Positions 1 to 64,000 of a stretch of 64,000 nucleotides of DNA are shown in pieces. Source of the stretch: Apostichopus japonicus (taxonomy: Eukaryota > Echinodermata > Holothuroidea > Aspidochirotida > Stichopodidae); NCBI RefSeq assembly GCF_037975245.1, contig NC_092565.1, forward strand, positions 6,502,999-6,566,998, read 5' to 3'. The first letter of the stretch is position 1. The number at the start of each line of letters is the position of its first letter. The translations under genes were made by a program, and so were the position numbers. The notes under the pieces are model-generated. The model was not told the origin of the DNA. It searched no databases and was given only the letters and a program-made list of their open reading frames with translations.

Positions 1-2717
1 CAAACCCTTTATTTTTTTGTCCGACCATATATGAACACCTTATTTATAGGTGATGCAACAATCGTGGTTATGTATTTATCGATTCATACTGAACTCTCAA
101 CAAAATATACTATCTGATCAATTTTCCTTAAATAAAGATGCAATGATACAAATTTAATTTTTAGTCCTACAACGCTACGCCTCTAATTCAATCAAAGAAA
201 GTCAAACCTTAAAAATGTAATGATTTATATTTAAAGAGGTGTGAAGCTTACAACTTCCGCCGATTCTTTTATTCCATACATGTAGTATGCACAGATTGGT
301 GTTGCTTCGCTGACCGCCAAACAAATATCATAGTAAAATGATAATCCATAGAGAGGTATTCTTTGTTCTTGTATCATGCATCGTAAATTGCAATAATATT
401 ATTTCAGGTAAGGCAATAATAATGCAAAGACTTCATTTTGGTTAAGCGAAGCAACCACTTCAAAATAAACAGCTTTTTGTATAGTTGCTCGACAGTTGCC
501 AGAAATTTAAAGAAACCCACCGAATATTTTAGACTAATAGACTAACTTTCGCAAATATTAACACTAAGGTATATATAATCCTACTCGATTTATCCACACC
601 CAGTTATTCACATCTTAGCAGCAGGGCAAGTATCCACATAGGAGTTGTTCATATTTTGAGAATATTAGATGCATTTCTTCCTTCACGGAAATAGCTTTTA
701 TTTTATTAACCAATAAATTAATGACTGCGATAATAAGCTGTTATCCGCCATATGAATATTCCATCATATATACTTGTTTACCCTGCCAAGTCGGAAACGG
801 AAACAAGGAAAAAGGGATGGCGCAATTGCAATATGTTGTCTAAATATTATAGGATAATATTGTAACAGCTTAGCTCCAATGCTGCAACATTTGTTCCATT
901 TTATAATTACGTTCAGGTTTAAGAGCTGCACAGCGAAATGTTCAACTCAATATGACAGATATAATCTCAACAATACATAGTCGAGTCTTTCATAACTCAC
1001 ATTTATCATATATAGTGTCTTGTTTAGTGTAGAAAAGAGTAGCCTAATGCACTTTTGGTAGATTAACAAACCTTATATTTCCAACAACCTTCAATTCCAT
1101 TATTGAAGCTATTCGGGTAATGTGTCTTGCCCTTTAGGTTTCCAGTTGATGAAACCATGAAGTAAAGGATGTCGTTAACTAATGTTACAAACATGTCAAA
1201 TAAAAAATGACCTTGCTTCTGTAATCAATAAACTAATTGACTCTGCTTTTAATTTTTCTTGATCAAATAAGGCTTTTTAATATAATCTTATCAAAAATAT
1301 GTGACTAAACTCTAGATCGAAGTATGAATATGAGAAGGTCATAAGTTACAAATGAAATATGTAGAGCTTTAATTCCGAATGGAGATCACACATTGTATTG
1401 GAATATATTAAACTTTAAATTTCGCTCTCAAGGGATACAAATTCAGTCAATTGTGAGGCAAAAACTTGTGGTGACTTAATGCCCGGATGTTACCGCAGTC
1501 TTTACCAGGCAGTCAACTCGAATATAACATTAAACTATTACAGAGGAGAGGCTTCTTCTTTTTGTTTTTGTAATAAATTGGCCAAAGTTTTATTCAAACA
1601 CATATAGATATATAAACAGACATAAGTTTAGTCGCTTGTTCCGAACTGAGATATAGAAAACTGAATCTTTGCCAATGTCCAGCGGGTTTACCACACTGAA
1701 TAATTGGCTCAATGAAGCGCTTTTATGTAAAAGTTGAGATACGGATGCTTCTTTTTATTATCAATACTGTATATTTTCTATGAGAAACTAGCGCCATCAT
1801 TTTCATCAACTTTCTCTCCTGCGATGTTTGGTCGCTCCCAGCCCAGTTAACAATATAAGTGAACTACGTTTGATTGAACTGTTCTTTATTGTTAACCATA
1901 CAGCAGCAGTTATGATTGAAAATGGGTTAGCAGGAATTTTAGCAAAGCAATTTTTTCGACATAAATATATTTATAGAATTATATAACAAGTAAAGTAGTT
2001 CCTTACGGTATATACATATACAGTTTACTCTTAAAAAATATAAAATAATAAACTCTACTGTGTCAGTAATGTGTATTCGGTCATTCTGTCGGAACCATGG
2101 AGTAAATTTAATTCTACTATTGTCTAAAAGGATATGACGGAATATTTTAATTCTCTTTTATTTCAAATTCATGTTAGTACTTTTTTTTTTCCATTTTTCA
2201 TTTGCAAAACATTCTAGTGAATCACGACATTGGTAAAATATTTGACCTCAAGCAAATGTATTTAAATCACTTCTTAAGAGCATTGTCAGTATAGAATACA
2301 AGAAACTAAGTTAATGCGATATACATATACTACACAAGAACGTACTGAAAGAATATCAACATTACGGTTTAGCTAAGATATTAAAATCAAAGTCTAATAA
2401 ATGGTACCCCATACAGGACATGAAGATGGTTTTGTCATTAACACAACAATATAGTTGGAAGAGCACTTGTTGGATATCTTGCCATGGCGTAATTACTTCA
2501 GGAAAGCTGGTTGATACGAAAATGCTATTCATGTATTATAGTGTACTCTTTCACTTTCTTTGACTTAGTTCAAGTACAGGAATCGCTTTGTGATTTCTTT
2601 ATAGTAGGGTATTGGAAAATCATCAAAATTCAGGCAAACAATTACATTATAAAATGTGACCGTCATGCACATGCACATGTATCTGACTTTCGTTCTTCGC
2701 CGTCCTTGCTTCGATTG

Positions 2718-2794
<77 letters not shown>

Positions 2795-5685
2795 TGCAAT
2801 ATCAACTTTAATAACTCATATGGCATTGAATTAAGTTACCTATAACAACGATACGACTGAAAGATGACGAATTCATCATAAAAGAAAAGTTAAGAAATTT
2901 AAGAATATACGACTTACCTTTGAGATTTTGTCGTGACAAGTCGATAATCTTATCACCGCTTCACAACCGCCGCTCCGAGAATGTGACTGTTTTTCCCCTT
3001 GTAAATCTGGTCTCCAATTTCACTAGCATTTGAAAAGCTATTTAAATCCGTCCACAAAATATGAATTATGTCATACCGCCCTCTTTTTTTCCGTTTTCTA
3101 ACATCAGTTTGCTGAGATACCTGAAAGGTAGTCTGCTTCGATAACAATTTCGTGTTACGATATCTGCATTCACACATGAAAGTTACAGACTAAAGCTAGC
3201 CTTAATAGTAAGATATATATTTGCACATTTTCTAAAGAATGCACGACTGCTCCAATGATGGAATGAAAGATACACTAGTTTCGTAATGTGAAATGAAAAC
3301 GTTAAAGGTCTACGAGCACCTAGCCAATTTGCCCCATATTCAGCATACACTAGTTGTGTATAAAATTCTCATTCAAATTATGCATTTTCTTTTGTCTATG
3401 ATATATGAGACGAAAGGTCCACTTGCGAATGGCACGATAGAATTATTCCCCTTCCTCTGTTTCACATGAAATGATCACCACCGTTAAGGTCATGAACTCA
3501 TGACACGGCTCTGTTGCGTTAATTGGTGGGAGTTTTCTTTATTATGTTGCTGCATTAAGCTTATATCGTTTCACATGTTTGTGTAAATGGGACCAATCGT
3601 TTCTGAAATATTTTCATTTTTGGCCAATAACGCCGTTTCAATAAGGAGGTACACACACAACACATCTTTGTGATTCCATTTATCATCTATATATTATCAA
3701 TGTAACTTTAGATCATTTCCTTCTTTAAAGGCCGGGACGGAAATCAGGATTTCTTTACTATGAGGTAGATCGCCAGGTGTGGGCTGGGTAGGGATGGATG
3801 AGAGGTGTCTCAACTTTGGCAACACGCTTCTGGCCGACAACCTTACCTGCAACTGGATTCCTCACATAGAGAGACAGATGCAGGTATTTGGAATGCACGA
3901 TGCGTTATCTATGAACATAATTCTTGCGTCGGCTCTTCTGGTGGAAGGCTTCACGTAGAGCAGGTCGAAAAATAAGAGTGAGAAATAAGTGGTGTATTGC
4001 GCTGCCATTTACCAGCTATTGTTGAGCAAACTCAACTAAAGCGTAAAACGGTCGAAGTTTCATGTGGCAGCCTGGGGCACGGCGTTGGAGCAACCCTTCA
4101 CAAATGAAAGTTAAATTCTAATGCATATTTTAGAGGTTGCAGTAATGTTGTGTATTGCGTTTGTCTTGTTGGTCTTTATGCTTTCAATTTCCATTCCGTT
4201 CAATTTCTTACCCCGTGATTTATATTACAGAGATTGGAACAGCAACTCCGTGTTTCGTAACATCATAGTTATTATAATAACTATGGTAACATCTAAAGTG
4301 AATAAAAGTAACCGTTCTGATAATTTATACCTTCTACGCGTTCCATGCAACAACTTGCAAAGCAAAATTCTTTCGTGTTGATTCGATCTGGGGTTCACCT
4401 GTTTATGTCATTCAATCAATATCGCATTATTGAGAAGGTGTTGAAGGGGCCTTATTCTCCTACCAGGTAGCCTTTGTATTCTCATTAGTCATGGACAGTA
4501 ACATCTTATGTAAATAACGTGTAGAGCAGAATTCTTTGTTTTAATTTATTTTGCTAAAAATTGTGATATCAGTTTACCAAACGTTCATCGCCAAGGACTC
4601 GGGAGTAGTACTATAAGTCTTCAAGTGTGCGTACATGTTGAAGGTTGTTTACACTGGTTTCCAGGAAGTCAAACATGTAGGCTAGAAAAAGCTGAAATAC
4701 ATGCAATGATCAAGTTTACTTCGAAGTGCGGTTAGAGAATTATCATGACACAAGTTATTCTACACCAAAAAAGAAAGAAGAGAAATAATAACACCAGCGC
4801 ATAATGGTATTTTCATTTTTCAGCTTGCGTTTAATTAACTGTGCAGAACAGCATTGGTTAATAAATGTTAAGAAGTGTACTTGTAAGACCTCCAGAGTTA
4901 GGCTAGGCTACAGACTGTACAATATATCTGCCCTACCTTCAGCGTGGAGCCAAGACCTGCACAATGCATGCTCTTATTGCAGGCACTGCTCTCTTGTGTC
5001 CTTCACACGAGCAATACAACTGCCAAGAAAATTAATTTAATAAGATAAAAACACAAGTTACGAAGACTGTATAGACTAGGCCTACCATAATTTTCTAGCC
5101 TTAAATGTTACTTAGGAGTAGGACAGTAGCAGACAATTTCTCAATCAGCCTTAACTTAGGATTAGGCTAAAGTCAGACAGGAACAGACAGTTACTGTAAC
5201 TCTCCCAGCAACTTCCTTGTTTTTAAGGCAATGTCATGGTCTCCCAATATGTGTTTATCCCATCAGGAATGTGCCCACTTGTATGTTTTAAACCTGCTTT
5301 TTCGGATGTGGAAAAGAATCCACTTTATTTTTCTGGAGGTAAATGTATAAATGCTTGTGCTATTGCATTTTTCAGCGCTATTTGATGTTAGTGTGAAAAT
5401 AACTTAAGGTAACTCTAGTTATAATATTGTAGAGGTAACATGTAAACATTGTAAATTATTCCTACCACTGTGAAAGACAGTTTGTAGGGCTGTAGGACTT
5501 ACAAAAAAATTGTGGTCACAATTTAGCAACTGTCATCAGACAACTGTCAGGCATCTGTAACTATTGTGGAGCAAGTTGCATAGTATTTGCAATCTAGCAT
5601 GTAAATTATGCGTATAATTTATCTCTGAAATTTGATTGTTGTCTTTCAATCGGGTTTTCTGTTCTTTTTTTATTCGTTTTAACAG
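1..5685. other. Upstream non-coding region, no gene supported
   Basis: AT-rich sequence upstream of the large gene. The longest open frames are about 80-110 codons, lack recognisable motifs and have no convincing splice-site context; one of them simply reads through a (TA)n microsatellite. The first exon containing the start codon begins at a good acceptor (polypyrimidine tract then AG at 5684-5685), so a 5' non-coding exon and the promoter should lie somewhere in this region or further upstream. I could not place them. A somewhat GC-richer stretch at about 3730-4090 is the only obvious compositional change. Confidence 0.5.
2720..2789. repeat. (TA)n microsatellite
   Basis: About 70 bases of uninterrupted alternating A and T, upstream of the large gene. 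Confidence 0.95.
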
Positions 5686-5810
5686 GTATCAGTAATAGAT
5701 GCAAATTTTTATTTGCCTTGACGCAAAAAAACCTTGAAAATACTTGCTGGTCTGTTGACCAGCTTGAGGCTGACGATGTTCTTACTGACCAGTAGAGTAA
5801 CTACAACATC

Positions 5811-6337
5811 ATGGATGCAACACCAAGGGCTTCCAAACTTCCAAGGCCAAGTTCACAAGCAAGGAGCTCACTTCAAGACCAAGAAGGAAGACAAAGTGCC
5901 TTGCCTTCCACGAAAAGTGGAGATACCTCAAAGAACCAAAAGACTTCTCCGTTAGTCCAACAACTGAGAGGTGAAATAAGGCAACTGAAAAGACAAATAG
6001 ACGAAGAGGCTTCTCATGTCAAAAATTTGAAACGTGAAAAAATTAAGGATGTTCAGAAGGCCAGAGACGAGGAGCAGGGAAAAACGAAGAATGCATTATC
6101 CGATCTCAGATACAGACTGAGCCAAGAGAAGGACCGAGAATTAGAAAGCCTTAAGGCTCAGTTGGCAAAGCAGCATGGTGCTGAGATAAGTAAGATTCTA
6201 AGAGAGAAAGATGCTTTTACAAAGGCCAACAAAGAGGCGAGTAAAGAGAGGAGTGCTTTCATCCAACGGTTGCAGGAGGATGCTCGTACTGAGGTCCGGG
6301 AGGAAATGAAAATGCTCTTTTCTTCCGAGAAAACAAG
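5811..6337 (+). CDS. Exon 1: start codon and JAKMIP-like coiled coil
   Basis: Residues 1-175 plus two bases (donor phase 2). The exon itself probably begins at 5686 after a pyrimidine tract and AG, giving a 125-base 5' UTR part. The ATG at 5811 has a good Kozak context and an in-frame TAG 18 bases upstream (5793-5795), which fixes the start. After a short Ser/Pro-rich head the sequence becomes charged coiled coil. The phrase [20 protein letters not shown] and the following QH motif line up with the JAKMIP N-terminal coil. Donor is AAG/GTGAGA. Confidence 0.85.
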
Positions 6338-9300
6338 GTGAGAAATTTTAGCAAATATATATGTTCCTATTGCAAATACTGTCATTGGAGCTACTTAAGT
6401 CTGAAAAAGTAGCTTAATGGTTGGACAAAAATTTCTAGTTTTGTTCTCATTTTCAAGATGTTAATCAAACTACAAATTGCCTAGAATCAAAATCAAATTT
6501 AGCAAAAACAAAAAGGCAAAAGGCTCTGAGGTTTAGATTCTAAACGTAAAACCTAAAGAGAACTACTGGGAATAGTAAAGTAACTTGTGGTTTGACAAGC
6601 TCGCAGATATACTTTAAAGTTGATAGATGTTTTCCCTAATACATGGTACAGTATTTTGCAATAAATAATTTGTTATTTAATAATAAAAGAATGAATAATA
6701 AAGAATGAATGAAGAAATACTGAAGAATGAAAGAAACCTGAAAAAAAAGTCAGTTGCTACTTTTACATATATCCATTCTTATCATTGTTCTTGTTTTGTT
6801 TTATTTTTCTTAAGATTTAAGCAAGAAATTGAAGAGTTGAACAAAAACAGAAAGAGACTTGAGGAAGATTTAGCCAAGGAAAGGTTAGCCAGTCGTGGTA
6901 GTTCTGAAGACTTGAGACGATTGAATGATGAACATCAAAGAGAAATGGAACAACTTAGGAAAGAAGCCAGAAAGGATATTATCATCCTGGTAATTTCATT
7001 TCTTTTTTTGTGTGTGTTAATTTTGATTGTTGGTAAAATTTCAAATGCTCTGTGCTTGTTTGTTTTTATTGTGCTGTTTGGTATTGCAGTATCCTCAACT
7101 GGTTTTGAAAAGTTTGCTTTAAAAATTTGATATCAAGGCGGTTAAAACTATTATTGCATTGAGTAGATTTAACTGTGTGGTTACAACAAACATTTAATTT
7201 GGTAAATACTTCTTTGCACTTTACAAAACAATTGTTGCTCAAAGGAAGGTTGAAAATTGCTATAAATGAAACATCAATTATTTTTTTTCAAACACAAAAA
7301 AAAAATTAATTTGAACAATTACGTAGTTATTCCATGCTATTTAAAAGAATGTACTGTTCTAAACAAAGCTTACTTCAAGTTATTAGCATATTGACTGGAA
7401 TGAAATGCATTGTATGGGGAATATGCTTGAGGTGTTCACTGTGAAAATGCTACCCTTCACTAGATAGCTGACTCATTGGCCATCCATGGCACTTTCCGTG
7501 TCAGTCACTTCAAAAACATGCCTCTTTCCTCACAGTTAAACAAATTTCATGAGCTGGTCTTTGATGGTCTGTTAAAGTGGTCTTTTTAAGTTGCCTCAAT
7601 TGCCTTAATTTGTTGCAGCACATGTACTTTCCATTCAAGCACTTCAACATACTAAGCCACAAAAAAAATCCAGATCCTGTTTGAAAGATAAATAAAAAAA
7701 TATGTCTATCCTGTCCCCCCTTTTTGGGTACTTTTTCTGAGATAGGAGACCACTTTGGCAGATTGATATATCAACTCTAAATGGAGTAGACCACCTCAGG
7801 AGGTAGAATCAAGAAATCAATACAGAGGGGGGTTATTGCACCATTACAATCAATAAACACCTTTTGTAGTTTGTTTACACCAAATCAGTGTGAGTAAAAA
7901 TCACTACACACTACAGGAAGGCATCACACAATAGCAATCCCTAAAGTTGTTGTCATGTGATTGTTGTACTTTTGAATGAACACTATATAGCTGTCATCTA
8001 TTGAGTTTATAGTTAATGCTAGACAGTACAGTAAATATGACAACAACTTTCCACTTCTTGTATTTCTGGATTTAGCTTGCTTGAAAGGGAAATTAACTAT
8101 TAAATCTAGATAATCCACTGCTCCAGATTATGGACTCTTACTGTTTCGGAATTAATATTACCGCTCTGGCTCTGATTAAGGATAGAATTCATTGCAAAGA
8201 TCGTAATGGTTTTATTATGCAATGTTTTGATAGCAGTATGGATGTATTGAATATTAAAGAGTCATTTTGAAATCTATTTTGGAATATAGAACAAACTACT
8301 GTAACTGATCTAACAAACTCTGCACTCTTTTTTGATACTGTTGTGTAGCTAGTAATGACATAATCATGACAATAAACTGTTCTTTTTGTGCTAAAATTGT
8401 GGGCCATTCTCATAGCAGAAGGAGTGATTTAATACCAAAAATATTGAATAAGACATAGTAGGCTACAAAGTGAACACTTTCATAATGACTCGGTTCAGTC
8501 ACTGAGATTCAACTGCCAGTGATGAACTAATGACTCAAGGGCCATGGAATAATTTTGCATTCATAGTTTGTGTACATATGGTAGCAGGTTTGAAGGCTCT
8601 GGACTCTCTCTTATTACTGTAAATGCTACATGGCTCCTTGTGTACATAAACTTGCTATACACATCCCATATACTTGTATAGCAATTTGCCAATTTTGCAT
8701 AGCATTACTTTATGCAATACTGGATAAATTATTCCCAGGAGGAGAAGAGGGGGAATATTTGGTAAATGTGTCATTCAATTGGACCCCGCTGCTAAGGGAA
8801 CTGTCCTTGTTTAAGAGAGAGAGAGGGAGAGTGACAGACATTGTGTAGTGGTGCTAACTAGCTAGGCATAGTGACGGTGTAATAATACACACCACAGCAT
8901 AACATGGTACAGAAATGAATTGAAAGGTTAAAACAAGACTCCAGTTAATATTTTGGAGGACTGCTTTGTACATAAACCCAGAATGATGTTTTTCATTTGC
9001 ATTTTTCATGTTAGAATTATGCATGCAAATAGGCTTAAGCTTTTTGCATAACACTAAATTGTCATGATTGCCTGACAACTTACCACGCGATAGTAGCAAG
9101 AACAGGTTGTTAAGACCGTCAAGGTTGAATATATGGTGAGGTTTTTAGATTTTGTATATTTTATTACCGTTTCATGAACGGTGCAGATTGATGAGATAAA
9201 AGCTAAAGATCGAATTGTTGCCGAGTTGGAGAAGGAGCTCGGTCACCAGACGGGGTATGCTCAAACATCGACGATGGAAAAGAGTCCTGCCCTAGATCGG

Positions 9301-12300
9301 CTGAACCTTACCAAACTCAGAGACACCTGGGAAAAGAAGTCATCTCAGAATTTGAACAACTCAAAGAGAAACGCTTCCGGAATTGAGGTACGATAAGTTT
9401 TTTATATGGTTATGATTATTCTGTATAGTGATGAAAGGTGCTGTTTTATAAGCACAATGCATGCCCACATGAAAAAAAGAAAACAAAAATATGAGATGTG
9501 GTTGATATGAGAAGATATTTTATGCCTTCTCAAAGGTAATATATAGCTTAAAATCTGCCTTAGAGTAAAAATTGAGTAATCTGTAGTCAGTTTGTAATTT
9601 TGATGGCTGCTTGAAAATTAATATTACAGTAGTTAACATTGTGGTTATGTAATGAAAGGTAGGGACAGGAATGGAAAGGGGAAGGGTAGGGGGGAGGTGG
9701 AGGGGAGGGAGGCATATGAAGAATGGAATTCTATTCTATGGAATGAATCATCAACTATGGAATCTATGGAATGAATCATCAGTATCATCAGAATCATCAG
9801 TATCATCAACAGAAGTTGTATGATCTATGTGAGCACACTTTGCTGCAGTTACATTCTTCATGTACTGTAAACAAACATACTTAGTCACTGTACTGCCAAG
9901 GTTTGTGTATGTAGTACGTGTATGCAGTATGTTGTTACAACTGACAGTCAAATATTACCAGATGTTTGTACGTAGGATAATACTTGTATATTTGACCTGG
10001 TTGCAACTTAACAACAGTATAAGGTCTGTCAGTTTTCTGTGAAATTCTACTTTTTTTTAACCTCAGCTGCTGTTTCAATGAATTTTGTACATGTACCTTA
10101 TAACCTATTAAGGGGATTTTTTCCTCTCCAAATCTAAAACACATAAATTTTTGCAGGAATTAACACAGGGAAAGAAAGCATTCAAATTACCAAGTGGACC
10201 TGGTATCACCTCTGAAATATTGAACTTGCAAGTTCTGGGTACAACATAGGCCCATTATGATTTAGGCTACGTACACGGTTGCAAACAATGTTTTTTTTTT
10301 CTGTTGTTTTTCTTGTAGTGCAAAAAGAAACAAAGGTTCAGTAATTGTGTTGATAAAACAGAGGTTCTTAGCTGTATTTATGAAATAAAAACCTCTGCGA
10401 GTGTGTCGACAATTTAGAAACAGTTTGGTGACATCTCGGGTATTTCAAATGGGCCATTTTGTTTTGGTTTTTTTTAAACAGCATTTGTATGTGTCACATT
10501 TAAAGCTAAAAAACAGATTTGGAAGAAGCCTCAATTTTGTACCATGTATATAATTAACTAGGGAATGAAAGTTAGTGTTCAAAGTTTGTGTATCAGTTGT
10601 CAACAATCTGAACTTTGTGTCTCTTATAAAATACTATGCTTCCTGTGTACAGTAGAATTGCTTTTACATCTGTGCAAACTGTGCATAGTTATATTGGAAC
10701 ATAGATATATGGGATAATATGGCATAGATATATGTGCATAGATATATGCATAGATCTGCATAGATAGATCTGCATAGATATGCATATGCATAGATATATG
10801 CATAGATATGCATATGCATAGATCATCAACTGTGCATATATATGGATATTTTGGAGTTCGAGTCACTCCAAGATTAATGTATGTCGTCCAGTTACAGACT
10901 TGTTGACAATTGACAATTCATAATCATGGACGTTAAATATGAATCTAAGAGACTGCCTTCCGTCAGCTTGCGGCTTTGATAAGCCAATGATGGCTTCTTT
11001 GCGAGTTCCTGCTCGCAGGAGGATCTAAAATACATAGCAATATCCCCAAATTTGCATACTATTATGCAGGATAAATCGTTCCATATTACCGTATTTGCCT
11101 AGATTTACTTTTAAATTTAGTCTCTTGAGCAGGAATCACAGCCAGTGATCCGTAAAACCATCAGAGTTTCATGTTTCCTTCATGACATTAACCTTTGCAC
11201 TCAATTGGATTTTCCTTCATGTCACTGAAGCACAGCCTCAAATAACAGACATCAGTTTATTGTATTGATTTGAACTGATGACCTTTCAAGATTTGTTTAC
11301 TCTGAATTCTCAAAATACATTTACAAACACCTTATCTCGTTTTCAAGATCAAACATGGATGTCACACAGTCACAGAGATAGTCAAACCCTCTTAATTGTT
11401 TTACTAGTTATGTATAAAAGTCAAAACAAATATTGTCTAGGGTGATAAATTATATACTCCTGGCAGCCTAGAAATATATATTTTTCATTGTTTGTTTGCA
11501 ATTCATTGTGTGAATGCGAACATACTTGTAAGCAATAACATTATAACTCGGTAGTTATTGTGCACTGGACCGCTGAAACACTTGAGCACACGGTAGTATA
11601 TCTGTGCATGAACTGTGTTGAGGAAAGGAATCTTTAGAGATATTTGTCCATTTTAATTTAAAGGCTTGTCTCGTATTATTATATCAGGCTGCTCTCTGTG
11701 TTTTCCTCAACGGTGTAATATTTTACTGTATCTCTTTTCTGGAAGAGATGTGATAAAAGGTAACTATTTTGATGATCAAGGGTATACTAGATATTTTTAT
11801 TCTAATATTCTTAAAGATAAGATACACATTAAATAGAAATAGAAACCTAGATGTTTTTACAGTTATAAATGCTTGGAATCAGATATATCATTGAAGCTTG
11901 TCGGTGGGACGTTATACTCCAAATGACAAAATGTCCAATGTTTATTAACTTCTTGTAAAGAGTAAAGAAATTATTGACTTGTGGTTGGTTCCAACTATAG
12001 ACATCAGAACGATTGGTTTCATGCCCTGCTGACCTACAGTATTTAGTTTTTCTAGTTTGTGAAAATCTGTATTTTAGTGAAATTCTTTGATTGTTACAGT
12101 AGAGTACCATTACCATGTCAAGTGTAATTTTCCATTAATCCATTCTCAATGATTTCTGAAACATTAATTTGCACTGAATATTGCACTGTAATATTCACAT
12201 ATATATCTAGTAAGAATTCCGACTTCTTCTTGTTCCAAATATCCCACCAATCTACCCCCCCCCCACCCCTTTAAAATGAGAAGCTTCCTCGTATTTGCTT

Positions 12301-15300
12301 CCTGACTGCTTTGGATGTCATCTTTGTCACTTAAGTAAATATGCAGAGTATTGTTGGTTTTTGGTTCGTACCACATATATGGAGGATAAGTTACATATTA
12401 AGCACAATAGCAAATACACTATGAAGTAGCTTTTACTGTGTTATTCTTTTACTGACTTGAACGAAATTAATCTAGTATGTTTTAACCAAGAACGTCTTCG
12501 TAATTAGGAAAACAAACCTTAGTTTTAGAGAATGGCTGGTAGAATTGTAATAATTGTACGCAAAATACTGAAAAAAAACCTTGCAATAATTTATTAGTGA
12601 GATTTACTGAAGACGGAAGTTACAGTGGGTACTTTATTTTTCACACCATCAGTGTTAATACCGTTTGTATCCATTCTGTAGTTCCTAAGTTACATCAGAA
12701 ACTAATGACCATAGGATCGTAGGGTTAGTTTGTCAGTCTAGTGTGGTATTTAAATAAACTGTAAGCCTGAGCTAGCTAATGATAAAACACATACATGTAC
12801 AGTTTGTATGTAGTACAGTCAAGTATCCTTTGGCCAAAATTAAACTTCTGTGTGTGATACTGTCCGTCTGATTCATACAATAGCTGTTTAATATGGTCTT
12901 TAATAAATGACAAAATGCCACTCCATTTAAAATCCAAACCATTAACTCCAGCAGTAGCAAGCGGAGATCGTGCAAATATTTTTCAAGTGAGTTCAGTTGT
13001 TATAAGTATTGATTTTGTTCTTAGCATTCTGTCCGTGCGGTCTTGATAGTTTTCTACACGGCTTGGCATGCAGACTTTGCAGTGTAGCACGCAAAGTACG
13101 GCTAATTAAGTCTCGACTGCAAACAATTGGCATATTTAGGTCATGGCCAAGTGGAAGTTAGATGTATACAGGGTGTACACTGTGAATTGCTCTACTTATG
13201 AGTTGTGTCCAACAGCTTGTGAAAGCAATTGTTATTCTGTACATAGGGAAAGAGAAAAATCTGCCAATTTCCACAGTTTGTAAAGTTTCTGTGAAGGATT
13301 GTTAATTTTTAGACCATTTATATTTGTGTGTAAAAATGTTTTTGGCTTTAAATGCAAACAGCTCAAATTTAATAATCAACAATTCCCTTTTCCACTTTTT
13401 TTTATTTTTATAATTATATGCCTACTGGTTCCACTTACACAGTGGACAACTCCACTATAAGACATAATTTGTAAATTTTAGACCTATATACTCATCTCTT
13501 TACATCCTAAGCAGCCTACATAAAATACCGTACTTTACAATCGGGCTCATCTGTTTCTATTATCTAGCATGTATGTCGGCACAGCATGTATGTCGGCATT
13601 AAGATGGGTAAGCCTATTACAGTATAACGTCAGCGAATAATTTATCAAGCATCACAAAAGATGCAACATGGTCACAGTTGCTATGGATACGCTAATATGC
13701 AAAAATCCAAAGATGTACTGTATGTACAATGTTCTTTACAGATCATATACACTATGTAGTCTTTTATAGTACAGAGACAATGTTCAGAGCCTTCAAGACT
13801 GCTGCAAAAGGCACAAATCTGAATGCTAAAATTAATCCTTGATATTAATGTGCATTGAGTTCTTGTAACTGTTTAATGAAGGCATACAGTAATATATATT
13901 GGTGCACTGCCTTTGGTGTGTTTATTGTACTAAGCTGTCCTCTGATTGTGAGACCTTTGAGACTTTAGACCTGGTAGTTTACGCAAGACTTTTGGATGGT
14001 CACTAGAACTCCAGTAGTACTCTTAATGGTTTCTATAGATGCTTCTGTTTATATAAAGCAGTTTTAGAGCATCCGTATAGTGTACTTTTAGTCTAGTTTC
14101 ATCTCATAGGGAATTACTGTATTTCACCTTTTACATTTATTCGTACTAACGGCAGACGTGACGTGCTTTGGTTGGTCGGCAAACACTGAGCATATATGAA
14201 AGTCCTGTGTGCGAAAAACTGAGAAGTCTAAACTACATTGTGTAACAATTTGGCCATTTGAATATGTAGCATATGGCTAATGTGATATATCACATAAATA
14301 ACGATATATTATAATGATATCGTATATGGTACTGCATGCATCATATTGTGACATATTTTCCCTGACCAGAAATGATTTATATCACAACAAATTGTGTGTG
14401 AGTTTTTCGATGGCCCTAAAATTGATTTTATACATCGCACCTCTCTGAGAGTACATGCAGTCATCACTCAAAGTATCAGATATGAGGATATAAGCATTGC
14501 AGTCTATATATGTATATGGAGTATGATTATAAACGTAAAGAGGAACAAAACTTAACCCAAAATGTGTCATCTCTTCATTGCAGAGTTTTTCCCTCTCATC
14601 ATCATCTCTTGAGGACTCAAAGAAATCTGCAAAAGATGTTAGCAGAATAACTGAGAAAGAAGACAACTCACATGCAACTCAGACAAAAAATGTTTCTGCC
14701 AAGAAAAGTTTATCACTAAGGAAAGGTCCCTTGCCAAGAGGTAGTCCCGTACCTTCAGAGAATTCACAGAGCCGACGGTCTTTACCCAAGTTAGGCCCAC
14801 CTTCCCGGGCAAGCACACCGACACGCCAGGTGACGGATTCATTGCAGAGAAGGTTGCAGGAATCCGAAGCTAGCCAAAAGAGATTGGAAAGGAAGTGTAA
14901 AATGTTGGAGGGCGAACTGAATAGATCGGTAAGATTCACCACAAAATTGAATTTGAAAGGTAGTAACCTTTCAAGTTCTGTACAAAAACTTATAAAATGG
15001 TGTGCTAGTCAGCTGATACAGTAGTTAATCCTATTCTACTTGATGACTTCTGCCCAGAATGCTATATGCAATTTAAGCCAGCTAGACCTTGTTGCTGTAC
15101 ACTTTATCTGGTTTGAAAGTTGTTCATATCTGATAAAGCATAAAGGGGAAAAAAATGACCAATTTTTTTTAAGTACTCACTGTTGGTCAAGTGTCACTGG
15201 TTCACCCAAAAATAATACTGTATTTGCCATTTTGTCAATATTGCAACAATGCAAACTCATCCAAAGCCAGCTTAATAAGTTTTAATATGGAAGTATTAAT

Positions 15301-18300
15301 CCATGAATTTAAGTATTATATAGATAAAAAGGTACAGTACGTTCCTTCCCCTGACCAATCTTTGGTTTACATTCATGAAGAGTTTCTGACATATATACTG
15401 TATATACTGTAAATGAAAATCCAATAAATATGACAAGTTTGATCAGTAGATTTATAAAATCTGGTTTAACTGTTGGCAGAAGAGGGACCACTCCAAGAGG
15501 CCACAGAGTCCATGGACTACTGAAAAGATGGACCAACTCACAAAGCCAAAAGCTTCAAAGAAGCGGCCGAATGTAAGAAAGGGGATGAAAGATGATGCAG
15601 GACTGGAAGAGGAACTTGGGAGAATCAGAAGACAGATGGACGAACAGTTTGAAGAAATTGTCGAACTTAAACAAGCAGCCATGGTAAATTTGTTTCAGAA
15701 TCATCAAGAAAGGATAGAAGTAGAATTAGGATTGAAATGTCTTTTTGCAGTTTTATAAGCTGCTTTTAAAAGTTCTTCTGCTATCATGACATATTGCAGA
15801 AGAAGTTCCTTTTTGGGTGAAGTTGAAGACAAGAAGTGACGTTCAAGTTTTTGTTTCTATACATGTGTTCAAAATACAGTATGGTCTGACCGAGGACCAG
15901 TTTGAGGGGGTGATCTTGAATTGTTACCATCACTGAGAACGTAAACTCTGAATCCATGGCATGACATTTTATGATCTGCAATCATGTAGTAGACAGGTGC
16001 ACAATTTTATTTTATTTATTAGCACAATCTTGCATTTAGTTGTTTCTGTGTATAAGTATTAGATTTCCTTTTGGTTTCTTGCAGGTTGACAAGAAACGTC
16101 AGCTATTCGGTAGAAGAAATAGTCTGCCATCGGAGACCCAGTCAGAATTTTGTCCGTCCTTGAATTCATCCCTGGCCTTCTCAGAGGCTGACGGAATACA
16201 CAGCCTTGGAAGGGTAATAACAATGTCCATTTTCCTTCCCCTAATGATCCCTTGTCATGATCTGGCAATCAATGTTAATTCCTTTGTAGGTTTTCTGTTG
16301 GTGTTGAGTAGAATTGTTTGTTAATGATACGTCCTCTGCAGTTTGCATTGCATTTGCCACAAGCTGGTGGCACTATACACTATCTTCAACTGGCAAAATG
16401 TGGTACTTGAAATTAGAATGCCTATTGTTCATTTGTACTCTTGCCTCTCATACCTGTCTGAAGTCTAGCTTTGCACTTTCCCATCTAGTTAATCAAATTA
16501 ATTGATAAATCTTTCGCACTAGTTAATTGATAAATCTTTGGCAGTAATTAATTGATAAATCTTTGGCACTGTGCCTCCTGATCCTACATCTGATACTCTG
16601 ATCACTTCTCCCTTCTTCATAATCTCCATTCGGGAGGCAAACCTAATGTGTTTTATCCCAGTGGCTTATCCGCTAGTACAGTAGGTTAGAGTCGTAACCT
16701 TGTATGAAAACAAGCTGTAGATTGGAGTTTGTCATGTCCTTCCTTCCCAAACTCTCTGGCTTTTACCTAGTAACCAACCAAAGATCTTCTGTTTTTTACA
16801 GCCATTGAGTAGATCAGATTTTGAGTCCAGAGAGAGCCTTTCCATGTTGACAGCAACAGATAGTAAGTGGGGCTCAATGGATGAAGATGTCAAGGAACTT
16901 AAGTCGCAGGTAAGCTCTCCTTGTAAATCTCCTAGTCTCAGATTTGTTTTCGACCGCAACACATCCAAAAATTCACACACCGCAGATATTAAATCGTTGA
17001 ATTAAGTATATATTTAAAATCAGTTCTAGACTAATTCTGCTAATCTGATTTGATCTGATCTGATCTGGTAATCTGTTACTCTGAATCTGTTAATCTAATC
17101 TGTTAATCTGATATGTTATCTGTTACCCTGATCTGTTATCTGGTGACTACATAAATATGAACAATTATAAGAAACGGTCGGGAATAAGGAAAATGGAACT
17201 AATAATAAACAATAATGACAATAATCAATGACCTACACGAATACATAACTTTACACAAAGGCAATAATCATGGAAGTGAATTCTCAATGCAAATATCTTT
17301 AAACACATTTGATTATGTGATGTACCTTTTATACACAAAATCATTCCTAAATTACACATGTATTATACGTTTATACATCAAAGAGGTTTAAAAACAACTT
17401 ACATGAAACTTTTGGCTTTAATCCTATACAAAACAAATATACGTCAATCGTCATCAATAGTTATCGTTACAAAACAAATATACGTCAATCGTCATCAAGG
17501 AAAAACACATTTCATGAAACTTTTGGCTTTAATCCTATACAAAACAAATATACGTCAATCGTCAAAAATCATTATCGTTACAAAACAAATATACGTCAAT
17601 CGTCATCAATCGTTATTGTTACTGTGAATAAATTAATTAGAATAAACCAGAAGCAAACAGAATACAGGCTAATTTAAACCAAGGACGCAATTCACACGCA
17701 CTTTGATATGCGCAACAATGATGCACAACGCAAAACACAGCATCACACGCATTGGAAAGTCATTTACACTCCTCGGCAACAGTTTATGACCCGAAGGACA
17801 AAGTTTGTACACAAAATAGTTTTGTGTACAAACTCTCTCCTCTTCCCCTGTAGCTTTCTTCTCTCCATCCCTTGTCCACTTATAATCCCCTTTCATCCAT
17901 CTCATTGTGTTCACCGTGCTCATTAACTTTGTCTGTATTCTGTGCGTGTTTTTGTCCCTTCTGTTACTTGTCATTTAGCCTCTGAAGAAGATTCGAAACG
18001 TCAGGCCAACTTACTTTTACACAAAATAGTTTTGTTGCAGATATTGATTAAAACAATACTGCAAGTTTACTACATAGGTAGTAGATTAAAACAATATCTC
18101 CATGATATTTTGGTTTTATCACAAAGATGTGAGTGACATATGTTATAAAGTTTTTTAGTAAATCAATGAAATTTAATTAATGTATCTGTCAACAGCAGTG
18201 TCACTGATATCACCATAGCAAATGAAATATCTGTGTAAATGTACAGATTCTCTCCAGAAGCTAAAAAATATTTTTCCAGATGCCTTTAATAATGGGTACA

Positions 18301-21280
18301 ATATTAATAACTAAAGCAAGCACAGAAAAGTGTTTTCACACTTCAAGAAGAAGAAAAAGTCAATAAAAGTAATATTATGCAATTTTCAATCAAGGTTTGA
18401 AAAAAAAAATTCCAAATTACATCACAGACACTGATAACCTTTTGTATTAAAGAAATAAATCAGAAGAAAGTGGAACCATTTTGGTTTCCTTTTTCTTTCT
18501 TTCAAAAAGTTGACAATGGACAAAGGATGGCTGACCTCAAATTTAGCCACTGGTTTGGTGGGTCATTGTTACTGATATAAAATTATGGGAACATAGTTTA
18601 ATTTAGTTTTTAGAATCTGTGAATCAATGAATTAGCATATTAATATGCTAATTAAATGTAAGTGTAGTTGGTGGGTCTCGAGGAAGTCAGTTCATCAATA
18701 ACTTTACCTCTAATAAAGTAGTATTTGGGATGATCATTTTCATCGTGTGACACTTCTGTAGTATTTATCATCCAATTATGACAAAATTTGCATTTTGTTC
18801 TTCTTTGTCTCAATGAATTTCAGCTTCTCCAAATGGAAACTTCTCAGGAAATATTACTCTCAGAACTTCACGAATCAAAGGAACAGAATGAACTGCTTGA
18901 ATTTCAGCTTCTTGAAGCCACAGAGTCTGACCAGAACCACGGAGAGGTATGGTGAACGATTTTGTTTTGGAATTAAGAATGGACATTAGCCAGAGGGACT
19001 TTGTAATGACCCTAAAATTGTTAGATATGCTCTAATGGTCACAATATTTAACTCATCATGCACATTTGACACTAAGTCAAAACTATATTTACATAACAAG
19101 GTATGGGAAAAGAGGAGGGGAAGGGAAAGTCATAGGGTCCACTTCTCCTCCTCCACTTGAAAAGTGAGGTGGGGGGGAGGGCAGAAGCTAGTTTGTGAAC
19201 CATGTAATTTAATTACCAAAATATTACGTTGCATTGATAATGGCAGGACAGCCCCGTCAAGCAGTGATTGGTCGACCGTAGCTGTTGATAAGCACAATTA
19301 AGCCATGAATGCTTTTACCGGAAGATAACCGTTAATGCTTTGATCCCAACCCTTGAGTTATAGGACACCTCCGCAATAAATATTTGGGCATAGAATGAGG
19401 GTGTTACCCTTCCGTCGTATAAATTAGCAACAGCCTTAAGAAATTTGATACTTCTCAAGAGGGGCTTAGATAGATTTCTTTACTCCTTCTTTATAAAACC
19501 CTGAAAAAATAAAAATAAACACACACCCAGCAAAACAAGTAACGAAATATGTCTCAAGGATGTTGGAAGTACTATGCCCTGTTTGAACTCTTTTAAGAAA
19601 AATAAGAATATTCGCTTGCGAGTAAAGGATTAAAGACAATCCCTTCATCAAATTTGCAGATTTTAAATCTGACAAATATAACCTGCTGACAAAGAAATTG
19701 CAAGGAACAAGCCAAAGTAGGTATTAAGTTATTTTGCAAAAATTATAAAAGATATTATCTTCCAGGCGAGATTTTTACCTAGCTGTTATACCTTGATATA
19801 GATATATATATAGTTTTTGCATTTTTTTTATGATGTGAAAATGTAAAAATGTCTGTTTTGCATTTTGTTTTGAAATGATTTCCGTGTTTTCTTCGTTGCA
19901 GGATTTATCTGGCTTACCAGGGTCGACGACAGAATTACTCAGGGAAGTCTTAAAATATATGCAAACCTACGAAGGAAAGGTAGAGTGCTCTGTTTTGAAT
20001 TATTAAATATTTTGTAGTCTTCACTTATTTGCTTATTACTAGGCAACATAATAATTCTTCAAGTAAATCCCTAAGATTAAGTGAGGCGAACCCTAACGAT
20101 TAGCTCAAGCTGCCCTTTGGGAAAAACAATAAAGAGGTTAAATGTTAACTTCAAACAATAATCACCACCAATTTAAACTAGTTTTGAGGCAGGAAATCAA
20201 CATATGTATTGTCATTGGCTGAACTCAAAATCGCTGTCATTCAAACTGTTTTTGCTCGGTGATCCCAATTTTTTTACTTCCATGGCAACCCTCCAGTGGC
20301 AGATGTTGCGGCCTGAAGGAAACCGTTCTTCAGGGAGGATGTAGACCCCTCCTCTATGAGATGTTTCTTTAATATGATGTTAAGATGATTCAATGGTTCG
20401 CAACTTTTGATGTAATTTATGTTCAAGATTTTTCTCACAGTTATTGGCAATTTCCTTTTTTCTTCAAACTTTTTGGCCCCCTCCCCAATGGGGGGGAGAA
20501 GGCTAGTCCTAAATGGGTCTGGACCCGTACTTTGAATAAAAAGGCTTTAGATAATTAGTTGGTTTGTAGTAGTTTAAGTGACCCCAGATCCTAAATGTTA
20601 CAAATGAATCCACTTTTTTTTCATCATCTATGTTTTATATAACTTCTAAATCGTTTAATTTATTTATTGGTATTAATAATTTCATCTGTCTAGGTTCACC
20701 CATTTTTGACGTCTGAAAATATTTCAGAATGTTTACAATTCTTTTTTTGTAGAATTGGTGTAAATTTACTGTGAAAAAAATGTGTGCAATTTCAACTTTT
20801 ACATGTTAAAAGTTTGTCTTGTTTGATCAAAATTATACACCCAAAACTGTTGATATCAGCACACACCTAGTTGATATAATGGGCCTAATATAGTGTTTCA
20901 ATGTATATTTATAGAACTGTTTACCCTGTGCATATTTAGTGAAAAGAAAAAGAATGTAAATATGAAGAGGCATCTCTCTATCTCTTGAAAATTTAGTAAC
21001 GCTCACTTTGTGTACTTTCAATGCATTACTCAGTGAGTGATTGATTGTGACTGTATCAAGCCTCGTCGATTATTTGCCCAAGGTGGGATGTAGTTTTTTG
21101 TTTTTGTTTTAAAGTGCCTTTAGTTTTTCAACACAGTAAGTCAAGTCGGTATAATAATAAAGTGAACAGCGTTATTCCTTTATGATCAGGATTTTTTCCT
21201 TCTTCATCCAGAGACGGTACGGCTTTCGAGGTGATTTGTAAATCCATATTTGATCAAGTTTATGTGCTGTCATTTGTATA

Positions 21281-21315
<35 letters not shown>

Positions 21316-21377
21316 CTAAATATATATATATATCTATATATATATATCTATATATACATATATCTATATATATAATC

Positions 21378-21408
<31 letters not shown>

Positions 21409-24400
21409 ATACATACATATTTTTTTCATATACATACAGATGAGGTATGTAGCTTTATTACTATTGGAAAAATGTTCTTTACATTTCACTCTGCTTCATT
21501 TTCATTTTTTCAAAAGGATGTTGACTTTTCGGAGATTAAACAGAAAGTTGATGAAATAAGTCAGGAAAAGGTAACAGTAAAAACAGTTTTTTTCTTTATC
21601 ATTTAAAATCTCATTTCTCATGATTGTTAGTTTCAATCTACAGCAGATATATGCATTTCATTGCTTAATTTGAATCACAAAATGTAAATGTTGATCAGAC
21701 TTGAGTTTAGCCTGCCCAGGAATGGGTTTGTGATTTTAGTGATCATTGCCTGGGGATGTATTTGCTAATTATGTTCAATTATGTTTCAATTATATATATA
21801 TATATATATACTTTCTAAGGTTTAGTTTGGGAGAGTATATGACTCATACTGTTACAATTCAGTTCATGACCATGATTAGTTACATTCTACATTTACAGTT
21901 TGAGAGGAAAAAATCCAAAAGGTTGAAGATTTTGTTTCAAGTTGATTAATTAACTTCCTGCAATTAGGATCATTTGCTGCAAAGAGAAGCTCAGTTTCAC
22001 TAGTATTACAATGGTAGTCTGAACTAATACCCAGTATGTTTGGCATTAATAGTTGCTAGTTCTTGGCAGAAAAGGTGGAAAACTCTGCATATCAGCTGTT
22101 TTATTAGAGAACTTAACCCCCTCCCCTCCACCCCAAAAAGAATCAACAGTCCCAGGATTTGATTAGGTTTGTGACATACCTTATGGGTTTGTCATGTTTT
22201 ATATCTAACTTATAATATGTTGTATTATTATGTGAGTACATAGTTGTCTTCCAAAGTAAACTACATACCTTATGGGTTTGTTTTGTTTTATATCTAACTT
22301 GTAATATGTTGTATTATTATGGAGTACAGAGTTCATTTCCAAAGTACACTTGTGACATTTTTAAAGGACATCTGCCCAGATGATATTACGTAGAATGACT
22401 ACCCACCATTTCCATGCATCCTGTAGCAGTCTGCATGACGGCCTAACGGACAACATTGCAATGAGATCAGAGAAAGATGTCTCAACTAAAGTATACTAAT
22501 GTAATACGACTTTTGCAAGTTTTACTGCTAATTCTTCATGTTCTTTGCCCCTTTTGAGTCAATTCAATTGCCTTGGGACAATTTCTGTAACTATACATCA
22601 CTTGTCATCTGTTGTATAAATGTTTCTTTGGTCACATAAGTAATCCACCTTTTTGCTATTCAACAGATCCCCAGTCTGGACTCCGATTACCAGGATTCGG
22701 TGGAAAACCTGAAGTCAATCTTGGCATTCTCTGAAATAGTAAGTTTTTCTTATATATATAATTTGAGTATTGATATATAGTAAGCACCCCTCACCCCAAA
22801 TCTCCACCATCAAGTTCATAAAAGTTGCCTTCAGTCGTCTGATCCAGTGTTGATGAAATATCCAATTTGAGCTAGGTCCTTAGAGTAAATTATCTTTTGA
22901 ATGTAATCGAAATGGTTAATTTTTCTTCCTAACAGTATGCATATGCAATGATTAACAGGATATTGCTCTCCCCATTTTCCGTGTACAAGTTTCTCTGCTA
23001 ATATTTCTACGGCATCTCCTCAATCTATGTGCGGACATATTTATTACAACTTTATTGTAATTTCTGATGTATTATTGTATCAAGCAATGTCTAAATTTAC
23101 TAGCATCCTGCAAAAGATAAGAGAAGTATGGTTATTGAAGTGAAATGACACTAAAATATTTACACTGTTACAGGACAGAAGGAAATTGCAACGTCAGCTT
23201 GTAATTAGATGTGACATTTGGATAATGAAAACACACCACTTGTGATGATTCGGAAAATGGAATTATATAGGAATTACGTCCTTCATAGTTGACGGCATGT
23301 GCATAAATTAAAATACCTCTTTCACAATTATGCAAATGTGCAATACAAGGTCCTTGTTGGTGTGTGTCCAGTAGTAAGAGTTTATATATCTCTATCACTC
23401 GGAGATTTCCACTTACATTACTAGACCGATGCAAATTGTGTTTGTTACACTGGCACTAGCCCAGACTGTTATGAATGGTTATTTTCATTCACAAGAAAAG
23501 TTTGTGAATTCATAGCAACCCTGCTAGGTTTAAAAAGGTGCCGGTTTTGCGATGGTGAAATACCAGAATTAAGAGGGAATTTTGGATTCTCTTTGTTTAT
23601 TTTCTGATCATAAAATTCAGTTTTTTTTCCAAAGTGAACACAAAATCAATGTTTTTCTGAACTGTGTGTCTGAATTTAGTTTGTGAAGATCAGTAACACA
23701 TTGTTAAAATTGCTCTAAGCATATATTGAAATTGTACTGCTTGTGAAAAAGTTGGCTATGTTCCTGTCAATAGTTTCAAACTTTGTTTTGGAACGTTTGA
23801 TGATCTTCTTAGTTTGCTCTGCTCTTAGCAGTTCTACAGGGGTCTTGAAATGTTAATAAATAAATTAAGAAGGGTGTCTGGTATGTGAAGAACTATAATT
23901 ACATATAAGAGATGGAGGAAAGATTGCAAGGAAATGTTCAATTTGGTCAGGCTCCACATTTTCATGGCAAATGCATTTCTCTAGTTATTCTATTTTTTAT
24001 CTGTAATTGTTCTCCAGTTACAATCACAGAGTAAATCTCATAATTATGACTTCTTGTATCAAATCTAGCTTGTTGAGATATTGTGATTGATGGACGAAAT
24101 GTTGACTTTTTTTTTTGTAGAAATTTTTGCAATTACAAGAGAAAGAATCAGAATTACAGAGCTTGATGGACGAAAAGATGGAAGAAGTCCAAACCCTCGC
24201 TGATGAATTAACTCAGCTCTTACCAAAGCTAGAAGAAAAAGATGAGATTATTAAAGTCACAAATAAGGTACAAATGTCATTTTCTTGTTGGGGGAGGGGT
24301 GGGGATTGAGGAGTAGGAGGAGATAAAGGGTTAACTAGGTGCTCTTAGATTTAGAAATCAATTGAGACTTTCCACAGTTGCTTCTCAGATGATTTCATAA

Positions 24401-27400
24401 TTAAAGTAATAGATAACAAATATTACACAAGTGATATATTCAGAACAGCACAGTGAATGTGAACCAGCTGCAGCTTTCATGGTCCTACATTGTTATAGTT
24501 TACAAAAGTGTAAAATGGACTTCAGCAAATGTTTTCAACCAAATACCACTGCCATTTCTCACAAATTTTACATATGGACCTCAATTTCGTTTCAATTTTG
24601 TAGTCCAAAGATTAACTTCCCCAATTAGAAAATCTCTTCTCCCAATTAGTGTGTGCCATTCAATGATTAGTAAGCTTGTTCCATTGCAATTGTAGGGATG
24701 TCAATATTGATTTAGTAATCTCGTGCTGTAACAGTTTTCTACACAGTTGTAAGCTAATATTGATTTCTTGGATTTGTGTCCTTGCAATCACAATGCTTCT
24801 GTTGAAAGGGGGCCTGGCTGTGGTATTGGTATTATAAAGATGGCTATTGTTATGGTAATATGAGTGTAAAAAGGGAATTTCAAAAGTGAAGGACAGGGGG
24901 AAAAGATGTTTTGGTGTTATAAGATTGCATGGGACAGTTGTTATGCAGTGAATGTGTGTTATCTTCAGTGGTTGATACTTGAACCAGCTCTGTGTACATT
25001 TTCTCTGGTTTTGGATCATATCAAAGAAAGGTAATTTTCTATTATTTTTTGTTATGATATGAATTTGCAACATACATGGTGTTTAGATTCTTTGCTAAGG
25101 TACTTATAACTTTTTGTGGCTGTTAGTTTTTATGTAGAACTTGTACATGTCTGTTCTATACGTCACTGTAGCTGTGACACGTTTAAGCTGGTAATTTGTA
25201 CAGACTTAGTTAAGTATGCTGGGTAATAGATACGTGCTTGAATATTTTGCTAATGTAATCACTTGTGTAAGTATTAAAGCGTAATGAAGTAACATGGAGG
25301 GTCCAAAGTGTGCCATAAAACTAGTCTTACACCTGATTACACTGTGAAAATGCATTGAAGGGTGCATATTAAGTCAAGGAAAGCAGTTTTTGCACATGAG
25401 GATATACTGTAGTGTTTAATGGAAGTTTTCCAGACCTGTGTATTTTATTAGTCTAGCATATCTAAGAGAAGGATACTGTAAAAACTGGACTATCTGCTTA
25501 CATTTGTACAAATGAAAAAAGCTATCAGTACCTGGGTGTAGTTTGCAATAATTGTAACTTTTTAATACATATAACAATTTCTTCAATAACGTGAGACACA
25601 GTACTAAAAAAAAAACTGTCCAAAAGGTGTAGTATATCAGAAACATTGTTGCATTTTACACCTGAATGATGCAAGATTTCACTGCAGGTCTGGATAATCC
25701 AGATTTGTTCATGCTACATGTTAATTCTTGCTGCATGCAACTTCAAATTCTATTGTATAATATATTGACTGTTAAAACTGGACTTGTATATTTCATATAA
25801 TGTTATACAATATTATCAGAGTAGGCTAATTCAAGTATGGACAAAATAACAGACTAGAAACTGAATATACTGTTCTTCAGTCCACTTTGTACTGGAAAGG
25901 TACTGTAATTAAAAGTAGTGCTGGCAAAAACAGGCAGGAAAAAGAAACTTCCTTTAGAAGCTGACTATAGTTAGAAGCTAATTTTAATCTACAGGTAATT
26001 AACATTATATAGTGGCATGAAAATGTAGATAATGAAAATCTTACTGTAGAAGCCTAACACACAGTTCTTTGGTCCAATTATACTACATAGATAATGAACA
26101 TAGTGTCAGTAACAAACTTGTCAACTCTACCAGTTTTACCAAGGGTCTCTCGATTTTTAAGACAATCTCACATTGTGTTGACTTTATGTGCTGATCTGCC
26201 TTGTAAAATTCGATTTCTAATTTGTAATCAGTTTTTGGAAGCTGTTTATGGCTACAGATAAGGTAACCTCATGTTAAATTCCTGGCATTAATCCATTGCT
26301 TCTTAAAGGCTAGTAATGCAACAAAATAAAATTATTTCAACTTCATGTAGGCAACAAAAACTACAGTAGGATGAATTGAAACACCATGTATGCTTGAACA
26401 AATTTCCTATACATTGCAGACATAATTCTACCCTATAAAAGCCTTACACTTTTCTGTTCATGTTTATTTAGTTTATGAGGAGCTGTTTAAATAGTCTGTC
26501 TGCTAGACTAACACGTGCCTGATGTTTAAATGTTCATGTCTCAATATATTAATATTATAGAAATGTCACTTGGAATGATGAAAGTTGATGAAAGTGTGTA
26601 GAAAAGTCTATATGCTGTACTGTACCAAAGTAAATTTTGTGTCTAAAACTTAGTTTATAAATTATCTTATTTTTGGCAGAAACTTGATGAACTTCTTGAA
26701 AATGAGTTTGATCTGGTGGAGAAAGTGAAGGACTATGAGACACAGGTGGCTGTTTTACAAGAAGAATTAATTGAACTTAGGGAGAGGAGTACCAACCTCA
26801 CAGATGCAAGAGGAAGTGCAACTGTAAAAGAAGATCTAACTCATGATGCAGATGGAGATAGAGACAGGAGCAGTGTAGAGAAAGAGGTGCAGGTTTGTCT
26901 ATCGAGAAGGAGAAGAGTTAAGAAGAGAGCCATGTCTTCGGAGGAAGATAGCAATAATTCTGATGGAAGTGACATAAGTTTTAGTGACGATGATTCCATT
27001 AGTGGCTTATTACCTGATGAAGATGGGGCAGCAAATGTTCCAATGGCAGACATTACAGAAGTGGCTAGCAATTCAGAAATTCCTCGCGATGGGCCCTTCA
27101 CTCTTGCTACAGAAGAGATTGCAGAATCGAGGAATGCAGATTGCGGAAACGAGCAAACAGAAATGGGAGAAAGAATCTGTGTTTTGGAGGAAGAGAATAG
27201 CAAACTGATATCAGAGAAGAGAACGATGGAAGATCAGGAAACAAATCTTAGAGAGATCATCAGTAATTTGGAGAGGAAAGTGAAAGAGTTGGAAAAAAGC
27301 GGAGACGAAATGTCCGAGATTAATGATCAGCATGTGGATGAGATACAAGGATTAAGAAAAGAGAAAGAAAATTATATTTCCAAAGAAGATGTGGAGACCC

Positions 27401-30400
27401 AAGAAAAGGAGTTACGAAATGTTATCGAAGAGTTACAGCAAGAACAAAAAGTATTGGTCGGTCAATTACAGCAAATGGAAAGAAAGGTGAATGAGCAGTC
27501 TGCCATGATTGAATCGGGGAGAAAATTGATGGAGGATCATTTGCAGGATTCCGAAAGTGAGAAGAAATTATTACAAGATGCTCTCGAGAAGGAAAAGACT
27601 ACCAAGACTACAAGTTCCCAAGTCGACACAGAAGGCGATAACATAGAATCTATTAAATACGAGATTAAGACATTGGAGTTTGTTTTAAAAGATTTACAAG
27701 AAAAACAGAAGACAACTGAAGGCCTGGTCGAGGACCTGTCATCGGAGGAGCAGAGTCTAAAGCACAGTGTGGCAAATATGACAGAGGAGAAATTAAAATT
27801 GGAGGAAACTATTCATGGACTCTCTAAGCAAAAGACTGAGATGGAAGACAATATGAAAGAGAAGAAAGGAGAACTCGAGAAGATTTTAGAAGAGAAAAAT
27901 CAGCTCGCAGTAAGAGACAACCAAGAATTAGAAGATTTGCTGAAGGAAGTTCAATCATTAAATGAGCAGAGAACCGCAGATATTTGTAACTTTGAAGAAG
28001 AGATAAAACAGAGAGAGGAGAAGATTGAAGGATTAACGAGAGAGAAGGTCGAGTTGATGACAAAGATGGAGAAGTTTGAGTCTGAAAACAAAAACACAGT
28101 GGAAGAACAAGAGAAGAAGATTGATGAATTAATGAATGAAAAAGGAGTCCTGTATGAGAAACTGGAGGATATGCAAAAGCATGTCATAAATTTGGAAAGC
28201 AGTCATGCTGATAAGGATGCTAAGCTGCTTGAAATGGAGGATGTTGATAAGCAGAAACTGGAAAAGTCAGTGGAGATTCTCAGCAATTTACAAAAAGAGC
28301 TAAAGGAAATGGAAGATAAGAATACAGCTCTAACTGCCCATGTGACATATATGGAAGGGGTGGAGGATACAAATAAGATACTCCAGTCTGAGAAAACATC
28401 CTTGGAAACAAGTAATGATCAGTTGAGTACTGAAAATACAGTTCTTGAGGATAAGCTAATATCACTTGAGAAGAAAATTTTGCAATGGGAAAGGAGTGAG
28501 CGAGAACACAAACAGAAGAAAGAGTCCAATGATGCAAGAATATTGGAACTGGAAGGATTGTTGGCTAACAGTCAAGAATCCAGTCATATAGCAAGCAGTT
28601 TGCAGGAAGAGGTTTCAAAATTGGAACTGGATCTAGTCCAGCAAAAATCAGACTCCAAAGCTGAAATAGAAAAGTTGATTGGAAATATGAACATGCTGAT
28701 TGAATCAAATGATGATCTGAAAGCTAAGCTGGAGAATGCAGGGACCAATGCAGATAAACTTCAAAACCAGTTGCTTACTATAACTGATGAATCAAGGAAA
28801 AAGGTGTTTCACCTGGAGGCAGAACTAGAGAGGGAAATACAATATAGAGAGAAACTGGATAAAGCCAAACGTACACTTGAGAAAGACTTCAGCTCGCTGA
28901 AAGAATCCCTTAGCTCTTCAATAGAAGAAAATGGAAAACTAACTCAGGAGATTGAGCTGCTTAAACTTCCATCCAAAGGAATTGTTATAGAAGATGCTGG
29001 AAACGAAGAGTACTGTACTGCATCACAGGAAAGGCCCGAGGAGGCAGAAACCCAGGATTTATGTAACAGAGAGCAAAGTCAATTAAATGCGGCCAAAGAA
29101 GATGAGCTAGTCGATAAAACTGACCAAGAGTCTAATTCAAAAGAAGATCAGACAGTTAAGATTGAGAGACTGATGAAAGAATTGGAAATTGCTAAAGGTA
29201 GAGAGTTGGAGCTACTTGAAAATGTGGAACACCAAGTACACGGTGTTCAAGCCCTACAGGAAGAGGTAGAGAACCTGAAACAGCAGAAGCATTCCCTGGA
29301 GGAGAATGAGTCAAAACTCATTCGTAACTTAATGGATAAGGATGCAGAGCTGCAGATGATGACTGCAAAAGAAATAGGACTAGAGAGAAAATTAAAAAAT
29401 TTGCACATGAGTGGAGCTGGACTGGTACAGCCGGCAAAGGACCAGAATGGTGAAGCAGGTGATCTGGAGGGTAGAAAGATCAAAATTGGAGAATTGGAGG
29501 ACGAGTTGGAAAGAATTAAACAGGAAGGTGAAGATTTGTTTGGGACCGATGAAACTGACGACGATGAAACCAGTAATGACAGTTCCTCTGATCAGACGGG
29601 GCAAATATTCGCTAGAGGTGGCTTACAGGAGGATAGTAACTTTTACTCTGTCGTAGAGCAACAAGTATGGGAAGAAGTGCAGATATCTGTGACAACACCA
29701 GTTGCAGTTGCACCACCATCTTCTTCAGAGAAGACGGAGAAGTTTGAAGAAAGAGGCTTTCTCAACCAGAGGATTGAGATGCTGGAAGCTGAAGTTAGAT
29801 CGCAAAAAGACTTGCTGCAAGAGGAGACATTGGCCAAAGAGAAATTGCAGGAGGAGATTTGGGGTATGCTGCAGTCTGAGACAGACCTCCGGGATCAACT
29901 GTCGACCTTGCAGGAACAAAATGAGGGTCTGATGTCAAATTTGGACTGTTTAAAGGAATTGGAGGTAGAAATTGATTCGATGAGAGCCTTGGTCGAGAAG
30001 CTCAGTCAGGAGAAAAGGCAATTGGAGATGCAGGTGAAGGATGCCGAGCTCTCCCGGAATGACAATAAAAAAATGCTGGAAGACAAAGTGGAGGAGTTGG
30101 AAAAGATGAAGGAGGAAGCTGACACCATTGATGATGAAAGAAAGAAGCTGATGGAAAAAGTGAGAGAGATGGAAGCTAATATGCAGGTGGTTGCTGATGG
30201 GTTGACCACTGGGGAAAGTCTGGATCTCCTCGTGACTGGAAACAAACGTGAAAAGATGGAAGAAAGCCTCAAAGACGAAATCGACAAGTTGGAAAAACGG
30301 AATAACATGTTGGAAGAACAGCTAGAATGTAAGACCAGGATATCTTTGGACACTAGCGAAATGGATTCCTTGCTCTTTTCAAGTGAAGACGAATCTGAAT

Positions 30401-33400
30401 CTGATAGAAAGGCTGATGAGACTTTAGAGGAGAAGGTTAAGAGGTTAGAAAAACTAAATCAATCCTTGAAGGTTCAAGTCAGACAGCTCTTGACTTTTCA
30501 TGAAATTGAGGCTGCCTTAGGGGAGGGTCAAAGTCAGGACACCGATGATGGTAAAGCTGATTTGAAAGCAAAACATGAGTCTGAGGTGCCAAACGATAAA
30601 GATTCACAAGAGCAACTTGCCTCGTCTGAGGAAAAGAACAAATATTTGGAACAGCAGCTTGAGAATCTAAGACAACTAATGCAAGATGGTGGGTTTGAAA
30701 ATCAGGATATGCTGATAGAGAAAGTTGAGATTCTGGAGAAGTCTCAAAGACAACTTTTGAAGGAAATTGAGATGCTAAAGGAGGATTTAACAGACAAAGA
30801 GGATGAACTGAGGAACACTCAGTCCGAGTTAATGAACACAGAAACAAAGTTCTCGGAAAGGGTGGGTGAACTTGAGAGATCAGAGCAAAGACTTCTGGAC
30901 AAGTTAGAGGCAAATAATGAAGAATGGAGAATACAGTCAGAACGTTCAATGGAAAGGATAAACGAACTTGAAAATGTGAGAGGCGAACTGAGGAAGCAAC
31001 TCTCCGGGGCAGAGGAACAGCTGGAGGAGATGCAGGCCAGTCGTAGTCTTGGTAATTTGGGTAGCACTCATCAGAGTGGTCTTTCACTTCTAGATGAAGG
31101 CTTAGGTGCCCTCGATATTGGAAGAAACAGTTTTGAGGAATTCGAAGATGATATAGAGGAGGAAGAGAATGACAGAATGCAAAGAGAGATGGAGAATGCT
31201 ATTAGGGGAATCGAAGAAGATGTTGAAGACAGTAGGGATCTGAAGGAGGAGAACGATAGGTTAGTCCAAAAGATTGAAGAATTAGAAAAGTCGGAGATTG
31301 AGCTTATGGAGAAAGTGGACATTCTTGCCGAGAGTGAGAAGAAAGTGTTGACCCTATGCGAGAAACTGAAAGAGGAAGTTGAAGAGAAGACGTCAGAAAT
31401 TAAAGAAACGAGGAAGGAAATGGAGATGATGAACAAAAGGGAAGCTGCGACAAAAAGTGAAGAAGATCTGGAGGGGAAGGCGGATGCTCTCCGAGAGGAG
31501 GTCAAGCATCTTCAGGAACAGATTACTTTCATGGAAGAAGAGCGAGATGCCTTGCTCTCTAAAGTCGAAGAGCTTTCGCAGGCCAAACATGTAGAAGTCG
31601 ATAGCCCAAAGAGGACACAGGCGGTTGTTGTTGAAAGAGAACCCAGTGCAGGACATCCTAACCAAGTAGAGAGCAGGATAGAAATTGATGTGATGCAATG
31701 GCAAGGAAAGTCTTTGGAAAAAGTGGAACAGGTTGAAATGCCCATAAGAGTCCGCACTGTAGCACCGTATAATAGTGCAATGCCATATCGGAGTTTACAC
31801 AGTGATGGAAACATAGATGGTTACTTAGAAGATGCAATCTTCTTTGAAAAGGTTCATTCAGAGAAAAATAACCAAACGCTTGTAGAAAGGCATTTTGAGG
31901 AGCGCATTTTCGAACAGGCCTCAGAGGAAGAGGCGAGTCTTACATCTGCAGATATCAGCGACGAATGTTCCTTTGGAGAAAATGAACTGGATGTAGCAAT
32001 GCAGAGGTCTCTAGTCAGCCAAAATACACAAGTAATACTGAACAATTTCGAAGAAGGTAATTTTAGGCCTCGTTTCAGTGATGACGATACTGAGGGAGAG
32101 AAGAGTTCCACATCAGAGTTTGACGAGGAAGAAGAAATTAAGGAATGTTGTGATGAACCTCTCTTTGGTAAAGAGGAAGTGGTACCTGTTCATATGGACG
32201 CTGACTTGTTTGCATTTCAACAAACTGAGAGCAAACATGAGATGATACAAATGGATGGTACAGAAAATGATGAGAGAGGAGACACTGTTGCTTTAAGGAA
32301 TAGAATTGAAGAGTTAGAGAATAGTGAAAAAATACTATTGGAGAAGGTTCAGCAATTGGAAGAAATTGGAGAACAACTAGCTGACACTGAGAATACAGTA
32401 ACAAAGATGCAGAGAGGATTCGAGGAGGAATTGAAGATGAAGAATAGAATAAAAGAGTTGGAAGACAATGAAGATGCTCTGAATGTCAGAATCGAAGAAT
32501 TGGAAGTTATGCAAAGCGCTTTTGAGGAGACTCTTGGGCAGGCAGATGCCATCATGCGGGAAAGGGAGGCAGAGTATTTACAAAAGATTGAAGACCTGGA
32601 AAATGAACAGTCACTCTGGAGGAATCTCGAGAGGATGGAGGATAACGGTGCTGCGGAAACTTCAGCTAGCCGTCATCCTCCTCAAGGCGCTTCAAGCCAC
32701 GATGGTGAGATGTTGACGGATGTTGAGGTTGATGATGAAGAAGGTGGTGGTTTGCAAATTCAGATGTTACAAGAACGAATTGAAGAATTGGAAAACTCTG
32801 AGATGAAATTAATGAGTGAATTAGAAGAGTCTTTGACGACAGAAAAGAATTTGGAACAGGAAACTCAGAGGTTGGAAGGTTTAGTGAGAGATTTGGAAGG
32901 AAATAAAGAAAGGGAAAGGTCAGAAGAATTGAGAGACGACGCTGGGACTCTTCGGAATACAGTCGTGGCTCTAGAGGAGGAGAAAGTGTCTTGCATGGCG
33001 TTACTGACAGAGAGAGATAACACGGTGGAAGATTTAAAGCAGAAAGTGAATATTCTTGAAGAGGAAAACAATTGCATGAGTGAAGAAACCGAGAGACTGC
33101 TCAATCTAGATAAGGAGAGAGAAGAGAAGTTGATGAAACAGGGACAAGATCTAGAAGACAGTTCAAAGACAGTAGAAGAGCAGATACAAAGAATCAAGTC
33201 TTTAGAGGAAGACCTGGAAACTACTTCGTCATTGCTAATCTTAGAGGAGGAAAATGTCCAGGAGGCTAGGAAGGAATTGGAGACATTACGGAAAGAAAAG
33301 GAAGAGGTTTGTGAAAATTTGAGGAAACAGTTGGAAGAAAATTTAACCTTATCAAAGCAAGTAGCTGACCGGAAGAATGAAATTGGTAGAGATGACGACA

Positions 33401-36400
33401 CATCGACGTATGGTGAGATTCATCCGGAAGATAACAAGATGAAACCAGACGATAAGGTAAGTGGAGAACCAGTTTCAGCTCATTACAGAGTACAGTAACT
33501 GTGTAACTAGGGTTTTCTAACAGGATGGTGTGTGAAGCTTGGATAGGGATACATATTCCTTTATTGTGGTAGGCAAAGAACAAGTATTCTAAGATATACA
33601 GAATTGACCTCTTAAAGTTTTACAAAGAATTTTTTAGTGTCATGTGCATGCACCAGGTTCAAAATTTGTGAAAGGAATGAGTCTTGCTTTGTCTTCAGCG
33701 TATACTTCTGTCAGTATGGAAATGGCCAGTATGTGTCGAACATACAAGCCAACCTCAATGATGTTGCTTTATAGGTAGCATGCTCTTAAATTAAAGCAAC
33801 GAAAGAATGTAAAAAAGAAAGGGAGTACATGCCAGTGTTCTGTCTGTAGTTTGCTTTGTTTCAACCTTTCTTTGTCATACTGCAGGAGGATGACTCGGTA
33901 ATCCATACCGATGAAGATCTCCAGGACATACAGGAAGAACTTCATCTCGCCAACATCCACATCGAAGACCTAAAGAGGAGTAAAATAGCACTTGAAGAAC
34001 AACTTAAGAAAGTCCGTCAGAACTTGCATTCCAACAACATGGTGAGTTTTCTTGTTTGTGTAGAAGCAAAATGACGAAAGCCACTTTTATCCTTAAGATA
34101 TGCGGTGTGAGTCTCGATTAGTTTGCATTCTTAGCTATGCTGTATAAACAGAGAATGTTGGATAAAATATATAATTGTGTTATCCATAATTGATGAAAAC
34201 CTGAAGAAATTCCTTCACTGTTTGTGCTAAAATATTGGCTGCAAAGCAAACACCGTGTATTGTAGAAACATAGGCCTAGCCTACTTTGCATATTACAATT
34301 GGGGCTGTGCCTATTATTGGCATTAAACTGATAAAGTTTAGGTGTGTCTCTTTTGTGATGAATGGATGACAGATTTATGTGTACTTGCTATATGTTCAGT
34401 TTTCCCGACCGAAGCCAGCGCCACTAAAACCTTCTAACTCTTGATCAGCTCTGAAGCGCATGCACACTGCCCAACTATCCATGATTTTCCACGTAACCAT
34501 GGTTGAGTCAAGTTGGGTCTTAATCAGAAGGGGCAGGCAGCTGCAAGCTTTACATATCATTGCATCGGTCATGTGATCCAACCAAAGCTATATACGTTAA
34601 TGTAGCACATAGAATGGTCTTTCTAGCTTGACAGCTATGATAGCTTAACAGAAGTAAAAAAAAAATTAAACGACCATGTATTCTAAAATTAAATAGAAAT
34701 TCAAGTATTGTATGGACAGAATAAAGTGGGATAGGCCAAACACCGCATATATCACAAGCCAGTGTTTGTAACTAGTTTACCTAATTTTGGGGAAGAATAG
34801 AGAGACTATCCCTTAATTGAAAGAGAGATCAGCTATGTCATTGCACCCTCCCCCCTTTCCCCACCCCCCCAATCCCCATTCCCCAATCCATGGCCATGTG
34901 ACTGTTTCCTGAGCTGTCATACATTGTCATATTTGCAGGTGACATTACCAGAGGAAGAGTACCAGCAGCTCAGAGCTCGTGCCCAATCTGTGGATGGCTT
35001 GGATGATCCAGAAGAATTGATGGATTCCTCGAATGACAGTGAACAGTTTGCTAATGCTGGCAAGCTGTGGGTCAAATTGGACCAAACTACAAAGGTAACT
35101 TCTCCTTCAAGCCACTCTGGGAGTTGCAATACTTTCCTGTCCATATTTCTAGATCACGAACCTGAAATTCCTTCATTATATATGCAAAAATGGAGTAAAC
35201 ATGCAGGGAAAAAATGATGAAAAGCCACAACTTAAATATTAGAAGAGTTGACGATACCTATCCTAATTCGGAAAGACTGCCGTTTTTGTACCAGCAGAAC
35301 GTTGGTTGTGATGAGTTGGTAAAGAATTAATACATCGTAATTAGCATCGAATCAGTTATTATGCTCCCCTTGTAGCTCTCTACATACAATACATGCTCTG
35401 TCTTATAGAAAGTCTAACATAAATTGTTGTATTTTCTGGAACTATTATATGTGAAATTTTTATCGATAATATGATGCCATGGCAACACAGCATATCAAGC
35501 TGGGTATGTGAATCTTTGTTTGATGCAGGGCCTAGATTTGTTTAGCACTTATTTAAATGTATCAAAAGCTGATTGCCAACCTATTTGACAAAGTGAAAAG
35601 AAATCTTTAATACTTCCTTGCACTCTCTTTTGAAGAAGCAGAGGAGGGATGGGTGGGGGGGGGGAGAGGGGTGGGGAAGGAGCTTTACAGTACTGAAAAG
35701 AAACATGGGTAAACTTTGTTAAATTGGGTTGACAGTGTACCCCTGTAGGGTCATAACTGCCTGTGCGAGGCTATGACATTGTCCACACTGTCCTTTGGAA
35801 ATGTAACAGTCACCTATTACCACCAATATACATTGAAAACCATGCCGGACCGATTATCTAAGTTACAAGTCTTCACCTTGTCTTGTCTTTGACAGGAATT
35901 GAGAAAGTACCAAGAACTTTACAACACAACTATGAAGGAGGTTGGACACCTAAAGCAAGCTCTACGAGAGGTCTCTGAGAAACACGAAGCCTACCTTCAG
36001 GGACGCAGAGGGTCTTTACTCATTGACACGGTAAAGTGATCTTTGCCTTTTATAAAAGAAAAAGAAAGTCACAAAAATGAGAGAAAGACATGGGGGAAAA
36101 AAAGAATTGTTTTGTGACCAGATAAAAATTATTTCATGGGTCTGGTTGACACGTGTGTGGGCTTTAAATTGCCATAGCCGCTTGGAAATGCTGCCAGTTT
36201 ACATTCAAACTGATTCGATCAGAACACCTTAATACTGCATTTTTTTTCATTACCTCTTAGTAAATAATATATGGATTATGTTTTGGTGCAATGATCCTGA
36301 TGAAATTAAACCTGTGGTGTGGCCGAGTGGTTAAAGGTGGTGGCATTTGAAGGGATGAGGTTTAGCAATCGGGAGGTTCTGGGTTCGATTCCCGGCTGAG

Positions 36401-37874
36401 TCATAGTAAGGTTGGTTTTTTGCATCCAAGAGCAGTCTACGGTTTTCCCATCTGAAATGAATTTCTAAATTTAAAAGATTCCAAATTGGAGTTAAAAATG
36501 TTTGAATTGGACGTCACCCGATGTGAAAGTTGTAATCTATAAGCCCTTGCTGGCTACTCCCACATTTGTGGTCGCTTAAGTATCATAAACATAACTGCCT
36601 GATTATTATCATGATTATTATATTTGTTAAATGTAACTTGTGGTCAGTGTGATTTGTTACAAAGTAACTCAGAAAAGAACGAAATTGATGGGAAAAGTTC
36701 TAAAACTCATTAGACATATACCCAGTTTTAACAGACAGTTGTGTCAGTGAGGCATAGTACAATAGCTTATGGCCTGTATTTCTGCTGTTTGGCAAATATT
36801 GAACTATTTACTCTCTTTATTTGCACAAAGGGTCACCTGCCTGCACAGCTGTGAATTAAACTGCTTCTGTAAACAAGTTATATACTGCAAAGTACAGTCA
36901 ATTTCAGTTCTTGCAAAGAAACGTTTGATTTGTAATTGAGCTTTTTGTCTTTGTCTGATGACCAGGATCTCGATGAGATCTCGGTTTAGTGTTGTGATGC
37001 ATTCTCTTGTCATGGTTTGTATAGTTAGTGTGAGGTTGACAATATTGCAGAACGACATGTGCTTTCAGAGGTGTTGTCATATGCAGCTTGGCAAATATTT
37101 TCTTTCAAAGTCTTGGTTTTCAGAGAAAGGGTACAGAAAAACACTTTAAATAGAAGGCCTCCTTGTGGCCTACCTTGATTTTTCTTCTGTTTAAAACAAC
37201 TTAGGGTAAACAAGTTATCTTTTTCATTGATAGAGATTTTACAAGGATTCAAAACACACAAACTGTAAATGTATTTCCCAATACTTTATTTGACATCAGT
37301 TTTACAATTATGAATTTTCAATGATGAAGTTTAAAAGTGAGCTTCAGCTTGAATTATTGCAAAGCGCTACTTCAATGTTCCAGCAATTTGCAATCTTTCT
37401 GACGATTTGTTCTTAGGTGGCTCTGCCGACAGCTGACGCTGGATTATGTTTGGATCACAAACTGGTGCAAACGCAGCCTTTGAAGACAGTTACGTCTGAA
37501 ACTCTGAAGTTACAGTTAGTGACTACTGGTGAGTGGATTTATGGTTTCTGTATACTGTTGTCTTCATAATACAAATGATCAATTTAGTGCATGCAAACTT
37601 TGACACTTTTGGAAGCTTTCCTTCACAACATGCATGGACAACCTTAAGGGATTTCCTATTGCGCAAATATTCATACCTTGCACATGGTTAATAATTTTTG
37701 TTATTTTGATCACATTCAAGCCATACCTAAGTTTTCAACATTTTCAAACTGAGCATAGGAAACAAGTAAAATATGGAACAACTTTTGTGATGAAACAGTC
37801 TGTAAGTTAATGTTTGACATGAAATTCCTGTGAATGTGTCACTTGTACAAGTCATTTCTTGCTACAGTTACTTA

Positions 37875-37956
<82 letters not shown>

Positions 37957-40900
37957 TAGTTACTATTGCTAGAAAATAAAATAATGGTCATTCATGCCAA
38001 AAATTGAAGAAGCATTTTTCTTTGCTTATGATGAAAATGTTTGCCCTCTCAGGGAATAGTTTTGGAGATGTTGAACATCCATGTAATCATTTATTTCTGA
38101 AAACATTTAGTACTTGTAACACAGTCAAGGGTTGGGGCAGCTACTGATGGCATTTCACTTTTGTGATATGCTGCTGGTAACCACACCAACGGTTGCTTGC
38201 TGTTTTGTCTCTTTACATTTATACAATAGATCATCTCATTTGTTGATATAAATTATCTTTGATGTCTCTCTCTCTCTGCATGGATAACTACAGGTAACCA
38301 ACACATCACTCTGCAAGAGCTCTTAGGTGCCATTCCCGAACCCACGGAGTTGAGCCAACTTCCTGGTGGGAACTATCCTCTGCATGCATCATCGATGATG
38401 AATGCCGGAAATGATGTCTTCTTCCTACAGTCTCCATCTCCAATCAAAGCCCATCCTTTGACATCAGATGTCCTCTCCGAATCTTTCCTGAACACCTCTA
38501 TGTGGCCTCCTGAGCTCGGTCTGCACGAAAAGGAGAACACCTGGAAAGAAATTCAGTCTGCTCTCGCAACCGAGGAGTTCTCCGATGCCCCGCCTCTCCC
38601 GAGCACTCTTCCACCGAGGGCTTCGTCGAATCTCTCCGTTCCCGATAGTCCCGACATGCCACCCTTGCCAGGTCAACCTCCACCCGTTTTTGAGCTCTCC
38701 TTTTCCACCCACGATGGGAGTCTTCCCGTCGATGAAATCGACCTTGATGTCAGTGAAGTTGAAAAGATGACATCGAACGATCAAATCGAGGCGACACAGT
38801 CCAATCAGTCCGCTGCTCCTCCTGTTGCTACTAAACCGGATGCTCCGGATTGGTTGAAAGATGTCAAGATGGAGGAATGGGCTAAACTTATGGACGAAAC
38901 GGAACAGATGAAGGTCAAAGTGAGGGATCTGGAAGATGAAATTGAGGTCAGTCATTTCCTCTCACCTCCTTTCAAAAATTTTCTAGCAGCACTTTGCAGG
39001 TCTAGGTATCAGTCAAAGGAACTTAGATGCATTTGATCAGCATAACTTTCTTCATCCATGCAGTCTTTACCCCTCTATCCTACCCCTTCTCCGTCTCGCC
39101 TACACCCTCCCCGCCTTCACCCTTCCTTGGTAATAGGCTAGACACAAAGTGTTGAATGGAGCAATGGTTCAAGAGGTTAACAACTTTAAACGCTATTTAA
39201 ATATTTGATTGAGGAGAGGAAATCTCATTGTTATATTTTTTTTTTATGGAATGACTCTTCTGGTCTGTGCTGTTAAGTTTTAATAATCTGCTTTATTATA
39301 TTTATAACTGTAGTCAACATGGCACACAGACTTGTAGTGAGTACTCACTGGTATTCTAGCATAGTTGCTTGTACTCGTCAGCGTGAACTTGTACCCCAGA
39401 CGTACTCGGTCTGTTTCGCACTGTTTTGAAATACACTACCCGTGGCAAGTTTAAATCATCTCACTCTTGGTAAGAGGCAGATGCTTGTACTGGTATTTCA
39501 TGCTGTTTTACTCTGTGCATCATTTCTGATGTAAATGAATCTTGTATTGTTATGAGGTATTGTTTCTTCTTGTTAAAGGCTAAAGATGAGCAACTCGGTA
39601 ACCTGCAACAGGAGAAGGTGGATCTTGCTCTGAAGGCCAGAGGGGCAGAAGATGCTCTTTGTTACAAAGAGAAGGTAAATTTATATTTAAAGAAGAGGTA
39701 TATCTATTTAAAGAAGAGGTATATTTATATTTACATCAGGTCTTTTGTCATGTAGGGGGCCCTTCCACTAGTTGGTGCCCTCTTAACCAGGGCTAAAATA
39801 AATGGCAGAAACTTCAGTATGGGTATTAGTAATGAATTGATGAGATGCTCATATATGTGTAGATATCTCCTCACTTATACTCTGCTATTAGTAGTGTACT
39901 TATGAGATGCTTTTATTTTCAATAGATTGCTTTTAAAATAAGACATTTGTCATTTGAAATCCATACATTTCGTTCAGTTACAATTCCAAGTTTATTTAGC
40001 CATTTTGTAAGTACTATTTTTGGTTTGGGAGCGAGGAGGAGGGAGGGAGGGAGGAGAATAGGCTGTGCTGGCCAAACGGAATTAAAATGGATTAACTTTA
40101 AGTAATTAAATAAAAGTGAATTAAAGTGAAAACATTAAATCTTATTTTTGCAAATTAGCTGCAAGAAAGAGAATTAGACTTGAAAGAGAAAGAGAAGCAG
40201 ATCACACGATTGAAAGGAGAAATGAAGAAGAAAGATGCAGAAAGCACCCCATTAAAGTTACAGGTAAAATCAGTTCTCTTCTACCAGCCATTATCACATT
40301 TACATCGTTTGAGGAATTGTCTAGTGAGGCGAGTACGAGGCGGTCCCCTCCCCCCACCCCCCACCTATCATTCACAGTTTCTACCAAAAGTTGTACAAGA
40401 AAATTAGGCAGTTGCACCCACTTGGATGCTAAACATAGTTTTTATTTAGAATTAACTGCCCTCTCTGTACTGCCTATAAGAGTTGAGTTGCTCTATGGCT
40501 AGAAAATATTACCAATGCAAGCAATTACTTCCAAACATAGTAACTATGGCTAATAGTGTCACACTTCTAGAAAAAGCTGGATATGATGTATTGTCAACAT
40601 TATTGCAGAAAGAGAGCCAAATTTAATGTTACTTTAGTATGACTTGAACTGATCAATATCAACAGGGCATAGCTGAGGGGGGGGGGGGGGGGAAGGCAGT
40701 ACATATTTTCTAGAAAAAACATTTTTCTGACAATTTGTTTTTGGGGGGGGGTGGGGTGGAGACAAATGTTTGCTACCCAGTTCTTAGACCCATATGCTGC
40801 AAGTGTTAAAAAGTATGCACATGATAAAAATTACTTCCTACCCAAGCCCCTCCCATTCCTGAAAGTGAATTTAATAGTGTAGTTTTATTGTTGTATTGTC

Positions 40901-43900
40901 AATACCATTGGTTAATTTCCATACCATTTGCACTGTCATTTGTTGTTACTCTTTCATCATGGCTGGTTCATTTAGTTGGAATCTTTGAAAGAAAAGCAAA
41001 TAAAGCTTCTTCAAGAAAATGGAGACTTGTTTCAACTAAAGGAAAAGGTATTTTGCATATAGTTCATTTGCTCAATATGTAAATGCACCCTCCTACCTAC
41101 CCTCTTCTTGGCACCTTCCTATCACCCTACCTTCCCACCCCTTCCTGCACACTTATCCATCTAAGCTCTTGTGTGTTTGACAATATTGATAAAACTAATA
41201 CTGACCCTATTTCGAGAAATTGAATGGATTTTTCATTAATTTTCTAACGCTCTTGATGCTTTCCATGCGATTTTTAACACCACGTTTACAACGCATCGAG
41301 TTTGCAGTTCCACTATCCAGCGGTTGATTTGGACAATTTAAAATTATCACATGATCTGTCGTGAGAGAAACAGACAGTGTGCATGCTTCTGATAAATGTA
41401 TAATGCTTTTAATGAATATTTAAGTAATTAAAGACTGCTTTGACTTCATACAATCAACAATTATGTAACTGAACACATGGATATTGCTAGAAACCGAGTT
41501 TCTACCTAGGTAGAAGTCATTCTGCATAGCTATAGTTTGCAACCTACATAATTAAAACTGCATAGGTATTGGTAGAAACCTAGCTTAAAGATAGGGCTAG
41601 TTCTGCATGGTATAAGCTTGCAACCCTCTATTCATTATGGCTGTACATTGCAACCTTTATTATTAAAACTGCATAGGCATTGGTAGAAACCTAGTTTATA
41701 GATAGAACTAGTTCTGCATGGTATAATCTTGCAACCCTTTATTAATTATGAAAGAGTGCCTGAAAAAGGGAAAGAACCCATGTAGTTCATACAACTAACA
41801 TTGCACAGGGGTCTAGCAGAAACCTATATAAAGGATGGAAGTACTTGTGCATGCCTGGATATAGCTTGCAATGCACACTATATATATGCATGACTTATGC
41901 TTGGGAGTCTAATATGTAAATTATGTACCCAAGACAGTTTAGGATATGGGTCATTGCATGCAACCGGTATGTTCATTATGTAACAGGTATATAAATTATG
42001 TAACTAGCTGCATCCACATAAACCCATTCAAATTTAGATAACTTTGATTCCCTGTGAGACCTGGTAGGCTCACAGGTTGCAGCCTCTGGAGTATGTTGTA
42101 TTTTACAATATGTATTTTCTACGGTTAGATCTTCCATACAAAGCAAGTTTATGGGGCCGTAGCGCCTGCATAGCAGATGAAGGGATTTAGTTTAAAGACA
42201 TTTTTTAAGCATCGATATAATGTGTCCTTATTTTCATTTTTGATATAAATACTTCAGAACCAACCAATGGCCCTGAGATGAAATACTAAAATTCAACTTG
42301 AAAAGAATTTGATTTTTGCAAGAATTTTGATATTAATAGGACAAAGCAAATCACTGCGGTAATAAATTCCTGTAGAATAAATCTTTGACCAAATATCCCT
42401 TAGTTTCAGTTGTGACTAATGGATATTAAATATGTGTAACTGAGAGTTTTGTTGGGAGTTCAGTGGTTGGGTATGATGAGCAATGCTGATGTTTCTCATG
42501 TGTGGAAGTATTAGACAAGCCAATGGAATCGAGCGAAGCTAATATTTCAAACGTGTTTGTGATTTAATTCTTCCCTACAGCTGGAACGGCTACAAGATCA
42601 GTTTAAGGATAAAGAACAGAGCTTGAGACTTTTGGAAGCAGAACAGATTAGGCTTAAGCAAACTTTGACCGATAAGGACAGGGCTCTCTTCTCAAAGGTA
42701 AGTCAACTACAGTGCACTTCAAATGGTCAAAGGTTTGGTCGTTAGATGTGTATTTTTCTTAAAAATGCTTTTATAAAATCTAAGTTGCCTTTAACCGAAC
42801 ATTTAAATATACATAGCCATGTATACAGTGAGATATGGATATGAGCATTACAATGTAATTTTGAGAGTTTGAGATTTGTTTGGTGTAAATTTTAAATCTC
42901 TCTTTGTGTTTGATATTAAGAAAGTGATATATAGATAGAGGCCTATATACCATTAATCCAACCCTATTGGATTTGTCACTCTAGGTTAACTGAATTTCAC
43001 TAGTTTCTACAGGTGGACGGCAATTTTACAGTGAGATGCAGGGTAAGCTCTTCAAGTAGCAAAGGCTAGTAGCCTGAATTATTAGAGTGCACCTCAGTCA
43101 GAGTGTGGTGTTCATGCTTAATTTCTATGTACAATGAATCTAAGAGACTGACTTCGGTCAGCTTGCGGCTTTGATAAGCCAATGAGGCTTCTTCGCAAGT
43201 TCCTGCTTGCAGGAGGATCTAAAATACAAACACACATACATACACTGCTGAACCTTTTGACAAGTCTTTGCAGAAAATATCAGTTGGCCATCCAACATTG
43301 TATCTGGGTGTTTTTCTTGGCAGGAAAGGGAAGTGGAAGAATTAGGGGAACGGCTAAAACACCTGCCGGACGGAGAAATGAAGAAAGAGGGTGACGAAAA
43401 CTGGAAAAGCGAGAAAGAGTACCTTCAGGAACAGGTAAGTCTACTCGCTTCAGCTTGAAAGAGAAAGAAAGAGAGATGCTAATATTTTTACCAAAGGTGA
43501 ACATGAACCCCCAGGGTGGAATATTTTCAGGTAGTATTGGTAACACCTGCAATGCTGTGAAAACTGCCTGTAAGAGTTTGTACAGTTACAACCCCATCAG
43601 TAAGCCAGAAAGAGGTGCAATCTGGTTTTTCCAACAGAGAAAGAGAACAAGTTAGCTGTCATTGTAGTTTCTGTGAATGTGGAGGTGTCATAGTTTGAAT
43701 TATACAGACAATTTCTCAGAAAAATGTTTAATTGTATTGATAAAACTAGGTTGCGATCTCTGATTAATCCTACATGCACAATAAACTTGGGTAACTTTAA
43801 AAACCATATCCTGAATAGAACACACATTTGGTATTTAATGATTAACTTTGTGGCAGATAGTTTAGTTGGGCAGAGCACCGTTTCAAACCGTGGTTTTATT

Positions 43901-46900
43901 TAACAATCTCCCAGTCGGGGTTTTTTAAGTCTTTTCATTCTTTTAAGTTTTTTATAATTTCTTGCCAGAATGGAAGGCTGATGAAACAGGTTGATCAATT
44001 AGAGCCTCTGAAGGAGAGAATGATGAATCTGCAATCTCAGTTAGAGATCGGTTTATCAACTCAGGAGGATAAAGGCTCTCTCATCAAGAAACTGGAGCAA
44101 GCGGAAAAGCTTATAGAGGAAAAGGTTGGTTTCCTATTATATTGTGGTCTTTATATTACCCCTTCTTACCACTGTCACCGAGCTGTCCTATGTGTTTTAA
44201 CTTGTTCTCTGTAACCTTGTCAACCTTCTGCCTCTGTGGATGAATTTATCCAACATGCTATAGCTTGCTGAAAAAGTTTCCAAAGGATCAGTCCAGTTCC
44301 TTCAATTGTGTTCTTTACCCCATTTTTCCCCCCACTGTTACTGTTTTGACCTATGACCTTTGACCTATAACTCAAGTGTCCTCTGTAACTGATCAGTCTG
44401 CCTCAGACAAAGATCTCACCAAGATGCTGTAGCAAGCTCAGTAGCTTCCAGAGGGGAAGGTCTGTTGCTATTGTATGTTTTTAACCATTTTACCACCCTC
44501 ACCGACCTGTCCTTGGATATACATGTGTATTACTCGTCCACTGTAACCCAGATCTCACTAGCTATGTCATAGCAAGTATAGGGGAATTGACGTAACCGTT
44601 GCCTATGTGGCCTTCTGTGTGCGTAAGTGGATGTATGATTTTATATTCAAACAGACGGCTGAGGAGCTGAGACTGTTAGAGGACAACCATTGTCTACAGA
44701 AGAGAATTGACAAACTGGAGAGGGAGAAGAACTTTCAGGACGGTCTGGAAGTAGAGTACGAAAATATGAAAGAACAGGTCAGAGGCCATTTATAACATAA
44801 CTTGGCTGTATAAATCTTTTATAGTGGTGTGTGTATCAAAGTATCAATCTTTCCAATGTCCCAGATATCTGTTCTATACAGCTTTTGGTGAAATAAATAT
44901 CAATTATTAGTAATTAAATATGTTCGAATGAGCTTGAAACTGATGGATAAATAATATTACGCCCTCATTTTCAGCGACAAATATGGTGATCACCATATTC
45001 GGTTTGTATATCTTAAAGGAGTCATGAGGTCAAATGCACTGCACAACATATCGTGTGGAACATTAATGGTATTGAAAATGTGAATCAAGTTGAAATTAGA
45101 AAATCCCTGCGCAGACCTGACAAGGGGTGTGGGGAGGGTGGGGGAGGAGCGGGAATAGGGGGTTGTGGGTCACACCTCCTCAGCTCAGGGTCAGTTAATG
45201 GGAAGCGGGGAAAATTTTGATAGGGACCAGCGAAATGTTGGGAAAAAAATAGTACGTTCTCATTTTCATTTCAGAGTGATGTTAAATTACTGATCGGGAG
45301 GGTGGGGGGGGGGTGGAGCAGGGGGTGTCACATCCCGTTTCTTGACATCCCTTGATGTGATATTTTACTACTGAAATTCAACCTGATTTATTTTTTTGCC
45401 CATGTCTTTTCGTTTTCAGTTTAATGATCTGGAGAGCAAGAAGCATGAGGCAGAGTTGTCGGTTGCACCTCTCAAGGTAAAAATGGATACAGTTAAAACA
45501 AAATTCTGCATAAATATGTTACTATTTCACAGTTACGAACTTGGGCAATCTTTATTTTGTGGCTTGTCGAAGTGTGTCTGTACAATTTCTCATATCTACT
45601 CTTTCTGTAGGATTTTCTGTACAATTCTATCATCTGTACAATGTCTCATATATTTTCAAATATCTAGAGCTGTGATATAATTTTCAAATTGTATGAAGCA
45701 TTTGATTATCCTGAACGAGCAGTTAGTGACAGAAATATCTTAGTTTTTCCAATATTTCTGATCAATCAATTTCTCTTTTTGCTGTTAAATATGATAAACA
45801 AATATTCTATACATAATCAGCATGTCTAAACTTATAAACATTTCGTACAAGACTTGTTATGTAAATGAATCAAATCCAAGAAATATTTTAAACATGATAA
45901 TGTGGAGTGACCTCCCTCTCCGAAATATACTTTTATATTTTGACAAGGTCTGTTTTTTCTGTTTTGCAGTGGTGTAGGTAGGAATGTAGGTAGGGTGAAG
46001 ATAGGGTTCAGGTGTTTCGATATATTTGGGCCATGCTTTGCTGTACGGCTTCAAAATTTTCAAGGCGATGTAGAACTCTTCTGTTTTCTACTTTCTATTT
46101 CTATATTTTCTATTTGCTGCTTCTTCTTCCTCCTTTTCTAAATATATCAGGCCAAAGTTGCTTACCTGCTGAAGCAGTTCCAAGTGAAGGATGGCACCCT
46201 TAGGAAAATGGCCGCCCAGGCAGCCGTCAGCAACCCGGAAAGAGCATCAGAAATTTTTGAGGAGATCGAGAGTTTGAAAGATCAGTTGCCGATCTACGAA
46301 TTATCTGTCAGTGACAGAGGGTCGTCGGTCAACGCCAGGAAAAACAGATCGAGAAATGTCGACGTGATGCATGATGATGTGTCAAAGGTCAGCTTAGAGG
46401 ACCATGACGATGACGGAGAGATCACTCTTCAGGAACTGATTAGGGAAGCCTCCAAGCCAACCACGGGAAAAGTCTTTCCGTGTTTAGGCGCAAGTGATGA
46501 ATTAATGTCTCCTTTGTTACTAAATGGTCAAACTGTTGGTAGGAGAGATGCTGGTAGGATGCAGGATAGGACAAGGGGAAAGGTAAGAGATGCCTAAAGG
46601 AATGTTTATTGTTTAGAATACATAATATTGTTTGGGGGAGGCATGGGGGGGTGGGGGGGGCAGGAGGTTCATAGAGGGTGCTGATAGTGGTAATCGATTA
46701 CTCGCCAGTAGTCACGATTACACTTTGGAAGCTCGATTCATCGCGCTCAAAACCTAAGTTGCGATTACTGGACTACAAACTAGCGCTACACATAAACTGC
46801 TTTTGAAAAATAGCCTAACCTATCAAAAACAACACTAAAGCAGTTTGTCAGCAAATATCGCAAAAGTACAGGTTCTCACAGTGCTAATCAGCAAGCACCT

Positions 46901-49900
46901 GCTCTGGTTAGATTCATGCATTTACTTGTCAGTAATACGCTTGTTCTGCAGTGCAACATTCAGTCCTAGCAATGTTTGATCATTGTGTATAATCGCAAAT
47001 TTGTAAGTTATAAATCTTTTACGATTGCCAAAGTATTTCTTCATATATGTTGACGATTACTGGCCTGGTTCACATTTATCGGATGTCTGTTCAAGTGTGT
47101 CAATTGCGGTGTAGTTTAATTTCAATATGCCTGCTTTTGCGCACATTGAACATCCTACAGAAAACTCTTGCATACTAATCAACACACCGCTACAAGGTGT
47201 TACATCTATTCATTGTTTGCATGTTTGCTTTAATTATTGCTAGTAGTTGTAGTAGCCACATAGATTCATTCGAAAAATTTTGATTTAACATGAACGATTT
47301 TAAGAAACGTTATAGATTGAAAGTTGTTAAGTTTTTGTTTGGTAGATGTTTTAACATGAATTAGACATCACACATTAAGACTTGAAAGAACAAATAGGGA
47401 CAGTGCACCATGGAGAAGGATTTGTTTGACTGTATTTCTGCAATGTAGAAATGACAGTGATGACATCATAACTGTAACCGAGTAATCGCAAGAAAAGCGA
47501 TCAATCGACTACAAAAGAAAGAGTCGACTATCAGCACTAGTCTGCAGTCTAATTTTAATGACCACTTATTCCTAGCAGAATCTTCTTCACAGACAGACTA
47601 ATCTAACATAGGACACAAGTTCAGTAACAGTTATATATTTTTTCAATACTGATGGGGTATGATTGGCGATACCGATATGTCTTTTTTTTTCTGAATTGGC
47701 AGCAGGCCCAAGGAACTTCTTACTTTTATTGAATGCAAGTAAATGAATGCAAGTAAAAGACAACAGGTAATCTATCAGGAAATCAGTTCTTAAACTGTTG
47801 ATTTTTTTCTTTGCAGACTCCATCTCCCGTTGCAAGTGATGATACCTTACAGAGACTGGTCCAGTCAGATGCTGACGATAGTATCGATTTCCCTGTCGGA
47901 AGGTCAAAGGTCAGGCACCTTAATCAGCATAGTGTCTCTGCACCACCCTCTCACATCAGACCACCATTAATGAGAACAAGAAATAATGACTTTGGATCAG
48001 CAGACCCACCCTCATCAACGTCCAGTTTGGATCGCGGACATTCTTTGGATACGATGGGGAATTTTTCTCTGCCTTCTGACCCAGTAAGGATCGGTGTGGA
48101 TGAAGGTGGAACCGGAGTCAGTGCAATAAGGACTCCCGGTGGTTCCACTGGGATGAATAATGGACAATTGAATATACCACGTGGTATACCTGGACATGGT
48201 GATACGCCCCGAACTTACCACCAAACAGAGGTTCCTCCTCTTCCTAATGGATTCCCGCCAACCTCTGGTGCAAACATTCCAAGTCAAAATGTGTATAATC
48301 AAAGACCTGTACAGACATCGTTACATTTTATGACCCCGCCAAGGGTTCCTCCAGCTCCTGTGCATCACCTGTCAAATAGCGCCAGTTCCTCTTCCTTGCC
48401 ATCATCTCACATTCGACCATTTAGTGGACCCTCGTGGTCACTACCGGTACCCATAAATCATTCTATACCACCGGACCCACCTTACTCCCTTTCCGTCGAC
48501 AAGAGGGTCGGTAAGACCAGTGCTCTTCTCGTCTGGCAACCTCCACCGTTAGATGATATGACTAGAAATAACGGACAGGAGATCGCCGGTTACAAGATCT
48601 ACGTGAACGGGCAACTCAAACAGCTGGTGACCAGTCCTCGTATGACTAAAGTAAGCACTGTATCGATCACTTGTTCCTTTATTGCAGGGGTGGGCAACCT
48701 TTTTGAATGAATGATCCAGATATAAGGAGTGAAAAATTGACTGGGTCGCACCTAACCGCACCTGTTGATTTCAAACCTTTGATTCAGAGGACTTTCAAGC
48801 AATTGGTGCGTGTACTTAATCTGTATTCAAAAAAACATAATGTCAATACAGTACAGTTGATAATTAATGGGGATAATAGGTTTACCTGCCAGCATCATTA
48901 GTGCGAATAAATTCTGAGAAGCTCGTTTTTTGTGATGATTTAAAATAGATTATTTTTTTCCTTTTTCTTGAGACATCTGACAGGCCGCAAAAAAAATCAA
49001 TGGCGAGCTGCATGTGGCCCGCGGGCAGCAGTAGGTTGCCCATCCCTGCTTTATTCGGTTGCCTTGAAATGATGGTTCATTAAAGCACAAAAAAATAGTT
49101 AAGTTTGACAAACTGTTTGTTTGCCCATTATGGTCATGTCATTGACTACATGTATACTAAACTGTCTACTACCATCAGTCCAACATTGCATGTCTTTACC
49201 ACTTTTCAATGTTTTGGAGAAGTAAACCTTTGAAACATTTCAGGGGCTGCAATTTAAAGTTAATCAGTCAGTTCTCCTCAGATGTAACACAAAGCTCAAT
49301 AGGATCAAAGGTAGACATTATGGTCACATATGACTTAAAATTTTAAGGAAAAATGATGTTGAGTGGCTATCCAAGGTGTTCTGTTGTTCATATGAAATTG
49401 AAAGAGAAAACAAAAAACGATGTTTTAGTTGGTTAATTAGGAATTAAATTAAATAATGTTTAAGGAAGTGACATATTAGTCCTGTGCTGAGGAGCTGATG
49501 TCATCAATCAATTAGGTGCTATTGTTTACAGGTTTTGTGGCTTATCATATGACCTGATTACAAATGTATTGACCAATTAATCAAAGATAGTAACTGTTGT
49601 TTGGATTTTCTCTGTTTATTATTAAGATGGAATTCTTTCAAAGATTTTGTATGCATGGTTAGTTTAAGGTTAGTAAACAGTTTCAGTCCAAAAATTTGCC
49701 TCCATGGAGCACATTCCAGACACGTTATATATTTATGAAGGTGATAACTATTTAGAGATGGATAGAAAGGGATATTCCAGTGGCAGGGGTAACAAAAATT
49801 TTGAAGAGAAAAATATTCCACATTTTTAGGAGGTGAAAAATCTTCTGTAAATAAAATGATTGACATATTAGAAAGCAAAGACATTTTGTATTTACTACTA

Positions 49901-52900
49901 TGCTCTTGCCAGATGCAATTTCAAAATATCACCAAAAATTAAAATATTCATTTCATTGTAATACAAATTGCTATGAGGATGTGGTTTTGACCTTAAGATG
50001 CAGAAAGTCTTCATGCAATTTTTGCAAATCCATTTAGCTTCAAGCTACCAGAAGAACCTTGTAAACCTGGATCAAAACTTCATTCTTTTTTTGCCATCAT
50101 TACTCCACCTCAGGCACTTGTGACAAATTTGAATCTCAAGGTGATCCGAACGTTTGGCATTCAGACGGTTTCTCTCGATGGAAATGCCTCACCTGTGAGA
50201 CAGGTGAGCTTTACGTTACCACAGAGTGACGTGTCGGTATCGGGTATGTCAGATTCCAGCCTGAGTGATTCTGCCAGGGAACCTTCCACGGAGGCCTCCT
50301 CCTCTATGGCTGGGGAAAGATCAAAACAAAGAATGGTAAGTTCTGGTCCAGGGGCCATTGGGGAAGGGTTGTGATGGGAGGGGTGATGTTGTTACAGGAT
50401 TTTGAAGTTCCGTTATATCTATGGTTCATAACAAATCCAAGGGCAAGAAGTGAGGTAATGTTATGAATTCATTATGATTGAGAATTGACAGTTATGGGGA
50501 AAGTTATCTCATAATTATCCCGATTCCAAGGACTCTTTCTGTTTATAGATGATTTTAGTAGTGCATTATGGGTTGTAGCACACAAAGACAATAATATCGA
50601 AATGTACAATCCCAAATTAATTTTAATTATTTTTTGATCAAACTTAGAGATTATTCCCGCCCAACGACTAAGGATTGTTGGTTATGTATGTATGGAATCA
50701 GCAGTGAATTATTTGATACAGGGACGATTGTGCAATGATGGCATCGCATTTCGGCCCGGATTGTCGATCAAACCCCGATAATCGACCAGATGTTATCGCA
50801 AGTGTTAGATTCCAGTCAGAGGACTTCAATCATCAGTTAATGCCAAACCCGAGCCACTCATTTTGACTATCTTTTTCCTCTTTCAGTTCATGGCTGTGTA
50901 TTCGTACAATCCAATGGAGCATTCACCCAATGAAACTCCAGAGAAGGAGCTGAGTTTCAAGGAAGGGGATATGATTCGAGTTCAGGGCCATATGAGAAAA
51001 GATGGATTTTATCATGGATCAGTAAGTAATATAGCGTAAAAACATCAACTTTAAACATTCAGATGTAAAGATTACGATAGATTTCTGATATAATTGGGCC
51101 ATTAGGGAAACCCAACCCCCTCCCCCTTCTCTTTCTTTTTTTGTCAATTTTTACTTTCTAATACACGGAAATGGTTACTCAGTTTTCACCAGGTTCAAAT
51201 GACAACATTTATAGTCTAATACAGCACATCAGCTGTAAGGGGAATCAATGTCTTAGATTTGAAACTTCTCTTGTGATATAAACATTCCCTTGTGACATTT
51301 ACTTGTAAAGTCTCAGGCCTAGATTTCTGGTTCACAAGTCACGCTTACTGCAGACTGGACGTGATCCAAGTTGACACGCCAAAATGACTTGATAACTGCT
51401 GAAAATGTCTCGTCTTTTGTATAACTCCTAAACTAAGTCGACTTGGAAGCTACTGAAAATATCTCCACGTGATAACTACTGAATATGACCCGATTACTAC
51501 TGAAAATGACCCGATTACTGGTCAGAATCAATGAAAATGACATGATTCCAGACTCCTGACTTACTAGGTAACTACTGAAAATGTCTTGACCCCATTACTA
51601 CTGAAAATGACCCGACTCAATAACTACTGACTTGACCAGATTACTACTGAAAATGACCCCATTACTGGTCAGAATCAATGAAAATGACATGACTCCTGAC
51701 TTACTAGGTAAACTACCGAAAATGTCTCGACACCATTACTACTGCAAATGAGCCGACTCGATAACTACAGACTTGACCAGATTACTACTGAAAATGACCC
51801 GATGACTGGTCAGAATACCTGAAAATGACATGACCCGATTACACCATTTGCAGAATTCATTTCCAGTGCAGAAATTAATCACAAAATTGAAAGCAAATGT
51901 GGCTTGATAATGTTATATTTAGACTCGATCATGTCAACTTTATCACATAGACCAATACATGATGGTTAGGTTTACTCTCTATGTCTGGGTATATGATAAA
52001 TGCAGGTAGGATAGTTTACAATCCCGTCTGTGTCAATGGCACAAAGGTTTAGTGACCGTCCAACTTCATTGAAGAAGTCTCCATTTCAAGTTCAGGGGAA
52101 AGAAAGGTAAAATTACCCCGTGAATTTTTATATATCTTTGATTATTCTTTCCACAAAATGATGATTGGGATTTACTCTCTATATCTGGTGAAATCAAAGT
52201 ATAAATAGATAGATGTTTAAAGGAGAAATAAACTCTGGGTTTTTGGAGTGTACATGCAGTAGGGGATATTTTTCTGATACCATTTATGAAATTACAAAGC
52301 AAAATATAGTTTCCCTGAATTTTACGCGAATTTTCCAATTATTTTTTTTTTACCAATTTGAACAACGGCCATTTTGTTAATTTGAGATTGAGGGCGCTTC
52401 AAAAGTGACGTAGGCTAGCCTCATCGTAACTTCAAAACAATGAAGCTTTGCATACGAGTTATAGTCTATTCACACTATGTTCGAGCATCTTGCTTCGCTT
52501 ATTTCACCGGTTAAAATGCCTGAATGCCAAGCCTTTGGTTGTGTTAACCGAAGAGAGGAAGAGGGAGCAGAAAAAGGAAAAAGATATTTCGTTATTCCAG
52601 ATGGAATAAAATATCCGGAAAAGAGTGAACTTTCACTGAGGTGTACAGTACCTGTTCGTTATGTTCTCAGCAGCCGTAGGAAAAGGATTCTTCTTCTTGT
52701 ACCTCAAGAAATTTAAAAAACAGAGTTCTAAATGAACTGGCTGCAAAAATATCTGGCAGAATTCAGGTCTGTTGGTCAGACTTTCTCCTGCGTTCAACAA
52801 ACCTTTTTCCGCGAACAATCCATAGCAGCATACTCTCCCCTTGTCGCTTTCCAATGGCGAACAGAGTGCACACAGACACGATTCTTCGCAGTGGCTTGCG

Positions 52901-54082
52901 GAACCGGTATTCGTATCAGCAACGGAATTTGACACAACATCAACAACAGTCGCGGACTGATTCTTTGCACAAACTCCTCCTCTCGATGTCTCAGTTCTTC
53001 CTCTGAATATTCTGGTTCGCAAAGATACGATTCCAATCCAAAGGCTTCCATTTTCTTTTTTGAAGATATTTGCTCGACAGTATATTGCAGTGCAATGATG
53101 GACGTAAGTAACGCTATCGCTAGGACTGAGAACGGTATGCGTGTTGAAAGCAATCTAATTTATACACGTTAAAAATCAAATCCTTGAAAAGATCGCAAAA
53201 TTTATATTTCTACTGATACTCGTTACAATAACAAATTTCACACACTTTTTAAGCATTTTTACAGATCAATAAAGACAAAAGATATTTTTTGATCGATATT
53301 TTATTCATTACTATTGTTGAAAGTACAATTCTAATTATTTTAGGGATTGGCAACGATTTTGTCTTGAAATACGCGATGCGGCTTGCTTTCGTCACGGTAC
53401 ATACGGGAACTGGCTCAATTCAAACAAAATGGCGCGACACATGAACTACATTCAAATCGTTTTTTCACATCAAAGAAGGGATTTTTATGCTTTTCTTTTG
53501 CTTTTACTGATAAGACCATCTGTCAAAACGTAAGAACGGATGCAAAAAAAACTAGGGTTTATTTCTCCTTTAATTTTTTTAAAATTTCTTTGTAGGTCAA
53601 TGGCATAAAAGGTTTAGTACCGTCCAACTTCATCGAAGAAGTCTCCATCTCAAGTTCAGGGAAAAGAAAGGTAACATTTATATCTTTGATTTTTTCTTGC
53701 TTGCTCGGATGTGCTTTTGATATATATAATTTTTTATACGGTAAAGAATTTTTCGAAAAATTAATTCATAAAAGTTCCCGTTGTTTTTAAGAAATGAGCG
53801 ACTTTGTATATAAACATGACCATTAAAATAAATAGACGTACCAGACACAGAATTCATTCCAATCTGTTTTCATAAGGTTTTTTTTTGGAAATAATGAGAT
53901 TCTCACTTGCATATAAACCATTTTGAGGATTAGATGACTAAATCAATCACTTTTTTTTCGTCTGTTTCTAGAAAACAATGAGGGATGTCATCAGAAGGCG
54001 GCCAGATAAGCGTCACGACAAGACAGAGAAAGGGAAATTCCCTTCTAAGGTACATTCCAGGAGTGGCAACCCAAAGGTCTAG
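5811..54082 (+). CDS. Giant coiled-coil protein gene, JAKMIP-like N-terminus and RIMBP-like FN3-SH3 C-terminus (full span, 32 coding exons)
   Basis: The span covers 32 exons, listed separately, that splice with GT-AG introns and a continuous frame into about 4265 residues. Order of parts: JAKMIP-like coiled coil (1-604), further coiled-coil exons (605-721), giant acidic coiled-coil exon (722-2980), coiled-coil exons (2981-3129), proline-rich region (3130-3384), coiled coil (3385-3663), exon with an EF-hand-like loop at 3747-3758, Ser/Pro-rich linker, FN3 (about 4026-4120), SH3 (4160-4224), basic tail. The start ATG has A at -3 and G at +4, and an in-frame TAG lies upstream at 5793-5795. No signal peptide or membrane segment is seen, so a cytoplasmic scaffold is inferred. 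JAKMIPs bind microtubules and RIM-binding proteins link proline-rich partners at secretory or ciliary sites, so a cytoskeletal adaptor is plausible. Extra phase-0 exons could have been missed in the long introns, and the locus could also yield shorter transcripts. Confidence 0.8.
6815..6989 (+). CDS. Exon 2: JAKMIP-like coiled coil
   Basis: Residues 176-234. The acceptor TTTTCTTAAG restores the frame of exon 1 (AG+A gives Arg). The segment is strongly charged helix ([19 protein letters not shown]), and its end ([13 protein letters not shown]) corresponds to the JAKMIP segment just before the conserved DEIKxKDR motif. The donor CTG/GTAATT leaves phase 0. Confidence 0.85.
6990..9186 (+). other. 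Intron 2
   Basis: AT-rich, no repeat family or exon recognised. Small open frames on either strand lack motifs. Confidence 0.7.
9187..9387 (+). CDS. Exon 3: JAKMIP signature [18 protein letters not shown]
   Basis: Residues 235-301. This is the most diagnostic N-terminal block: [18 protein letters not shown] matches the conserved JAKMIP motif of the form DEIKxKDRxxxxLEKELG. The rest is polar and less conserved. Acceptor GTGCAG/ATT and donor GAG/GTACGA, both phase 0. Confidence 0.85.
9678..9712 (+). repeat. G-rich tract, G-quadruplex candidate
   Basis: At least four runs of three or more G separated by 1-7 bases on the transcribed sense strand within intron 3. Confidence 0.6.
10697..10830. 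repeat. ATAGATATGC-type low-complexity repeat
   Basis: Imperfect repeats of ATAGATATATGC and GCATAGATATGC, about 130 bases, within intron 3. Confidence 0.85.
10941..11033 (+). repeat. Interspersed structured repeat, copy 1
   Basis: About 93 bases running from GAATCTAAGAGACTG to GGATCTAAAATAC, nearly identical to 43136-43227. It holds small hairpins: GGCTT-TGAT-AAGCC and TGCGAG-TTCCTG-CTCGCA. The first hairpin of copy 2 (CTGAC-TTCG-GTCAG) is imperfect here. The family is unknown. Confidence 0.8.
14584..14928 (+). CDS. Exon 4: Ser/Arg-rich linker then coiled coil
   Basis: Residues 302-416. The first two thirds are Ser/Pro/Arg-rich and probably disordered (for example [12 protein letters not shown] and [11 protein letters not shown]). 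The last third ([20 protein letters not shown]) is coiled coil. Acceptor TTGCAG/AGT, donor TCG/GTAAGA, phase 0 at both ends. It sits after a 5.2-kb intron, so another small phase-0 exon may have been missed before it. Confidence 0.8.
15480..15683 (+). CDS. Exon 5: basic segment and coiled coil
   Basis: Residues 417-484. A basic stretch ([14 protein letters not shown]) precedes an amphipathic helix ([20 protein letters not shown]). The basic part could contact microtubules or act as a nuclear signal, but neither is shown. Acceptor TTGGCAG/AAG, donor ATG/GTAAAT, phase 0. Confidence 0.8.
16085..16213 (+). CDS. Exon 6: Ser-rich linker
   Basis: Residues 485-527. The RRNSLP motif fits a basophilic kinase or 14-3-3-type site (RxxSxP), which is inference. 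No coil is predicted. Acceptor TTCTTGCAG/GTT, donor AGG/GTAATA, phase 0. Confidence 0.8.
16497..16570. repeat. 25-bp tandem repeat, about three copies
   Basis: ATTGATAAATCTTTSGCA-type units begin at 16501, 16526 and 16551, exactly 25 bases apart, in intron 6. Confidence 0.85.
16802..16909 (+). CDS. Exon 7: Ser-rich linker
   Basis: Residues 528-563, polar ([14 protein letters not shown]), ending in the helical [10 protein letters not shown]. Acceptor TTTTTTACAG/CCA, donor CAG/GTAAGC, phase 0. Confidence 0.8.
17402..17621. repeat. 111-bp tandem repeat, two copies, each with two 40-bp subunits
   Basis: Units start at 17402 and 17513 (CATGAAACTTTTGGCTTT). Within each, AAACAAATATACGTCAATCG recurs 40 bases apart (about 17430 and 17470, then 17541 and 17581), so the array is nested. 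It lies in intron 7 next to the possible Penelope-like remnant. Confidence 0.85.
17802..18050 (+). mobile_element. Possible Penelope-like element remnant with hammerhead-like motif
   Basis: A perfect 15-bp hairpin (17802-17816 with 17820-17834) is followed by a segment ending in CTGAAGAAG...CGAAACGTC at 17981-18002, a motif resembling the hammerhead ribozyme cores described in Penelope-like retroelements. The hairpin core ACACAAAATAGTTTTGT recurs at about 18019, giving direct repeats about 208 bases apart. No reverse transcriptase is present, so this would be a fragment at best. Confidence 0.35.
18824..18946 (+). CDS. Exon 8: JAKMIP C-terminal signature ([11 protein letters not shown])
   Basis: Residues 564-604. 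[16 protein letters not shown] corresponds to the JAKMIP C-terminal motif of the form KDQNELLEFRVLELE. JAKMIP1 is roughly 600 residues long, so in a family member the protein would stop soon after this point. Here the frame continues into further exons. Reading through the donor would add only Val-Trp before a stop, so a short isoform ending here is formally possible. Acceptor ATTTCAG/CTT, donor GAG/GTATGG, phase 0. Confidence 0.85.
19902..19979 (+). CDS. Exon 9: small linker exon
   Basis: Residues 605-630 ([19 protein letters not shown]), probably helical. Acceptor CGTTGCAG/GAT, donor AAG/GTAGAG, phase 0. The function is not recognised. Confidence 0.75.
21276..21426. repeat. (TA)n-rich microsatellite block
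   Basis: Interrupted TATA and TATC repeats ending in CATACATACATA, about 90 bases before exon 10. Confidence 0.9.
21517..21570 (+). CDS. Exon 10: 18-codon mini-exon
   Basis: Residues 631-648 ([18 protein letters not shown]). It follows a (TA)n-rich intron. Acceptor TTTCAAAAG/GAT is only moderately pyrimidine-rich; donor AAG/GTAACA. The exon is symmetric (0-0), so it could be skipped without changing frame. Confidence 0.7.
22174..22350. repeat. 89-bp direct tandem duplication
   Basis: ACATACCTTATGGGTTTGT starts at 22174 and again at 22263. The two copies differ at a few positions. Confidence 0.85.
22667..22738 (+). CDS. Exon 11: small linker exon
   Basis: Residues 649-672 ([20 protein letters not shown]). 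Acceptor ATTCAACAG/ATC, donor ATA/GTAAGT, phase 0. Confidence 0.7.
24121..24267 (+). CDS. Exon 12: coiled coil
   Basis: Residues 673-721, a regular heptad coil ([20 protein letters not shown]) leading into the giant exon. Acceptor TTTTTTTTTTGTAG/AAA, donor AAG/GTACAA, phase 0. Confidence 0.8.
26680..33456 (+). CDS. Exon 13: giant 6777-bp coiled-coil exon (2259 codons)
   Basis: Residues 722-2980, all in one exon, entered from TTTTGGCAG and left at AAG/GTAAGT. The protein is very rich in Glu, Lys and Leu with long heptad stretches. It has breaks: three acidic Ser-rich patches (DNA 26935-27000, 29543-29592 and 30361-30415), which look like casein kinase 2 type targets, and a non-coil linker at about 31585-32270. 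The second half carries at least six copies of a motif of the form [RK]-h-x-ELExSExxLhxK, at about 30721, 30862, 31270, 32302, 32446 and 32779. No enzymatic domain is visible. The length and composition suggest a long rod or tether. Long minus-strand open frames beneath it are coding-strand shadows. Confidence 0.9.
33886..34041 (+). CDS. Exon 14: coiled coil
   Basis: Residues 2981-3032; amphipathic helix ([20 protein letters not shown]). Acceptor ACTGCAG/GAG, donor ATG/GTGAGT, phase 0. Confidence 0.8.
34939..35094 (+). CDS. Exon 15: acidic linker and short helix
   Basis: Residues 3033-3084, acidic ([17 protein letters not shown]). Acceptor TTTGCAG/GTG, donor AAG/GTAACT, phase 0. No family motif is recognised. 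Confidence 0.8.
35896..36030 (+). CDS. Exon 16: coiled coil
   Basis: Residues 3085-3129 ([20 protein letters not shown] and [13 protein letters not shown]). Acceptor TTTGACAG/GAA, donor ACG/GTAAAG, phase 0. Confidence 0.8.
36313..36404 (+). repeat. tRNA-derived SINE head (Ser/Leu type)
   Basis: A perfect A box TGGCCGAGTGG (36320-36330) and B box GGTTCGATTCC (36382-36392) lie about 60 bases apart, as in class II tRNAs with a long variable arm. The T-arm (CTGGG, loop, CCCGG) pairs well, but the acceptor strands do not, so it is not a functional tRNA. It sits in intron 16. The tail length is undetermined. Confidence 0.7.
37417..37528 (+). CDS. Exon 17: linker before the proline-rich region
   Basis: Residues 3130-3166 plus one base. 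The donor (one base after the Thr-Thr codons, then GTGAGT) leaves phase 1, the only phase-1 junction in the model. The reading frame of exon 18 fits only this phase, which supports the join. Acceptor TTCTTAG/GTG. Confidence 0.75.
37877..37957. repeat. (TA)n microsatellite
   Basis: About 80 bases of alternating A and T with one TACA interruption near the end, in intron 17. Confidence 0.95.
38294..38946 (+). CDS. Exon 18: ITLQEL motif, proline-rich region, short coil
   Basis: Residues 3167-3384. It starts with [14 protein letters not shown], a motif echoed in exon 27. It then runs through a Ser/Pro-rich disordered segment with polyproline patches ([13 protein letters not shown] and [12 protein letters not shown]) that could bind SH3, WW or EVH1 domains, although none is an exact PxxPxR. 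It ends in helix ([20 protein letters not shown]). Acceptor TACAG/GTA (phase 1), donor GAG/GTCAGT (phase 0). Codon use is visibly more GC-rich than in the coiled-coil exons. Confidence 0.85.
39579..39674 (+). CDS. Exon 19: coiled coil
   Basis: Residues 3385-3416 ([20 protein letters not shown]). Acceptor CTTGTTAAAG/GCT is weak at -3; donor AAG/GTAAAT; phase 0. Confidence 0.75.
40159..40263 (+). CDS. Exon 20: coiled coil, Lys/Glu-rich
   Basis: Residues 3417-3451 ([20 protein letters not shown]). Acceptor GCAAATTAG/CTG, donor CAG/GTAAAA, phase 0. Confidence 0.8.
40976..41047 (+). CDS. Exon 21: 24-codon coiled-coil exon
   Basis: Residues 3452-3475 ([20 protein letters not shown]). Acceptor TTCATTTAG/TTG, donor AAG/GTATTT, phase 0. 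Confidence 0.75.
41486..41880. repeat. Degenerate tandem repeat, period about 111 bp
   Basis: GSTAGAAACC-type starts at 41486, 41571, 41682 and 41815 share the downstream words TTCTGCATGGTATA and CTTGCAACC. The best pair is 111 bases apart. In intron 21. Confidence 0.7.
42581..42697 (+). CDS. Exon 22: coiled coil
   Basis: Residues 3476-3514 ([20 protein letters not shown]). Acceptor TTCTTCCCTACAG/CTG is strong; donor AAG/GTAAGT; phase 0. Confidence 0.8.
43136..43227 (+). repeat. Interspersed structured repeat, copy 2
   Basis: Second copy of the repeat at 10941-11033, in the same orientation, in intron 22 about 100 bases before exon 23. Hairpins CTGAC-TTCG-GTCAG, GGCTT-TGAT-AAGCC and GCAAG-TTCCTG-CTTGC are all perfect. 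The last carries a compensating base-pair change relative to copy 1 (G-C to A-T). Confidence 0.8.
43324..43434 (+). CDS. Exon 23: coiled coil
   Basis: Residues 3515-3551 ([20 protein letters not shown]). Acceptor TTCTTGGCAG/GAA, donor CAG/GTAAGT, phase 0. Confidence 0.8.
43969..44124 (+). CDS. Exon 24: coiled coil
   Basis: Residues 3552-3603 ([20 protein letters not shown], then [15 protein letters not shown]). Acceptor TTCTTGCCAG/AAT, donor AAG/GTTGGT (weaker at +3 and +4), phase 0. Confidence 0.8.
44655..44777 (+). CDS. Exon 25: coiled coil
   Basis: Residues 3604-3644 ([20 protein letters not shown]). Acceptor TTCAAACAG/ACG, donor CAG/GTCAGA, phase 0. Confidence 0.8.
45420..45476 (+). CDS. 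Exon 26: 19-codon mini-exon
   Basis: Residues 3645-3663 ([19 protein letters not shown]). Acceptor TCGTTTTCAG/TTT, donor AAG/GTAAAA, phase 0. Symmetric, so frame-neutral if skipped. Confidence 0.75.
46151..46582 (+). CDS. Exon 27: helix and EF-hand-like loop
   Basis: Residues 3664-3807. It opens with [20 protein letters not shown] and a helical segment ([20 protein letters not shown]). DNA 46400-46435 encodes [12 protein letters not shown], which fits the 12-residue EF-hand calcium loop: acids at 1, 3 and 5, Gly at 6, Ile at 8, Glu at 12. Only one such loop is seen and the flanking helices are not typical, so calcium binding is unproven. Neither JAKMIP nor RIM-binding proteins are known to me to carry an EF hand. 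Acceptor AATATATCAG/GCC, donor AAG/GTAAGA, phase 0. Confidence 0.85.
46678..47537. mobile_element. Possible non-autonomous DNA transposon with 11-bp terminal inverted repeats
   Basis: GTGCTGATAGT at 46678-46688 is exactly inverted at 47527-47537. Both ends continue with related GATTACTCG-type words in opposite orientation (46697 and 47483 regions). I could not find a matching target-site duplication, so the boundary is tentative. In intron 27. Confidence 0.45.
47817..48650 (+). CDS. Exon 28: Ser/Pro-rich linker and first half of FN3 domain
   Basis: Residues 3808-4085. About 215 residues of Ser/Pro/Gly-rich low-complexity linker ([12 protein letters not shown] and [16 protein letters not shown]) are followed by an FN3 start: [14 protein letters not shown], the core-strand Trp in [10 protein letters not shown], and [15 protein letters not shown]. 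Tyr-Lys-Ile-Tyr-Val-Asn-Gly resembles the C-strand of RIM-binding-protein FN3 repeats. Acceptor CTTTGCAG/ACT, donor AAA/GTAAGC, phase 0. Confidence 0.85.
48685..49048. mobile_element. hAT-type MITE with target-site duplication
   Basis: The ends CAGGGGTGGGCAACCT and AGGTTGCCCATCCCTG form near-perfect terminal inverted repeats of the hAT (Charlie-like) type. They are flanked by 8-bp duplications CTTTATTG (48677-48684) and CTTTATTC (49049-49056), 7 of 8 identical. The interior (364 bp in all) has no transposase. It lies in intron 28, 34 bases after the exon 28 donor. Confidence 0.9.
49057..50886 (+). other. Rest of intron 28, exon 29 surroundings and intron 29
   Basis: AT-rich sequence with no recognised repeat or additional exon apart from exon 29 itself. 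Confidence 0.6.
50114..50335 (+). CDS. Exon 29: second half of FN3 domain, Ser-rich linker
   Basis: Residues 4086-4159. [20 protein letters not shown] completes the FN3 fold (E-F-G strands), matching the ALLENLDL-type segment of RIM-binding proteins. Then comes a Ser-rich linker ([20 protein letters not shown]). FN3 split by a phase-0 intron. Acceptor CACCTCAG/GCA, donor ATG/GTAAGT. Confidence 0.85.
50887..51021 (+). CDS. Exon 30: SH3 domain, first part (RIMBP type)
   Basis: Residues 4160-4204. The segment [16 protein letters not shown] carries the ALYDY-equivalent AVYSY, then [15 protein letters not shown] and DGFYHGS. The insertion NPxxxSPNExPEKEL is characteristic of RIM-binding-protein SH3 domains. 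Acceptor CTTTCAG/TTC, donor TCA/GTAAGT, phase 0. Confidence 0.9.
51430..51850. repeat. Degenerate tandem repeat, period about 141-147 bp, with short sub-repeats
   Basis: ATTACTGGTCAGAATCA starts at 51514 and 51661, with a diverged third start at 51802. Each unit is built from shorter TACTACTGAAAATGACCCGA-like words. In intron 30. Confidence 0.8.
52033..52110 (+). pseudogene. Decayed duplicate of SH3 exon 31
   Basis: From GTCAATGGC onward this matches exon 31 closely (CCGTCCAACTTCAT and GAAGAAGTCTCCAT are shared) and also its donor and about 40 bases of intron (TATATCTTTGATT). It has lost the acceptor AG (TGTGTC instead of TGTAGGTC) and carries small indels that bring a TAG into frame after six codons, so it cannot serve as an exon. 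Confidence 0.85.
52516..52716 (+). pseudogene. THAP-like zinc-finger fragment inside the TTAA element
   Basis: The frame starting [13 protein letters not shown] has the THAP hallmark (Met-Pro-x-Cys-x-Ala-x-Gly-Cys-x-Asn-Arg) and continues to [10 protein letters not shown], but the second Cys-x-x-His half is not visible before the frame ends. Probably a remnant of a transposon-encoded DNA-binding domain. Confidence 0.55.
52633..53075 (-). pseudogene. P2X7-like intracellular cysteine domain fragment, frameshifted
   Basis: One minus-strand frame contains [21 protein letters not shown] second, overlapping frame contains [20 protein letters not shown] and [18 protein letters not shown]. Together they follow the pattern of the P2X7-type cytoplasmic zinc domain seen in many invertebrate proteins (CxCxxC, CC, then a hydrophobic Cys-Leu segment). 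At least one frameshift separates the two parts, near position 53000. The assignment is by eye. Confidence 0.45.
53596..53670 (+). CDS. Exon 31: SH3 domain, last part ([11 protein letters not shown])
   Basis: Residues 4205-4229. [16 protein letters not shown] supplies the 3-10 helix and final strand of the SH3 fold and matches the GLVPSNFxEEV ending of RIM-binding proteins. The acceptor TTTGTAG/GTC starts 26 bases after the 3' end of an inserted TTAA element, and a decayed duplicate of the exon lies about 1.5 kb upstream. Donor AAG/GTAACA, phase 0. Confidence 0.9.
53972..54082 (+). CDS. Exon 32: basic C-terminal tail and stop
   Basis: Residues 4230-4265, basic ([20 protein letters not shown]), then stop TAG at 54080-54082. 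A potential donor AAG/GTACAT at 54049 would allow continuation to a downstream exon instead, but no following exon is recognised. RIM-binding proteins also end shortly after the last SH3. Acceptor TCTGTTTCTAG/AAA. Confidence 0.65.
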   Translation, partial: KTMRDVIRRRPDKRHDKTEKGKFPSKVHSRSGNPKV

Positions 54083-57000
54083 TCTAACAATATGCAATGT
54101 GGATATTCTTCATGTCATCCAAAAAGTTTGAACGAGTGTTTTCTTTTTTTGTTGTCGCTGTTGTTGCTGTTGAATTTCTCGACATTAAAAATGTGGAACA
54201 TGCGGTTAATCATTTGGCCACATCATCGCCATATTCCACCTACCTTGAGAAAGTTATCCCGGACGCATTGAAGTCACTTATACAAGTACTAAAACAAGTA
54301 CTTATATTTATTATACTACAAGTACTTATATGCTTATACACTAGTACAAGTACTTTTTACAAACACTGCAAAGTGCATTTTAACTCAAGATGTGTAACTT
54401 CAACTAGCTGATTACCTTTGTTTTTTTGACCTTGTTTTGGTTTACCTTTCAATAGTGTGTTGTACCGATTATCGGTCTGGTATTGGTATCAGTAAAAATT
54501 TATTTACCAATGATGCTTTTGTTAGAGTTAATTAAGTTGCACCCTAAGTTGGTCAAGAAACCAATCCCCCATTCTGTGTGGCACTTCAACAAACCTACTA
54601 AAGCCTGTGGTACACACATTTTGAACTGTGTCCTTAAACAATGGTTCGTATATAAAACATGTAGGCTATACCCCAAGCCTATATAGTTGTTAAGGCCTGC
54701 CAGTCTACCTGCAAACGTAAATTGATAAGAAATTAACGAAAGAATAAATGGTTCATTTCGAGTAAACTTAGGAAAGTATGAAACAACATTGAAATGGGCA
54801 GCAATGAAATGATTGAAATGAATAGAAGAACTTACAGATAATGTTGACTAATATTAGGCTACATTATTTTTTTTTGAATTATCGGTATCAGATTGGCATT
54901 GGTATTGAACTATCAGTTATTGGCAAAAAGCCAAAAGTAACAAAATAGGTAAAACCACCATTGAAAAAACAGTTAACTGAGTGCAAATGGATGTTAATGG
55001 CTAAGCTATATCATTATAACATTAGTTAGACCTAAAACATCTTGTTTGCTTATTAACTGTCATTTCAATTGACCATGCCAAATTTAAATATTTAAATTCT
55101 AAGAAACAAATATTTAAAGAGCAATGAACAAGAATTTTATATTTTTTTATAGCCAGTATGTGTTGGAAGTTGAGGGCATTTGTAAGCAGTGACTTTTTAA
55201 GTTTTAAACTTTTTAATAAATGCCTCCTCTGATTGGATTACTCATTGACAAAAGCATTTTGGATCATCAATTTGAAATCGTTTTTAAGGCAAGCAAAATT
55301 GCCAAGAATAAGTTGCACCGTGTGCAAGAGAGAAACAATAGAGAAAGTTGCTAAAATATACAGCAAACAGCCTGCGATTTGCTCATTTTGATGAGAGGTC
55401 ACACTGTCAGTGGTCTGGGTAGGAGACATTGGAATACTACCGGGACCATATTTTGATGAATCAGGAGAAATATATTTTTAATCGGTAATCGGTCTCAGAA
55501 GACATTTTCACTTACTTGCAGTAAAAAAAGCAACATCATGCAATGGTTGTTACAAAAACAGATTTTTTTTTTTTTAGTAAAGTAGAATACAGTGGCAAAA
55601 AAATTCAAACTGATGTCTTATGTGCAATTAAGTAGTAATATTAAAGCGATAGGACAAATGATAAAGGTTTTTTTCTTTCTTGAAATTTGTAATTCAGAGT
55701 AGCTAACTTATGAAAGAAAAATTGTACGCTTATCATTTTTACAGAAATAAAATTGTAATGACATGGTCAAATTGGTTTACTAGTTTGACAGGTCTGGGTA
55801 GAGGTGACAAATTAAGAAGAGAAAAACTCTGTAAAGCAAATTTGTAATATTATTCGTTAAATCTAGTTTATTTATTAGGTATTGGAAATATAATTTCCAT
55901 GATCTAAAAGTTGGAAAAGATGGTGTTTGTTTGTTGCACTGCCAGGGAGGTATACCATTTCGACTAGTTTGGCATAATTAGGATGTTATTCCCCCCCCCC
56001 CCTTGACCTCGGTATACCAACTATAGAGAGGCACTAGCCTGTCAATATGGGGATAATAGATTGCTTACCCATGTGCCGCCCCCCCTCCCCTCCGTGTGCA
56101 TGCCTGTTGATCTGAATAGGCAAAGTAGGAAAAAAGCAGTTAGGTCTTTTTTTTTTCCTTCTCGCACCACTTTGTCCAAGAATAATAACTTTTTTGGAGG
56201 GCATTAGCCTATACCTTGCATTGCTTATCGATTTAAAAAATACCAAAATAAAACATCACAGATAAATGTGCCTGGTCTGGGACTTTAGACCACCCCCCCT
56301 CCTCCCCTGATCATGACCTGAGGTCAATAAAATAATATAGCCCTGCCCTTGTACCCACCCTTTGAATTAAATATATCAAATATATTATCCATGTTAAACC
56401 TATTTCTCTTTTTTTTCATTTACACCTTGAAACCTCCTTTGCCAAGCTGCTCATATGTCATTATGATATTTTAATAACTTTGTCACCATTTTCTTGAGAT
56501 TTTTTATATCGCCATGTAATTTTTTTTCTATTTTAATTGTGTATCTTTTCATTTTCTTGCAATTGTGACAATGATAATTGCATAAATTACATAATATTTT
56601 GGTCTATCGTATCAGCTGACTTGCATTTCTTCTGCAATACTTCAATTTGAAATATAGCCTTGAATAAATTATTTTAATTCAAATTATTCTAAGAGCATCA
56701 TGTCCATATTTTAATTCCTTTGTATTTCAAAAAACTGTACGAACAAAATAACTGAACCGCCCATTCAAATCGTTCATTTTTAATCCAATATAAATAAATG
56801 CTGTTCTTTATACTGTAATGCAATATTTTGTAACACCTTGAAAAGTCTTTTTACCCTTCCCCTCGAAATAAGAGCTGGCTTCTTTTTTTTCTCTTTTTTA
56901 TTTTACTCCCTCAAGCTGTTGAATTATGAGCTACAGTTTACAGTTTTTGATTTCATTGCAAATAAAGAAAGGAATGATATTGTTATTTGCTGCCTTCAAT

Positions 57001-57949
57001 TCATGTTTTGTTTTCATTGTGTCAGAATAGAGAGAATGGCTGGACTGGCATTTTTCAGTCAATGGGATAAGGGAGTGGGTTGAGTGGGGTGGGGTGGGTT
57101 GTGGGGAAAGGTCGGGGGAACGAGAAGGCAGAAACGGTTTGAGTGGGATGCGCTGGAGGGGTTGGTGATATGAGCAAATGAGGTACCCTTATATCTGTCA
57201 TCCTCTTCAAACATGTACAGACACTGCAGGATTCATGCAAAGCGGTGAACTATAAGATGTGTTGTCCAATTCATTCGTGCATTTACAAAGGTTTGAAGGG
57301 CCAAATTTCTAAACTGCATGCTAGTAAGAAGAAAGCCATTGATGTTAATCTTCAAGAGATGCTAGAAAACAAGGGAAGGGGGGACCTCAGGGGATACAGG
57401 TTATGGTCAATTTGTGCACCCGAGGGAATTAGGCATGGGGGACATATGACGCCCCATCGGGTCTGTTTGACTCTCGCAACCTGATACAAATTCGTCATAC
57501 ATATGAGGCAAGGAAGTGGTGACGGTGCCACCAGAAATATGGAAAATGAGTAAAACTTATATTACGTTATGGTCATAAGGGACAGATGGACGGACCTAAG
57601 AGGGAACTTATGGTAACCATCATTGTTAGATTGCGAGACATTTCAAAATCATTTGGGACAGTTCTGGGTACAGAAATCATTTAATCCTTTATAAATAGTG
57701 TAAGCCTGTATGACTCTACCCATCCCCTTAGATAACAAATATATATATATAAATCGGGGAATTATCTATTACGACTTATATATCATCAATTCATCTTTTT
57801 GCGGCTGGACCCATACAAACTAGGCCTGTACAAAATCCTGCTTAAAATCCTGCAGGATTTTGTGGAGGACTTATGCCAGGATTTGGCCACATCCTGCATG
57901 CTTATGAAGGATTCCTGTACATGCATCAAAGAATCCTGCAAAAACTTAA
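54083..57949. other. 3' flank and intergenic DNA
   Basis: Probably holds the 3' UTR at its start. It contains ACAAGTACTT-type short repeats (about 54284-54355), repeated CGGTMTGGTATTGGTATC-like words (54460-54490, 54880-54910) of unknown origin, C-rich tracts near 55990 and 56080, and the perfect palindrome AAAATCCTGCAGGATTTT at 57844-57861. No gene is seen on either strand. Confidence 0.55.
54743..54748 (+). other. Candidate polyadenylation signal AATAAA
   Basis: First canonical AATAAA after the stop codon, about 660 bases downstream. Further AATAAA motifs follow (55216, 55745), so the choice is uncertain. Confidence 0.35.
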
Positions 57950-60900
57950 GATAATTACACGAAATTGGTTTATAACAAAGACAAGGGTGTCTTCAAGGTA
58001 GGTGTGCCTCTTGAATATTTTTGCACAAATTGATCCAAAATCGATCCACAATCGATTTCGCCCAAATTAAGTAACAGGGTGTAATCGATGCTCAGGAGCC
58101 CAAATCTGCAACTCCCAGGTCCATATCTGTTTCCGTTCGGGAGATACGTGTTCCTAAAGGACCCGATAGAAATACGTGTTCTTTATAAGTGCACAATTTG
58201 GAAAACCCCCTCTATTCACCCCCCTCTCTTGTCCTCTCTGAAACACCCATTGGACGAAGAGTAGAAGACACACTTGTCTTTGTTATACACCAATTTCGTG
58301 TAATTATCTGACCGGGAAGGCTTTTTGTCTATATGATTTCCATTTTATTCATAAATCAGGTTTTTTGTCTCCCCCTCCCACCAACGCCCACACACAACAC
58401 CCAATTCCAAAATAAACTTCAGATTCGTAATCAGCGTGTCGCGAACTACCAGAAAAGATACACATTTATCGCCTTTGCGACAAAAAGTTTTTTTCACCTA
58501 AAAAAACCGTAAGCAGTTTTTGCCCAAATTTTTGCCCAAATTTGACCCATTTATTCCTAAATGTCAAGATAAAACTCAAGATGACAAAGAGAGGTTTGAT
58601 TTGACTGCTTTGAAATCACGTATCACTGGCAAGATGCGTCGAGCGCCCTTTTATTTCGCTCAGTTTGCAACTTTTCAGAGGAACAATAGAAAAGCGAAAA
58701 ACTTTGAGGGACAACAAAGGATTTTAAGCCTTTGTTCGTCGTAAAAGTTTTTCGGTCTTACTTTTTCAAGTTTGAGGTGAAAAAAAATGTTGTCGCAAAA
58801 TCGATAAATGTGTATCTTTTCTGGTAGTTCACGACACGCTGATTACGAATCTGAAGTTTATTTTGGAATTGGGTACCAAAAAGAGGTACTTTTTTAACTT
58901 TTCAGACAAAAAACCCATTTTTAGCGCAAATAAAAATTGCCAAAAATTGACCCAAAATAGATTTAGCCCAAAAGACGTAACAGGGGGTAATCGATGCTCA
59001 GGAGCCCAAATCTGCAACTCCCAGGTCCATATCTGCTTCCGTTCGGGAGATACGTGGTCCCAAAGTACAAGATAGAAATACGTGTTCTTTATAAGTGCAA
59101 AATTTGAAAAACCCCTCTTTCCAGCCCCTCTCTTGTCCTCTCTGAAACACCCATCGACATTAAAATTAGACGTGAAGTAGAAGACACTCTTGTCTCTGTT
59201 ATACACCAATTTCGTGTTATTATCTGACCAGGAAAGGCTTTTTGTCTATATGATTTCCATTTTTTTCATAAATCAGGTTTTTTGTCTCCCCCTCCCATCA
59301 ACGCCCACACACAACACCCAATTCCAAAATAAACTTCAGATTCGTAATCAGCGTGTCGCGAACTACCAGAAAAGATACACATTTATCGCCTTTGCGACAA
59401 AAAGTTTTTTTTCACCTAAAAAAAACCGTAAGCAGTTTTTGCCCAAATTTTTGCCCAAATTTGACCCATTTATTCCTAAATGTCAAGATAAAACTCAAGA
59501 TGACAAAGAGAGGTTTGATTTGACTGCTTTGAAATCACGTATCACTGGCAAGATGCGTCGAGCGCCCTTTTATTTCGCTCAGTTTGCAACTTTTCAGAGG
59601 AACAATAGAAAAGCGAAAAACTTTGAGGGACAACAAAGGATTTTAAGCCTTTGTTCGTCGTAAAAGTTTTTCGGTCTTACTTTTTCAAGTTTGAGGTGAA
59701 AAAAAATGTTGTCGCAAAATCGATAAATGTGTATCTTTTCTGGTAGTTCACGACACGCTGATTACGAATCTGAAGTTTATTTTGGAATTGGGTACCAAAA
59801 AGAGGTACTTTTTTAACTTTTCAGACAAAAAACCCATTTTTGGCGCAAATAAAAATTGCCAAAAATTGACCCAAAATAGATTTAGCCCAAAAGACGTAAC
59901 AGGGGGTAATCGATGCTCAGGAGCCCAAATCTGCAACTCCCAGGTCCATATCTGCTTCCGTTCGGGAGATACGTGGTCCCAAAGTACAAGATAGAAATAC
60001 GTGTTCTTTATAAGTGCAAAATTTGGAAAACCCCTCTTTCCAGCCCCTCTCTTGTCCTCTCTGAAACACCCATCGACATTAAAATTAGACGTGAAGTAGA
60101 AGACACTCTTGTCTCTGTTATACACCAATTTCGTGTAATTATCTGACCGGGAAGGCTTTTTGTCTATATGATTTCCATTTTTTTCATAAATCAGGTTTAT
60201 TGTCTCCCCCTCCCACCAACGCCCACACACAACACCCAATTCCAAAATAAACTTCAGATTCGTAATCAGCGTGTCGCGAACTACCAGAAAAGATACACAT
60301 TTATCGCCTTTGCGACAAAAAGTTTTTTTCACCTAAAAAAACCGTAAGCAGTTTTTGCCCAAATTTTTGCCCAAATTTGACCCATTTATTCCTAAATGTC
60401 AAGATAAAACTCAAGATGACAAAGAGAGGTTTGATTTGACTGCTTTGAAATCACGTATCACTGGCAAGATGCGTCGAGCGCCCTTTTATTTCGCTCAGTT
60501 TGCAACTTTTCAGAGGAACAATAGAAAAGCGAAAAACTTTGAGGGACAACAAAGGATTTTAAGCCTTTGTTCGTCGTAAAAGTTTTTCGGTCTTACTTTT
60601 TCAAGTTTGAGGTGAAAAAAAATGTTGTCGCAAAATCGATAAATGTGTATCTTTTCTGGTAGTTCACGACACGCTGATTACGAATCTGAAGTTTATTTTG
60701 GAATTGGGTACCAAAAAGAGGTACTTTTTTAACTTTTCAGACCAAAAACCCATTTTTGGCGCAAATAAAAATTGCCAAAAATTGACCCAAAATAGATTTA
60801 GCCCAAAAGACGTAACAGGGGGTAATCGATGCTCAGGAGCCCAAATCTGCAACTCCCAGGTCCATATCTGCTTCCGTTCGGGAGATACGTGGTCCCAAAG

Positions 60901-61436
60901 TACAAGATAGAAATATGTGTTCTTTATAAGTGCAAAATTTGGAAAACCCCTCTTTCCAGCCCCTCTCTTGTCCTCTCTGAAACACCCATCGACATTAAAA
61001 TTAGACGTGAAGTAGAAGACACTCTTGTCTCTGTTATACACCAATTTCGTGTAATTATTTGACCGAGGAAGGCTTTTTGTCTATATGATTTCCATTTTTT
61101 TCATAAATCAGGTTTTTTGTCTCCCCCTTCCACCAACGCCCACACACAACACCCAATTCCAAAATAAACTTCAGATTCGTAATCAGCGTGTCGCGAACTA
61201 CCAGAAAAGATACACATTTATCGCCTTTGCGACAAAAAGTTTTTTTTCACCTAAAAAAACCGTAAGCAATTTTTGCCCAAATTTTTGCCCAAATTTGACC
61301 CATTTATTCCTAAATGTCAAGATAAAACTCAAGATGACAAACAAAGGTTTGATTTGACTGCTTTGAAATCACGTATCACTGGCAAGATGCGTCGAGCGCA
61401 TTCTTATGACACTTCTTTCGCTAAAGTTTGCAACTT
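57950..61436. repeat. Tandem array of a roughly 917-bp fold-back unit, about four copies
   Basis: The landmark CGATGCTCAGGAGCCC occurs at 58086, 58992, 59911 and 60827 (spacing 906, 919, 916). Copies 2-4 are almost identical; the first is more diverged and the last is cut off near 61400, where tRNA-like units begin. Each unit has about 100-bp inverted arms (for example 59316-59417 against 59694-59793) and, between them, a nested hairpin. Open frames of 70-194 codons recur on both strands because of the repeat and are not supported as genes. The left edge (57950-57996) is itself an inverted copy of 58259-58306. Confidence 0.9.
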
Positions 61437-61474
61437 CAGAGGAACAATAGAAAACGGAAAAACTGACAACACTG

Positions 61475-62420
61475 AAACAGACAACACACTGTCATGAGTT
61501 CAAGCCCCAGAGACAGCATTTTGATCTTTTGCAATTTCCTCCTTCCATTCTGATGTTGAAATATTAGAAACGAACATTATTTCTCAACAGTTGCTGTGGC
61601 GCAGTGGTTAGTGCTCTGGACTGAGAGAGACAGACAACACACTGTCATGAGTTCAAGCCCCAGAGCCAGCATTTTGATCTTTTGCAATTTCCTCCTTCCA
61701 TTCTGATGTTGAAATATTAGAAACGAACATTATTTCTCAACAGTTGCTGTGGCGCAGTGGTTAGTGCTCTGGGCTGAGAGAGACAGACAAACACACTGTC
61801 ATGAGTTCGAATCCCAGAGCCAGCATTTTGATCTTTTGCAATTTCCTCCTTCCATTCTGATGTTGAAATATTAGAAACGAACATTATTTCTCAACAGTTG
61901 CTGTGGCGCAGTGGTTAGTGCTCTGGACTGAGAGAGACAGACAACACACTGTCATGAGTTCGAATCCCAGAGCCAGCATTTTGATCTTTTGCAATTTCCT
62001 CCTTCCATTCTGATGTTGAAATATTAGAAACGAACATTATTTCTCAACAGTTGCTGTGGTGCAGTGGTTAGTGCTCTGGGCTGAGAGAGACAGACAAACA
62101 CACTGTCATGAGTTCGAATCCCAGAGCCAGCATTTTGATCTTTTGCAATTTCCTCCTTCCATTCTGATGTTGAAATATTAGAAACGAACATTAATTCTCA
62201 ACAGTTGCTGTGGCGCAGTGGTTAGTGCTCTGGACTGAGAGAGACAGACAACACACTGTCATGAGTTCGAGTCCCAGAGCCAGCATTTTGATCTTTTGCA
62301 ATTTCCTCATTCCATTCTGAAGTTGAAATATTAGAAACGAACATTATTTCTCAACAGTTGCTGTGGCGCAGTGGTTAGTGCTCTGGGCTGAGAGAGACAG
62401 ACAAACACACTGTCATGAGT
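61475..62420 (+). repeat. Tandem array of tRNA-like units, 153/154 bp alternating
   Basis: CAGTTGCTGTGG starts at 61588, 61741, 61895, 62048, 62202 and 62355: spacings 153, 154, 153, 154, 153. Each unit has an A box (TGGCGCAGTGG; TGGTGCAGTGG in one) and most have a B box (GTTCGAATCC type). The acceptor and T-stems pair only partly, so they are tRNA-derived rather than functional tRNAs. Two variants alternate: CTGGACTG with ACAACACAC, and CTGGGCTG with ACAAACACAC. The first unit is partial and the last diverges after its A-box half. Confidence 0.85.
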
Positions 62421-62514
62421 TCAAGACCTCACCAGAGCCTTTTACTTTTCTGTTCTTTGGAGCTGGTGGAAGTATAAAGGTAAGAAACGAAGGTTATTTC
62501 ATTGGGAACCAAAA

Positions 62515-62567
62515 TGGTGTAATGGATTGTTCCGTCTGCAATGATACTGAGCAGCATGGTTCAAGCC
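62515..62567 (+). repeat. Second tRNA-like module
   Basis: A box TGGTGTAATGG (62515-62525) and B box GGTTCAAGCC (62558-62567), 43 bases apart start to start, different in sequence from the array units. Confidence 0.55.
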
Positions 62568-62614
62568 CCGGGTGGGTGAGGGAGTGAATCCTGTAAAAGG
62601 AGTTCGCTTCCACC

Positions 62615-62820
62615 CCTCCCCTGAAAAGGTTCCCAAGTGGCATGTAAGTTGCGTGGCCTCCCTCTATCTGACAAGATTCCCTAGCGGGTGAAGCGAGTTG
62701 GCCACTACCCCCCTCCCTGACAAGGTTCCCAAGCGGCACCCGAGTTGGCTACTACCCCTCTCCCTGACAAGGTTCAGCGGAGAGGTCTCCTCTATTCCTG
62801 ACCAAGGTTCAGTGGAGGGG
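62615..62820. repeat. CCCTGACAAGGTTCCCAAG-type short tandem repeats
   Basis: Imperfect repeats of CCTGACAAGGTTC with variable GC-rich spacers, four or five copies. Confidence 0.7.
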
Positions 62821-62899
62821 ATATTTTTCAAAACACCTAAGTCCCAACAACAGGATCTTTAAATATTTAAAATGCATCCAGCAGTAGCATCTCACCTTA

Positions 62900-62953
62900 T
62901 GGTTTAGTGGTAGACAAAAAAAAATAGGCATCACAATGTTCCTGGTTCAATTT
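62900..62953 (+). repeat. Third tRNA-like module
   Basis: A box TGGTTTAGTGG (62900-62910) and a degenerate B box GGTTCAATTT (62944-62953). Confidence 0.45.
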
Positions 62954-62957
62954 CAAC

Positions 62958-63569
62958 TCATACTATTCTTTTTTATTCTTCCAGTGAAAGCACAAGTAAA
63001 AAAACAACTCACCACCGATTTTTCACATTTTCTTTTGCAGCTTACAAGTAAAAACAAATAACCAAAACTTACAAATAAACTATGTCCACTAAGTGCTAAC
63101 AAAATATTGCATCTATATCAAACCCCCGAAAGAGAGGAGTTTTAGCATTCTCTAGACAGGGGGCAAAGAATTGTGATTTCTTGCCATATAATTTGCACAA
63201 AATCCCACTTGACTATCTGACTGATGTAGAATCAGGTGAGTTAACATTTGTTCAAGAATTAAGTGAGAACAAGAAATAATCAGACAATTCAAGCTCCCTA
63301 GACCACAAAACATGTACTAACTCACTCTTTGGACATCAACCTATTCAGTCACTGATAACGTTTTTACAGTACATAAGTTTTATGGCCAAAAATGGTTTAA
63401 CATCCAGAAAGAACAGTCTTCCTTTTATATGAAACATATACCCATAGATGTTAAATATGTATGAGCAAATGGACATTACCTTTTATCTTTTTTTGTGTTA
63501 GCAAATCAGCTCTGCCACCAACCTACCCCTTCAATACACTAAAATATTTTCAAAACCAAAGCCATATAG

Positions 63570-63608
<39 letters not shown>

Positions 63609-64000
63609 TGCACAGAAGAAGGCAACTTTTCAGACAGCCTGTTTACCCCCTTGAGAATAAACTAGTGACAACTGCCAGGGATCACTTGAGGTGTGTTTTA
63701 AGATCATCCAACACATGATTATCACTTCTGAAGCAGATATCATTTACCTGATTGACTGTTTATGCATTGTTCAAGGTTACTTCAGACCTATCTGTAATTT
63801 GAGCCACTTCACAAACTAAACCTGAAGTTGACCAAATTATGTTCACCAAAAGGAAATGTTTGCAATGGAGAACTCACAGTGGGGGCACCACCATACCAGG
63901 TGTGCGATTCATCCGAACTTAACTTTTGGAGTTATCAACGTGGTCAGAATTTGACCCTAAGTGACCTTTGACCTCTTCATAGAACATTCAGTTCTTGTAC
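62958..64000. other. Right-end region, no gene supported
   Basis: AT-rich, with a (TA)n microsatellite at 63571-63608. Short open frames show no motif or splice context. Confidence 0.55.
63571..63608. repeat. (TA)n microsatellite
   Basis: About 38 bases of alternating T and A with one CA interruption. Confidence 0.9.

Follow-up and report, generated by a model that had tools for sequence, protein, structure and literature searches.

A predicted giant gene of Apostichopus japonicus with a JAKMIP-like front, a putative DUF4527 segment and an FN3-SH3 tail of RIM-BP type

Here, we describe a chain of 32 forward-strand exons that runs from 5811 to 54082 (Table 1) in a 64,000-nt window, the whole stretch of DNA analysed, from contig NC_092565.1 of the holothurian Apostichopus japonicus. 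The chain is, as a predicted gene model, one open gene of 12798 nt and 4265 codons, with its sole stop at the end, GT-AG borders at all 31 joins and phase 0 in 29 of the 31 introns. A preliminary description of this DNA had read 32 exons in frame with GT-AG borders and no internal stop, and the same chain was recovered by a Viterbi parse with hand completion.

The parse drew on generic animal splice scores and on a codon model, the latter trained with the giant exon's long open frame, and was not supplied with the exons read earlier. At an intron penalty of -14 it returned 30 exons ending at 52609, and at -18 it returned 26 exons ending at 51039; the end at 54082 was reached only at the loose penalty of -9, a parse that we set aside for its 63 exons, many of them spurious. 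We retained 28 of the 30 exons of the -14 parse (the acceptor of exon 18 was moved upstream to a better-scoring site), removed two doubtful ones (45189-45251 and 52532-52609) and inserted four by hand (exons 11, 21, 31 and 32). As these insertions were made with the earlier ends and exon count known, the agreement on exactly 32 exons is not independent. The Viterbi score for 8000-56000 was 1335.8 on the forward strand, against 40.7 for the reverse complement and 12.0 for the joined introns, a comparison that favours the forward strand since the codon model was trained on the giant exon of the same gene. Of the 31 non-giant exons, 21 outscored all 2000 intron stretches in a leave-one-out codon test. 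The remaining ten were matched by some of these null stretches (counts per 2000: exon 6, 3; exon 9, 41; exon 10, 31; exon 11, 53; exon 17, 28; exon 21, 50; exon 26, 11; exon 30, 14; exon 31, 114; exon 32, 316), with exon 32 having the worst coding signal and exon 31 the next worst. Exon 31 is supported despite this weak signal because it completes a RIM-BP-like SH3.

Table 1. Exons of the predicted gene and one related copy (window positions).
Feature	Position	Strand	Content and basis
Exon 1	5811..6337	+	ATG start; JAKMIP-like from aa ~50; Viterbi parse and JAKMIP alignment
Exon 2	6815..6989	+	JAKMIP-like; Viterbi parse and JAKMIP alignment
Exon 3	9187..9387	+	JAKMIP landmark DEIKAKDR...LEKELG; Viterbi parse and JAKMIP alignment
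Exon 4	14584..14928	+	Linker; Viterbi parse, codon test
Exon 5	15480..15683	+	Linker; Viterbi parse, codon test
Exon 6	16085..16213	+	Linker; Viterbi parse, codon test
Exon 7	16802..16909	+	JAKMIP_CC3 match begins; Viterbi parse, Pfam
Exon 8	18824..18946	+	QNELLEF, JAKMIP_CC3 match; Pfam and genome profile search
Exon 9	19902..19979	+	Bridge, weak coding signal; Viterbi parse, codon test
Exon 10	21517..21570	+	Bridge, weak coding signal; Viterbi parse, codon test
Exon 11	22667..22738	+	Bridge, weak coding signal; hand-added
Exon 12	24121..24267	+	Bridge, coiled coil; Viterbi parse, codon test
Exon 13	26680..33456	+	Giant coiled-coil exon, 2259 residues, first Met is codon 85; Viterbi parse
Exon 14	33886..34041	+	Viterbi parse, codon test
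Exon 15	34939..35094	+	Viterbi parse, codon test
Exon 16	35896..36030	+	Viterbi parse, codon test
Exon 17	37417..37528	+	Weak coding signal; Viterbi parse, codon test
Exon 18	38294..38946	+	Proline-rich, then coiled coil begins; acceptor 38294 (-14 parse: 38318)
Exon 19	39579..39674	+	Coiled coil; Viterbi parse, codon test
Exon 20	40159..40263	+	Coiled coil; Viterbi parse, codon test
Exon 21	40976..41047	+	Coiled coil, weak coding signal; hand-added
Exon 22	42581..42697	+	Coiled coil; Viterbi parse, codon test
Exon 23	43324..43434	+	Coiled coil; Viterbi parse, codon test
Exon 24	43969..44124	+	Coiled coil; Viterbi parse, codon test
Exon 25	44655..44777	+	Coiled coil, DUF4527 match begins; Viterbi parse, Pfam
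Exon 26	45420..45476	+	DUF4527 match (AELSVAPLK); Viterbi parse, Pfam
Exon 27	46151..46582	+	DUF4527 match ends (AKVAYLLKQ), then linker; Viterbi parse, Pfam
Exon 28	47817..48650	+	Linker of low complexity, then FN3 (Ig_RIMBP2), first part; Viterbi parse, Pfam, PDB
Exon 29	50114..50335	+	Second part of FN3; Viterbi parse, Pfam, PDB
Exon 30	50887..51021	+	First part of SH3, SPNE; Viterbi parse, Pfam, PDB
Exon 31	53596..53670	+	End of SH3, 11-residue motif; hand-added, PDB match
Exon 32	53972..54082	+	Basic C-terminal tail and stop, weak coding signal; hand-added
Decayed copy of exon 31	52032..52106	+	Indels; outside model; 77/84 aligned positions identical to 53596-53670

The front of the predicted protein (residues ~50-300) is JAKMIP-like and appears homologous to the N-terminal coiled-coil region of that family. 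Residues 50-271 align with JAKMIP1 (E 1e-25, 33% identity over 223) and residues 52-299 with JAKMIP2 (E 5e-30, 32% identity over 249), both reference sequences being reconstructions in place of database entries, and these alignments span the exon 1/2 and 2/3 junctions. As a control, the giant exon and C-block gave a best E of 0.11 against the same reconstructed sequences; charged residues make up 40% of the giant exon vs 43% of the front. Among 177635 PDB sequences, the front matched nothing better than E 0.035 (a spectrin), and a Pfam match to C_Hendra (4.5e-4 and 1.1e-4), which lies below its cut-off, was taken as a coiled-coil chance hit. No second JAKMIP locus was found when the front was used to query the genome (none below E 1.5, 30 candidates scored).

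The JAKMIP motifs pointed out in the preliminary description lie where it had placed them, DEIKAKDR in exon 3 and QNELLEF in exon 8, at residue 584 of the model. With no reconstructed sequence involved, the top Pfam match of exons 7-8 is JAKMIP_CC3 (E 1.4e-5, profile positions 150-193 of 200). This query piece, like that from exons 25-27 discussed below, was cut around the motif or match after the whole-block scan, which biases the result in its favour; on the joined N-block, JAKMIP_CC3 was not reported at E<=1. Run against the 671.6-Mb genome, the JAKMIP_CC3 profile listed exon 8 as its sole match at E<=10 (E 1.16, 2 candidates scored), and among 14 control genomes it also matched in one, that of a bacterium. 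Profile searches, a check that the preliminary description had suggested, matched FN3 and SH3 in the tail, while JAKMIP_CC3 reached 25.4 bits, under its cut-off of 30.2.

The front of the JAKMIP block therefore stands as described earlier, whereas its being complete is not supported: most of the stretch between residues ~50-300 and the QNELLEF region has no JAKMIP match, and the C-terminal third is weak at best. That third aligns with the model at E 0.004 (reconstructed sequence), in an alignment that includes and is partly carried by QNELLEF. By Smith-Waterman comparison, the C-terminal JAKMIP region with the motif scores 105, which equals the highest score among 129 giant-exon windows and is reached by 1 of 1000 shuffles; past the motif the score is 60, and 76 of 132 giant-exon windows as well as 103 of 1000 shuffles score at least as high. 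As resemblance past QNELLEF is no better than that of giant-exon windows, "complete JAKMIP" is too strong, and we dropped downstream homology as evidence. Vertebrate JAKMIPs have ~600-800 residues. The predicted protein shares with JAKMIP1/2/3 (Marlin-1, NECC1, NECC2) about one third identity over 223-249 front residues, including DEIKxKDR...LEKEL (by the reconstructed sequences), and the QNELLEF end of JAKMIP_CC3; unlike them, it extends some 3600 residues further, and the middle of the JAKMIP block and the JAK/GABAB-binding third are not recognisable in it.

At the other end of the chain, the FN3 and SH3 are of the RIM-BP type by sequence. The FN3 matches Pfam Ig_RIMBP2 (2.9e-14) and the SH3 matches SH3_2 (5.5e-10); RIM-BPs take the first five places among the PDB matches of the SH3, headed by human RIM-BP2 (2csi, 7.6e-20), and the first two among those of the FN3 (2.2e-6 and 9.5e-6). 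The RIM-BP motifs that had been reported in the tail, SPNE and an 11-residue SH3 ending, were found in exons 30 and 31, respectively. With the RIM-BP family (RIMBP2, TSPOAP1, RIMBP3, Drosophila RIM-BP) the tail has in common the Ig_RIMBP2-type FN3 and an SH3 with an SPN insertion and GLVPSNF; it differs in having one FN3 and one SH3 behind a giant coiled coil. RIM-BPs carry three SH3 and two to three FN3 domains (PMC7565545), a count that the model does not reach (one of each, with the N- and C-blocks scanned at E<=1 and the giant exon at E<=10). The predicted gene is thus neither a RIM-BP, by domain count, nor simply a JAKMIP.

Ahead of the FN3 lies a third predicted landmark, overlooked in the preliminary description: a short match to Pfam DUF4527. 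The whole C-block matches this profile at E 2.8e-5 (24.1 bits, under the cut-off of 29), and the piece from exons 25-27, cut out after that match, reaches 29.8 bits, just over the cut-off, across 35 of the 277 profile positions. The giant exon has neither DUF4527 nor JAKMIP_CC3 at E<=10. An exon-by-exon genome search would miss the match in the window, since it spans two exon junctions; the sole DUF4527 match listed genome-wide (contig C22, 15.3 bits) falls in a reading frame resembling JmjC by eye and was taken as chance. We take DUF4527 to be human C4orf50, which is presumably the next same-strand gene downstream of JAKMIP1 at human 4p16. The likeness to C4orf50 consists of the 35-position match, above the Pfam cut-off on the exon 25-27 piece; the unlikeness is that only part of the profile is matched and that the longer C-block is below the cut-off. 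A literature search on DUF4527 found no paper. A C4orf50 CpG is given at chr4:5,972,071 (PMC11245434), and a duplication at chr4:5,064,533-8,381,168 (4p16.1) is listed for JAKMIP1 (PMC7042875). As to synteny, the one EVC2_like match on this contig is weak (E 1.56) and lies 13 Mb away, which lends no support.

Both the JAKMIP and the DUF4527 matches fall within one open forward-strand chain. If DUF4527 is C4orf50, the DUF4527 segment points to neighbouring genes that were split apart or fused, and if the presumed adjacency holds, the order JAKMIP then DUF4527 matches that of the vertebrate neighbours, so that the simplest reading is a split in vertebrates or a fusion here. We propose that the locus is one gene for a filamentous tether of ~4265 residues, made up of a JAKMIP-type head, a coiled-coil rod, DUF4527 and a RIM-BP-type FN3-SH3 foot, and that it most likely corresponds, in unsplit form, to JAKMIP and C4orf50, which are neighbours in vertebrates (probability about 0.58). 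At slightly short of an even chance, we tentatively go further: vertebrate JAKMIP and C4orf50 would each be one half of a giant tether gene of their ancestor, the "vertebrate-only" JAKMIP having arisen by its split and the undivided form having been kept here. As to the direction of change, we lean towards a split in vertebrates over a fusion of two neighbours in this lineage.

An unlikely alternative, although the likeliest of the rivals, is that the gene model merges two adjacent same-strand genes that are transcribed separately, one JAKMIP-like (exons 1 to 8-12) and one C4orf50-like (giant exon to exon 32). Such an arrangement would match the one presumed for vertebrates, and the codon test places the joining exons 9-11 among the least certain. 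Introns 8 and 12 each hold four AATAAA/ATTAAA signals, which may occur by chance in AT-rich introns. Against two genes, phase 0 is held across exons 9-13, exon 12 outscores all 2000 null stretches, and read-through ends 2 codons past exon 8 and 13 codons past exon 12. In addition, the 6.8-kb exon 13, an open coiled coil (heptad power vs shuffles, z 18), has 84 codons ahead of its first Met that are coding-like, scoring above all 2000 null stretches, and it is therefore probably entered by splicing from upstream.

Less likely again is a fusion confined to this lineage, in which the deuterostome ancestor had a JAKMIP gene beside, but separate from, a C4orf50-type gene, and the two became one here only. 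The anatomy expected is the same as under a vertebrate split, and nothing speaks directly against it; the 29 of 31 phase-0 introns, spread over all blocks, suit an old uniform gene and are compatible with fusion too.

The fusion of a JAKMIP gene with a RIM-BP gene, as the title of the preliminary description suggests, would fit the RIM-BP-like FN3 and SH3, and it is largely refuted and very improbable given a separate RIM-BP gene on contig C15 and a window tail that has a single FN3 and a single SH3, preceded by the DUF4527 match. The separate gene (C15:12.99-13.02 Mb) has parts of SH3-I, two FN3, SH3-II and SH3-III in the usual order. Its FN3-I matches Drosophila RIM-BP (3.1e-20), at E<=0.001 the first exons of its SH3-III and SH3-II have no matches other than RIM-BPs and KIAA1666 (lowest E 2.6e-13 and 2.5e-12, respectively), its FN3-II matches fn3, and its SH3-I part matches SH3_2 weakly. 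The window tail, used as a query, matches six exons of this gene weakly (E 9.9e-4 to 2.5); the window SH3 is closest to its SH3-III among its SH3s (31/60 identical, exons joined by eye). An intron shared with that SH3-III was considered and dropped, the positions differing by eye. As the genome has its own RIM-BP gene, the tail is not a RIM-BP gene fused on, and it is possible that it derives from a partial RIM-BP duplicate. A literature search for RIM-BP together with JAKMIP found no paper. Hence the earlier suggestion of a gene fusion or a later-split ancestral architecture loses the RIM-BP gene as a partner and is refined to the JAKMIP and C4orf50 neighbours, through DUF4527 and its presumed identity.

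If the locus is one undivided tether gene, what might its product do? By analogy with JAKMIP1, the JAKMIP-like head would bind microtubules and kinesin-1. JAKMIP1 binds microtubules and kinesin-I through its N-terminus, and GABAB1 and JAKs through its C-terminal 200 residues (PMC2685396); we propose a microtubule- or kinesin-bound head and not JAK/GABAB1 binding, since only the N-terminal part of JAKMIP1 is clearly retained here. The coiled-coil rod would act as a spacer, which if wholly helical could measure up to ~335 nm (2259 x 0.1485 nm), and the SH3 foot may, as RIM-BP SH3s do, dock on a partner with a proline motif, located at a membrane or an active zone. Crude scans of the model for an RxxPxxP motif and a membrane span found none. 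The whole protein could hold cargo or membrane away from microtubules, in the manner of a golgin or an active-zone tether.

Our analysis suggests that genes now separate in vertebrates may once have been a single gene. JAKMIP is listed in a 2016 survey among families with vertebrate members only, in a neighbourhood with the DPYS and STK32 families (PMC4906994). If the proposal is true, the origin of the JAKMIP family would lie outside vertebrates, and the presumed JAKMIP1-C4orf50 adjacency would be explained as a gene split. It would also suggest that C4orf50 is the end by which a former microtubule tether docked, and RIM-BP-type SH3 modules would serve outside RIM-BPs.

Downstream of the gene, the window holds a ~916-bp unit repeated in tandem ~3.7 times, with inverted repeats of ~105 bp inside the unit (58027-61464), followed by an array of a 153-bp unit (61477-62422; 6.2 copies, 97% matches). 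In the left flank, a minus-strand frame ~9 kb upstream has a NIT match just under the cut-off, and frames ~31-37 kb upstream of the window look eIF3A-like by eye, a 92-aa piece of them having no Pfam match at 0.001. A 1666-aa open stretch ~77-82 kb upstream of the window appears retroelement-like by eye (its first 160 aa have no Pfam match at 0.001), and a minus-strand tudor-domain frame lies ~99 kb upstream. In the right flank, ~160.4-160.8 kb from the window start, there is a transmembrane exon of a neurotransmitter-gated ion channel.
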